Source: Antedon mediterranea
Lineage: Eukaryota; Echinodermata; Crinoidea; Comatulida; Antedonidae
DNA length: 64,000 nt
Direction: 5' to 3'
Assembly (NCBI RefSeq): GCF_964355755.1
Contig: NC_092677.1
Coordinates: 8,437,001 to 8,501,000 of the forward strand
This document shows positions 1 to 64,000 of this stretch, one piece after another. The notes beneath the pieces were generated by a model. It was not told where the DNA came from. It was given only the letters and a program-made list of their open reading frames with translations, and made no database searches. Each line of letters begins with the position of its first letter. The stretch's first letter is position 1. Made by a program: the position numbers and the translations under genes.

Positions 1-1526
1 AGGCTGTGAAATGAGGCCAGATTACAAGTGCAGCTACGGCTAAATCACACTGTGGTTACAGAATAGGAAATTCGTGAAATGGTCAATCTTCCGACGATTC
101 GTTATCATTAACCATATCAATTACTTTTGTAAAATTATACTTATCTGATGTAATTTTAGTCGGTCTTCCCATTTATAAAGTCAATTTTCTATGAAAATCC
201 ATCAAAACAGTGAAAAATTAGATAAGTTTGCACTTTACGTTTGCCGATTTTCGCACTGACTTAGGGAAAGCCTTCAAAATCAATGAAGCGTAAACGTATA
301 CATTCCTGCTGAGCGAGGAGAGCGAGACGACGATACACGTGCTCTCTCTGCCCTGCCTGGCATCGTCACGTGATAAGCAGATACAGTATACAATACCAAA
401 CTGGTCGGGTCGAGTATACCCCGTCTATAATCACAACATGAACGATGTACAGTATTTGATTGAAGGTCGACTCAACCTACCGGAATGGTATAGATAATAT
501 AGCTCGAATGAAAGAGTTGGAATATTTGTAAACATAAGTACAGTATTGCTAATTTTAACAAGTGTAGCCTAGCCTAAGTAAAAGGCCTGGTAGTATCAAT
601 TCGCATAGGGTCTACTACACTAGCTAGCTCAATTTTTAACTGAGCCGGATCGGCTAGGCTAGGCTAGGTCTCCTTCCTACTACCGGTGTACTTGCTTGAT
701 GCAGTATCCGCTTTTTTGGAGAGTAAACTAGGCCTACTTATTCGATCGGGACACCATACGTGCGGACGGCGATCGGACCTTGTTTTGCCTCAATATTTAC
801 AGCCGATTTTTGTAGAACGTTTTAGGTTTAGATTGTTTAGGAGTTTGGTTGATAGGATGGGTGTGGAATCCACTGAGTTTTGTTATTTATGGGCCAATCG
901 TTTAGTAATAGGCTAGCTAGGCCCATGAATGATGGCCCCAATGTTTTAACGTAGCCATCGTGGCATGGAATCCCTAGTCAGAAATGGCTCTCAACCCTGC
1001 ATGAATAAAATGATTTAGGCTAGGCCTAGCCTAGTACGTGAAGCCGATATACGATCTGTACTACAGTATTATTATTAATTCGAGGTATAAAAATAGTATA
1101 ATTTATGACTCCGTAATCTGTACTAAATTTTGTATTTCATTAAATGTCAAATAAATATATGCTACTACTGTTATTATTACACTTTATTAGGCCTAGCTTA
1201 GCAAATCTACAAAAAATGTATTTCACAATGATCGGGTGGTCGTCGTTTGACAGAGGAGAGAGAACACAACGTACAAGCTTGACGTCGCGAGTTTGGAATC
1301 CACTGACTGATGACGTGATTTTGTGAATATCTCATGAATATTAATGAGCTTCCCTAAGCTGCTGAAATACAGATTTTCCATGAATTTACCCTAAAATGTA
1401 TATGAAATTTAATTTTTTTAATTTCTCGTTATTACTTCTTCATTCTGACATGTCTATATTGTTATAATATTTTTTATTTAATAAATAAACGATATTTAAA
1501 AGCAATTTTAAACCCAGAATCCCCCT
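1..1526. mobile_element. TTAA-flanked non-autonomous DNA transposon, left end outside window
   Basis: The first 420 bases and about 1015-1526 match 56823-57241 and 58006-58490 nearly base for base, and the right end (GGGTTT-type inverted terminus followed by TTAA at 1527-1530) is the same. The complete relative at 56716-58490 shows terminal inverted repeats and a TTAA target duplication, so this is a second copy cut by the window start. The centre (about 421-1010) is unrelated to the centre of the other copy, so the two carry different internal cargo or have been re-filled. No transposase reading frame is visible. Confidence 0.75.
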
Positions 1527-1530
1527 TTAA

Positions 1531-2199
1531 ATTCAACTAAAAACCCATTGGCTGGCAGCCAATTCAACCATTGTTTGCTTTAAATTATAGTTTTTTCATG
1601 TAAATACATTTTTTTATCCAATTTTTGGTCAAAGTGGATAACTATTATGTTACATTAAAATGGCATATTCAACAAACATTTTGTTACGATTTTTTTCGGA
1701 GGGATAATACATCTTTAATTTGACTTAACTGTTTCAATTAGTTCATTTCGATGTGAAGCGTCGAGTGCTGTTTCTGACAACAAGTATGAAATAACAACAA
1801 TCTAAATTCATTGGAGCTTTAATAATAAACACCCATCTGGTTTGTTACTATAGAATAATGTATGCCGGTCTCCCGTACCCGCAACCGAATAGGCCTACCT
1901 AATTATGTTTAACATTAACACTGTCATTTATATAGCGCTTTTACAATGATCAAAGCGCTTTACATTAACCAATCATCAAAAGATGTTTTTTAAGCGCCAT
2001 TTCCACTAGATACGATAACGACACGATAAATCAAAGGTCAAAATAATAGTGAACACGTGGAACATTTTTACTTGTTTCTAAACACCACTAGATTTCTTAA
2101 AATGGCGCCCTTTTTTCAAATACATTATCAATTATATTAATATCCCGTTTAACAAATTACAATCATAATTCTCTTCATGGTAATATACATTATTTTTTA
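1531..2199. other. noncoding AT-rich stretch
   Basis: No supportable coding frame. Around 1930-1975 there is a TATAGCGC box followed by an AAGCGCTTTACATT box, a pairing I know from dispersed repeats of several marine invertebrates. Otherwise I see nothing specific. Confidence 0.5.
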
Positions 2200-2765
2200 T
2201 TATAAATATTTATTTTATTCATTTATTTATTTCAAAAAACCTCCACAGGAAGAGCTATAATGTCTAGTATATATTACAATTTTAACAAATTGTAGGCTAC
2301 CTACAATGTCTAATTCTACTACTAAATAACATTTAATACTATTAAATTAATATAAAGACGATGTATGTTGAATAATTTAAATACATTCTAAAATTCTTCA
2401 ATACAATTTTTTTGGAATGAATTAGGAAATATCAATTATTTCTTTGTCAGTAAAAACAAATTTAAACACAGAGTAATAATAGTATAAATTTCTTTGATCT
2501 TCTTGCATGCTATATATTAGTCTAAGTTCTAGACTGAAATTAGTAAAAAGATAAATATTTTGGCACATATGGCGTTTCATATGTATAATACATGAGCTCG
2601 TATTGCAGTATACAGAAAAAAATCAAAACGCCGACTGGTGGACTAATATAAAGAAGACAATAACTACAGACTTGGGGCAAGTCTAGCTTTATATATATTA
2701 ATTGTAAACAAAATCAATAATCTATTAATAAAAATGGTGACATCAAGTCAGTGTCTATTAGGTGA
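2200..2765 (-). other. 3' UTR and poly(A) signal cluster of ZNFX1-like copy 1
   Basis: Several overlapping minus-strand AATAAA hexamers lie at about 2209-2231, roughly 540 bases past the stop codon. The same hexamer cluster and neighbouring sequence recur downstream of copy 3 at about 36488-36516, which supports a shared 3' end. The exact cleavage site is not visible. Confidence 0.5.
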
Positions 2766-5700
2766 TCATACGTAGTCATTATGTTTTCCTTTAGCTCCTC
2801 TCCCTCTTCCTCCTCTTGCTCCTTCACCTCTTCCTCCACCTCCTCCTCTTGATCCTCCACCTTCTCCTCCACTCGCTCCTCTTCCTCCACCTCCACGTCC
2901 GCTCGCTCTTCCTCTTTCACCTCCACCTCCTCTTCCGCTCGCTCCTCCTCCACCACCTCCACCTTCTACTTCCCTTGCTCCACCCCCTGCTCCTCCTCTC
3001 CTTGCTCCACCTCCTCCTCTTCTATGTCTCGTTCCACGTCTTCTGTTACGCTGCTGCCTTTGTTGTTTCTGTTGTTCATCACGTGTTATACCATTTCCAG
3101 CAGAGCTGGCACCATCGTGAATGGCAGGGTTATTTTTGTCGTCTTTTTTATTCATGATTATTGGGTCAGCTGGGCGTGACGTAGCATTATTTTCTTTAAC
3201 ATTCTGCTGTTTCACTTGATAACTACCTTTTTTGTCTTCAACAGAAGTAGGCCTACCGAAATCATTTCTTTGAACATTAACAGGAGAATTTATCGACGTT
3301 GAACTGCGTTTTACTTTCTCTATTTCTGTTGATTTGGATTTCCTCTGCCTCTGTCTTTGACGTTTATTTCTTGCAGGTTCACTTTGCAGTTGGTGATCAG
3401 TTTGGTATTTTTCTTCAAGTCCTGTATGTTTGTTACTACCAATTTTTCCAGATTGTTTTATTTTCAGCTTTTCATTTTTATTTGAAAGTATGTTCTGATC
3501 TTCTGCTTTCAATTCCAAAGTCGAGCATTCGTGACATTTCTCAACATCATCGGCATTGTTACCATAGAGCACGTGACCGAAAGAGCATGTCGACCAGCTT
3601 TCTTGACAGAAACTTAAGCATCGGGAAACACTTTCTTTAACAAGTACTACTACTTCAGGTAATTGATCGTCTTTTCCAAGTATATCCCATGCTTTTTCCA
3701 TAATTTCAGACGTCACGTGTGATTTGTTGTGAAGAATTATCGATAATAAAGTGTCTGTCTTTTGGTCTGAAGCTGTTTTACACTGAAACTTCATTAATCG
3801 AACACACGTGTTTATTCGTTGAATATCTGAAGACATGTGAAACACAAATTGTTCAGAAACAATGTTGTCTGAATACCAAATGCGTTGCTGAATGGTTTCT
3901 AGTTGTTGTAAGATGTCCGTTATGTAACTCGAATCGCTCTGTTGGTTTAAGTCATCACGAATAGTGACTAATTGTTTTAGCATTGTTGTCATAATATCAA
4001 ATAGAAGTAGTCTTTGATATTTGATTCCATAGCGGGAGTTCATTTCTTGTAAAAACCAATGTTTACAAGTTGTGTTAAAACATGTTAAGTGAGCGTTAAT
4101 CTTCCGTCGCATATCTTGTATTCGATCTGTCGATCTTTCAATCTGCATCCTTCGCTTGATTTCAGCTATTCTCATGTTGATTATTTTAATAACATTTCCG
4201 TATCTTGGGTTGAATCGAATAATTGTATGACATACTGGACATTGTTTCAATCTTATACCTTCATCTTTATCCATATATTCATCCATAGTAGAAACTTCAA
4301 TTGCGTGAGAACAGTCGTATAAAAATACATATCTTGGTCTCGTTTTACCTGCAGATTTAGCTGGATAAAATAAATGTGGATTGCAAGTTAAGCATTTGTT
4401 TTGGCAGGGCTCGCCACACAGACCAAAGCATTTATGTTTGCAATTAAGGGTCTTCCGACATGGTTGATTGCATCTTTTACGATTACAGAATTCATCACAA
4501 TTTTGTGTACACTTAAAATGAATGCATTCCCATGTACATCGGGCTCCACATGGTTCGCAAATATCGGAACAGGAACGATGGCAGCGTTTGTGCCAACAAC
4601 CTGACGCACACATGTTTTTACAAGGTTGACAAGGAATCATTGAGCAGGGCTGTTGACAATTGTGACCACAGATAAGGTTTTTGTTACAGCATTCAGTGCA
4701 TGGCTTGTGTATCTTGTCATGCGAACAATCTTTACATTTTCCACGACATCGATGTCCACAAACTAATGTGGTTTTGCATTGTTCCTGACAACTGTCGATT
4801 GAACATTCTTCTGAACATTTATTCGCGCAGGTATGGCCACATGGTAATTCTTTTGTACATCCCTTCAAACAGCTAAAGGGTAGATCACGTTGGTAACAAA
4901 CTTGTATATTTTCATGACCACAAGACAGCGTGACTATCTTTTTAAATCGACATACTAAGTGACCGCTAGTTGCAATCTCTGACAAATCTTCAGAACATTG
5001 AACATTCTTCATATGTCCACACTTTAGTCTCTTGTCTACTTTCTCTGTACAACGTTTCGTGCATGGTTTGCAACAAGCCTCTTTACACGTGTGTCCACAT
5101 GGTAGTATCCTTGAGCACATGTCTGGACAGACTTTGAATTCTGAACAAATACGTTTCATCGTGTGTCCACATTCTAGTGTTTCCTCAACATTTTCAAGGC
5201 AGTCAAAATCCTCGAGATCTTCAGATTCACGGCATTCCATCGTGGTTTCATGACCACATTTTAACATTACCACAACATTTTCAAGACATTCAAAGTCTTC
5301 AAGGTCCATAGTTCTACAGCATAGTCTTTCTGTTTCATGTCCACATTCTAATGTTACCACAACTTTTTCATAACAGTTAGTTTTCTCAAGGTCTTTAGAT
5401 TTATAGCATCTAATACTTGTTTGATGTCCACATTTTCGAGTTTTAGTAACTTTTACATTGCAAAGCAAATTGTCTAACTTTTCTTTTCGATACATACGGT
5501 CTGTATTAAGTGTTATCTTTCGATCTACGTTACAAGGTACTTTTTTTTCATGAGTACATGGTAGTCGCTTGTTAACTAATTCAGTGCATTCATCACTATA
5601 GCACGTTTGATGACATTTGCGACGACACTGGTGTCCACATGTTAATGTTTTTTGACATGGCATTTCACAACTAACATGTTTACCGTCATCATGGTGGTGG

Positions 5701-8700
5701 TTGTAGCATTTACATATATAATAATTGTTACATAAGTCACCACAACTGTTTGGACATGGATGACCGCATTTTGTAGGTCGTGAGCACCGTGATGGACAGG
5801 TTGGTGTAAAACACGGAACGCTAACGATATGTCCACATTTGAATTCTTTCTCTATTACCTCAATACATTTGGTTGTGCAAGCATCGCCACATTTCTTTTT
5901 ACATGCATGACCACACGCTAACGTCTTTTCACAAGGTTGCTGACAGGTTCTTATGTAACACTGTACTTCAATATTGTGACCACATCGAGAAAATGATTTG
6001 TCAACAAGGGTCAAACATTTTGATGTACATGGTTTATAACACATTTCTTTACAATTGTGCCCACATTGCAGTAATTTTGAGCACATGTTACGGCAAAGTT
6101 GTGTTTTAGAACAAATGCGTCTGGTTTTGTGTCCACGTTTTAGTGTTTCCTTAACAACTTTAAGACAGTCAATTTCCTCGAGTTCTTTAGATTTATAGCA
6201 TTTTATCATTTCTTCATGTCCACATCTACGAGCTTTAATAACTGTCACATTGCATCTTAGCTCATTGTCTGACCTATTAGTAAAATACTGATATCCATTA
6301 GATACATGACAAGGTACCGTTTTCTCATGATTGCATGGTAGTGTCTTGATAACTAATTCCGTGCAATTATGACGAGAGCACGTTTCATTACATTGCCGTT
6401 GGCACTTATGACCACATTTTAATGTTTTTTGACATAGCATTTTACAAATTACGTGTTTACCATCATCATGGTGGTGGTTAATTCCTTTACAATACTTTTT
6501 GCATAAATCACCACAAACATTTACACAAGGATGACCACATTGTGTGGGTCGTGAGCAAGGCAATGGACATTTTGAAGTAAAACAAGGAACGCCAACAGTA
6601 TGTCCACATTGAAATTCCTTCTCTATAACCTCGGTACATGTTGCTGTGCAAATATCGCCACATAAATTTTTACACGAATGACCACACGGCAGTGTCAATT
6701 TACAAGGGAGCTGACAGGCTATTTTGTAGCATTGAACTTTGAGATTGTGACCACATCGAGGAAAGAATTTCCTGACAAGTATTAAACATCTTGATGTGCA
6801 TTTTTCAAAACATAGTTCTTTGCATTTATGTCCACACGTCAATAACCTTTCACATGGATTAGTGCAGTCTACATCTATTTCTTGTTTCAAACACTGTATC
6901 TTAATCTCATGAAGACATTCCAATTTTATATTAACCATGACTTCACACGGCAAGCACTGTTTAAAACACTTTAGATGACATGCATGACCACGTATGCACA
7001 ATCTAACACAGTTTTCTTTGCATTCGAATTTCTCATGATTTGGATCTCGAGGATGACAAAGAAATGGACACACATGTCCACAGTCTAGACGAGTTTCACA
7101 CATCAGCCTGCATCCTCCCATCGGACATTGTTTAAAGTCAGCGGCAGTAGATACTTGAACTTTTTTCATTGGATGGTTATGACAGTGCAGCTGAAGATAT
7201 TTTCCTATGCAATTTATTGATTGCATGTCTTTAACTATTCTCATCCAGTTTTCATTTTTTTCAGCCAGGTGTTTGAAGTTTCCAATGCAGAACAAACCCT
7301 TTTGGGCTCTTGATAATGCTACACACATTCTGTTCTTTACTTTTAGAAACCCTATATTTCCAGCCTCGTTACTTCTTACTAAAGATAGCAAAATTATTTC
7401 ATTCTCCTCACCTTGATAGCTATCTACGGCCCTTATGTACACATCATGCAGACAACCATACTCCTTTTCTTCAAGTAGTCGTTTCAAATTAAGTACCTGA
7501 CCTGTATATGTCGTCAAAATTGTGATACAAGAGGCATCGTATCCTTGTTGGTACAGGTATTTAGCAAATGCTACACAATACTCAGCTTCGTGAGCATTCG
7601 ACTTACTTAATGTATCTTCCACCGAATCTTCTTGAATATCGTGGTTGATAAAGAACATATTATGAGCTACACCTTTAACGTTATCAAACTCTTTTACTGA
7701 CTTGTCATCGAGGAGATGACTGTAAAAGTGTTTCCTCATGAGTTGTGATATTTCTGGTCGCATTCGGTGTTGTGACGACAACTTCTGACAAGGAACACCA
7801 TTGGTAATCATTCTTTCAAATAAGGACGTGTCAAGGTTGAACTTGGTGGCAAGTTTGTATACTGTAGGATTTGGCTTCAATTGCTGATGGTCTCCAATTA
7901 GAATTAGATGCTCACATTGTTTTGTTAGGCTTGTTACAATGTGTGCTTCTAATATTTCCGCTGCTTCTTCAACAACAACTATTCTTGGCCGTATTTCATT
8001 TATTAAATCTTTATTCATAGCAGCACCAGTTGTTGTCATGCCTATTACATCTGCTCCCCTTAGTACTTCACATTTGGCTTCATAATCCTCTTGTCTCATA
8101 CTGTTGCCCATAACTTGATCATATGCTTGCCGCTGGTCAAACAGTACTTGCTTTAACTTGTCTTTGTATTTTGCTATCCAGTATCGATACAAGCGCCATT
8201 TATCATGAGTAGATAACATTACAAAATTCGCATTGTCTGCTTCTTGTTCCGTCATCTTGTCACCAACAAGAGATAATTGTTCTCGAACTGCTAACTGGTG
8301 CTTTTTCAATGATGCATTTTTACATTTTATTTTCTGATTGTATGCGAGCTGAGAAGAAAGGCCATCGATTATCACATTTTTTTTAGATTCGTAATCCTTG
8401 TCATCATAGTCTCGTTGATCTAACATTATGTCTAATTCAGTTTTAATATTAGCGTTACTGTCGTCTTTTTCATTGCCATCAGTAATTATCTCTTCAGAAA
8501 GTTCATTGACCTCTGAACCAGAAATAATTCCTAGCCATGTAGGTAAAGCTGAACGTCTTCCGTTTTCTCCATCTTGTTTTCTCATCTCTCTCAGGCATGA
8601 CACATGGCGAGCGTTAATGACATTTTCCAAAGCAAATTCACTGACGATGTACTTATCGGAAAGTTTAATCATCTCTTCGGCTTCTATCATCCGAGTGATT

Positions 8701-11700
8701 AAGGAATCAGAAAGTTCTTTTATTCTGTTTAACTCGTTTCGTGTTCTTTTCTGCTTTGATAAATCTTTCAAATTATATGTTTGAAGACTTGCGCTTTTCG
8801 ACCTTCCACCAATTCTGACCAATTTATGACAAAATCTCAGGATGCCTTCAAGAAATTGGTCCAGTGCATGGTTTGTGTAACATATCACCATTATGGTATT
8901 GTTACCACTGTCTTCATCAACCTCCGTGGCCCAACACTCTTTGTTAATCAGAAGAGTTTCAACGACCTTTAATCCAATGTACGTTTTTCCAGTTCCTGGT
9001 GGCCCCTGAATAACTGCTAGTTCTTTGGTTAAGGCTGATTTTACAGCTCTAAGTTGTGATTCATCAAGTGTTAGTTTGCCAATTCCTTTCCATGCATTTT
9101 CATCTAGAATATCAATTTTATCATCTTCAACGTCAGTTTTGTCCTGATCCTCATCTTTGAAAAGTGGCCGTATGTCGTACATCATTCTGGGTGTATTAAG
9201 AAGATATTTTGGTCTTTCTATATCATGTGAAGCCCGTATAATATACTTTTCCATAGGTAGATTGTTGTCGCCATTGAACTGTTGAAGAACTTGCAACACA
9301 GGTCTGTAACTCTCAAAAAATGCCGTGGACTCGACAATGGTATAGATACGTGCAATATCTATATTCTCCGGGTGATGGAATTTAATATCAACACGTCCTT
9401 CACGTAATAAAGATTCCTCTCTATGGCTAACAGTACCAAATAGAAGCGTTTGAAAATTGTCATGAGATAAGCAGACAAGGGAACCATAAATCAACCTTTT
9501 GGTGTTTTTCCATTCAACGTTTCTGAGATTACAGAGACTAAATATTACCCGATAAAGAACTCCATCTTTTGTGTGGGAAAATACTGGGTGTTCAATTTTC
9601 ACATCGTAATATAAGCGGACATCTGTATTTCTCTTTCTTTGATTTCGTGGATTTGCTAGATTATCGAGATGTGTTTGAATTCCCTCACGTAATGGACAAA
9701 TGAAGTCTTCACGCAGTAATCTGAATTGTACATCAAGGTAATGATATTTGCTTGCGTAGCTTCCTTTGGTCTTATTTGGACGAAGGAATGGTAGCTCTGT
9801 GGAATGAAGATCTTCTGTGGTTGGCAATATTGGAATATCTCTATAGTCATCAGGTGGTGGCCCATCGAAAATCCCTTCTCTTATTGCAGATTCAAGTTGT
9901 CTCTTCTTCTTCTCTGCTTCTTTTAATTCTAAAATGTATTTGTCAGTTTCTTTTTTAAAACGTGCTAAATCTACCAAAGCATCTTGTGACAACATCCGCT
10001 TTCCAAACATGTATTTACTTTTGGCGTCAAGTAAGGTTGTAATAATTGTCAGATCCTTTATTTCTTTAATTTGTGGACTTATCTCTTTCAGAAACGTCCA
10101 TATCTGATATAAACGTTGTTCAATACCTTCTTGTAGGTCATCTCCTCTTTTAGTATGTATTTCTCTCTCCAGTTTGTCTCCTAAATGCGTTACATACGAA
10201 ATAAGGGATTTCTTTATAAATGGACTTGTTTTTACCATATCTACCAATTTTGTCCTGCCCTCAGATAATTCACATTGGAATATTCTTACGTACACTTGGA
10301 GGAGGACTTCAATGACTTTATCGCTTATTTTCTCATCTTTTAGGAGTTTGTTGAGGTTGTCGGCTCTGGCGAATAAATACTTCACTGGATTAGACATCTG
10401 TAATATACTCTTGAGATCAGTGACATTTACTACAAAAAACAAAGTGTTGTTGACAAAGCTAATTACATGTATAATATCAGAAATGCATGGCCAAAGTGAA
10501 GTTTTGCCACATAATTTTTAAAATAATGGTATCTATTGTAGGATAAACATTTTGCTTTTTTCATTTGGATAGCAATTTTGTTAAACAATACACAATGCTA
10601 GGTACTTACATGCTACAATATGATGTCTGGCTTTATTGTCAACACGAAGATGTCCAGAAGGAAGAGTGTCCATTCTAAATATAATAATAGGTAATCAAGA
10701 TTAATTTATTTCTACGAAATCATTTTAGTGCCATATAGAAGTAAAATTTGTAATCATTTACCTCCGCCAAGGAGGTGTATGTAGTCGGTCGAGTGTGTCT
10801 GTATGTTTGTTTGTTTGTTAGAAGGATTACTCAAAAAGTTATTGCAAATGAAAAATACAGATAGATATGTGGTCAAGGACCACTCCATTAAATTTTGGAG
10901 GCAATCCGGACCAGTGTTCCAATTCTAGTATTATTTTCAGACCTGCTAGTGTTAAAAGATAGGAGACCATTTTCAAAAGCCGGTGAGAAATCTGAAAGTA
11001 ACCAGTAAACTGAAATTGCATTTTCTCGAGAACTGCTTTTCAAAAAAACTTAATTATTTTGGTGTACAAGAGGCAAGAGTTATAATTTGTAATTTTAAAA
11101 CATAATTTGATTTAATGTAGGCCTACAGGTTTTTTGATACGAGTAGTTTTAAAAAACCTATTTCTTTTCTAATTCACCGATTTGTTATTGGCGTTGCTGT
11201 TCTATTGTTAGTCAACTGAAACTATTGTAAGTTGAAAGGCTGGTTACATAACCATTACACCAAATTCGCATATATGTAGTGAAATTAGCCTAATCACACA
11301 CAGCAAACATTTTTTTTCCCGGTGAAATCATATGTAGGTGAATTTTACAGTAGGCGGAAGTAAGCCTATGCATTCTCGGAGTGTCGTTCTAGTTTCTAAC
11401 ATAATTATTTCGTTTGATTCGAATTGTATTTAAAAATGAAGGTTGCTTGTTTTCTCGCTTACTAATTACAGACGCATTAATAAAGTGATTGTAATGAAGT
11501 TCGACCTGTATTATTATTAATGAAGTGGTACACAACTTTATTGTCGTAAAACAGGCCTACCTCTTCTCTAAATTTCCATGATCTATTCCTCCTCTTGTCT
11601 GATTTCGATATCTTATGCCATGAGTTGCCGGTGCTTCCCTGGTGTTAAAGTTTCGTGTTTGGCTTTTAAAGGATTCTTGACGATTCGAAAGTCTGTCCGT

Positions 11701-11871
11701 TTGTTTAGGTGCACTCTGTATCCTGAAACGAGGATCTAACCAGCTTCCATTGTCTGCCGTCTCATCTTTGTGATGATATGTCTGTGTTGGTTCATTTATT
11801 TGTCGAGTTTCGACCGCCCATAAAGGTAACTGGTTATGTCGCTTGGGATCTTTGGGCTTAGCACCTCTCAT
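2766..11871 (-). CDS. ZNFX1: ZNFX1-like RNA helicase / NFX1 zinc-finger protein, type A copy 1 (intact)
   Basis: Exons 11871-11561, 10674-10610 and 10429-2766 join in frame (introns GT..AG, phases 2 and 1) to give 2679 residues. Seen in order: basic exon-1 segment; helical N-terminal region; SF1 helicase with Walker A GPPGTGKT at about 601, motif Ia CYTNHALDQ, motif II VVEEAAE at about 945, GDHQQLKPN, SSQHRMRPE, VDSYQGEENE and VALSRAQKG near 1163; about two dozen NFX1-type CGH fingers from 1225 to 2140; CPVC segment near 2193; a degenerate RZ-like CSFGH..CHEC near 2407-2425; RGG tail from about 2588. Human ZNFX1 is about 1918 residues; the excess here is mainly extra fingers and the RGG tail. 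The family (ZNFX1) binds RNA; the vertebrate protein senses viral dsRNA and the nematode one acts in small-RNA inheritance. The antiviral role here is inference. Stop is TGA, four codons later than in copies 2 and 3. Confidence 0.9.
2780..3050 (-). repeat. GGN triplet repeat encoding RGG tail of copy 1
   Basis: On the plus strand this is an impure CCT/CTC-rich microsatellite. In the gene frame it encodes Gly runs broken by Arg, Glu and Ala, an RGG/RG-box-like tail. The purity and length of the run differ from copies 2 and 3, as expected for slippage. RGG tails in general bind RNA and promote condensate formation. Confidence 0.8.
5123..6857 (-). repeat. tandem duplication of a zinc-finger block in copy 1
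   Basis: The block from CERLLTCGHKC (about 6857) to LCRNM (about 6087) is repeated from CSKLLQCGHNC (about 6086) to VCPDM (about 5123), including the linker NHHHDDGKHV and the CQKTL..CGH fingers. The second block also holds an inner roughly 93-base triplication of a CGHET..DLEDF..CLENV unit (about 5150-5400). Copy 3 has one block only. Confidence 0.75.
10610..10674 (-). CDS. coding exon 2 of ZNFX1-like copy 1
   Basis: A 65-base exon between acceptor ATATTTAG and donor CAT|gtaagt. It joins phase 2 on the left and phase 1 on the right and reads MDTLPSGHLRVDNKARHHIV before entering exon 3. The same place in copies 2 and 3 holds 68- and 71-base exons with the same phases and a shared VAL or VLP ending. 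Confidence 0.7.
10751..11065 (+). repeat. dispersed CCTCCGCCAAGGAGG-type repeat in intron 1
   Basis: The start CCTCCGCCAAGGAGGTGT, a run of GTTTGTTTG, then ACTCAAAAAGTTAT and CCATTAAATTTTGG at spacings I recognise from a very widespread metazoan repeat. It lies in the intron between exons 1 and 2 of copy 1. No coding capacity. Confidence 0.6.
11561..11871 (-). CDS. coding exon 1 of ZNFX1-like copy 1
   Basis: The ATG at 11871 opens MRGAKPKDPKRH, matching the starts of copies 2 and 3 (MQGARPKDP, MRGARPKDP). The donor is AGAG|gtaggc at 11561/11560. A consensus acceptor (AATATCAG) lies just upstream of the ATG, so at least one noncoding 5' exon precedes it; copies 2 and 3 also have an acceptor there. 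Arg, Gln and His rich, no recognised domain. Confidence 0.75.
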
Positions 11872-11880
11872 TATACATTC

Positions 11881-12160
11881 CCTGATATTGAGAATAACAT
11901 AAATTAATCACTGCACGGTAATTGTATGTATTTTTAATCAATAACAATAATAAATTAAGGAATATTGTCAAAATTATTCTATATTTTATTTACTGAAACA
12001 ACGTGCAATTTTGGTTTATTACAATATTGCAATTTATGAATAGTCTCACTGCAATAAACTGTGTGTACAGTATTTTTGCACAAAAAAGCTTACTCAATGA
12101 TTACAGAGTAACATCAGTTATGGTTATGTCAAGGGACATGTTACGGTCTATGATACTCTA
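11881..12160. other. noncoding sequence 5' of copy 1 coding start
   Basis: AT-rich, no coding frame. If the first-exon module at 18364-18560 is the promoter of copy 1, this is the end of a 6.5 kb 5' UTR intron that also holds the elements listed up to 18.3 kb. Confidence 0.4.
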
Positions 12161-12168
12161 GGCGATAC

Positions 12169-12577
12169 CAAAGAACTTATAACACAAGAATCTCCTGTTC
12201 TTCAATTTGCATTCAAAACACAGTATCGGAAGTACAGGGTTAAAAGGTCAAACTGGGCGACGCCATTTCACAGCATGGAGCAGCGCCCCCTCCAAACTAG
12301 GAAGTCAATTACTCTACCCCCCTAGAGTATTAGCAGATCCCCTCTATGATTTTGACTTTCTAATTTGATGCGGGCGCCCTACTCCTCAGTCAATTACTCT
12401 ATCCCCCCTAGAGCATTAGCAGATCCCCTCTATGATTTTGACTTTCTAATTTGATGCGGGCGCCCTACTCCATGGCTCACAATGGCGCCACCCATAGCTC
12501 TATTCTATCCCACAATGCCTTTCGAAATTGTTACGCGCTTCGGACGAACAGGAGATTCTTGTGTTATAAGTTCTTTG
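12169..12577. mobile_element. hAT-like MITE with long perfect TIRs, copy a
   Basis: It starts CAAAGAACTTATAACAC and ends with the exact reverse complement; the inverted repeat is about 33 bases. The flanks are GGCGATAC at 12161-12168 and again at 12577-12584, a 7-8 bp target duplication (one base is ambiguous), which fits the hAT superfamily. Inside is an 84-base direct duplication containing ATGATTTTGACTTTC and GCGGGCGCCCTACTCC. No coding frame. Confidence 0.8.
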
Positions 12578-13281
12578 GCGATACATAATGATACACATTA
12601 TATTTTCCAATGGTACTGAAGAAATGTGGATCCAGTACCGGGTTCCATCAATCAATCAATATCTTTATTCATCAAATACAATACACATCAATAAACAAAA
12701 CGAAAGTGTATGGTAATTACACAAGCACACATATTAAGACTAATGTATTTAATGTATATGAAAGAGACCTCCAAGAGGTAATAGAAGGCCCACTAAATAT
12801 AGATATTTAGATAAAATAAAAAACAGAAAACTCTCCAAAAATAAAATCTCAAAATGAAAAATTCCTTTGTCGATTGTTTTAAACAGGTATTGATCAAGGG
12901 TCGTTTTGTGTTGAAGTTTAGATGGACCGCTATCGTTTGTTTACTCGATTCGGGGACGATCCCAGGAATCGAATTTGGTCATTCTTACATCTTGCATCTG
13001 TTGTTTCAATAATTGTGTATTACATTGTATACAGACCTATTTCAAATGTATTTCTATAAAAATTGCTAAAAGTATTGACAGTATTATTCGCATTCGTGGG
13101 TTATTACAATTATAATTGTTGATCATGTGAGATGAGGTATGACCTTATGACTTTTGACATATTCAAAATACTGCAGTTGGTATTCCTATAGATAAAAAAT
13201 AAGTAATACAAATACATTTAAACAAATAAAGTAAACTACCAACAAATACAATGTTAAAGTTCAAAAGTGAGTGTCATCTAT
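12578..13281. other. noncoding DNA with a probable LINE 3' tail
   Basis: At about 12648-12670 the plus strand reads CAATCAATCAATATC then TTTATTCATC; on the minus strand this is AATAAAGATATTGATTGATTG, resembling the 3' end and tetranucleotide tail of a non-LTR retrotransposon. From about 12890 to 13130 the sequence matches 18110-18265 and parts of 35420-35610, so it belongs to the paralogous promoter-flank repeats. Confidence 0.4.
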
Positions 13282-13698
13282 CAAAGAACTTATAACACAA
13301 GAATCTCCTGTTCTTCAATTTGCATTCAAAACACAGTATCGGAAGTACAGGGTTAAAAGGTCAAACTGGGCGACGCCATTTCACAGCATGGAGCAGCGCC
13401 CCCTCCAAACTAGGAAGTCAATTACTCTACCCCCCCACCCCCCTAGAGTATTAGCAGATCCCCTCTATGATTTTGACTTTCTAATTTGATGCGGGCGCCC
13501 TACTCCTCAGTCAATTACTCTATCCCCCCTAGAGTATTAGCAGATCCCCTCTATGATTTTGACTTTCTAATTTGATGCGGGCGCCCTACTCCATGGCTCA
13601 CAATGGCGCCACCCATTAGCTCTATTCTATCCCACAATGCCTTTCGAAATTGTTACGCGCTTCGGACGAACAGGAGATTCTTGTGTTAAAGTTCGTTG
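13282..13698. mobile_element. hAT-like MITE, copy b
   Basis: Direct-orientation second copy of 12169-12577, about 1.1 kb away, with the same internal duplication and a slightly eroded right terminus (GTTCGTTG instead of GTTCTTTG). No clear target duplication remains. Confidence 0.75.
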
Positions 13699-14334
13699 TC
13701 TGTATGTATTCAGTATCAGAGAGACGTGAACATCGGTTACAAACGTTGATTTCATGCCATTCCCGATTACTTTTCGTTGAAATTGGTGTCTTTTATTTAT
13801 TATTATTTCTTTATACTGGGTTGCCTCTTCAGTCAAAGATTGTTCCTAGAGGGCCCAGTTATGATCAATGGCTGTATGTGACCAGGGGCGGTCGTAGGAC
13901 TATTTTAAAAGGGTTGCCCAAAGACTCTGGGGCTGTAGACACTGAGTATTTGAGCAGGCAAATTTGTAATGACACTCCTAGATGGCCGCAAATGGTACTC
14001 TCGCACCTAAAATTCATGATAAATTGCACCTCTAGTTTGCCGGAAATGTCACTCACTCTATTAGTGTGCTAGCAAACAGAGGATTTGAGCCTATATTATA
14101 CAGCCGGTAATAAAACATACGCGAATAACAATATAGGATAACATTTTTTTTTCGTTCAATGCGAACGTCCCCGATGAAGGTACTTGTACGGTACGGTACG
14201 GTACGGTAATACATTCTAATAACTGTACTCAATTAATGTAAATTAATGATCAATTAATAATTTTAAAAAGTTACAAAAAAATATGAAGCTGCTGCTATAT
14301 ATATATATATATTGAGCAAATTGTATTATTTTGA
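13699..14334. other. noncoding stretch with short simple repeats
   Basis: A frame of 140 codons crosses the end of the MITE and this region but has no recognisable domain and is not conserved elsewhere in the window, so I do not call it. Simple repeats: (GTACG)n near 14187-14207 and (TA)n near 14298-14314. Confidence 0.5.
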
Positions 14335-15560
14335 ATTAAATGCTAAATAAAGTCACAATTTCCAAAATTCATTTTTATTTATCCGCTATAAACTTTACAA
14401 AAGTGTTGTTTAAACCACACTCCAAAATAAAACAAAGAAAATAATGATAGGACATTTGCAGAAAGAAGCAAACTTTTCTCTGCGACCGGTATAACACGGT
14501 TCTTCCATAAATTACTACGGAAATTCGGCCTAATATTTTCGGACGTACGGAAGTGAAGATAAATAGGGTACTACACGCATCGAAAATACAAAACTATACG
14601 CACAATTATGATGTGGCATAAAAATTGGCCTTAGATTATGGAAAACCCCCGGCAAAACGCATAATTATAGACAAATCGATTATTAGCCTTGGCAATATGC
14701 CTAATATTTAAAAGGAATTAATTTAGGCTTTTTGACGAAAAGTTCATGTGTGAATTCTTGATCCATTAATGGTTTATTCAAGGTCAACACTGTAACTAAT
14801 CCCTCACTATTCAATCCAAATGTTATTATACTACTATATTGTTGAAAAATGGATTGCGTGATATGAAAATGGATTGATAGTAAAACGTAACAAAGATACG
14901 TTCTTGTTTGGTAATAGGCATTCATACAGTGATGAAGCGGAGGACTATTTTTGTAGCGTTCCATTTAAAATAAATGTTGTTACAAAGAAATATTTTGGTT
15001 GTGAAGGTCGCTAAATTCGTTGGAGCCAGCATTACTTTTTTTACCAATTTTAAAAATTAAGCTAACATCAAAACATTCAACAATAATAAAATGCCCTGCA
15101 ACTAGCTCTGTAACTACTTTCTGACTAAGCCTATCAAGTTCCGGGTTTGCTTTGCTACCGGTATAATTCTCTGTTAAGCTTGGTTCCCACTAGAACGTAA
15201 CGCAAGGACGTAAACGCAATGCAAGCGTTTTAACCAATGACAAGCGAAGTTATAGACAGTTAGCAATCACAAGCGAATAAGCCATCGCTTGTGATTGGTC
15301 AATTCACTTGCGTTTCGTTACGTCCTTGCGTTGCGTCGCTAGTGGGAACCACGCTTTACTACGGAAATTCGGCCTAATATTATTACGGACGTATACGGAA
15401 ATGAAGATAAATAGGGTACTACACGGAAAAACAAAACTATACGTAAAATTATGATTTGGCCTAAATTATGGAAACACGCAATACTTATGAAAAATCGACG
15501 ACCCATATGACGGGTTTTTTCCGAACACAGTGTGTGTTGGCCTACTTCGTACCTCTCATC
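14335..15560. repeat. paralogous noncoding block, partner of 29405-30650
   Basis: Long stretches match 29405-30650 in the same order: a TTGAATTAAATGCT start, an ACGGAAATTCGGCCTAA motif, a TTCATGTGT..CCATTA region, an AACGTAACAAAGATACG region and an AACACAGTGTGTGTTGG end. A roughly 120-base motif around CGGACGTACGGAAGTGAAG occurs twice in each block. The blocks sit at equivalent places upstream of copies 1 and 2, so they were duplicated with the genes. Confidence 0.75.
15177..15355. mobile_element. foldback MITE with TTA target duplication and visible empty site
   Basis: The ends are AGCTTGGTTCCCACTAG and the inverted CTAGTGGGAACCACGCT; inner arms also pair (CGTAACGCAAGGACGT). TTA flanks both sides. 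The paralogous block at about 30445 reads straight through CTGTTACTACGG with no insertion, a clean pre-integration site. A 3-bp TTA duplication fits PIF/Harbinger-type elements. Confidence 0.85.
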
Positions 15561-15589
15561 AGGAGAGAGATACATCTCCCTTCTATATG

Positions 15590-17299
15590 TGACCTGCTCT
15601 GGCAAAGTGAAACATAAGTCGAAAATTTAAATTTTTCAGATTTGTATTCTATCTGGTAGGAAATGTTATATCCTTTACAATGATACCAAACTTAATATTT
15701 AACATGAAGGGGATCCCGAGATATTGTACGTTAAGTCGAAGCATGTATAAAGAAATATACAAATAACAGTTTTGAGAAAATCATGATTGAATGTCAATGT
15801 TATTTTATAAAACAACAACACAAATTAATATTTGTTAATCTAATAGTGTATACTTTCTAAGTATCACACATTCACAAAATATGATACAATGAAATGTTTT
15901 TTGGTAGGATATTGATTACTGTGACAATGCATACAAAAAAATATTTCCACATTCTATGTTAAGTACATACTTGTGTTTCTTTTAAGCACTTGCTTAAAAT
16001 GGTAAAAAAGGGGGTAAATTAATGTTTTTACACTTAAAAAACTGTATTATTCTTTAAGAATTAATTAAATGTATATAATAAATTAAGTTATATAACATTA
16101 AATACCATTTCTTGAACTACTGGATTTAAGTACGTTCTTAAAAGTTACTTAAATAATTTAAATTTTAGTTGTGTAGTGCCTGCTGATTAGATAACAAATA
16201 CAACTTAAATAACATTATGCGATTGCTTTAATCAATTAAATAATGGATATGTTTTAAGCACATACTAATGTATTAAGTTTGTTTTAAGCATTTACTTAAA
16301 ATTGTGTAATGTTCATGAAATTATGTTGGTGTAAGTGCATAATAATAGCCTACAATAACATGAATTATTACAATACTTATTATGTAAAAACAATAAATAT
16401 GGTAGGCCTATGTGATATGTAGGCAAATAAAAGTGCCACTTAGGCCTAGCCTACCTATCCTAGCTAGGCCTATTTGCCCTGCAACCTACCTAGCTAGCCT
16501 ACCTAGGCCTAGCTAGGCTAGGACAAGTAGGCCTAGAAGGACCCAGCCTGGAGTCCAAAAGGCTACTTAGTAGGCCTAGGCTAGTCACTACACTGGCTGT
16601 AATAATTTAATATCATAGGTCCTTTGCTACTCTCATTATGTTTTTATTTTTTAGTCATTGTATTTGGCCCAGGCCTAGGCCCTAGACTAGATCCATCGAT
16701 TATCTTAAATCTGAATTGTTTACACTCTCTTCTCCGCGTAAAAAGTAAACAGGTCAAAGGTCATTATAAGGATAAGCCAATTACAGTACTGTATTTCTAC
16801 TACGCGCTAGCCATTACGTGGCGTATCCTTGACAACGGATTTCTGTTGTGTAAAAATCACGTCAGAGAAGCTTTTTACCTCCTCTAATTCCCGCTGAAGA
16901 AGCCAAAAATATTGAAAACCACTTGAAATACCCACTGAATATGGCTTATGAATATTTAAATTTTCAGACTCTACCATGTTTCTAAAGGTACCTATACAAA
17001 TATTTTCATAAACTGCACAGTTTTCTAACAGTGTTTCATGCACTTTATTTCATTTTTTTGCAACAAAATGAAATCAAGACAAAAAAGGTACTCATTAAAA
17101 TCACTTATTTAGCCCTTTTATAAACTTAATTCACACAAAATGAAACTTGATCTTGATTCTTAAATAGTTGTAGATTCCAAAAAGGGGAAAACCCTATTTT
17201 CACCAAGATAGTGATTTTTAACTTACATAGTACTTCTATAGGTCAATACACTGAATAAAGATCAGCGAGTTATGTTTCACTATGCCAGAGCAGGTCACA
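15590..17299. mobile_element. 1.7 kb TIR element without transposase
   Basis: The left end TGTGACCTGCTCTGGC and following AGTGAAACATAA recur inverted at the right end (about 17270-17299). TATA flanks both termini. The 1.7 kb interior is AT-rich and has no transposase; 16440-16580 is a dense field of TAGGCCTA and CTAGGC palindromes. The block at 29405-30650 ends close to the left terminus, and homology resumes at about 17304 with 30785, so insertion after duplication is plausible. Confidence 0.65.
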
Positions 17300-17399
17300 T
17301 ATATGGGATATTGTATACGATGAAATGGGACTCAATTTTAATTAAGTGGCACAAACAACATTTGTATGAAATTAAGGGTATTGCCTGGGTCCTCTCCTG

Positions 17400-17613
17400 G
17401 TGACAGTGGCTTTGTGTATGTACCACTGATGTACTAGGTTATTTAAAGTATGATCTAGATGTGTACACTGGACCTACGGTGTATAGTCCTTATCCGAGAA
17501 GACTTCGTTCTACCACCAGAACCATGGAGCAAGTGAGCCTCTCGAAACCTTGCCGATGGTGGCTACTATACGTAATTACGGTTCCATTGTTTTAACCACT
17601 CGGCCACTCACTC
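17400..17613 (-). mobile_element. tRNA-derived SINE
   Basis: On the minus strand the element starts GTGAGTGGCCGAGTGGTTAA, an A-box typical of tRNA-Leu/Ser, with a B-box-like GGTTTCGAGAG about 50 bases later (plus 17539-17549), then a body with GATAAGGACTATACACCG and GTCCAGTGTACAC that I associate with invertebrate SINE tails. The tRNA fold is not intact, so this is not a tRNA gene. Confidence 0.6.
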
Positions 17614-18361
17614 TGTTAATACATGCAACATACCAACGATTGGTAACAATTTTCCTAATTTCACTCGAAACCTTCCCTCGTAACGCCAGGAATCCGCCTC
17701 TATATACAGTCGTATTTTAATGACATTACTTTGGTGATTTCTGTTCTCCTACATGCGAATTTAATTTACACGCCTTTGACATGGGTCTGCGTTTTTTCAT
17801 TATGTCGAATTTGTGATACATAAATATAATATAATTTTTTACTCACCATGTATTTAAGTCTTTAAGTTTACTTATACTTTATTGAAACAATACAAGAAAA
17901 CACTGCATAGCCATCGCGGTCGGCAGGTGGTATGGTCTTAGTTAACTAGCTGAACTCTTGTGTTTAGGTGGGCGGCATTATCTTTCTTTTTCTTGAGTGA
18001 TCAGGGGTTGTTTTTATTGTTTAAAAGGTTATATCAATGCTATCCTTTGTTGTATATGTGATCAGTAAAAAGATCAATATTTACCAATGTATGTGTGTTT
18101 GTAGTAGGCATCTGTTGTTTCAATAATTGTGTATTATTACATTGTATATATACCTATTTAAAATTTATTTCTATAAAAAGAAAATTGCTAAAAGTATTGA
18201 CAGTATTATTCGCATTTGTGGGTTATTACAATTATAATTGTTGATCATGCGAGATGAGGTGTGACAAAATTTAAAAAAATATAAAGTAAACTACCAACCA
18301 CTAGCAATATTCAGTATGTCAAATTTGTAATACATAAAAATATAATATAATTTTTTTACTT
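17614..18361. other. noncoding DNA with an eroded first-exon module
   Basis: Near 17846 the minus strand reads ACATG|gtgagt after a TTTAAGTC region, like the better module at 18362-18560, but I see no kB site beyond it. 18110-18265 repeats 13000-13130. No coding frame. Confidence 0.45.
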
Positions 18362-18560
18362 ACCATGTATGCCTATTTAAGTCTTCAGTTTTATTTATAC
18401 CTTATTGAAATAGTACAAGAAAACACTCAGCATAGCCATCGCGTGGACCGGTGGTTTTAGTTGACTCTTTTAGCTGAACTGAACTGGTGTTTAGGTAGGC
18501 CGCATTTATCTTTTAATCTGTTTTTGGGAAATTCCAATGTACAAAATTGACGTGGCATAT
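18362..18560 (-). promoter_or_regulatory. putative promoter and noncoding first exon serving copy 1
   Basis: Reading the minus strand: TGCCACGTCA (TGACGTGG on plus, 18548-18555), then GGAATTTCCC, the exact reverse complement of the kB site GGGAAATTCC (18526-18535), then about 160 bases to ACATG|gtaagt with the donor at 18363-18362. Similar order and spacing recur upstream of copies 2, 3 and 4. The nearest downstream acceptor that fits is just before the copy 1 ATG. Transcription start and use are inference. Confidence 0.5.
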
Positions 18561-19332
18561 TGTATATAAATATTGACATAAAATTAGCATCAACATCATA
18601 CACATTAAACCATATCGATCAGTTTATCCCCCATCTCAAACTGCCCCCACAGCTGACTATAGATTTATAGGCCTATTGCAGCTGCAGTAGTATATTGTAA
18701 AAAAAAATTCATTGTATATATAGATTCAAATTAATTCAAGTCATTAAAAAGCAACATATTTTTTCCACTCGACATGATTTAATAGCAATTAGTCAATCAA
18801 TTATTGGCCACATTATAAGAAAAAACATTGAACATTTATGTTATGGGGATAAATTGACGGAAAGAAAACCAGAAGAAGAATCCAATGCAAATTATAACAT
18901 TATTACATAATGTAGGCCTACCATAGCTTTAAAACAGTCTATCTACTGAGTTTGACATCACAGACAGTCCCAACTAAAATTTTTTTTACAACGTTCTTTT
19001 TTACAATTGTGTTGAGATGATTTTCAAAACTTTAATATATTTTTAAAGTGTAAATATAGGAAGTGTAGTATGCATTGAAATAACGAAATTCATTTGGTTC
19101 TATAAATTATTGTTGTGTTAGCTACACATACATCAATTACTGTTTATGTCCCCTGGCTTAGTACATTAGCATTGTGAAATAACCAGATGGCGTTAATAGG
19201 CCTAACCTCATGGTGTGAAATACGTGATTGAAAATCCGCGTAAGCCGCTCGCAAACAATGACTTCTCTTTGTTTTGTATGCTTGTATGTATTTACACTTA
19301 AGTCAAGTCAGTTTAATTAATAATGTAGTTAT
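18561..19332. other. noncoding DNA paralogous to 35870-36300
   Basis: Matches include CATATCGATCAGTTTATCCC and AAATTGACGGAAAGA segments in the same order as at about 35940-36230. No coding frame. Confidence 0.6.
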
Positions 19333-19532
19333 TTATTTTCCTTTGGCCTCACCACCTCTGCGTCTTCTGTCTCGTCTTCTGTTACTCTGTTGTAGTTGTT
19401 GTTTCTGTTCATGTATACTTTTTGTTTCACCTGAGTGTATATTATGATCACGTTTCATACCCTTTACAGCACAGTTGCCATTTTTCAGCTGCGCGTGACG
19501 TACTTAGGCCTACAGTAGAATTATTTTCTTTA
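19333..19532 (-). pseudogene. relic of the 3' end of another type A ZNFX1-like gene
   Basis: The minus strand carries fragments of the type A C-terminus: KENNST near 19520, KGMKRD near 19460 after a frame break, EQKQQLQQSNRRR near 19390, then RRRRGGEAKGK and TAA at 19333-19335. The order matches the tails of copies 1-3, but stops and indels interrupt it and there is no Gly-rich expansion. It sits about 0.9 kb past the end of copy 2, so one more gene once stood here, or the end of copy 2 was duplicated. Confidence 0.75.
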
Positions 19533-20247
19533 AAGTCACATTCCCTGCGTTTTTTAGATCTTATTTAAGGTCACAAACTACATTTAATGTATTGTGTTAT
19601 CTTTTTTCGTCTTTAAACGGTTAAAAATGTGAAAAATAAGTCGATTCTAATTATTTAAGCGGCCTGCACGGATTGATATTTTCGTTTTTCTTCTGTGATT
19701 CACCAACTTTCGATCGATCGTGAAGGCAAAATAAATGGAAGAATCGTAACTTTTCAGCACAAATACTGGGGTTTTTCCCAATTTTTATTAGCGTATTCTG
19801 GCAAAAACAGAAAGACAATTAATGCAGCAACTAGACAACGTCAGGCTATGCCTATATATAGCGTACGGTGTTCGTTACTGCAGTTGGCAGTTTACCAGTT
19901 AGACCTACAAAACTAAGCCTAGTTAGGCTAGTCCTAAAGATCGTCCACTAGAGGACATTCGACGCGAGCTACTTACATAGGTAGTGCATTGTTTCTCTTC
20001 TAATAATGACGATGTCTGTTGAATAATTTAAATACCATCTACAATTTTTCATACCATTTTTTGGAATGAATAATAATACATTCTTATCTTGGTCAGTAGA
20101 ACAAAAAATTAATACAGAGTAATAATAAGAATATATATTAAAGGTAAAGGAATATATATATATATATATATTAAAGGTATTGCAAAAGATACAATATTCT
20201 AATAATAACAATGGTGACGTCAGTGATCAGTGATCATACGTAGTCAT
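19533..20247. other. noncoding DNA and 3' UTR of copy 2
   Basis: 20000-20247 aligns with 36640-36918 (3' side of copy 3), including a (TA)n tract at about 20152-20172. Minus-strand AATAAA overlaps the stop of copy 2, so the real poly(A) signal may be elsewhere. The rest holds nothing I recognise. Confidence 0.5.
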
Positions 20248-20291
20248 TTATTTTCTTTTAGCTCCTCTTCCTCTTCCTCCTCTTCCTCTTT

Positions 20292-20322
<31 letters not shown>

Positions 20323-23300
20323 CCCTCTTCCTCCTCCTCCTCCTCCTCCTCCTTCACCTCCTCCTCCACTTACTCCTCCACCTCCTCCTCCTCCTCCTCC
20401 TCCTCGTCCTCCTCTTCCTCTTCCTCCTCCTCCTCCCCCTCCCCCTTCTCCGCCTCCTCGTCCTCCACCTCCTCCACGTTTCGTGCCACGTCTTCTGTTA
20501 CGGTGCTGCGGCTGTTGATTCTGTTCATTTTTACTAGTTGATTTTTCAACTGGTTGTATAGGATTAATTTTCATATCTTTTCCAGCAGAGTTGGCATCAT
20601 CGTGAATGACTGGGTTATTTTTCTCGTCTTTTTTATTCACGATTATTGGGTCAGCTGGGAGTGACGTAGCATTATTTTCTTTAACATTCTGGTCTTTTAT
20701 TTGATAACTACCTTTTTTGTTTGACGTATGCCTACCGACATCCTTGGTTTGAGCATTAACAAGAGTGTTTGTAGACTTTGAACTGCTCTTTACTTTCTCT
20801 ATTTCTTTTGATTTGGATTTCCTCTGCCTCTGTCTTTGACGTTTACTTCTTGTCGGTTCACTTTGCAGTTGGTGATCATTTTTGTGTTCCGTATGTTCGT
20901 TATTACTGATTTTTCCAGATTGTTTTATTCTCAGCTTTTCATTCTTATTTGAAAGTACGTTCTGATTTTCTGCTTGTACAACTTTCATTTCCGAAGCCGA
21001 GCATTTCTCAGCATCATCGGCATTGTTACCATTGGGCAGGTGACCAAAAGAGCATGTCGACCAGCTTTCTTGACAGAAACTTAAGCATCGTGAAACAGTT
21101 TCTTTGACAAGTACTACTACTTTAGGTAATTGGTCGTCCTTTCCAAGCATATCCAACGCTTCTTGCATAATTTCAGACGTCACGTGTGATTTGTTGTGAA
21201 GAATTATCGATGATAAAGTGTCTGTCTTTTTGTCTGAAACTGTTTTACACTGAAACTTCATTAATCGAACACACGTGTTTATTCGTTGAATCTCTGAAGA
21301 CACGTGAAACACAAATTGTTCAGAAACAATGTTTTCTGAATTCCAAATGCGTTGCTGAATGGTTTCTAGTTGTTGTAAGATGTCCGCTATGTAACTCGTT
21401 TCGCTCTGTTGGTTTAAGTCATCACGAATAGTGACTAATTGTTTTAACATTGTGGTCATGATATCAAATAGAAGTAGTCTTTGATATTTGATTCCATAGC
21501 GGGAGTTCATTTCTTGTAAAAACCACTCCTGGTCAAATGTGCAAAGACATTGTAATTGGTAGTTAATCTTCTGTCTCATATCTTGTACTCGATCTATTGA
21601 TCTTTCAATCCGCATCTTTCTCTTGATGTCAGCTATTCTCATGTTTATTGTTTTAAGGACATTTCCGTATCTCGGATTGAATCGAATGATTGTATGACAT
21701 ACTGGACATTGTTTCAATCTTATACCTTCATCCTTATCCATATATTCATCCATTGTAGAAACGTCAATTGCGTGAGAACAATCGTACAGAAATACATATC
21801 TTGGTCTCGACTTTCCTGCAGATTTAGCTGGATAAAATAAATATGGATTACAAGTTAAGCATTTGTTTTGGCAGGGCTCGCCACAAAGACCAAAGCATTT
21901 ATGTTCACATGTTAGGGTCTTCCGACACGGTTGATTACACCTTTCACGATTACATAAGTCATCACAATTTTGTGTACATATAAAATGAATGCATTTCCAT
22001 TTACATCGGGCTCCACATGGTTCGCAAATATCGGAACAGGAACGTTGGCAGTGTTTGTGCCAGCAACCTGACTCGCACCTTTTTTTACAAGGTTGGCAAG
22101 GAATCATTGAGCAGGGCTGTTGACAATTGTGACCACAGATAAGGTTTTTGTTACAACATTCCATGCATGCTTTGTGTATCTTGCCATGCGAACAATCCTT
22201 ACATTTACCACGACATCGATGCCCACAAACTAAAGGGGTTTTGCATTGTTCCTGACAACTGTCAATGGAACATTCTTCGAAGCATTTCTTTGCGCAAGTA
22301 TGACCACAGAGTAAATCTTTTGTACATCGCTTTTCACAGCGAAAAGGTTGACCACGTTGGCAACAAAGTTGTGTTCTTTCATGTCCACACGGCAAGTTGA
22401 CAGTCAGTTTAAATAGACATGCTGCTTCGCCACTAGTTGCAATTTCTGACACATCAACAAAACACTGTACTTTCTTCATATGTCCACACTTAAGTTCCTT
22501 GTCTACCTTTTCTCTACACAGCTCAGTACATGGTTTGCAACAAAGATTTTTACACTTGTGTCCACATGGTAGTAATCTTGAGCACTTACTGCTGCAAACT
22601 TTGATTTCTGAGCAAATACGTTTGATCGTGTGTCCACATTCTAGTGTTTCAACAACATTTTCAAGACAGTCGGTGTACTCGAGATCTTTAGATTCGTAAC
22701 ATTGCATATTTGTTTCATGCCCACATTTGCGAATTTTAGTAACTTCCGCATTGCATCTTAGATCTAGGTCTTTGTACCTATTAACTGACCTATAGGAATG
22801 ACGTGATATTGGCATAGCTGGTGTTTTTTTAATAGGTTCTACATTACATGGCACCTCTTTTTCATGGTTACATACTAATATTTTAGTTACTAGTTCAGTA
22901 CAAAGTTTACTGAAACATATCTGATAACATTTTTGTCGACACTGGTGTCCACATGATAATGTTTTTTGACATGGCATTTTACAACGAACGTGTTTACCAT
23001 CGACATTACATGGTACCTCTTTCTCATGGCTACACACTAGTATTTTAGTTACAACTTCAGTACAATTATTAGTGGAGCACACTTCATAACATTGTCGTCG
23101 GCACTGATGTCCACATGTTAATGTTTTTTGACATGACATTTTACAATGAACGTGTATACCGTCATCATGATGGTGGTTGTAGCTTTTACATATATAGTAT
23201 GCGTTACATGAATTACCGCAGGTGTTTGGACATGGATGGCCACATTCTGTTGGTTGTGAGCAGGGTAGTGGGCAGGTTTGTGTAAAGCAAGGAACGCTAA

Positions 23301-26300
23301 CGGTATGTCCACATTCGAATTCCTTCTCTATAATCTCAGTACATTTTGTTTCGCAAGCTTCGCCACATTTCATCTTACACACATGACCACACGCTAACGT
23401 CTTTTCACAAGGGAGCTGACAGGATGTTATGTAACACTGTACTTCAATATTGTGACCACATGGAGAAAATAATTTCTTGACAGTTTGTAAACATTTTGAC
23501 GTGCATTTTTCAAAGCATAATTCTTTACATTTGTGCTCACATTTCAGTAACTTTTCGCATGGTTTAGTGCATCGTACCGGATTTTCCAATTTATAACACT
23601 GCAACTTAACCTCATGTAGACATTCTAATGTTGTACTAACCACGACTTTACAAGGTAAGCACGGTACAAAACACATTAAATAACATGCATGATTGCGTCT
23701 ACATAATCTAACACAGTTTTCTTTGCATTCGAATTTCTCATGATTTGGATCTCGAGGATGGCAAAGAAATGGACAGACATGTCCACAGTTTAGGCGAGTT
23801 TCACACAAGAGCCTACATCCCCCCATCGGGCATTGTATAAAATCATCGGCAGTAGATAGTTTGACTTTCGTCGCCGGGTGGTTTTGGCAGTACACTTCAA
23901 TATAGCTTCCAAAACAATTTGAATTTTGCATGTCATTGACGATCTTCATCCAAAGGTCATTCTTTTCAGATAGAAGTTTAAAATTTCCAATACAGAACAT
24001 ACCCTTTTTTGCTCTTGATAATGCTACGCACATTCGGTTCGAAACTTTTAGAAATCCTATATTTCCAGCCTCGTTACTTCTTACTAAAGACAACAATATT
24101 ATTTCATTTTCTTCGCCTTGATAATTATCTACGGCGTTTACATACACATCACGTAAACAATTATACTCCTGGTCTTTAAGTAGTCGTTTCAAATTAAGTA
24201 CTTGACCAGTATACGTCGTCAAAATGGTGATACTAGAGGCATCGTATCCCTGTTGGTACAGATACTTTGCAAATGCTACACAATACTCAGCTTCGTGTGC
24301 ATTCGATTTGCTTAATATATCTTCTACAGACTCCTCTTGAATATCATGGTTGATAAAGAACAAATTATGAGCTACACCTTTAACGTTATCAAACTCTTTT
24401 ACTGACTTGTCATCGAGGAGATGACTGTAAAAGTGTTTTCTCATGATTTCTGATATCTGTGGTCGCATTCGGTGTTGTGATGATAATTTCTGACAAGGAA
24501 CATCATTTGTAAGCATTCTTTCAAATAGCGATGTGTCAAGGTTGAATTTGGTGGCAAGTTTATATACTGTAGGATTTGGCTTCAATTGCTGGTGGTCTCC
24601 GATTAGAATTATCTGTTCGCATTGTTTCGTTAGGCTTGTTACAATATGTGCTTCCAATATTTCCGCAGCCTCTTCAACAACAACTATTCTTGGTCGTATT
24701 CTATTTAGTAACTCTTTATTCTTAGCAGCACCAGTTGTTGTCATGCCTATTACATCTATTCCACTCAGTGCTTCACATTTATCTTTATTATCTTCTTCTT
24801 TAATACTATTGCCTACAACCTGATCATATGCTTGCTGTTCTTCAAACAATATTTCTCGTAACTGGCCTTTGTATTTTGTTATCCAGAATCGGTACAGGCG
24901 CCATTTATTGTGTGTGGAAATCAGTCGGATATTCACTCTGTTTGCTTCGTGTTCTGTCATTTCGTCCCCTATAACAGATAATTGTCTTTCTACTGTGGCT
25001 TGGTGCTGTTTCAACGGTGCATCTTTACATTTCATTTCCGGATCGTATGCGAGTGCATTGATTGTCACATTCTTTTCGGATTCATAATCAAGTTTTGCAC
25101 TGATATCATAATCCCGTTGATCTAACATCATGTCAAACTCAGTTGTAATATTAGCGTTACCGTTTGGTTCTGTTTCATTGTCTTTGTCGTATTCAGTATC
25201 ATCCTTGATTGCAATGTCCTCGGTACGTTGTTCATTATTCTCTGAATCAGAAAGGAGACCTAGCCATGTAGGTAATGCCGAACGTTTTTCGTCTACTCCG
25301 TATTCCGCTCGTGAGTCTCTGAGGCATTTTAAATGGTTTTCATTAATGACCTTTTCCAAAGTAAATTCACTGATAATGTACTTGTCACAAAGTTTAATCA
25401 TTTCTTCAGCCTCTACCATCCGGCTGGTTATAGAACCTGCAAGTTCTTTTACACTACGAAACTCTCCTTTTTTCCTTCTTGTTTTCTTTACTAACTCTTT
25501 CAAATTGAATGTTTTAAGTGTTTCGCTTTTTGACCTCCCACCAATTCTTGCCAAATTATCACAAAATCTGAGTATACCTTCAAGAAATTGGTCCAGTGCA
25601 TGGTTTGTGTAACATATTACCATGATAATATTAGCACTGCCTTCGTCAGCCTGCTTGTCGGAACTTGTGGCCCAGCGATGTTTGTTAATGAGGAGAGTTT
25701 CAACGACCTTTAATCCAATATAAGTTTTTCCAGTTCCTGGTGGCCCTTGAATGACTGCAATTTCCTTAGTTAGGGCTGATTTTACAGCGGTAATCTGTGA
25801 TTGATCAAGTGCTAGGTTGTCAATTTTTAGCCAATCTTTTTCGTCGTCTAGAATATCTACCATGTGGTTACATCGAACCATGCTGTGTAAATACCTACTT
25901 TTTACATCCTTTGCCTGAACTTTCAAAAGTGGTCGTATATCGTACATCATTTTGGGTGTATTACGAAGGTATTTTGGTCTTTCTATATCATGCGATGCCC
26001 GTATAATATACTTGTCCATAGGTAGAATGTTGTCATCATCAAACTGTTGGAGAACTTGCAAAACAGGCCTGTAACTCTCAAAAAATGCTGTTGACTCTAC
26101 CATGGTACAAGTATTTAGACGTGTAATCTCCATATATCCAGCGTTGTGGAATTTAATGTCAACACGGCCTTGTTGTAATAATGATTCATCTCTATTGCAA
26201 ACGGTACCAAACAGAAGAGTTTGAAAATTATCATGAGATAAGCAGACAAGTGAACCGAAAATCAAGCGTTTTGTATTCTTCCATCTTATGTTTTTCAGAT

Positions 26301-28641
26301 TACAGAGACTAAACTGTACTCGATGGAGAACCCCATGCTCTGTCTGAGAAATCACTGGGTGTTCAATGTTTACATCGTAATACAAGCGGACATCTGTATT
26401 CCTCTTTCTTTGATTTCGTTGAAATGCATTTGCAACATTATCGAGGTGTATTTGAATTCCTTCACGCAATGGACATATAAAGTCCTCACGTAACAATCTG
26501 AATTGTACATCAAGGTAATGATATTGGCTTGCGTAGCTTCCTTTGATTTTATTTGGACGAAGGAATGGTAGCTCTTTGGAATGAAGATCTTCTGTGGTTG
26601 GCAATATTGGAATGTCCCGGTAGTCATCAGGTGGTGGTCCGTCAGATATTCCTTCTCTTTTTGCAGATTCAAGTTCTCTCTTCTTCTTCTCTGCTTCTTT
26701 AAATTCTAAAATCCATTTGTCTGTTTCCTTTTTAAAACGTGCTACATTTATAAGAGCATCTTGTGACAACTTTCGTTTTCCAAACAATTCCTTACTTTTA
26801 ACATCAAGTAAATTTGTAATGAGGGCCACATCATTAACCTCTCTAATTTCAGAAGTTACCCCATTCAAAAACTTCCATACCAGATTTAGAAGTGTTGCAG
26901 TGTTTTTTTGTATTTCATCTTCATTTTTATTACCATCTATCTTAAACTTATCTCCTAAATGAGTTACATATGGAATTACGATTTTCTTTAAAAATGAACT
27001 TGACTTTAGCATATCTACAAGTTTTTCCCGGCTTTCAGATATTTCGCACTTGAATATTCTTACGTATACTTGGAGAAGGACTTCAACGACATTATTACCC
27101 ATTTTCTCATCTTTTAGCAGTTTGTTGAGGTGGTCAGTTCGATAAGATAAACATTCCACTGGATCACATTTCTTCTGTAATATACTATTCAGATCTGTAA
27201 AATTTACTGCAAAAAAAGTATATTTATCATTTGAACGCTATATTGAAACAATATGGTTTAATGTGGTTAGTTGACACATTATTGCTGAATCAGGATTTGT
27301 GTAGTAAAGTAGTGGGGGAGGGTATAGGATGTGATTGCTGATTGAATATCAATATTAAGAAATGGGTTAATTGTTATAATATTATTATTAACAACGTTAT
27401 TCACATTTGTTCTTCCAAAAATAATAAAAAAGGTACTTACATGCTACAACATGAGATGTCCTTTTTACTATTTCATTAGGAAGATATGCAGACGAAAAAC
27501 CTTCATATCTAATAGAGTAATAATAGATAAGTACAATGTTTACCCAAACATTTAAAGATGTATCTTCCCCTAAGAAATAATTCTTAACATTTTGTACACC
27601 TTGACAAAAATTTGGATCGGAAAAAAAATTACCTGAAAAAAATGTCAATTAAAGCAAAAAATAGTGTTTTTGGTTGAATTTAACCATTTATTTTGTCATC
27701 TAATAAGTGAAAACATTATTTTTGTTCCACCCGATTACCAGTGCTGTATCTCCACATACTATCTATTTCCGAAGTATCAAAGGAATATTTGGTAATACAG
27801 CATCTCATTTAAATCACATGTTGTGCCTGTATCATGTAAGGTTATGTTACTACAGTACTAGATACATATGAAACACATGTGATGTATTTCCAAATTGTCC
27901 TATGATAATTCGGAAATAGATACAGTAACGAGAATCGGCTGCATTTTAAAAGTCAGATTTAATTAATGTTTATGCTTTTGGTGGATAATACATCTTTAAA
28001 GTATTTAAAAATGTGTAATCCTTTTTAATGAAATAATATAATATATAAGGTAAAACATTTAATGTCAATGTAAAAGTACAGCCCGGGATTTCCCCTTCAA
28101 TACAATGTATAATGTAGTCTGTATTATGTTGCAAGTTTAGTTTTTTTAATAAAATCGCAACCGATCATAAACATACTAATCATACAAAATTACACCCAGC
28201 ATTTGTAAAACGGTTTGTAAAACTCGGCATTTTAGGTTGATGATAAGCTTTATTTGGCTATTGAACGATTTTAATTTAAATGACTCCAATTAAAAAAAGT
28301 GATTGTTGAGTGAAACCCGTAAATGCGTTTTATTACGGATAGGCTTACCTCTGTTTTAAATTTCCCCTGCCTCTTCCTCTGTTTTGAAAGTGATCTTGTC
28401 TCCAGTTGGTAGTAGATGCTTCCCTGCTGTTAAAATCTGGTGCTTGTCCTCTAAAGTGATCTTGATTATTTGTACGCCGCCACCTAGCCCTATACATGGT
28501 ATCTTCCCAGGTGCCGTTGTCTGGCGTGTCATGCCTTCTAAAATGATGATATTGGTGTGTAGGCCCATCTATTTGTTGGAATATAGCCCTTCTTTGATGC
28601 TGATGGTGTCGGCTGGGATCTTTAGGCCTAGCACCTTGCAT
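20248..28641 (-). CDS. ZNFX1: ZNFX1-like RNA helicase / NFX1 zinc-finger protein, type A copy 2 (intact)
   Basis: Exons 28641-28349, 27508-27441 and 27206-20248 join in frame (phases 2 and 1) to 2439 residues. Walker A GPPGTGKT is at about 608, EEAAE at about 965, then GDHQQLKPN, SQHRMRPQ, VDNYQGEENE and VALSRAKKG, all intact. NFX1-type fingers run from about 1247 to 1904; a CPVC segment follows near 1957, and the RGG tail starts near 2353. A roughly 150-base finger unit (CKMSCQKTLTCGH / CKMPCQKTLSCGH) is duplicated. The C-terminal RZ-like motif has kept CSFGH, but the second CxxC cysteine is lost (KCSASE). The linker between motifs Ia and II is acidic and differs strongly from copies 1 and 3, while the helicase core is nearly invariant at protein level with many silent changes, indicating purifying selection. 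RNA binding and unwinding is family knowledge; substrate unknown. Confidence 0.9.
20255..20510 (-). repeat. GGN triplet repeat encoding RGG tail of copy 2
   Basis: Plus-strand CCT/TCC-rich microsatellite, the purest of the three tails, encoding long Gly runs with RGG and RGR steps and ending GRGAKRK before TAA. Opposite-strand frames read as poly-Ser and are artefacts. Confidence 0.8.
22860..23160 (-). repeat. duplicated zinc-finger unit in copy 2
   Basis: Two adjacent units of about 150 bases encode the fingers that begin CKMSCQKTL and CKMPCQKTL and end with EKEVPCNV. They share the linker GxHV and are absent as a pair from copy 3, so this is a lineage-specific internal duplication. Confidence 0.7.
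27441..27508 (-). CDS. coding exon 2 of ZNFX1-like copy 2
   Basis: 68 bases between acceptor TCTATTAG and donor GCAT|gtaagt, reading YEGFSSAYLPNEIVKRTSHV then VAL into exon 3. Phases match copies 1 and 3. Confidence 0.7.
27754..27936. mobile_element. palindromic MITE, family copy 1
   Basis: The arms TATCTATTTCCGAA..TATCA..GGAATATTTGG and the inverted CCAAATTGTCC..TGATAATTCGGAAATAGATA pair over about 45 bases. Centre contains CACATGTTGTGCCTGTATCATGTAAGG. Relatives lie at 46194-46384 and 56153-56330. It sits in the intron between exons 1 and 2 of copy 2. Confidence 0.6.
28349..28641 (-). CDS. coding exon 1 of ZNFX1-like copy 2
   Basis: ATG at 28641 opens MQGARPKDPSRHH; the exon ends RGRGRGNLKQ AG|gtaagc. 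An acceptor TAATATTAG lies about 7 bases before the ATG, implying a noncoding first exon upstream. His, Arg and Gln rich with a terminal RG repeat. Confidence 0.75.
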
Positions 28642-28650
28642 TACTTATCT

Positions 28651-29404
28651 AATATTAGGTAAAATATACATTATGTCGACCTTTCTTTTCTCCCTATTTT
28701 CTGTTTTACTGTTTCTTCCTACATTAACATTTATTTTTTATATAATTGGAATAGTAAATAGAGCATAATTTATTCTGGTCAAAATTATGTGAAAGTCTAT
28801 AGTCAATACCGTAATGCAAACAATTATATAATATTTGGGCCCTTTTAGGCTTAAGGATTACGTATGTTATTGAATCGGATTTTAAAATATTTAGAGAAGA
28901 ATATTAGAGAAGAGGTAGGCAATTTATGCATCTTTAAAAAAAATTGTATTAACAGAAAACATTTGAAGCAAAACAGCTTTAATTGCATCTGACGTATTCC
29001 AACATCACAAATTAACTATTAATAAAGAATAAACGATTTTAGTGTGAACATGATATGACGTTCTTTATTTGTCGCTTTTTACGGTTGGGAAATCGAATTT
29101 CGTGTAAAATTGCCTTCAAAGCTAAACTGAGAGAACCTAAACTCACACTCAATATCTATCCAGTTACTTACATTGAGCAGCTGATTCACTTATTTTGCAG
29201 CTACATCATTGTAAAAGAAAGCAGAGTATTCATTTGATTGTATATGCATCTGGATTCAAATTAATTAATGTTATTAGAAAGCAACAATTTGCTAAATTTT
29301 TCTGTACACTTTACTGTACTAATGTTGCGGTATAAAATTGACAATGAAATATAAAGGCAACTGCTAACAGACACGTAAAGGTTAAAGTGTAAATTTGAGT
29401 CACT
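28651..29404. other. noncoding stretch upstream of copy 2 coding start
   Basis: AT-rich and without a supportable coding frame or recognised repeat. It would be part of the 5' UTR intron if 31263-31440 is the promoter of copy 2. Confidence 0.4.
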
Positions 29405-30650
29405 TTGTATTTAAATTGTATTATTTTGAATTAGGCCTAAATGCTGAATAAAGTCAAAATTAAACCTCACTCCAAATAAAACAAGAAAAATAATGATAGG
29501 ACATTTGTAGAAAGAAGCAAACAAAGCTCTGCTACCGGTATAACACGGTTCAAATTTCGGAACTTCCATAAATTACTACGGAAATTCGGCCTAATATTTA
29601 CGGACGTACGGAAGTGAAGATAAATAGGGTACTACAGTCACGCATCGGAAATACAAAACTATACGCACAATTATGATTTGGCCTAAAAATTTGCCTTAGA
29701 TTATGAAAAATCCCCGGCAAAACGCAATAATTATGGACATATCGATTATTAGCCTTGGCAATATGCGTAATATTTAAAAGGAATGAATATAGGCTATATT
29801 TCGTTTGTCGATGATTTTTTTTGACGCAAAGTTCATGTGTTAATGCTTGGTCCATTAGAGGTAATCTGTGATAGTGCTAGTAACACTGCTATGCGTGGGT
29901 AATTTGTGAATGACGTAGTAGGCTACATACACGAGCCTATATAGGGAAGATCTATTTCTTATGTGTAGTAGAGCGTTTCTTTGATTGAATAATTTTGTTT
30001 GTATTATAACACAAGTTCATTTTAGATTTTCAGTAAATTACCAATGGTTATTCAAGGTCAGCAGTGTAACTAATCCCTCACTATTCAATCAAAATGTTAT
30101 TATTATACTACTATATTGTTGAAAAATGGATTGCGTTATATGAAAATGGATTGATAGTAAAACGTAACAAAGATACGATCTTGTCTGGTTATTAGGTATT
30201 CATGCAGTGATGAAGCGGAGGATTATTTTTGTAGCGTTCCATTTAAAATAAATTTTGTTACAAAGAAATATTTTGGTTGTGAAGGTCGCTAAATTCGTTG
30301 GCGCGAGCATTACTTCTTTTACCAATTTTAACAATTAAGCTAACATCAAAACATTCAACAACGATAAAATGCCCTGAAACTATGTAACTACCTTATGATT
30401 AAGCCTATCAAGTGCCGTGTTTGCTCTGCTACAGTTGCGGTATAATTCTCTGTTACTACGGAAATTCAACCTAATATTACGGACATGAAGATAAATAGGG
30501 TGCTACACGGTAAAACAAAACTATACGCAAAATTATGATTTGGCCTTAAATTATGGAAAAACGCAATAATTAGGAACAAATCGACGACCCATATGACGGG
30601 GTTTTCTCGAACACAGTGTGTGTTGGCCTCCTTTCGTACCTCTCATCAGG
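29405..30650. repeat. paralogous noncoding block, partner of 14335-15560
   Basis: Same order of matching segments as 14335-15560 but lacking the 179-base MITE, thus the ancestral state at that site. It also has about 170 bases near 29870-30050 that the partner lacks. Confidence 0.75.
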
Positions 30651-31262
30651 AGAGATATACATCTGCCTGTTCTCATGTAGCAAGCACCACAAGCAACTAG
30701 TCAATCAGAATATATATAGGTGACTGCTGTGCATTCTGCCAATTTCCAAATATTATCTTCCAGACTGGAGTTTCATAACGTATAAATATGGATATTGTAT
30801 GCGATGAAATGGGACTCAATTTTAATTTAGTGGCAGAAACAACATTTAGTATGAAATTAAGGATGTTGCCCGGTCAACTAGGGCAACACCCCTGGATCCG
30901 TCCCTGAATACGATCCTATTCCCTATCTCAAATAAACAGTTTACGTAAGCATATTTCATGAGATGACCAAACTGTTTGTTCTGTTGTTCCGCCAAACCAC
31001 CAATTGACTGTCTTAAAATACACGAGCATGGTTCCCGAGAGTGAAAATTGGTTAAAACATAATATTGATCATACTTCTCTACTTTGATAAAAAAAAAGGG
31101 CTTATAACCAAACAATTTTTTTTTAGATTTGTTTATTATTTTACTTTTGAGGATATAATCTATAACCTGAATTTACAAATTATCTCTCCTTATTTTATTG
31201 ATACTGCGACCTTATCCAATCATGTCGAATTTGTAATAGTCTAACTGTATAATATTTTACTT
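30651..31262. other. noncoding DNA, partly paralogous to 17304-17400
   Basis: About 30780-30870 matches 17304-17390 (GATGAAATGGGACTCAATTT). The rest includes a fragment GGATCCGTCCCTG of a type common near repeats. No supportable coding frame. Confidence 0.45.
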
Positions 31263-31440
31263 ACCATTAATGTACAGTAGATCTAAGCTAATTTACTTCA
31301 TTGTGTAACGAACAACACTGTATAGCTGATTACCTGAACACCCTTGGATAACTGATGTTTAATTAGCCTTGTATTACTTTATAATCAGTTTTTGGGAAAT
31401 TCCAAAATTGCTTTGTCAATATCTCGATCCGGTACGTCAT
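31263..31440 (-). promoter_or_regulatory. putative promoter and noncoding first exon of copy 2
   Basis: Minus strand order: ATGACGTA (TACGTCAT on plus, 31433-31440), GGAATTTCCC (kB at 31394-31403), then about 130 bases to TTAATG|gtaagt with the donor at 31264-31263. Downstream, the acceptor before the copy 2 ATG at 28641 fits. Order and spacing agree with copies 1, 3 and 4 although the surrounding sequence has diverged from that of copies 3 and 4. Confidence 0.5.
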
Positions 31441-31920
31441 ACATGATATTCACTTATCGGTAAACATGATAAGGCATAACAAACGTAAAGAAAGGTATAG
31501 GATAAGCTATACGTGGGCTTTATTTTGGACAAAAATATGTTTACCACTCATGCATAACGTCTTATTGAAATGTCGTGGCGGCCTATTCTAATTGTAGGTG
31601 TAGGATATGAGAATGAAACTAAAATCTTTTAAGACACTACAAAACTGCATTGTATTTTTTATAACATTGTGAATGTTATTTATTCATAACTTGAATCCAA
31701 GTTGCTTCTCCTTATGGTGTTGTTTTATAGAAAAAGAAAATCCCTAATACGTTGTAAAAATATGGTCCTTGGTCAAGTTGTCCTTTAAGTTTATATGATC
31801 ATATGATCATATGATTTAGCCGAGTCTATGCTAGGGCCGAGTTGTTATATCTTGTAAGTTACTATTGGACAGTTTAGAAACCGTTTCGAATACAGTATAA
31901 ATTTAACGCAAGGCTTAATT
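31441..31920. other. noncoding stretch
   Basis: AT-rich, with a short palindromic ATATGATC triplication near 31795-31815. I see no gene or recognised repeat. Confidence 0.4.
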
Positions 31921-32122
31921 ACAATTTAAAAGGTCATTATTAAAAATAATAAACATAATAGGGCCAATCCCTGGGGGTACCTCTGTTTGGAGATAGCCAT
32001 TCAGAAAGCTGTCACCAATTTTAACACGGCATTAACCCAGCGGGTAAGGTGACTATCAACCCCCAGCGTAATGAGTTTGCTTATGAGAATTTTGTGATCA
32101 ATCAGATCGTAGGCCTTTTTCT
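31921..32122 (-). mobile_element. non-LTR retrotransposon reverse transcriptase relic
   Basis: The minus strand, with one frame change, reads DLIDHKILISKLITLGV then, after a break, EVPPGIGPIMFIIFNNDL. These correspond to the (F)DxxDHxxLxxKL and VPQGxxLGPxxFxIxxNDL blocks of LINE reverse transcriptases. The catalytic YxDD block is not present. A dead fragment of about 200 bases. Confidence 0.75.
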
Positions 32123-32330
32123 AAAAATACATTAATAGTATGTCGCATACAAATATGTTTTATAGACAATGGAAGTATGAAACTGTAAACTAAGTCATAT
32201 TGAGTCATCGTTAGGATATAGGCCTAATATCCGGATTTTTTTTCAAAACAATAGATCCTCTTTTTGAAACAGGTAACAGTGGGAAATTCCAAAATAACCA
32301 CGTACATAGAGTAAACTAATTAATTATAAA
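32123..32330. other. noncoding DNA with an isolated kB site
   Basis: An exact GGGAAATTCC lies at 32281-32290, followed by AAAATAACCACGTAC. No first-exon donor of the usual kind lies in the next 200 bases on the minus strand. It abuts the 18-bp tandem repeat, whose monomer contains AAATAACCAC. Confidence 0.45.
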
Positions 32331-34491
32331 TTCACACAGTGTAAAATAACCAAACGGTGTGAAATAACCACACAGTATGAAATAACCACATAGTATCAAA
32401 TAACCACACAGTGTTAAATAACCACACGATGTGAAATAACCACACAATGTGAAATAACCACACGGTGTGAAATAACCACACAGTATGAAATAACCACATA
32501 GTATCAAATAACCACACAGTGTTAAATAACCAAACGGTGTGAAATAACCAAACGGTGTGAAACAACCACACAGCGTGAAATAACCACACGATGTGAAATA
32601 ACCAAACGGTGTGAAATAACCACACAGTATGAAATAACCACACAGTGTGAAATAACAACACAGTGTGAAATAACCACACAGTATGAAATAACCACATAGT
32701 ATCAAATAACCACACAGTGTTAAATAACCAAACGGTGTGAAATAACCAAACGGTGTGAAACAACCACACAGTGTGAAATAACCACACGATGTGAAATAAC
32801 CAAACGGTGTGAAATAACCACACAGTATGAAATAACCACATAGTATCAAGTAACCACACAGTGTTAAATAACCACACAGTATGAAATAACCACATAGTAT
32901 CAAGTAACCACACAGTGTTAAATAACCACACGATGTGAAATAACCAAACGGTGTGAAACAACCACACAGTGTGAAATAACCACACGATGTGAAATAACCA
33001 AACGGTGTGAAATAACCACACAGTATGAAATAACCACATAGTATCAAGTAACCACACAGTATGAAATAACCACACAGTATGAAATAACCACATAGTATCA
33101 AATAACCACACAGTGTTAAATAACCAAACGGTGTGAAATAACCAAACGGTGTGAAACAACCACACAGTGTGAAATAACCACACGATGTGAAATAACCAAA
33201 CGGTGTGAAATAACCACACAGTATGAAATAACCACATAGTATCAAGTAACCACACAGTGTTAAATAACCACACGATGTGAAATAACCACACAGTGTGAAA
33301 TAACCACACAGTATGAAATAACCACATAGTATCAAATAACCACGCAGTGTTAAATAACCAAACGGTGTGAAATAACCAAACGGTGTGAAACAACCACACA
33401 GTATGAAATAACCACATAGTATCAAGTAACCACACAGTGTTAAATAACCACACAGTATGAAATAACCACATAGTATCAAGTAACCACACAGTGTTAAATA
33501 ACCACACGATGTGAAATAACCAAACGGTGTGAAACAACCACACAGTGTGAAATAACCACACGATGTGAAATAACCAAACGGTGTGAAATAACCACACAGT
33601 ATGAAATAACCACATAGTATCAAGTAACCACACAGTATGAAATAACCACACAGTATGAAATAACCACATAGTATCAAATAACCACACAGTGTTAAATAAC
33701 CAAACGGTGTGAAATAACCAAACGGTGTGAAACAACCACACAGTGTGAAATAACCACACGATGTGAAATAACCAAACGGTGTGAAATAACCACACAGTAT
33801 GAAATAACCACATAGTATCAAGTAACCACACAGTGTTAAATAACCACACGATGTGAAATAACCACACAGTGTGAAATAACCACACAGTATGAAATAACCA
33901 CATAGTATCAAATAACCACACAGTGTTAAATAACCAAACGGTGTGAAATAACCAAACGGTGTGAAACAACCACACAGTGTGAATTAACCACACGATGTGA
34001 AATAACCAAACGGTGTGAAATAACCACACAGTATGAAATAACCACATAGTATCAAGTAACCACACAGTGTTAAATAACCACACGATGTGAAATAACCAAA
34101 CGGTGTGAAATAACCACACAGTATGAAATAACCACATAGTATCAAGTAACCACACAGTGTTAAATAACCAAACGATGTGAAATAACCACACAGTGTGAAA
34201 TAACCACATACTGTGTGAAATAACCACATAGTTATCAAATAAGCACACGGTGTCATAACCATACGGTGTGATTTAATAACCACATATAGTGTGAATTAAC
34301 CACACGGTGTGAAATAACCACACAGTGTGTGAAATAACCACACCGTGTGTGAAATAACCACACGATGTGAAATTACCACACAGTGTGAAATAACCACACA
34401 ATGTGAAATAACCACATAGTATCAAATAACCACACGGTCTGAAATAACCATACGGTGTGAGATAACCACATAGTGTAAAATAAACATACGA
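32331..34491. repeat. 18-bp tandem repeat, about 120 units, with a 576-630 bp higher-order period
   Basis: The consensus monomer is GAAATAACCACACAGTGT with variants such as ACATAGTATC and AAACGGTGT. Variants recur in a fixed order: the interval from 33061 matches that from 33637, and 33241 matches 33817, a period of 576 bases (32 units); 32701 to 33331 is 630 bases, because a three-unit (54-base) segment is missing in the later copy. Because 18 is a multiple of 3, long stop-free frames of repeated LCGYFT or TVWLFH arise on the minus strand; they are not genes. Confidence 0.95.
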
Positions 34492-34679
34492 TTGCAAACA
34501 ATGAATACATATCGTTTTTATGGTTTATTAAAATATCTAAAAATTATTAATTTGAAATTATTATTTATATTGATATTAAGAAAAATGTTTAACATTTGTT
34601 TTGTACTATTCGATTGTATCACCTTTAATTTATGCTCGAGTTTATTGATATTACGCTATTAAATATCTAAAAAAACAAC
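34492..34679. other. short AT-rich noncoding spacer
   Basis: Nothing recognised between the tandem repeat and the TTAA element. Confidence 0.4.
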
Positions 34680-34683
34680 TTAA

Positions 34684-35236
34684 AGAGGTATTGTCCCTTT
34701 GACTAATCCCCCCCCCCCCCCACCAAATTTTTTTATTTCGAAAACAAGTGGGTCATTTTGAAGTATCATAATAGTTTTTAACTTTCACCAAAAATTTGTC
34801 GAAAAAATAAATAATTTAACTGAAATACAGATGTTTTTTTGTTCAAAAAATAACTTTGACTTCCAGTCAAAGTTTTAAATCAAAACATATCTCATAATGC
34901 AACGCGCTTGTTTGGCTACTCTGTATGCATAATCATAAAACTTCCTCGCGATCTGTGTGAAAACACCTTCTCAAGCGTGATGAGTTGTAAACAATCCTAA
35001 TTAGCATCATGCATGATGCATACTCATGGTTTGAAATCTTTGTTTACTTTCGCTTGCAACGATTTCCCAGACGAAATGTAATCTAATTCATTTACCTGTT
35101 AATTACGTAAACTTGTTGTTTTTGGCTCGAATTTTCGACTTAAGGTGAATAACTTTAATATTACTTTGATATGGCTAGTTTAAATTTAGAATATTTTTTT
35201 TTTTTGATTTTTTGTGTTTCAAGAGACAATAGATCT
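34684..35236. mobile_element. 553-bp TTAA-flanked MITE
   Basis: TTAA at 34680-34683 and 35237-35240 flank imperfect terminal repeats AGAGGTATTGTCCCTTTGA and, inverted, AGATCTATTGTCTCTTGAA. A C(11) run is at about 34711. The host sequence (TTTAAGT..TTCA..GTTTATTTATAC) is intact at 17850, 18375 and 35725, showing the element inserted into a first-exon-like module. Confidence 0.75.
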
Positions 35237-36480
35237 TTAAGTATTCAAGTTTATTTATACTTTATTGAAATAATACACAAAAACACTGCATAGCCATCGC
35301 GTGGACCGGTGGTTAACTATAGCTGAACTCTTGTGTTTAGGTAGCCGGCATTATCTTTTAATAATATACACAATTGACGTGGCATATTGTATATACATAT
35401 TTAAAGTTATGTCCTTGAGTGATCAAGGGTTGTTGTTATTGTGTAAAAGGTTATATCAATGTTATCCTTTGTTGTATTTAGTGAAAAGAACAATATGTAC
35501 CAATGTATGTGTGTTTGTACATTAGCCGGAATGTGTTGAAGTGTTTAAATAGACCGCTATCGTTTGTTTTAACGATTCGGGGGACGATCCCAGGAATTGA
35601 ATTTGGTAATTCTTGATAAAAATAAATTAAAAATTTAAAGTAAACTACCAACCATTAGCAATATTCAGTATTTAGAATTTGTGATACATAAAAATATAAT
35701 ATAATTTGTTTACTTACCATGTATTTAAGTCTTCAGGTTTATTTATACTTTATTGAAATAATACAAGAAAACACTGCATAGCCATCCTGGTGTTAGGTAG
35801 GCGGATTTATCTTTAATATGTTTTTGGGAAATTTCAACTTTCAAAATTAACGTGGCATATTGTATATAAATATTGACATATGTTAGTAACGACACTAAAA
35901 CTAAAATGAGCATCTAACATCATACAAATGTTTAAAATGAAACCATATCGATCAGTTTATCCCCCATCTCAAACTCCCCACACATCTAACTATCGATTTC
36001 TATTTCAGCTGCTGCAGTAGTATATTGTAAACAAAAAAATTCATTTTATTGTGTGTAAATATAGATTCAAATTAATTCAAGTCATTAAAAAATTACATAT
36101 TTTTTTCACTCGACATAATTTAATAGCAATTTGTCAATCAATTGGCCACATTATAAGAAAAACACATTAAACATTTATTTTATGGAGATAAATTGACGGA
36201 AAGAGAACCAGAAGAAGAATCCAATGCAAATTATAACATACAGGTACATAATGTACCATAACAGTGTATCTACTGAGTTTGACCTCAGAGATAGTCCCAA
36301 CTAACATTTCTTACAATTCTTTTACCTTTCTATTCATTTTTTTTTCTATATATGTCTAGGGTCTCTCTTAAATATATCTGTGTGTTTCTTTTAACAGTTG
36401 TTTTATTTTAGAAAACACACCTAGATTTCTTAAAATTTGAATATTAACATCCCGTTTAACCAATTACTTACTTCAAATAT
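35237..36480. repeat. duplicated first-exon-like modules and flanks
   Basis: 35237-35400 and 35717-35865 both resemble the 18362-18560 module. The second keeps the donor ACATG|gtaagt (about 35717) and a one-base-off kB site GGGAAATTTC (35826-35835) with AACGTGG (35849-35855); the first has lost its donor side to the transposon and shows no kB site. 35870-36300 matches 18561-18960. No coding frame. They lie upstream of copy 2 and may be distal alternative starts or debris. Confidence 0.5.
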
Positions 36481-36918
36481 ATATTTTTTTATTATAATTA
36501 TTTATTTTATTTATTTCAAAAAACCTCCGGAGAGAAAACCATAATGTACACAGTATATATTATAATTTTAAAAACTTGTTAAACCATTGCAGGCTACCTA
36601 CATTTATAATTCTACTACTAAATAGCATTTAATACTACTAAATTAATACAGGTATAAAGACGATGTCAGTTAAATAATTTAAATACCATCTATTCTTCAT
36701 ACCATTTTTTGGAATGAATTAGGAAATAATAATAATACATTCTTGTCTTGGTCAGTAGGAAAAATTTAAATACAGAGTAATAATAAGAATATATATATTA
36801 AAGGTAAAGGAATATATATATATATATATATTAAAGGTATTGCAAAAGATACAATAATCTAATAATAATAACAATGGTGAGGTCAGTCAGTGTCTATGAA
36901 GTGATCATACGTAGTCAT
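36481..36918 (-). other. 3' flank of copy 3 with poly(A) signal cluster
   Basis: Minus-strand AATAAA hexamers cluster at about 36488-36516 and align with those downstream of copy 1. A (TA)n tract is at about 36818-36832. Confidence 0.5.
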
Positions 36919-37038
36919 TTATTTTCCTTTAGCTCCTCTTCCTCCTCCTCTTCCTCTTCCTCTTCCTCCTCCTCTTCTTCCTCCTCCTCCTCCACTTCCT
37001 CCTCCACCTCCTCCTCTACCTCTTCCTCCTCCACTTCC

Positions 37039-37071
<33 letters not shown>

Positions 37072-37725
37072 ACCTGCTCCTCCACCTCCTCCACCTGCTC
37101 CTCCACCTCCTCCACGTTTTGTGCCACGTCTTCTGTTACGCTGCTGCGGCTGTTGTTTCTGTTCAATTTTACTAGTTGTTTTTTCAACTTGTTGTATAGG
37201 ATTACGTTTCATACCTTTTCCAACAGAGTTGGCATCATCGTGAATGACTGGGTTATTTTTCTCGTCTTTTTTATTCACGATTCTTGGGTCAGCTGGGAGT
37301 GACGTGGCATTATTTTCTTTAACATTCTGCTGTTTCATTTGATAACTGCCTTTTTTGTTAGACGTAGACCTACCGACATCGTTGATTTGAACATTAACAG
37401 GAGAGTTTGTCGACGTTGAACTACTCTTTACATTCTCTATTTCTTTTGATTTGGACTTCCGCTGCCTCTGTCTTTGACGTTTATTTCCTGCAGGTTCACT
37501 TTGCAGTTGGTGATCATTTTTGTGTTCCGTATGTTCGTTACTACTGATTTTTCCAGATTGTTTTATTCTCAGCTTTTCATTCTTATTTGAAAGTACGTTC
37601 TGATTTTCTGCTTGTACAACTTTCATTTCCGAAGTCGAGCATTTCTCAGCATCATCGGCATTGTTACCATTGAGCAGGTGACCGAAAGAGCATGTTGACC
37701 AGCTTTCTTGACAGAAGCTTAAGCA
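36919..37725 (-). pseudogene. in-frame downstream part of copy 3 past the TGA
   Basis: The frame of copy 3 continues without further stops for 268 sense codons: CLSFCQESWSTCSFGH, KCSTSEMKVVQ, a Lys/Arg-rich stretch (KRQRQRQRKSKS) and an RGG tail ending GRGGGRGAKGK, TAA. It aligns end to end with copy 2. With no other damage, the nonsense change is young, is a polymorphism, is a sequencing error, or is read through. The RZ-like CxxC is already lost here (KCSTSE). Confidence 0.8.
36925..37125 (-). repeat. GGN triplet repeat in copy 3 tail
   Basis: CCT/TCC microsatellite on the plus strand encoding a Gly-rich RGG tail. It lies downstream of the TGA. The opposite strand reads poly-Ser for about 60 codons; an alternative minus frame reads poly-Glu. 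Both are artefacts of the triplet repeat. Confidence 0.8.
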
Positions 37726-40700
37726 TCATGAAACAGTTTCTTTGACAAGTACTACTACTTCAGGTAATTGGTCGTCCTTTCCAAGTATATCCAATGCTTC
37801 TTGCATAACTTCAGACGTCACGCGTGATTTGCTGTGAAGAAGTATCGATAATAAAGATTCAGTCTTGTTTATGTCTGAAACTGTTTTACATCGAAACTTC
37901 ATTAATCGAGCACACGTGTTTATCCGTTGAATTTCTGAAGACACGTAAAATACAAATTGTTCAGAAGCAATGTTTTCTGAATTCCAAATGCGTTGCTGAA
38001 TGGTTTCTAGTTGTTGCAAGATGTCCGTTATGTAACTCGTACCGCTCTGTTGGTTTAAGTCATCACGAATCGTGATTACTTGTTTTAGCATCGTGGTCAT
38101 GATATCAAATAGAAGTAGCCTTTCATATTTAATTCCATACCGGTATTTCATTTCTTTTAAAACATTGCCTTTTTCAATTTCGCTAAAACACGGTAAGCGA
38201 AAGTTTATCTTCCGTCTTATATTTTGTATTCGATCAAACGATCGTTCAATCGTTAACCTTTGCTTTATTTCAACTATTCTTTTGTTTATTGTTTTTAGGA
38301 CATTTCCGTATCTCGGATTGAATCGAATGATTGTATGACACACTGGACATTGTTTCAATCTTATACCTTCATCCTTATCCATATATTCATCCATTGTAGA
38401 AACCTCAATTGCATGAGAACAATCATGCAACAATACATATCTTGGTCTCTTCTCTTTACCTGGAAGATATTTTGATGGATGAAAAGAAGCTGGATCACAA
38501 GTTAAGCATTTCTTTTTACAGGGCTCGCCACAAAGACCAAAGCATTTATGTTTGCATTTAAGGGTCTTTAGGCAGGGTTGGTTGCACCTTTTACGATTAC
38601 AAAATTCATCACAGAATTGCGTACACTTAAAGTGAATGCATTCCCATTTACATCGTGCTCCACATGGTTCGCAAATATCGGAACAGGAACGTTGGCAACG
38701 TTTGTGCCAACAACCTGACTGACACATGTTTTTACAAGGCTGACAAGGAATCATTGAGCAGGATTGTTGACAATTGTGACCACAGATAAGTTTTTTATTA
38801 CAACATTCCGTGCATGCCTCGTGTATCTGTTCATGCGTACAATCCTTACATTTTCCATGACATCGATGTTCACAAACTAACGTGGTTTTGCATTGTTCCT
38901 GACAACTGTCTATTGAACATTCTTCAGAACATTTCTTTCTGCATACATGGCCACATGGTAATTTTTTTGAACATCGCTTTATACAGTTTTGAGGTAAATC
39001 ACGTTTGTAACAAAGTTGTGTATTTTCATGTCCACACGACAATGTGACTGACTGTTTAAATAGACATACTACTTCGCCGGTAGTTGCAATTTCTGACACA
39101 TCTATAAAACATTGAACTTTCTTCATATGTCCACACATTAGTTTTTTGTCTACTTTCTCTGTACAGCGGTCTGTACATGGTTTACAACAAAGTTCTTTAC
39201 ATTTGTGTCCACATGACAGGAGTTTTGAACACTTTTTGGTGCAACCTTTTGTTTCTGAACAAATCCGTTTAATTGTGTGTCCACATGCTAGTGTTTCCAG
39301 AATATTTTCAAGACATGCAATCGTGTCTAGGTATTTCGATTCATAGCATTTTATCATTTGTTCATGTCCACATTTGCGAGTTTTAGTAACTTTCACTTTG
39401 CATGTGTTACCAAGTTCTTTAGGATCTACATAACAAGCTACTTCTTTTTCATGGGTACATTGTAGCATCTTTTTAACTAATTCAGTGCAGTTATAACTGG
39501 AGCACGTTTCATAACATTTCCGTTGGCACTGATGCTCACAGGTTAATGTTTTTTGACATGGCATTTTACAACTAAAGTGTTCATCGTGGTGATTATTGCT
39601 TCCATATATGTGATATTTTTTGCATAAATCACCACACTTATTTGCACATGAATGAACACATTCTGTTGGTCGTGAGCATGGCAATGGACAGGTTGGTGTA
39701 AAACAAGAAACGCTAACAGTATGTCCACATTCGAATTTCTTTTCTATAACCTCAATGCATTTTTTTATACAAACATCTCCACATAAATTTGTACACGTAT
39801 GACCACACGCCAGCGTCTTTTCACACGGTAGCTGACATGATGTTATGTAGCATTTAACTTCAATATTGTGGGCACATGGAATAAACGATTTCGTAACAAT
39901 TGTTAAACATCTTGATGTGCATCTTTCAAAGCATAAATTTTGGCATTCATGCCCACACGTCAACAACCTTTCACATGAGTTAGTACAATTTACGGGCTTT
40001 TCAAATTGACTACACTGTATCTTAACCTCATGTCGACATTCTAATGATTTAGTAACCATAACTTCACATGGCAAGCACGGTAGATAACACTTCCGCCGAT
40101 AACACGTCCGATGACCCCGTGTGCATATTCTGACACATATCTCATTGCATTGATATTTCTTATGATTTGGATCACGAGGATGACACAACATTGGACACAC
40201 ATGCCCACAATCTAGGCGAGTTTCACACAGGAGCTTACATCCTCCCATCGGACATTGATTAAATTCTTCGGCCGTAGATACTTTGACTTTTGTTGTTGGA
40301 TGGTTTTGGCAGTACAACTCAATGTGTCTTCCAATACAGTTTGATGATTGCATGTCATTGACTATTTTCATCCAGAGATCATTCTTTTCAGCTAGAAGTT
40401 TGAAGTTTCCAATACAGAACATACCCTTTTTGGCTCGTGATAAGGCTACACACATTCTGTTTGAAACTTTTAAAAACCCTATATTTCCAGCATCGTTACT
40501 TCTTACTAAAGACAGCAAAATTATTTCATTCTCCTCACCTTGATAGTTATCTACGGCACTTACGTACACACCATGCAGGCAAATATACTCCTTGTTTTTA
40601 AGCAGTCGTTTTAAATTAAGAACCTGACCTGTATACGTCGTCAAAATGGTGATACTAGAGGCATCATACCCCTGTTGGTAAAGATACTTAGCAAATGCTA

Positions 40701-43700
40701 AACAATATTCAGCTTCGTGAGCATTCGACTTACTTAATATATCTTCCACAGTCTCCTCTTGAATATCGTGGTTAATGAAGAACAGATTACGAGATACACC
40801 TTTAACGTTATCGAACTCTTTTACTGATTCGTCATCAAGGAGATGGCTGTAGAAGTGTTTTCTCATGATTTCTGATATCTGTGGTCGCATTCGGTGTTGT
40901 GATGACAACTTTTGACAAGGAACACCATTAGTAAGCATTCTTTCAAAAAGAGATGTATCAAGGTTGAATTTGGTTGCAAGTTTGTATACTGTAGGATTAG
41001 GCTTCAATTGCTGGTGGTCTCCAATTAGAATTAAATGCTCGCATTGTTTGGTTAGGCTAGTTACAATGTGTGCCTCTAATATTTCCGCAGCCTCTTCAAC
41101 AACAACTATTCTTGGTCGTATTCCATTTAGTAACTCTTTATTCATAGCAGCACCAGTAGTTGTCATGCCAACCACCGCTGTTCCTCTAAGTACTTTACAT
41201 TTAGATTCATAATCATCTTGTTTAATCATATTTACAACTTGATCATATGCTTGTTGTTGATCAAACAACACTTGTCGTAACTTGTTTTTGTATTTTGTTA
41301 TCCAGTATCGGTACAAGCGCCATTTATCGTGTGCGGATAACATTCTAATGTTCACCCTGTTTGCTTCTTGTTCCGTCATTACATCGTCAGTAGCAGATAA
41401 TTGTTTTCGAACTGTCGCTTGGTGCCTTTTCAAAGGTGCATCTTTACATTTTAATTGTGGGTCATATGCGAGCTTAGAAGCAAGTGCAGTAATAATCGCT
41501 TTCTTTTTTGATTCGTAGTCTTGTCTTGATCTAACGTCATCATATTCCCGTTGATCTAAAATCATGTCAAATTCAGTTTTGATATTAGCATTACTGTCTT
41601 GTTCTACTTCGTCGTCTTCTGTATAATCCTCCTCATCATACTTGCTAACGACGTCCTTGACTCCTTCATCATTGTCGTAAACAGAAAGAAGACCTAGCCA
41701 TGTAGGCAAAGCTGAACGTCTTCCATCTACTCCATATTCTGCTCTGGAGTCTCTCAAACATTTCTGATGGCGAGAATTGATGATATTTTCCAAAGAAAAT
41801 TCACTGATAATGTATTTGTCGCAGAGTTGAATTAGTTCTTCAGCCTCTACCATCCGAGTTGTTATTGAATCTGCAAGTTTATTAATGCTGTGATCCTCGT
41901 TTTTCCTCGTCTTTTTTTCCTTCTTCGCTAACTTTTTCAAATTGAATGGTTCAAGTTTTTCGCTTTTTGACCTTCCGCCAATTCTAACCAAGTTATCACA
42001 AAAACTGAGTATGCCTTCCAGAAATTGGTCTAGGGCATGGTTTGTATAACATATTACCATGATGATGCTATTAGCAGTGTCTTCGTCAGCCTGCTCATGA
42101 ACCTTTGTGGTCCAACGATCACTATTAATGAGGAGAGTTTCAACGACCTTTAATCCAATGTAAGTTTTTCCAGTTCCTGGTGGCCCCTGAATGACTGCAA
42201 GTTCCTTGGTTAAGGCTGATTTTACAGCGCTAATCTGTGATTCATCAAGAGCTAGATGGTCCATTTCTGGCCAAGCATTTTCATCAAGAATGTCTATCAT
42301 GTAGCTAGGATTATTATTCTGGGAGTACTCAAGTAAATTACCTACAGACATGCGTATACATTTACCCTTTACCTTAATAGCTTTAAAAAGTGGCCCTATG
42401 TCGTACATCATTCTGGGTGTATTACAAAGATATTTTGGTATTTTTATATTGTGTGAAGCCTGTATAATATACTTTTCCATAGGTAGATTATTGTCGTCAT
42501 TGAACTGCTGGAGAACTTGCAATACAGGCCTATAACTCTCAAAAAATGCTGTGGATTCTACCATGGTATATAGACGTGAAATCTCCATATTTTCACTGTT
42601 ATGGAATTTAATGTCAACACGACCATGTCGCAATAACGACTCTTCTCTATCACTAATGGTGCCAAAAAGAAGAGTTTGAAAATTGTCATGAGATAAGCAG
42701 ACAAGGGACCCATAGATCAACCGTTTCGTGTTTTGCCATCTTACGTTTTTTAGATTACAGAGACTGAAGTGTACGCGATAGAGAACTCCTTCCTTCTTGT
42801 GGGAAAACACTGGATGTTCAACTTTTACATCGTAATACAAGCGAACATCTGTATTCCTTTTTCTTTGATTTCGTGGAAGTGGATTTGTAACATTGTCCAA
42901 ATGTGTTTGAATTCCTTCACGCAATGGACATATAAAGTCCTCACGTAACAATCTGAATTGTACATCAAGGTAATGATATTGGTTTGCGTAGCTTCCTTTG
43001 ATTTTATTTGGACGAAGGAATGGTAGCTCTTTGGCATGAAGATCTTCAGCCGTTGGCAATATTGGAATATCTCTATAGTCATCAGGTGGTGGCCCATCAA
43101 AAATCCCTTCTCTTATTGCAGATTCAAGTTGTCTCTTCTTTTTATCCGCTTCTTTTAATTCTGATATGCATTTGTATGCTTCTTTTTTAAAACGCGCTGC
43201 ATTAATTAAAGCATCTTGGGACATCTTCCGTTTTTCAAACAATTCTTTACTTTTGACGTCAAGGAGAGTAGTAATCAGGGAAAAATCATTTATTTCTTTA
43301 ATCCCAGGACTTATTCCCAGCAAAAACGTCCATACGAGATTAAGATGTCTTTCGGTGTTCTTTTGTATATCATTTTCTTTGTTAGCATCTATCGTATATC
43401 TATCTCCTAAATGAGTTACATATGGAATAAGTACTTTCTTAAGAAATGGACTCGATCGTAACATATCTACCAGTGTTTTCTTGGTGTTGGATAATTCACA
43501 CTTAAATATTCTTTCGTACATTTGGAGTAGGATTTCAACAACATTATCACTCATTTTCTCATTCTTCAGCAGTTCGTTGAGGTTGTCAGACTTGTCTGAT
43601 AAAAACTTCACTGGATCAGATTTCTGGAATATACTCTTTAGATCTCTAACATTCACTGCAAAAGTACATATTATTAATGTTACAAACGTGTACGGTAGGA

Positions 43701-44801
43701 AAATGCTAGGTAGGCCTATATTTAAAATGGAAATGAATTCATTCATTATCGGCGTATCTAGAATAACGAAAACAGGTAGATAAAAACTAATAACATAGGA
43801 ATTAAGTAACAACGGTGTGGTTTGATCTCTACTGAATGTATGTGTGACCATTACTGCGTTTTGTCATCATTATCAGACAGTTGCCCTTTATTGTTGGGAA
43901 TAACAAACTAATAATCCATCCACATATTAGAAAAGGCCATATTAAAACAAAATAAACATAATTGATTCGAAACAAATAATTCTTTAATATTTTTTTTCAA
44001 GAAGCCAAATGAAAACTACACGTCTATTGTATTTAGTTGGATGAATAACTTCCGAGTAAATTTAGGATTTTGGGTATTTTTAAAGTCGTTGTTCCAAACC
44101 TAAACTGAAACAATACAAATGTAGGCCTACTTACATGGTAAGACTTGACGTCTCTGGTCTACTGTGTCATTACGAAGATATGTAGAATGAAATGCACCAC
44201 CACTTCTAAATAAAAGGTAAGATTACATTTCTAAAACATACTGTTGTCCTATAGAGTATGTTGTAATTAGTCATCCGTTCAAAAGTAGTCAATTGCTTAG
44301 TCTCATAATATCAATTCGTTACAACACATTAGTAATCAATTCGAACCATTGTTCAGAGAGTCGGAAGTAACCGTACTGTAAAATATAACTTTATTCAGGT
44401 ACTGAACGACAGATTTAATCAAAGAAGGTACCGTTATACTACCCTGCGCAATTTTATCTTTCGGCACAGACCTACCTCTGTAGATTTCCCCTTCCTCTGC
44501 CTCTACCTCTTCCTCTATTCTGAGTTTGATATGGTCTTCCATGAGCTCTATGTGCTTCTCTTGCGTTTACGTTTCGATCTTGTCTTCCAAAAGGATATTG
44601 ATAAAGCGGAAGTCTGTTCGTTTGCTGAGGAGCACGTCGTCTACCAAAATGAGGATCTGACCAACTATCAACATCTGCTGTCTCATCATATATTTTGTAA
44701 CGTCGAGGCTCACTTGTTTCTTGGTATTCAGCCCTTCTTACAATCTGATGATGGTGATGCCCGAGATGTCGCCTGGGATCTTTAGGCCTTGCACCTCTCA
44801 T
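37726..44801 (-). CDS. ZNFX1: ZNFX1-like RNA helicase / NFX1 zinc-finger protein, type A copy 3 (nonsense-truncated)
   Basis: Exons 44801-44476, 44205-44135 and 43655-37726 join in frame (phases 2 and 1) to 2108 residues. Walker A is at about 623, EEAAE at about 986, and GDHQQLKPN, SQHRMRPQ, VDNYQGEENE and VALSRAKKG are intact. It has the simplest type A finger array (about 1268-1850) and a CPVC segment near 1904. Translation then meets TGA at 37726-37728 where copies 1 and 2 have CGA (Arg) in VSRCLSFCQ; C-to-T at a CpG explains it. The frame stays open for 269 more codons to 36919, including the RGG tail. Truncation removes the RZ-like motif and RGG tail but not the helicase or fingers, so a shortened protein is possible. 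In-frame sequence upstream of 43655 is intron, not the N-terminus. Confidence 0.85.
44135..44205 (-). CDS. coding exon 2 of ZNFX1-like copy 3
   Basis: 71 bases between acceptor TTTATTTAG and donor CCAT|gtaagt, reading SGGAFHSTYLRNDTVDQRRQ then VLP. The phases match copies 1 and 2; the sequence shares LP/LR-N with copy 2. Confidence 0.7.
44476..44801 (-). CDS. coding exon 1 of ZNFX1-like copy 3
   Basis: ATG at 44801 opens MRGARPKDPRRH; the exon ends RGRGRGRGRGNLQ AG|gtaggt, the longest RG run of the three type A first exons. The acceptor TTCATTTAG lies just before the start (exon begins at 44811). Confidence 0.75.
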
Positions 44802-44811
44802 TACAATTTAT

Positions 44812-46193
44812 CTAAATGAAGTAAGTACCACATTAGTTGCATCTGTTTGGTTGTTTTTATTGACCTTGTTGAATGAGAGTGACCTAAAACAGCATATGAC
44901 AATTATTGGTGTCCTCACATAAATTACATAATTATAAAAGTAAAAAAAAGTTATACAATTAATTTTCGGAGATTAGAGAAAAGTTATTGCCCTGAAAAAA
45001 TCCTAATAATTTTACAATTTGAGTTACACATATCAAATTGTAAATTATTGTGTAATAAATATTAAACTGATTAATCTTTAGACTAATATTTAAAATTCCA
45101 GAAAAATAATAATTTATTCTACAGATGTTGCGTCATTAAAATCTTCATAAGTTTAGGCATTATTAATAATGAATTAAAATAAACAATGATATAAATTGGT
45201 AGTGATGTTGCGTTATGAAGTAAAACACATTTTCTTAAAGTCTCGAAATTGTATTGCCTGGTCAAATTTGGTAATCAACTTTCAAATATTTCAACTGCAA
45301 CACAAAGCAATCAAATGGTAGCATGAGGTCGTCCGTAGTGCAAGTCACATGATATTCATCTCCACTTATTTTGAGGTATGTACAACAGTTACACATCAAT
45401 AGGCCTATACACTGCATATGACAATTGGTTTATACATAAGGTAGAAGGTGGCTGTTAAAAAGCCAAAATAGGTTTGATGTGCCTGTTGGTTTTCTGAAAG
45501 GCTTGGCGTCGTTTATGTGTTGAAGACAATGTACATGGATATTTACGATAAATTGGGCAGTGGGGCCTGATTTTACCATTTAAAATGGAAGAAATCACTT
45601 GACTATTTTCCAAACGTACGGAGGCACGTCAAGGAAATGTATTAAAATACAAATAATGAATATAAATGTAGAAAATAATATATTTTACGGTATATATAAT
45701 TTAAATAACTGTGTGTTGATAGTCACCTACTTTTGTAGACATAGTAGACCTACCGCATTTTTTTTACAGAGGCCTGTTTATTTCTTACCAATATAAGGTC
45801 GGGAAAGTATTACATGTACCTATTCCAAACCAATAATAATATGAAAATATTATGTAAGTATTGTGTATTACGAAGTTGTAATTAGTCAAATCAATCAAGG
45901 CAGTCAATTAAGGCCACAATGATATTCGAGCATTTTGATTTCGGAATAGATTTTTTTTTCCAAATTCCTTTTTATTAGGAATCATAATAATTTGTGTGGC
46001 ATGATGTTATATCTGTTACTCTTATTTTCCGCTAACTGAAGATGACAAGCTTTGCTTTTTACAATGTTGAATAGACTGGGTGAATTTGCTGCGCTCATTT
46101 GCTGCGCTCGTGTAATAATTTTATCAAGTTAATCAATTACTATAGCAAACACTTTTACACATTTCCATGCCCGACACAACCAAGTATTACCCG
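44812..46193. other. noncoding DNA, probable 5' UTR intron of copy 3
   Basis: No coding frame. From about 45197 it matches 55143 onward (GGTAGTGATGTTGCGTTATG), which marks the left edge of the type B duplication block. Confidence 0.6.
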
Positions 46194-46384
46194 ATTCCCC
46201 ACAATATTTTCCGAGTATCATAGGAATATTTGGTAATACAGCGTATCATATGTATCACATGCGGTGCCTGTATCATGTAAGTTTATGTTTAGGGTTAAGT
46301 TATGACATATGATACTAGGGGTACGTCATGTGAAACACATTTGATGTAATTCCAAATATCCTATAATAATGGAGAAATCTAGAT
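46194..46384. mobile_element. palindromic MITE, family copy 2
   Basis: Same family as 27754-27936: TTCCGAGTATCATAGGAATATTTGG at the left (given here in two parts, TTCCGAGTATCATAG and GAATATTTGG), inverted CCAAATATCCTATAATAATGG at the right, and the GGTGCCTGTATCATGTAAG centre. Confidence 0.6.
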
Positions 46385-46417
46385 CTAGTCATTCATGCAC
46401 ATTGGTGGACATCATAC

Positions 46418-46428
46418 GGGGAATTTCC
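46418..46428. promoter_or_regulatory. kB-type site in 5' intron of copy 3
   Basis: GGGGAATTTCC fits the NF-kB consensus and is conserved at 56389-56399 in the paralogous block, about 335 and 240 bases inside the putative first introns. Function is inferred from consensus and conservation only. Confidence 0.35.
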
Positions 46429-46760
46429 TCTTTTAACCTGTAGAAAGCAAACACACTACCTCAGCAATGCCATGGAATTAATAAGGTTAGGTTAGGTTGC
46501 ACAACATCAGATATGCTGTTTGTTTTGTCTATGTTCTGTTTTAGAAAAACATAACTCGTTCACCTCAAACAACTCACCTACTACACACGACATTTATTTT
46601 GTAATAATATTTCATAGATATGTACTTCCTTGTTTCGGCCATTCTGCTGAATATGTGTAACTATAGACCGTGTTTGGTTCATGATATTCATGTTTAGGTG
46701 GTCTATGTATATTATTGTAGGTCTATCTACAGGCCATATTAATAAGCAATGAATATACTT

Positions 46761-46922
46761 ACCATGTATGACGCTTCTAAAGCTCTTTTTGCGCTGTTTT
46801 GTGGTCTAATAGTAGACTAATATACTGTACTGGCACAACTTAAACGACAGCATCTGAGACACACGAAGATAGCATCGTCGGGAAATTCCAACATACAGAA
46901 ATCATGTGACTTAGTACGTCAT
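46761..46922 (-). promoter_or_regulatory. putative promoter and noncoding first exon of copy 3
   Basis: Minus strand order: ATGACGTA (TACGTCAT on plus, 46915-46922), GGAATTTCCC (kB at 46880-46889), then about 117 bases to ACATG|gtaagt (donor 46762-46761). This is the uninterrupted relative of the copy 4 module at 56637-58573. The acceptor just before the copy 3 ATG at 44801 fits. Confidence 0.55.
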
Positions 46923-48823
46923 AATACGATTTTGCAAGACAAGCGAAGTAAAATTGATGCGTAACGACCAGGATAATATATAAATGTACTGTATATGAAT
47001 GCCAAACGGCAGGCAAATCTCGACTGATCTCTTATAATATTCGCTATCCAGTAAAACTGTTCTATTTATAACCATTCGGATAGCTTGTTATCAACACAAT
47101 GATACTAATGATCTTCCTGTTATTATTGATTATATTTGAAATAAAATCATTTAAAAGTAAAATTAGGCTACAATATGCGGAATAAGATTATTATTGAACA
47201 GTTGTTGAACTCTCAACTGTCATTGTGTTGATCAATCGAAAGTCATCATTTAACAATTATTGTTTATTTTACAACAACTGGTACGTAACCGTAACAATAG
47301 GCCTACGGTAACATAATCGATGAGAATATTACACACAGTATAAATGTTATCGTTGATGTCAGTACAAACATGTCGTCGAGTTTCTGCTGATCACTAATGT
47401 AATGCTCACATGGATAGACCTACACCCCGTCAACCAAACATTTGTGTTTACACACACACAATTTGAAGCTTCATTAGTTAAATTGAGTAACAACCGACTA
47501 ATATAAGTTAATAACTATTAACAGACATAAAACAAGTAGAAGATCACCTCTATTATATTCTTTAATATCTCCAAACATAATAAATCAACATACAAAGTAA
47601 CATCAGTAGACCTAATTTATATCCGTTGTAAACTACCATTAATTTTGTTATTTTAATCAGTATTATAATAATCTGAAGTAAAGTTAGATTTTTACAAATT
47701 ATAAAATATCAAACGTGAAAAAAAACACCAAAAATCGTATCACAAAAAAATTGATGTAGTCTGTAAATGATGCATCAATCTAAAATATTTGTGTTTTTCT
47801 TTTAACAGCCATAGCCATTTTAAAAAATTGCAAGCTAGCTACATTTTATAATTCTACTACCAAATATCATTTTCTAGATAGTTTAACGTTTAAAAGTCTA
47901 ATAAGTAATTCTGTTTGAGATATTTGATATGATACACTCAATACATCACAAGTGGAATCTAGTATCTTGGTAAACTTTAAGCTAGGTTAAAAGTGTTTTA
48001 TTTTATCCATGACATTTGTATGTTTTTTTTTTCATTTTCGTAAAATCAGGTTACTTATAAGAATTTATTAGTAATAAAGGAAATAAAGGGTATAATAGAA
48101 AATACCCCTCCTCCAATGGACAATCTATGATGGAAGATTTGATTTATACGGTTTATGTACAACTAACATCATGATTACTACCACTAAGCAAATAGAAGAG
48201 AAACAGGATTTAAATAATCGTAAAATACTAAAGGATATCAATTTAAACACCCAACACAAAACGTAATCCTATAATTATTAAAACCATTACGCTCTTTACT
48301 CAATACTAACAAGAACAAATTCATTATGCCAGAAATTAATATTATGTATGATTAATTTAAATATCACTATTTATTTATTTTATTCCGAATCTGTATATAA
48401 ACTGCAAAAAACAACAAATTCAGGATGACCCTAATAATCCTTACAGAGAAGAATTAATTTTCACTGAGGTCCTAATGAACTGAATACATATTGTAGACTA
48501 ATTATCGATTGAATTATTGTATAGCATTGATATACTAACGTGCAGAAAACAATAAAATCGTTGTGTCTTATGACTGTTACTGATGTTCTTATTGATCATG
48601 ACGTTGTTTGATTGGACTTGGTATATTATTATTTCCATCGAAGTCAGTATAGATGGATCTCATAGTTTTAGTATGAACACTTTTTTTCTGTAACTATCGT
48701 TCATCAGTTATTAAAAAATATTGTCAAATCTATAATTTTCTAAATTGGTTTGTTCGCGCCATCCATTTCACGGGCTAGTGTGTTATCATCTCGAAGGCGA
48801 TGTTGTGCTCCTCCAATCTTGGA
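46923..48823. repeat. paralogous noncoding block 3' of copy 4, partner of 58574-60408
   Basis: Matches 58574-60408 almost continuously. It includes a segment near 47790-47870 (TTTTAACAGCCATAG and TTATAATTCTACTAC) that also resembles the 3' flanks of copies 1 and 3. It must contain the 3' UTR of copy 4. No independent gene seen. Confidence 0.7.
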
Positions 48824-51800
48824 TCAACATTCTGGGCACTTGCTTTCCATCGTGGCACCACCGCAGTCACCTATTGCATATATGTGTCCTTTTGGGCATA
48901 TTCCGGGAATAATACAGCCGCATTTCTCTCGTATTTTCTTCAAGCAAAAATCTACGGTCTTTATATCATCTTCTTTTAGAGGCTTCACGCCAGCGACTCG
49001 TTTTTTAACCATTGATAAATAATCCACTAATCCATCTTTGCTAATTTTAGAAGTATGTAGTATGCTTTTAAGTACATATAATTCCATAAAGTATTTGATA
49101 CGTTGAAGCTCTAGCGATATATCTTCAAAAAGTTGTTCATTAAACCGATTTCTTGGTTTAAGGATCCATTGTTTGCAGGTTTCAAGTTCTTTCTTTATCT
49201 TTGTCTCAATGTTCAAATATCCTGAATAAATTTTGCCATTACCTGCTTTTGAAATCTTTTCTAACTCCAAGAGAAACTGTACTTTGTTCTTCATATCAGT
49301 AACGTGATCCGGTGTCTTCAATGTTTTGAGTTCAGTACTAAGAAATCTACGCGACTCTGTGTCAAATACTCTTGAAATTTTAATTTCCAGCCTTCTTTTA
49401 TCCAAATCTATTAGATGTTTATCTCCATTAATTTTTGCCTTTACACGTTCCATGTCCATTTGTAATTGTTTTATGATATTGCCATACCGCAGATTCCTTC
49501 TAATTGGTGTTTTACACACTGGACAAAGTTTTGGCTTGGCATGGTTTTGTTGTTCGTCTTTATCATCCATCCATGTATCTAGTGCTTCTGATTCTATAAC
49601 GTGACCACAGTCTTCCAACTCAATAAATCTTGCATCAGGCTCATCTTCGTTACCAAACATTATAGTGGTTAACTCTGTTCTATCGCATATCCGACACTTC
49701 TTGGGACACGGCGCACCGCAAAGACCAACACATGCATGACCACATTTTATAAGCTTCTTACATGGTTCATTGCACCTATCTCGACAGCAGAGTTGCCCAC
49801 ATTGTCTTTTACAAGTTTGATGTTCGCATTGCCATTCACACGGCATTGTACAAGGTGTACACTCTTCTCCACATTTCATAGGACATTTGCTATGAACACA
49901 TCGGTTTTCACATGGTTTACTACAGGGTGGACAATTTCGTGTGCATGGTTCAAGACATTCGTGTCCACAAACCAAAGTCCTGCCACATTTCGACCGACAC
50001 TGTTGATGAAGACGACCATTTTTACAATCTCCACATTTTCCTTCACATGTATGGTCACATTTCAAAGAGAATCCACATGGGTGAAAACATTTTAACGGAT
50101 CATCTACATAGCATTTGTATTTGCCCTTATGCCCACAAGGCCATAGTTTACTGACAATCTTTTGACACCTACTTGTACATGGCTGGCTGCATCTTTCATT
50201 ACAGGCATGTCCACACTCTAATTTCTTTGGACAAGCTGACAAACAAGCGACTGTAGACACATCCTTGAAGCAGGGTACCTTCTGATTGTGCCCACAAGGT
50301 AAACATTTTGTCACTGAAACTTTGCATTCCTTCTCACACTCCTGAAAACATTTAAGTCTACAAGGATGTCCCATAGGGCATGTGGCTCTGACACAGGCCT
50401 CACGGCAAATAACTATTTTGTGTTCGGGGTCATATGGGTGGCAGGGCAGCTTACAGACGTGTCCGCATTTAAGTCTGCTAATACAAGGTACGTTGCAACC
50501 TCCTTCTGGGCATTTAGTGAAGTCACTTAACTCACGTATTTCTACGCTTGTGTTTGTGTGGTTTTGACAACACAGTCGAATAGTTGGTCCAAGCAATTTT
50601 TTTTGTCGAAGTTCTTTGACAATTTTGTTCCAGTTTTCATCTTGGGCAGCAAGAAGTTTCATATTTCCGATGCAAAACAATCCTTTCTTTGCTCTCGATA
50701 ATGCTACACACATCCTAGTCTTTTCTTTAAGAAAGCCAATTGAAAGAAGAATTATCTCATTTTCTAAGCCTTGATAGCTATCAACGACGCAGACGCGAAC
50801 GCCCTTGAAAATGTTTGACTTCATTATTTTCTTGAACTTAAAGAGTTGATCCGTGCAGGTTATAAGGATTGTAATCTCTGATGGTTCGTAGCCTTGTTGA
50901 ATAAGGTACTTACAAAGATTTACCAAGAACTCAGCTTCAAAAATATTTGATTTACTAAGAGTTTCGTTGACTGCAGTTTCAAGCTGATTATGTTCAATAA
51001 AGAACATATTATTTGACACACCTTTAATATTACCATACTGAAGGACATTTGGGGCATCTAGAAGGCCAGTGTAAAAATAATTCTTCATAATTGATGATAT
51101 TTCTGGTCTCATTCTATGTTGAATATTTAACCTCTGACAATCCATACCGTTCTTTACCATCCTTTCGAAAAGAGAGATCTCTAACTTGAACTCTTTGGCA
51201 AGATTATACACCGTTGGATTAGGTCTCAGTTGCTGGTGATCCCCAATTAATATAAGGTGTTCACAACCTTCAGTCAGACTTGACACTATATGAGCTTCTA
51301 GCACTTCTGCGGCCTCTTCTACAATGACGATCTTTGCCTGAATTCTTTGAAGCATATTTCTACATCGTGCCGCTCCAGTAGTGGTCATACCAATTACCTT
51401 AGCATCTCGCATCAAACGAAGATCCTCCTCTAATCCGATTTCTTGAAGTTGTTTTCCTAACGCATCATAATTGGCTTGATTTTGAAATAGCGTCTGACGT
51501 TCGTAGTTACAGTATTTCGATATCCAAAATCGGTATAGACGCCAACGATCATTCAGTTTGAGATTCCATATGTTACCAACTCTAGCAGCTTCAATATCTC
51601 TCATTTTGTCAGAACTAAGCAGTTGTTTTTTTAGGTATCGTGATCTCCTCTTTTTATTTCCTGCTAATTGAAAGCCATCTTCATCTGCAACCTGTTTCAG
51701 TGGGTCGTACGCAAGTTGACGTCTAACAGTTTTCTTTATTCTATCGATTTCCTTCACATTTACTTTTTCACCTGTTATGTCATCGTCGACATCAACGATT

Positions 51801-54627
51801 CTTTGTTCGGTTAACAAATCTGCCTCTTCCGCAATATCCATTTCTTCGTTTTCTTCTTCTGTGGGTTCTTCGTCCGGATCGTGTACAATGTTTTGAATGT
51901 CATCAACAACTATGTCAGAAGCTATATTATTCCCTGCCAATCTTAACCAAACCACCACTACATTGTCACTGTTTACTTCAAACTGCGTCAATGATTCGTA
52001 ATGATCATCTGACATCCATGTTTCTAGGTAGATTTCACCGATAACACCAGTTGTTGTCACTTTTATTCTTTCCTCTGCTAGATTCATAACATCTCGTAAT
52101 GCATGCATATCTCGAAGAATATCTCTTTTTCTATTAAGTATGGATATGGGTAATTCTTTTCGCTCTCTTGCTTTTTTTCGAAGCTGAGTTAGATTGAAGC
52201 TTTTCAAAGTTTCACTATTACTTCTTCCACCAACCCGTACTATATCCGTTGGTTGAAATGAGTGTATGCCTTCAAGAAATTGATCAAGCGCATGGTTTGT
52301 GAAGCAGACTACGAATATAGGGCTGTGTTTTACTCTAGCATGAGCAGCGTCAATCGTCCAACATTCACTGTTATAAAGCAATGCATGCACAATCTTTAAC
52401 CCTATGTAGGTTTTACCAGTTCCAGGTGGACCTTGGATGACTGCAAACTCTTTCGTCAACGCTGTCCTAACAGCGTCAAATTGCGATTTATCGAGTTGAA
52501 GGGCCGTGGCTGTTGGCCAAGAATTATCAGCTATTCTTACAAGAAGTTTTGTAGTTCCGTCAACCAACGGTGATAGGTCATATGTCATAGTCCTGTTATG
52601 ACGTAGATACGATGGGGCATCGACTTCGTGGCGGGCTTCAATTATGTAGCTTCTCATCGGCATGCTTGTTTCTGTAATTTCCTGCAAACTGTGTAGTACG
52701 TGTCGGTAAGCTTCGAAGAAGGAAGACGTTTCAACCATGGTATAATGCCGTTCGATTAAGCCAAAGTCAACGTCGTTTTCAAATTTGATATCTAAGAAAC
52801 CATTTTCAAGATGCTTTACTTCTCTATTTGCCACAGTAGCGAAACAAACTGTCTGGAAATCGTCTGGAGACAGGCATACAAGTGACCCATAAATCAAGCA
52901 CATTGTGGATTCCCATGAAACTCCCTTTAAGCGTGACACATTAAAGTGTACTCGGTATAAAATACAGTCATGTGAACACACTGGATACTCGATAGTTACG
53001 TCATTATACACCCAAAGGTCAGTTATTCTTCTATGTTTGTCGTCTTTGTGTTGTAGGTATTCTCTGATGCCTTCTCGAAGTGGTCTCACCAAGTCCTCTC
53101 GAAGTAATCGGAACTGGACATCTAGGTAATGATCCACGTTATCGTAACTACCGTCAAGTTTATTGCGTCGCAAATAAGGTCTTCGGTCTGCAGTTAGATC
53201 ATTTAGTGTAGGAAATATTGATATTGCCCGGAAGTCGTCTGGTGGAGGGGTTTCTTCGTCCACATTGACCTTTTTTCTGCGTACACTCTTTACATTTTCT
53301 TCTTGAGTATTTTCAACAGCCTGAAAAAACTCATCCAACGCTTTGTAACGCTCTAAAAAACACTCACCGATTAATCCTTCTCCAACTAACTCATCAATAG
53401 TTATTTTTATCAGAATTAATGAAGCTTTAAGCTCATGTGTAGAGCTTGGACGTTTTTCAACCAGTGTCCAAATTACAGTAATGATATCCTGTATTTCTAC
53501 TTCGTATTTCACCCTATCACTCCTTTCATTCTTTAGTGACATAATATGATGACTCATAACATATTTAATAAATGAAGATGTTTGAAGTGTACCTAAAAAT
53601 AAATTCAACGAGGCTTTAGAAGTTGTACACTTGCACGCATTAACAATGGCGCGTAAAATTAAGACGCGTATATCTCTACGAATGTTATCCTTATTTAGAA
53701 GTTTCTGGAAGCCAAAACCGGTCTCTAGAACCTGCATAAGAATTTCTTCTTTTTCTTTACTCAGCAGTTCTTCTAGTCGTTTATAACCTATTAAAAAAAG
53801 TGTTGTTCAAGTATACATTTAATAATAGAGTCTTTTGAATTAATGCTTCTGCATTGGAGACGAACGAAACAAACAAACGAGAAATTTGTCTTTTTTGTTG
53901 ATCCAATAGATCGAAAGTACTAAAAATTGTACTTGATCGTGTTGTATAAAACATATGAGCAATATAATCTATTATGTAATGTATACAGTTTCTACTTTCG
54001 TTTATATACATTTCTTTTGAGATTACAATTTAGTAGTAGGAATATAGGTAACTTTTTAAAAAAAATTCCAAAATGAATGTAGGCCTACGAATATAATTAA
54101 TAGAAAAAAAAACCTGTTGGCCTTATTTCTCTCTTTGGTCGTGCGCCCCTTCCAAAACTATCATGGCCTGGATTGCCACCACCACCGTAACTGTCATGTT
54201 GACTCACGGATCTGCAATAATCAACACTTTTATTTTTCAATTGAAGCAAAATCTATTTTACTCATTCATTCATTCTTGATTTCAGATAAATACTCATAGA
54301 GAGATTCTTGGTCCTGAATTATTTAACATTGGAAGGTTTGGAATTGTAGAATGGCTATACGGTAGTAAATTAAACTATATTTTGGTTAGGTTAGTACGGT
54401 ACTAAATAAATTTCTTCCCAATGTATTATTATTACTAAATTTATATCTTGTGCAATCATCATGCAAATAATAGTGCTTGTATCAACATCATAAATCAGAG
54501 GACTATCTTTAGAATTGTATAAGTACCTTTCTATTGATCTATGTGACGCACTTCTACCTTCACCTCCTCGACCACCACCGCGCTGACGTCGTCCACGGTA
54601 TCTATGTTGTCGGGACTGATCAGCCAT
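48824..54627 (-). CDS. ZNFX1: ZNFX1-like protein, type B copy 4, helicase motif V region and RZ finger damaged
   Basis: Exons 54627-54527, 54211-54114 and 53787-48824 join in frame (phases 2 and 1, as in type A) to 1720 residues, near the human length of about 1918. Walker A GPPGTGKT is at about 519, EEAAE at about 890, and GDHQQLRPN and NIQHRMRPE are present. NFX1-type fingers span about 1161-1430, then CPVC near 1490. Odd features against copy 5: a clean 27-base deletion near 50745 removes LVRSNAAGK just after VDSYQGLENE, the motif V segment with the conserved VR; the TYTGQ motif has become TCTDQ; a 63-base deletion near 48894 removes the first half of the RZ finger; and TGA after CPEC ends the protein before the GG tail. 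All four RZ zinc ligands (CPKGH, CPEC) remain. RNA binding may persist while unwinding is probably lost. I start at the ATG at 54627, the first in the exon. Confidence 0.85.
54114..54211 (-). CDS. coding exon 2 of ZNFX1-like copy 4
   Basis: 98 bases between acceptor GATTATTGCAG and donor ACAG|gttttt. Reads SVSQHDSYGGGGNPGHDSFG then RGARPKREIRPT; the ARPK/ARPKDP similarity to type A exon 1 hints at a common origin. The donor has a weak T-rich intron start, yet the frame and phase fit exactly. Confidence 0.7.
54527..54627 (-). CDS. coding exon 1 of ZNFX1-like copy 4
   Basis: Reads MADQSRQHRYRGRRQRGGG and continues through GRGGEGRSASHRSIE to AG|gtactt. This is an RGG-type N-terminus. The acceptor GATGTTGTAG ends at 54650, so transcription starts further upstream. 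A GTG 18 bases earlier is in frame but is not a credible eukaryotic start. Confidence 0.75.
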
Positions 54628-54649
54628 TGTATGCCCATTTACCACCAGA

Positions 54650-55757
54650 CTACAACATCAAAATCATGTTTTTATATTTTATTTCAATTTAACTGAGCAG
54701 TGATAATTAGGACTTTTATAATTTAAAGCAAAATTAGGTAACACATTAATTCACAAAACACCTAGACGATTACTATATTCCAATAACAAATGATATAAAG
54801 TATACTAAATTTATAATGTGTGGGCAAACATCCCAAGAAGAAGGAAAAAAAACACTTTAAATTAAATAGTTAGGTATAGAGTGGAAGAATGCAAGGTCAG
54901 CCTAGGACCTCCATTTGAAGTAGATATTAGATTTACAAATCTGAGATTTTTTTCATTTGTCATCTTACTGATGACGTCATAAAGAAACACATTCATGTTA
55001 GTCACAAAACTCCGATAGTTTTCGATATCAACTTTTGATGTAGTATACTGTAGGCTAGTATGTATAAGCCTTTGTATTAGGGCCTATGTCTAAATATGCC
55101 CGTCAGCCTATTTAGCTATCTAAGTAGGCTTATTTATTAAATTGGTAGTGATGTTGCGTTATGAAGTAAAATCATGGTAAACACATTTTCTTATTAATGA
55201 ATAATCAACTTTCAAATATTTCAACTGCAACACAAAGCAATCAAATAGTAGCATGAGGTCGTCCGAACTGTAAGTTATAGGATATTCTCCACTTATTTTG
55301 AGGTATGTACAACAGTTACAGATCAATAGACATATACACTGCATTGACAATTGGTCTATACAAAGGTAGCTGTTAAAAAGGCATAATAGGTTTGATATGC
55401 CTATGTTTGTTTTCTGAAAAGCTTGACGTCGTTTATATGTTTGGTTGATAGCAAGGTACTACGCACGTGAGGCATGCTGGAAATGAAGACAATGCACAGG
55501 GATATTTTTGATAAATGGGGCAGCGGGGCATGATTTTACCATTCAAAATGGTAGAAATCACTTGACTATTTCCCAAACGTCAAGGAAATGTATTAAAATA
55601 CAAATAATGAAAATAAATGTAGAAAATAATATATTGTGCGGTTTAGGCCAACCTAATTTAAATAACTGTATAACATAGTACGGTATTTTTTTTTACAGAG
55701 GCCTGTTTATTTCTTACCAAATATAAGATCGGGAAAGTATTGCATATACATGGCCGC
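54650..55757. other. noncoding DNA 5' of copy 4 coding start
   Basis: No coding frame. From about 55143 it matches 45197 onward. Confidence 0.5.
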
Positions 55758-55836
55758 AGTCGCGTGCTCAAGATAGTGTTAACCGATCGACCGACCGACC
55801 GACATAGTGAGCTGTAGAGTCGCGTTGCACGCGACT
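55758..55836. mobile_element. 79-bp foldback element
   Basis: AGTCGCGTGC and GCACGCGACT form perfect inverted ends around a (GACC)n core. The paralogous position near 45815 lacks it, so it inserted after the block duplication. Confidence 0.6.
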
Positions 55837-56152
55837 AATATATAATATGAAAAATTATTTGGTACTACGAAGTTGTAATTAGTCAATCAAGACAATCAAT
55901 CGCCACAATGATATTCGCGCATTTTGATTTCGGAATAAATAATTTGTTCCATCTTATTAGGAATCATAATAATTTGTGTGGCATGATTTTATATCTGTCC
56001 GCTAACTGAAGATGACAAGCTTGTGCTTTTTACAATGTTGAATAGACTGAATGAATTTTCTGCGCTCGTGTAATAATTTTATCAAGTTAATTGATTACTA
56101 TAGCAAACCATTTTACACTTTTTCATGCCCGACACAACCAAGCATTACCCGA

Positions 56153-56330
56153 TTCTCCACAATATTTTCCGAGTATCATTTGGTAATACAGCGTCTCATG
56201 TGTATCACATGCGGTGCCTGTATCATGTAAGGTTATATTTAGGATTAAGTGATGGCATATGATACTAGGGATACTTTCATGTGAAACACATTTGATGTAA
56301 TTCCAAATATTCTATAATAATGGAGAAATC
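56153..56330. mobile_element. palindromic MITE, family copy 3
   Basis: Paralogous to 46194-46384 and moved with the block, with small internal deletions. Confidence 0.55.
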
Positions 56331-56388
56331 TAAATACAGTGCCTACCGAGAATTCATCATTATTCATACACATTGGTGGACATTATCT

Positions 56389-56399
56389 GGGGAATTTCC
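56389..56399. promoter_or_regulatory. kB-type site in 5' intron of copy 4
   Basis: GGGGAATTTCC, conserved with 46418-46428 in an otherwise drifting block. Confidence 0.35.
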
Positions 56400-56636
56400 G
56401 CGTGGAATTAATAAAGTTAGGTTGCACAACATCAGATATGCTGTTTGTTTTGTCTATGTTCTGTTTTAAAAAAACATAACTCGTTCACCTCAAACAACTC
56501 ACCTACTACACACGACATTCGTATAAGGTTCATAATAATATTTCATAGATACTGTATATACTTCCGTGTTCAGTTGATCTATGCATATTATTGTACGTCT
56601 ATCCACAGGCCATATTAATAAGCAATGAATATACTT

Positions 56637-56711
56637 ACCATGACGCTGCTAAAGCTCTTTTTGCGCTGTTTTGTGGTCTAATAGTAGAATAATATACTGT
56701 ACTGGCACACC
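56637..56711 (-). promoter_or_regulatory. noncoding first exon of copy 4, cut off from its kB site by a transposon
   Basis: Matches the 3' part of the copy 3 module (46761-46830), ending GTCATG|gtaagt with the donor at 56638-56637. The upstream half with the kB site is 1.8 kb away at 58531-58573 because of the element at 56716-58490. The exon start is not visible. Confidence 0.5.
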
Positions 56712-57249
56712 TTAAAGGAGGTTTCCGGGTTTAAAATGAATTGTAAAAAATGTAAAATATATTTGTTTGTCTCTTGAACGGTAAAAGTTTCAATTTATAT
56801 AAGCGCCCAGTGAAGCAGAACGAAGGCTGTGAAATGAGGCCAGATTACAAGTGCAGCTACGGCGATATGACACTGTGTTACAGGAAATTCGTGAAATAGT
56901 CAATCTTCCGACGACTCGTTATCATTAATCATATCAATTACTTTTGTAAAATTATACTTATCTGATGTAATTTTAGTCGGTCTTCCCATTTATAAAGTCA
57001 ATTTTCTATGAAAATTCATCAAAACAGTGAAAAATTAGATATGTTTGCACTTTACGTTTGCCGATTTTCGCACTGACTTAGGGAAAGCCTTCAAATTCAA
57101 TGAAGCGTAACGTATACATTCCTGCTCAGGAAGAGCGAGACGACGATACATCCGTGCTCTCTCTGCCCATGCCTGGCAGCGGCATCGTCACGTGATAAGC
57201 AGATACAGTATACAATACCAAACTGGTCGGGTCGAGTATACCCCGTGTG

Positions 57250-57480
57250 GAGCCGTGAAATGTGCAAAAAGTCACATTTGTGCAAACAACCACATTTGTG
57301 CAAACATTTTACCTTCAAATGTGCAAACAACAACCACATTTGTGCAAACATTTTACCTTCAAATGTGCAAATCTGTAAACATTCATTAACCGCAAATGTG
57401 CAAACATCACGCCGTTAAATGTAAAAACGGTCAGTTTTGACGTTAAATGTGCAAAAGGTAGGCCTATTCTACAAATGTGC
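57250..57480. repeat. minisatellite of AAATGTGCAAA units
   Basis: Imperfect direct repeats around CACATTTGTGCAAACA and TTCAAATGTGCAAAC inside the TTAA element, absent from the copy at 1-1526. Confidence 0.7.
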
Positions 57481-57579
57481 AAATCATTTATTCAGTCAAA
57501 TTCCTATTACACTTTATATTTTTGGTTCGTAGGTCTTTCAGAGTAGAAATAACAATAGGAAAAAGAGTCTAATAAATTT

Positions 57580-58006
57580 AAAATGCTCAATATCATAATA
57601 ACTAATTATACTGTTGTATTTTATTATGATCAAAGGCTTTAACCCGTCTAAGTCAACTCGCCCTGAAGTCAACTCGGCCTCACGTCAACTAGGCCACCTT
57701 AAAGTATGAAACGCAAAAGTGCAAATGAATGGGACAAAATAAGTCTAATGAACAGAAGAAAAATAATAAAAACGAAGTACGCATGTTATAGGGATGAATA
57801 TTATAATGAATGTGAATGTTAGTTGACCCCTCCATGGTTGACCGATTAGTTTTTGGCCGAGTTGACGTGAGGCCGAGTTGACTTGAGGCCGAGTTGACTT
57901 CAGGGCGAGTTGACTTGGGGCCGACTTGAATTTAGCCGAGGCGATTTAGAGCCTTTGATTATAATAAAATACAACAGTATAATTAGTTATGATATTGAAC
58001 ATTTTT
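57580..58006. mobile_element. nested foldback element with GTTGAC repeats
   Basis: Arms of about 120 bases pair: CAATATCATAATAACTAATT on the left with its inverted counterpart near 57980-58000, then AGTCAACTCG units on the left opposite GAGTTGACTT units on the right. Only the TTAA element here carries it, so it inserted into that element. Confidence 0.75.
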
Positions 58007-58530
58007 AGGCCTAACCTAGTACGTGATTCGAAGCCGATAATAATAACTGTCTGTACTATTGGAGGTATAAAAATAGTATATAATTTATGACTCCGTAATC
58101 TGTACTAAATTTTGTATTTTATTAAATGTCAAATAAATGCTACTACTGTTATTATTACACTTTAGGCCTAGCTTAGAAAATCTACAAAAAAAATATATTT
58201 CACAATGATCGGGTGGTCGTCGTTTGACAGGGGAGAGATGTAAATTAGTTGACGTCGCGAGTTTGGAATCCACTGATGACGTGTTTTGTGAATATCTCAT
58301 GAATATTAATGAGCTTTCCTAGCTGCTGAAAAACAGACTTTCCATGAATTTACCCTAAAATGTATATGAAATTTAATTTTTTAAATTTCTAGTTATTACT
58401 TCTTCATTCTGACATGTCTATATTGTTATAATATTTTTTATTTAATAAATGAACGATATTTAAAAGCAATTTTAAACCCAGAATCCCCCTTTAAACGACA
58501 GCATCTGAGACACACGAAGATAGCATCGTC

Positions 58531-58573
58531 GGGAAATTCCAATATTAAAAAATCATGTAACTTAGTACGTCAT
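58531..58573 (-). promoter_or_regulatory. kB and TGACGT sites of the interrupted copy 4 promoter
   Basis: GGGAAATTCC at 58531-58540 and TACGTCAT at 58566-58573, with the same spacing as in copy 3 (46880-46889 and 46915-46922). They are now about 1.9 kb from the first-exon donor instead of about 120 bases. Confidence 0.5.
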
Positions 58574-60408
58574 AATACGATTTTGCAAGACAAGCGAAGT
58601 AATTAAATTGATGCGTAACGACCAGGAACATAATATGCAAATATACTGTATATATGAATGCCAACCGGCAGGCAAATCTCGACTGATCTCTTATAATAAT
58701 TATTCGCTATCCTGTAAAAGTGTTCTATTTATAACCATTCGGGATAGCTTGTTAATAATCTCCCTGTTATTACTGATTATATTTGAAATAAAAATATTTA
58801 AAAGTAAAATTAGGCTACAATATGCGGAATAAGAATATTATTGAACAGTTGTTGAACTCTCATCTGTCATGGCGTTGATCAATCGAAAGTCATCATTTAA
58901 CAATTATTGTTTATTTTACAACTGGTACGTAACCGTAACAATAGGCCTATGGTAACATAATCAATGAGAATATTGCACACAGCATAAATGTTATCGTTGA
59001 TGTCAGTACAAACATGTCGTCGATTTTCTGCTGATCACTAATGTAATGCACACATGGATAGACATACACACCGTCAACCAAACATTTGTGTTTACACCCA
59101 CACAACTTGAAGCTTCATTAGTTAAATTGAATAACAACCGACTAATATAAGTTAATAACTATTAACAGATATAAAACAACTTAAAGATCACCTCTATTAT
59201 ATTCTTTAATATCTTCAAACATAATAAATCAACATACATAGGAAAATCAGTAGACCTAATTTATATCCGTTGTAAACTACCATTAATTTTGTTATTTTAA
59301 TCAGTATAATAATCTGAAGTAAAGTTAGATTGTTAAATTATCAAATATCAAACGTGAAAAAAACACCAAAAATCGTATCACAAAAAAATTAATGTATTAA
59401 ATGATGCCTCAATCTAAATATTTCTGTTTTTCTTTTAACAGCCATAGCCATTTTAAAACATTGCAAGCTAGCTACATTTTATAATTCTACTACCAAATAT
59501 CATTTTTTAGATAGTTTAACGTTTAAAAGTCTAATAAGTAATTCTGTTTGAGATATTTGATATGATGCACTCAATACATTACAAGTGTGGAATCTTAGTA
59601 TCCTGGTAAACTTTAAGCTAGGTTAAAATTGTTATATTTTATCCATGAAATTTGTATGTTTTTTTTTCATTTTCGTAAAATCAGGTTACTAAGAATTTAT
59701 AGAATTTATTAGTAATAAAAGAAAAGAAAGGGTATAATTGAAAATACCCCTCCTCCAATGGACAAGCTATGATGGAAGATTTGATTTATACGGTTTATGT
59801 ACAACTAACATCATGATTACTACCACTAACCAAATAGAAGAGAAACAGGATTTAAATAATCGTAAAATACTATAGGATATCAATTTAAATTCCCAACACA
59901 AAACGTAATTCTATAATTATTAAAACCATTACGCTCTTTACTCAATACTAACAAGAACATAATTCATTATGCCAGAAATTATTATTATGTATGATTAATT
60001 TAAATATCACTATTTGTTTATTTTATTCCGAATCTGTATATAAACTGCAAAAACAACAAATTCTGGATGACCATAATAATCCTTACAGAGAAGAATTAAT
60101 TTTCACTGAGGTCCTAATTAATTGAATTATCATACATAATTGTAGACTAATTATCGATTGAATTATTGTATAGCATTGATATACTAACGTGCAGAAAACA
60201 ATAAAATCGTTGTGTCTTATGAATGTTATTGATGTTCTTATTGATCATGACGTCGTTTGATTGGACTTGGTATATTATTATTTCCATCGAAGTCAGTATA
60301 GATGGATCTCACTTCTTTTTCTATAATTATCGTCCATAATAAACGGACCTTAATCGTTTGAATCGTCTTCCATCAGTTATTAAAACATATTGTCAAATCT
60401 ATAATTTT
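58574..60408. repeat. paralogous noncoding block 3' of copy 5, partner of 46923-48740
   Basis: Continuous match to the 3' flank of copy 4. No coding frame. Must hold the 3' UTR of copy 5. Confidence 0.7.
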
Positions 60409-60513
60409 CTAATTGGTTTGTTCTGACCAAGCAGCATAAGAAGCGCCATCCATTTCACGGGCTACTGTGTTATCATCTCGAAGGCGATGTTGTGTTCCTC
60501 CAATCTAGGATCC
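60409..60513 (-). pseudogene. duplicate tail fragment of a type B ZNFX1-like gene
   Basis: The minus strand reads IGGTQHRLRDDNTVAREMDG then ASYAAWSEQTN and TAG, an eroded second copy of the C-terminal tail of copy 5 (IGGTNYQLREGNILAREMDG). It aligns better to the sequence after the stop of copy 4 (48740-48830). It has no upstream part of its own. Confidence 0.8.
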
Positions 60514-60563
60514 ACAAGTACAGTAATAGAACTAATTTAATATTCTTGGGTCAGTCTCAATTA

Positions 60564-63500
60564 TTAAAATATGTCGTTAAATCCATAATTTGCTAAATTT
60601 GTTTGTTCTGACCAAGCAGCGTAAGAAGCGCCATCCATTTCACGGGCTAGTATGTTGCCTTCTCGGAGTTGATAATTTGTTCCTCCAATATTCGATCCGC
60701 ATTCTGGACACTTGCCTTCCGTCGTGGCACCGCCGCAGTCACCTATCGCATATACGTGTCCTTTTGGGCACTTAAACCAATGGCCCTTTGATAGACCCAT
60801 CGCCTTTACAATTTGTACCCGTTCGTCATCTGATATTCCAGGAATACTGCCGCATTTCTCTCGTATTTTTTTCAAGCAAAAATTTATGGTCTTTATATCA
60901 CCTTCTATTAGAGGTTTCACGCCAGCGACTCGTTTTTTAACCGTAGATAAATAATCCAATAATTCATCTTTACTAATTTTAGAAGTATGTAGTATGCTTT
61001 TAAGCACATATAATTCCATAAAGTATTTGATACGTTGAAGCTCTAGTGATATATCTTCCAGAAGTTGTTCACTAAACCGATTTCTTGGTTTAAGGATCCA
61101 TTGTTTGCAGGTTTCAAGTTCTTTCTTTATCTTTGTCTCAAATTGTACATATCCTGAACAAATTTTGCCAAAACCTGCATTCTTAATCTTCTGCATCTCC
61201 AGAAGAAACTGCACTTTGTTCTTCATATCAGTAACCTGATCCGGTGTCTTCACTGTTTTGAGTTCAATATCAAGATGCCTATGTGATTCTGCATCAGATA
61301 TTTTTGAAATTTCAATTGTCAGCTTCTGTTTATCCAAATATATTAGATGTTTATCTCCATTAATTTTTGCCTTTACATGTTCCACATCCATTTGTAATTG
61401 TTTTATGATATTGCCGTACCGCAGATTCATTCTAATTGGTGTTTTACACAATGGACAAAGTTTTGGCTGAACATCATTTTGTTGTTCGTCTTTTTCATCC
61501 ATCCATGTATCTAGTGCTTCTGATTCTATAACGTGACCACACTTTTCCAGCTCAATGAATCTTGCATCAGGATCATCCTCGTTACCAAACATTATAGTGG
61601 TTAACTCTTTTTTATTGCATATCCGACACTTCTTGGGACACGGCTCACCGCAAAGACCAACACATGCATGACCACATGTTGTAAGGAGCTTCTTACATGG
61701 TTCATTGCATCTATCGCGATTGCAGGGTTGCCCACATTGTCTTTTACAAGTGTGATGTTCGCATTGCCATTCACACGGCATTGTGCAAGGTGTACACTCT
61801 TCTCCACATTTCCTAGGACATTTGCTATGAACACATCGGTTTTCACATGGTTTACTACATGGTGGACAATTGCGAGTACACGGTTCAAGACATTCGTGTC
61901 CACATACCAAAGTTCTGCCACATTTCGAACGACATTGTTGATGAAGACGACCATTTTTACAATCTCCACATTTTCCTTCACAAGTATGGTCACATTTCAA
62001 AGAGAATCCACATGGGTGAGAGCATTTTAATGGATCATCTACATAGCATTTGTATTCGCCATTATGCCCACAAGGCCATAGTTTACTGACAATCTGTTGA
62101 CACCTACTTGTACATGGATGGCTGCATGTTTCATTACAGGCATGTCCACACTCTAATGTCTTTGGACAAGTTGACAAACAAGCGACTGTAGACACATCCT
62201 TGAAGCAAGGTACCTTCTGATTGTGCCCACAAGGTAAACATTTTGTCACTGAAACTTTGCATTCCTTCTCACACTTCTGGAAACATTTAAGTCTACAAGG
62301 ATGTCCCATAGGGCATGTGACTCTGACACAGGCCTCACGGCAAATAACTTCTTTGTGTTCGGGGTCATATGGGTGGCATGGCAGCTTACAGGCGTGTCCG
62401 CATTTAAGTCTGCTAATACAAGGTACGTTGCAACCTCCTTCAGGGCATTTAGTGAAGTCACTTAGTTCACGTATTTCTACGCTTGTGTTTGTGTGGTTTT
62501 GACAACACAGTCGAATAGTTGGTCCAAGCAATTTTTGTTGTCGAAGTTCTTTGACAATCTTATTCCAGTTTTCGTCTTGGGCAGCAAGAAGTTTCATATT
62601 TCCTATGCAAAACAATCCTTTCTTTGCTCTCGATAATGCCACACACATCCTAGTCTTTTCTTTAAGAAAGCCAATTTTACCTGCCGCATTACTTCTGACA
62701 AGTGAAAGAAGAATGATCTCATTTTCTTCGCCTTGATAGTTATCAACGGCGCGGACGCAAACGCCTTTGAAAAACTGTGACTTCATTATTTTCTTGAACT
62801 GAAAGAGTTGACCCGTGTAGGTTGTAAGGATTGTAATTTCTGATGGTTTGTAGCCTTGTTGAATAAGGTACTTACAAAGATTTACCAAGAACTCAGCTTC
62901 AAAAATATTTGATTTACTAAGAGTATCGTTGACTGCAGTTTCTAACTGATTATGTTCAATAAAGAACATATTACTTGACACACCTTTAATATTACCATAC
63001 TGAAGGACATTTGGGGCATCTAGAAGGCCAGTGTAAAAATAATTCTTCATAATTGATGATATTTCTGGTCTCATTCTATGTTGAATATTTAACCTCTGAC
63101 AATCCATACCGTTCTTTACCATCCTTTCGAAAAGAGAGATCTCTAACTTGAACTCTTTGGCAAGATTATACACCGTTGGATTAGGTCTCAGTTGCTGGTG
63201 ATCCCCAATCAATATAAGGTGTTCACAACCTTCAGTCAGACTTGACACTATATGAGCTTCTAGCACTTCTGCGGCCTCTTCTACAATGACGATCTTTGCC
63301 TGAATTCGTTGAAGCATATTTCTACATCGTGCCGCTCCAGTAGTGGTCATACCAATTACCTTAGCATCTCGCATCAAACGAAGATCCTCCTCTAATCCAA
63401 TTTCTTGAAGTTGTTTTCCTAACGCATCATAATTGGCTTGATTTTGAAATAGCGTCTGACGTTCGTTGTTACAGTATTTCGATATCCAAAATCGGTATAG

Positions 63501-64000
63501 ACGCCAACGATCATTCAGTTTGAGATTCCATATGTTACCAACTCTAGCAGCTTCAATCTCTCTCATTTTGTCAGAACTAAGCAGTTGTTTTTTGAGGTAT
63601 CGTGATCTCCTCTTTTTATTTCCTGCTAATTGAAAGCCATCTTCATCTGCAACATGTTTCAGTGGGTCGTACGCAAGTTGACGTCTAACAGTTTTCTTTA
63701 TTCTATCGATTTCCTTCACATTTACTTTTTCACCTGTTATGTCATCGTCGATATCAACGAGTCTCTGTTCGGTTAACAAATCAGCCTCTTCCGCAATATC
63801 CATTTCTTCGTTTTCTTCTTCTGTGGGTTCTTCGTCCGGATCGTGTACAATATTTTGAATGTCATCAACAACTAGGTCAGAAGCTTTATTATTCCCTGCC
63901 AATCCTAACCAAACCACCACTACATTGTCACTGTTTACTTCAAACTGCGTCAATGATTCGTAATGATCATCTGACATCCATGTTTCTAGGTAGATTTCAC
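60564..64000 (-). CDS. ZNFX1: ZNFX1-like RNA helicase with NFX1 and RZ zinc fingers, type B copy 5 (5' part outside window)
   Basis: The open frame enters from the window end (ETWMSDDHYES is interior, so the first Met is not a start) and gives 1144 residues to TAA. Walker A lies beyond the window. Seen: IVIVEEAAEVLEAH (motif II), GDHQQLRPN, NIQHRMRPE, TTYTGQ, VDNYQGEENEIILLSLVRSN (motif V complete), VALSRAKKG, about nine NFX1-type CGH fingers, CPLC segment, and a complete RZ-type finger GHWFKCPKGH..CPECG with IGG, the C-terminal signature shared by ZNFX1 and RNF213. It lacks the type A RGG tail. Very close to copy 4 and without its deletions, so it represents the functional type B form. Confidence 0.9.
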   Translation of the reverse strand, partial: EIYLETWMSDDHYESLTQFEVNSDNVVVVWLGLAGNNKASDLVVDDIQNIVHDPDEEPTEEENEEMDIAEEADLLTEQRLVDIDDDITGEKVNVKEIDRIKKTVRRQLAYDPLKHVADEDGFQLAGNKKRRSRYLKKQLLSSDKMREIEAARVGNIWNLKLNDRWRLYRFWISKYCNNERQTLFQNQANYDALGKQLQEIGLEEDLRLMRDAKVIGMTTTGAARCRNMLQRIQAKIVIVEEAAEVLEAHIVSSLTEGCEHLILIGDHQQLRPNPTVYNLAKEFKLEISLFERMVKNGMDCQRLNIQHRMRPEISSIMKNYFYTGLLDAPNVLQYGNIKGVSSNMFFIEHNQLETAVNDTLSKSNIFEAEFLVNLCKYLIQQGYKPSEITILTTYTGQLFQFKKIMKSQFFKGVCVRAVDNYQGEENEIILLSLVRSNAAGKIGFLKEKTRMCVALSRAKKGLFCIGNMKLLAAQDENWNKIVKELRQQKLLGPTIRLCCQNHTNTSVEIRELSDFTKCPEGGCNVPCISRLKCGHACKLPCHPYDPEHKEVICREACVRVTCPMGHPCRLKCFQKCEKECKVSVTKCLPCGHNQKVPCFKDVSTVACLSTCPKTLECGHACNETCSHPCTSRCQQIVSKLWPCGHNGEYKCYVDDPLKCSHPCGFSLKCDHTCEGKCGDCKNGRLHQQCRSKCGRTLVCGHECLEPCTRNCPPCSKPCENRCVHSKCPRKCGEECTPCTMPCEWQCEHHTCKRQCGQPCNRDRCNEPCKKLLTTCGHACVGLCGEPCPKKCRICNKKELTTIMFGNEDDPDARFIELEKCGHVIESEALDTWMDEKDEQQNDVQPKLCPLCKTPIRMNLRYGNIIKQLQMDVEHVKAKINGDKHLIYLDKQKLTIEISKISDAESHRHLDIELKTVKTPDQVTDMKNKVQFLLEMQKIKNAGFGKICSGYVQFETKIKKELETCKQWILKPRNRFSEQLLEDISLELQRIKYFMELYVLKSILHTSKISKDELLDYLSTVKKRVAGVKPLIEGDIKTINFCLKKIREKCGSIPGISDDERVQIVKAMGLSKGHWFKCPKGHVYAIGDCGGATTEGKCPECGSNIGGTNYQLREGNILAREMDGASYAAWSEQTNLANYGFNDIF

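Follow-up and report, generated by a model that had tools for sequence, protein, structure and literature searches.

Candidate Rel/NF-kappaB-inducible promoters of ZNFX1 genes in the crinoid Antedon mediterranea

Conserved modules upstream of ZNFX1 genes in Antedon mediterranea are probably the proximal promoters of these genes, inducible by Rel/NF-kappaB and centered on a kappaB site that recurs in every ZNFX1 gene found in the genome. Binding, inducibility, the point of transcript start, and an antiviral role are inferred here from sequence. In the mechanism that we propose, an infection signal would lead the animal's own Rel/NF-kappaB dimers to bind the kappaB site, which lies roughly 105–240 bp upstream of the first-exon splice donor and in most copies has a bZIP (ATF/CREB or AP-1) word on its own upstream side. 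The bound site would drive transcription from a start between site and donor, and the short 5' exon would be noncoding, with the start codon following the next acceptor.

Modules and exon structure in the window

The window, that is, the whole stretch of 64,000 nucleotides analyzed (NC_092677.1, positions 8,437,001 to 8,501,000), holds ZNFX1 genes on the minus strand, numbered 1 to 4, in each of which the ZNFX1 domain is present with AAA_11 and AAA_12 helicase domains. Tandem and inverted repeats are plentiful throughout. Features are listed below in window coordinates, with a slash marking the splice point.

2766–10517, minus: gene 1 large ZNFX1 open frame, stop to stop (Pfam ZNFX1, AAA_11, AAA_12)
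11869–11883, minus: gene 1 exon 2 presumptive acceptor and start codon (MRGAKPKDP), by alignment
18358–18366, minus: gene 1 splice donor of putative noncoding exon, ATG/GTAAGT
18526–18535, minus: gene 1 kappaB site, GGAATTTCCC on the gene strand, 171 bp upstream of donor
18548–18553, plus: module 1 TGACGT (ATF/CRE half-site), opposite strand from modules 2–4
20248–27237, minus: gene 2 large ZNFX1 open frame
28639–28650, minus: gene 2 exon 2 presumptive acceptor and start codon (MQGARPKDP)
31259–31267, minus: gene 2 splice donor of putative noncoding exon, ATG/GTAAGT
31394–31403, minus: gene 2 kappaB site, 138 bp upstream of donor
31434–31439, minus: module 2 TGACGT (TATGACGTAC)
32281–32290, minus: extra kappaB site, 887 bp upstream of the module 2 kappaB, at the edge of an 18-bp minisatellite
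35236–36323, minus: two degenerate module 1 copies upstream of gene 2, one without kappaB, the other with one base changed
37726–43863, minus: gene 3 large ZNFX1 open frame
44799–44813, minus: gene 3 exon 2 presumptive acceptor and start codon (MRGARPKDP)
46419–46428, minus: second kappaB word GGGAATTTCC, gene 3 intron 1
46757–46765, minus: gene 3 splice donor of putative noncoding exon, ATG/GTAAGT
46880–46889, minus: gene 3 kappaB site, 126 bp upstream of donor
46916–46921, minus: module 3 TGACGT
48824–53806, minus: gene 4 large ZNFX1 open frame
56390–56399, minus: second kappaB word GGGAATTTCC, gene 4 intron 1, in a stretch aligning with its gene 3 counterpart
56633–56641, minus: gene 4 splice donor of putative noncoding exon, ATG/GTAAGT, beyond the insert
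56720–58490, no strand: insert of ~1.77 kb with inverted-repeat ends, parting module 4 kappaB from donor (ends approximate)
58531–58540, minus: gene 4 kappaB site
58567–58572, minus: module 4 TGACGT

The five exact copies of GGGAAATTCC that an earlier note on this DNA had claimed were all confirmed (starts 18526, 31394, 32281, 46880, and 58531, all as plus-strand words), where 100 shuffles averaged 0.07 copies with never more than one, and the 844 occurrences in the 354.43-Mb genome predict 0.15; because modules 3 and 4 lie within a 90%-identical duplication, these copies do not represent five independent events. Read in gene orientation, the claimed order of TGACGT, kappaB, and donor GGTAAG likewise holds in four of four modules, module 4 being split by its insert. 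The TGACGT of module 1 stands 18 bases before the kappaB start versus 32–36 in modules 2–4, the TGACGT words of modules 1 and 2 do not align with each other, and TGACGT by itself is frequent in the window (55 versus 25.5 expected). Neither a donor nor TGACGT occurs in the stretch read around the kappaB copy at 32281, a paralogous counterpart of which is located upstream of gB, the near-twin of gene 2 outside the window.

The earlier proposal of a noncoding first exon is supported by exon structure as judged from conservation: a presumptive start codon shortly follows the acceptor of the next exon, itself presumptive, as placed by motif in seven genes and by alignment in gene 1. Placement of the start codon in the last bases of exon 1, where the donor often reads ATG/GTAAGT, was rejected because gB has AAG/GTAAGT and a better start codon after the exon 2 acceptor.

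The kappaB site across twelve ZNFX1 genes

Twelve ZNFX1 domains were found genome-wide, and in all 12 genes, those outside the window included, the coding exons are preceded by a strict kappaB word (GGGAAATTCC in nine, GGGAATTTCC in the other three). These upstream regions contain 18 strict kappaB words in 67,316 bases versus ~0.3 predicted from the genome rate, while none of 4000 control words made of the same letters matched more than two of eight diverged genes or more than four of the 12. Genome-wide, the kappaB words number 844 and 855, versus 343 and 316 for their reversals. At the ZNFX1 domain, the open frames of two genes, gA and gC, reach just 302 and 582 aa; both genes may be broken, the kappaB site being kept nonetheless. 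The promoter of another, gX, was identified solely through its kappaB site, and exon 2 of this gene was not found.

Conservation of the site relative to its surroundings was judged among eight diverged paralogous promoters, all from one genome, with the regions for flank, common-10-mer, and neighboring-motif comparisons cut around the kappaB site itself. With one mismatch allowed, the 10-mers present in all eight all overlap the kappaB site. Without mismatches, kappaB words occur in up to five of the eight and other words in up to two, with maxima of 3 (exact) and 7 (one mismatch) in 40 shuffles. Across all 28 pairs, the site agrees at 9 or 10 of 10 bases in one or the other orientation, while most upstream flanks lie near the shuffled level (identity with free gaps, upstream side only, shuffled background 0.71–0.76), some cross-class flanks exceeding it (up to 0.86 versus 0.74). 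Among these promoters the site is conserved beyond most flanks, the property for which the earlier note had suggested aligning the four modules. Since the promoters are related by duplication, the genes are not independent and possibly go back to one ancestral promoter. The degenerate module 1 copies were dropped as proof of selection, as divergence of that degree would, by an alignment-based estimate, alter roughly one in two 10-mers. The center of the kappaB word varies, being GGAATTTCCC in one gene row and GGAAATTCCC in two genes of the other; the central pair is described as making no protein contact (PMC9991059).

Of the joint NF-kappaB and ATF control suggested in the earlier note, the kappaB part is supported by sites at all 12 probable promoters, and the ATF part more weakly: eight of 12 genes have a TGACGT no more than 200 bp upstream of kappaB, two others an AP-1 word, and the remaining two neither. 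Within 40 bp of kappaB, TGACGT is present in five genes and an AP-1 word in two. A search of all 354 Mb for the composite TGACGTA-N12-42-GGAATTTCCC returned five matches (none for the reversed control), four of them in the ZNFX1 cluster and the fifth 355 bp upstream of a PARP14-like gene. A PARP14-like pair has three strict kappaB words in 63 kb (0.30 expected), each no more than 360 bp upstream of the first coding exon of one of the two genes.

Alternative readings and other immune genes

For all the repeats in the window, it is extremely improbable that the module belongs to a dispersed repeat, which the earlier note had named beforehand as a refutation: genome searches with modules 3 and 2 led to five and two places, respectively, all in the ZNFX1 cluster (very common words skipped). 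Shared descent alone, by which promoters were copied with their genes and the 10-mer is a leftover without a present role, would account for the identity of site-bearing pieces (90% for module 3 versus 4, 97.8% for gA versus gC, and 80%–92% for g2 versus gB) and for the common island around the site in class I promoters. We nonetheless consider it quite unlikely, given that most between-class flanks are near the shuffled level with the site at 9–10 of 10, that kappaB words alone are common to all eight diverged promoters, and that the word occurs in both orientations.

The conserved exon might instead not mark a transcription start, and the region could be an enhancer of longer transcripts, in an intron or at a distance; second kappaB words in intron 1 of gA, gC, g3, and g4 fit such an arrangement. 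This appears decidedly improbable, however, with GGTAAG 105–241 bp downstream of kappaB in 11 of 12 genes, the start codons soon after the next acceptor described above, and TATA-like and initiator-like words ~30 bases apart in g2, as read by eye. It is also unlikely that Rel or another factor binds the site for a constitutive, developmental, or germline program rather than in infection. ZNFX1 is reported to act in nematode transgenerational epigenetic inheritance (PMC11959080), and an E-box-like TCACRTGA stands beside kappaB in five of 12 promoters, but the word equals immune kappaB sites described for interferon-beta, IP-10, and MCP-1 (PMC9991059), and the second family with kappaB beside its starts, PARP14-like, is also immune.

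With regard to the factors that Rel/NF-kappaB control of ZNFX1 would involve, the genome holds two IRF loci and about four Rel-homology loci and encodes the Rel loops RFRYECEGRSAGSIPGE and RFRYECEGKSHGGIPG, which we take to be kappaB recognition loops. Vertebrates have more IRF and Rel loci, and from this invertebrate-like factor set we infer an animal without interferon. No strict kappaB word was found in the 10 kb that precede the first DNA-binding exon in one Rel-type gene (on C10) and two IRF genes, whose promoters may lie further off than that. Three RIG-I-like genes (of four matches, the fourth weak) had none in the 10 kb before each C-terminal exon (30 kb), where at least two of the three stretches probably end short of the promoter. 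The viperin model had no match in the genome. Jellyfish NF-kappaB proteins are reported to bind a mammalian consensus site and to have failed to activate a kappaB reporter in human cells (PMC12221839). Among the matches listed in a literature search, at title and abstract level and with most subscription journals outside its coverage, we found no description of kappaB control of invertebrate ZNFX1 genes.

Relation to interferon-driven control

The identity of GGGAAATTCC with the PRDII kappaB site of the human interferon-beta enhancer, pointed out in the earlier note, is borne out by the description of that site (PMC9991059). In the same enhancer, NF-kappaB, IRFs, and ATF-2/c-Jun are reported to occupy adjacent sites (PMC3192840), and a bZIP word upstream of kappaB in 10 of 12 ZNFX1 promoters may extend the likeness. 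Unlike in that enhancer, the IRF-type word GAAANNGAAA is missing from 11 of 12 promoters and occurs only in that of gX, overlapping and 3' of kappaB, where two ISRE-like words overlap and adjoin the site. The target here is also ZNFX1 rather than a cytokine, and GGGAAATTCC lies on the strand opposite to the gene in seven of the nine ZNFX1 genes that bear it.

Insects are not known to have interferon. Antiviral control from STING to Relish in insects resembles the system proposed here in using an NF-kappaB-type factor in innate immunity (PMC13144350) and differs in its targets, which here are a tandem ZNFX1 cluster and the PARP14-like pair. ZNFX1 and PARP14 stand unstarred, and hence as vertebrate core, in a table of core interferon-stimulated genes (PMC5747502). 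Vertebrate ZNFX1 promoters share with those of A. mediterranea the gene family and a putative immune induction; STAT1/2, IRF1, and IRF9 motifs are described for the former (PMC11959080), whereas the constant element in the latter is kappaB.

These results suggest that infection may turn ZNFX1 genes on directly, not via interferon as in vertebrates. More tentatively, it is possible that the ZNFX1 and PARP14 families form one regulon in an invertebrate, under the direct control of NF-kappaB and a bZIP partner, and that interferon later came to command genes that NF-kappaB already controlled; the ISRE-like words at the kappaB site of the gX promoter could picture a step of this takeover. The 12 promoters offer a natural series on which bases of the kappaB element selection keeps. 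If true, the proposed control would be a concrete answer to how interferon-less animals activate genes that in vertebrates are under interferon control, with the sites, the genes, and a second family named for testing.

ZNFX1 genes and their noncoding first exons

A domain search of the genome (354,431,138 bases, 18 contigs) found 12 ZNFX1 domains, each assigned to a gene in one of two rows:

C8:8.40-8.51 Mb, minus strand: nine ZNFX1 genes (gA, gB, gC, g1-g6)
C8:11.20-11.23 Mb, plus strand: three ZNFX1 genes (gX, gY, gZ)

The window (G000:C8:8437001-8501000) contains four large minus-strand open frames (genes 1-4, or g1-g4, corresponding to copies 1-4 of the earlier note), which matched Pfam ZNFX1, AAA_11 and AAA_12 when tested for family membership. 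At its right end a fifth gene, 94% like gene 4, is partly included. Exon 2 was located through the peptide M[RQS]GARPKDP in gA, gB, gC, g2, g3, gY, and gZ, and through alignment in g1 (MRGAKPKDP); the N-terminal peptide of g4, g5, and g6 differs from this type, and no exon 2 was found in gX. In each exon 2 found, an ATG follows shortly after a presumptive acceptor, which makes the exon upstream of it noncoding, in agreement with the earlier note. The ZNFX1 domains of gA (G000:C8:8401736-8401993) and gC (8432850-8433161) lie in short open frames of 302 and 582 aa, and these two may be broken genes. In a comparison of window 46840-52038 with 58491-64000, the coding DNA of gene 4 is 94% like that of gene 5, but its promoter and intron 1 resemble those of gene 3, and g5 and g6 have a promoter class other than that of genes 3 and 4, which together suggests promoter exchange within the minus-strand row.

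KappaB words upstream of the ZNFX1 genes

All five GGGAAATTCC words (shuffled mean 0.07) and all four TGACGT words previously reported from the window are in place, and the order TGACGT, kappaB site, first-exon donor is kept, in gene orientation, in each of the four modules. The donor lies 171 bp (g1), 138 bp (g2), and 126 bp (g3) downstream of the kappaB start, while in g4 the two are parted by an insert of about 1.77 kb:

56720-58490: insert with inverted-repeat ends, splitting the gene 4 first exon

The ends of this insert are 36-bp inverted repeats (81% complementary) flanked by a repeat of TTTAA or TTAA, and the uninterrupted form of module 4 is module 3. Related sequence occurs at the window's left end (1-1531; 88-93% in two pieces). 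The fifth GGGAAATTCC, at 32281, borders an 18-bp minisatellite, with no TGACGT or donor in the adjoining stretch. This long minisatellite (about 32207-34300, between genes 2 and 3) is open in two minus-strand frames of 555 and 646 aa.

A strict kappaB word (GGGAAATTCC or GGGAATTTCC, either strand) was found upstream of the coding exons in all 12 ZNFX1 genes, and GGGAAATTCC itself in nine, with the opposite orientation in g5 and g6. The upstream stretches (67,316 bases, with gX counted as far as its large exon) hold 18 strict words, against the ~0.3 predicted from the genome rate, and GGTAAG follows 105-241 bases downstream of the primary kappaB site in every gene except g4 (11/12). Among 4000 further words composed of the same letters, none reached more than 4/12 genes, or more than two of the eight diverged genes (gA, g3, g2, g1, g5, gX, gY, and gZ, leaving out the near-duplicates gC, g4, gB, and g6).

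Among the eight diverged promoters, 9 or 10 of the 10 bases of the kappaB site agree in 28/28 pairs, in one orientation or the other. Pairwise scores, computed with free gaps over the aligned columns, were 0.66-0.86 for upstream flanks (shuffled means 0.71-0.76) and 0.63-0.85 for downstream flanks (the shuffled control was made for the upstream side). Most upstream flanks are therefore near background and some are above it. Among these paralogs of one genome, the kappaB site is kept more closely than most upstream flanks, a comparison proposed in the earlier note. Every 10-mer present in 8/8 promoter regions with one mismatch allowed overlaps the kappaB site (the maximum in 40 shuffles is seven), and this listing shows nothing else common to all eight. 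Because the site had been set at a constant position when these regions were extracted, the weight on the frequency of the word rests with the permuted-word test (4000 words) rather than with the 10-mer listing.

Class alignments of g3, g4, gA, and gC revealed a conserved island around the kappaB site (TATGACnnACTAARTYACATGAT, followed by the site), and the related ACNAARTCACGTGAT precedes the site in gY and gZ. The central base also varies, with GGAATTTCCC in the first gene row versus GGAAATTCCC in gY and gZ. One study describes the central pair as not directly contacted by NF-kappaB, and reports a different response to RelA for A-centred GGGAAATTCC (IP-10) versus T-centred GGGAATTTCC (MCP-1) (PMC9991059).

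Genome-wide matches to module 3 comprised five places (itself, both halves of module 4, gC, and gA) and those to module 2 comprised two (itself and gB). No copy of either was found outside the ZNFX1 cluster in this search, which skips very common words; as far as the search reaches, the module is not a dispersed repeat. The composite TGACGTA-N12-42-GGAATTTCCC has five genomic matches, of which four belong to g2, gB, g3, and g4, and its reversed control has none. The two kappaB words occur 844 and 855 times genome-wide versus 343 and 316 for their reversals, counts in which a site reading both ways is entered twice and to which a C7 satellite adds copies (TTGGAATTTCCC, repeating at 45- and 225-base steps, G000:C7:4016121-4400657).

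Partner sites and PARP14-like genes

Partner words were counted from -200 to +110 around the kappaB site in the 12 genes. TGACGT occurs in eight, upstream of kappaB in every case, TGASTCA in two (gA and gC), TCACRTGA in five, ISRE GAAANNGAAA in one (gX, two occurrences), and GAS TTCNNNGAA in four. Because TGACGT is over-represented across the window in general, the case for bZIP sites is less strong than that for kappaB. Of the kappaB and ATF sites paired in the earlier note, a strict kappaB word thus occurs in 12/12 genes and TGACGT in 8/12. The ISRE-like words of gX (L007, around 11196084) overlap or border on its kappaB site, the sole case among the 12.

The fifth composite place lies near PARP14-like genes:

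C4:25164300-25227299 (L014-L020): two tandem PARP14-like macroPARP genes, strict kappaB words <=360 bp upstream of each first coding exon

It falls at C4:25194239, 355 bases upstream of the first ATG of a PARP14-like plus-strand gene, whose first exon starts MAAFKNRTGEAAVYVRFEGLSKPYPPSLSDKLQLYFQSYKKSGGGD and resembles PARP14; among its other exons there are matches to Macro (E 2.1e-21) and to the PARP14 KH model, the latter at 25.8 bits, just under the 27-bit cut-off. A second strict word, at 25194332, is 262 bases before the same ATG. Within the same 63 kb, the neighbouring gene (ATG near 25168859; exons matching Macro, WWE, and PARP) has a third at 25168746, 113 bases before its ATG and beside TGAGTCA, giving three strict words versus 0.30 expected from the genome rate. 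The pair was reached by following a single composite hit, and one chance hit per genome is unsurprising. Given the position of the word and the further words, chance would be an unlikely explanation, though both genes are tandem relatives. A table of core interferon-stimulated genes includes both ZNFX1 and PARP14 (PMC5747502).

No strict word was found in the 10 kb upstream of the first DNA-binding exon of the C10 Rel-type gene or two IRF genes, nor in the 10 kb before the C-terminal exon of three RIG-I-like genes (three of four matches; for L022 and L023 the exons of the helicase start near the far end of the 10 kb, and the promoters were probably not reached). Nothing here therefore points to a rule that would hold for every immune gene.

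Trans factors, known systems, and a proposed mechanism

IRF was detected at two loci of the genome and Rel homology at about four; vertebrates have more of both, and these numbers are consistent with an invertebrate. The Rel-homology exons read RFRYECEGRSAGSIPGE (C10), RFRYECEGKSHGGIPG (C6), and RFRYQVEGRSASISGE (C7), the C10 exon being RelA-like and that on C6 p50/p105-like. Ten-base sites such as GGGAAATTCC are described as recognised by heterodimers in which one subunit is p50 or p52 (PMC9991059). Two jellyfish NF-kappaB proteins bind a mammalian consensus site, but no activation of a kappaB reporter was seen with them in human cells (PMC12221839).

In its action the ZNFX1 element would resemble the kappaB component of the interferon-beta enhancer. 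With 11/12 genes lacking IRF-type words, however, it does not belong to that enhanceosome type. Whereas STAT and IRF motifs are described for the vertebrate ZNFX1 promoter (PMC11959080), kappaB words lie upstream of 12/12 genes here. For Drosophila, NF-kappaB-type control has been reported downstream of STING (PMC13144350).

The modules are best read as probable Rel/NF-kappaB-inducible proximal promoters of ZNFX1 genes. Sites, exon structure, and retention are the steps of this mechanism observed here. In g2, a TATA-like TTATAAAG with CATCAGTT ~30 bases on (read by eye) would fit a start between site and donor. Binding, induction, and the start point we infer: Rel dimers freed by infection sensing would bind the proximal kappaB site, joined in most copies by a bZIP protein, and would cause transcription to begin between this site and the donor.
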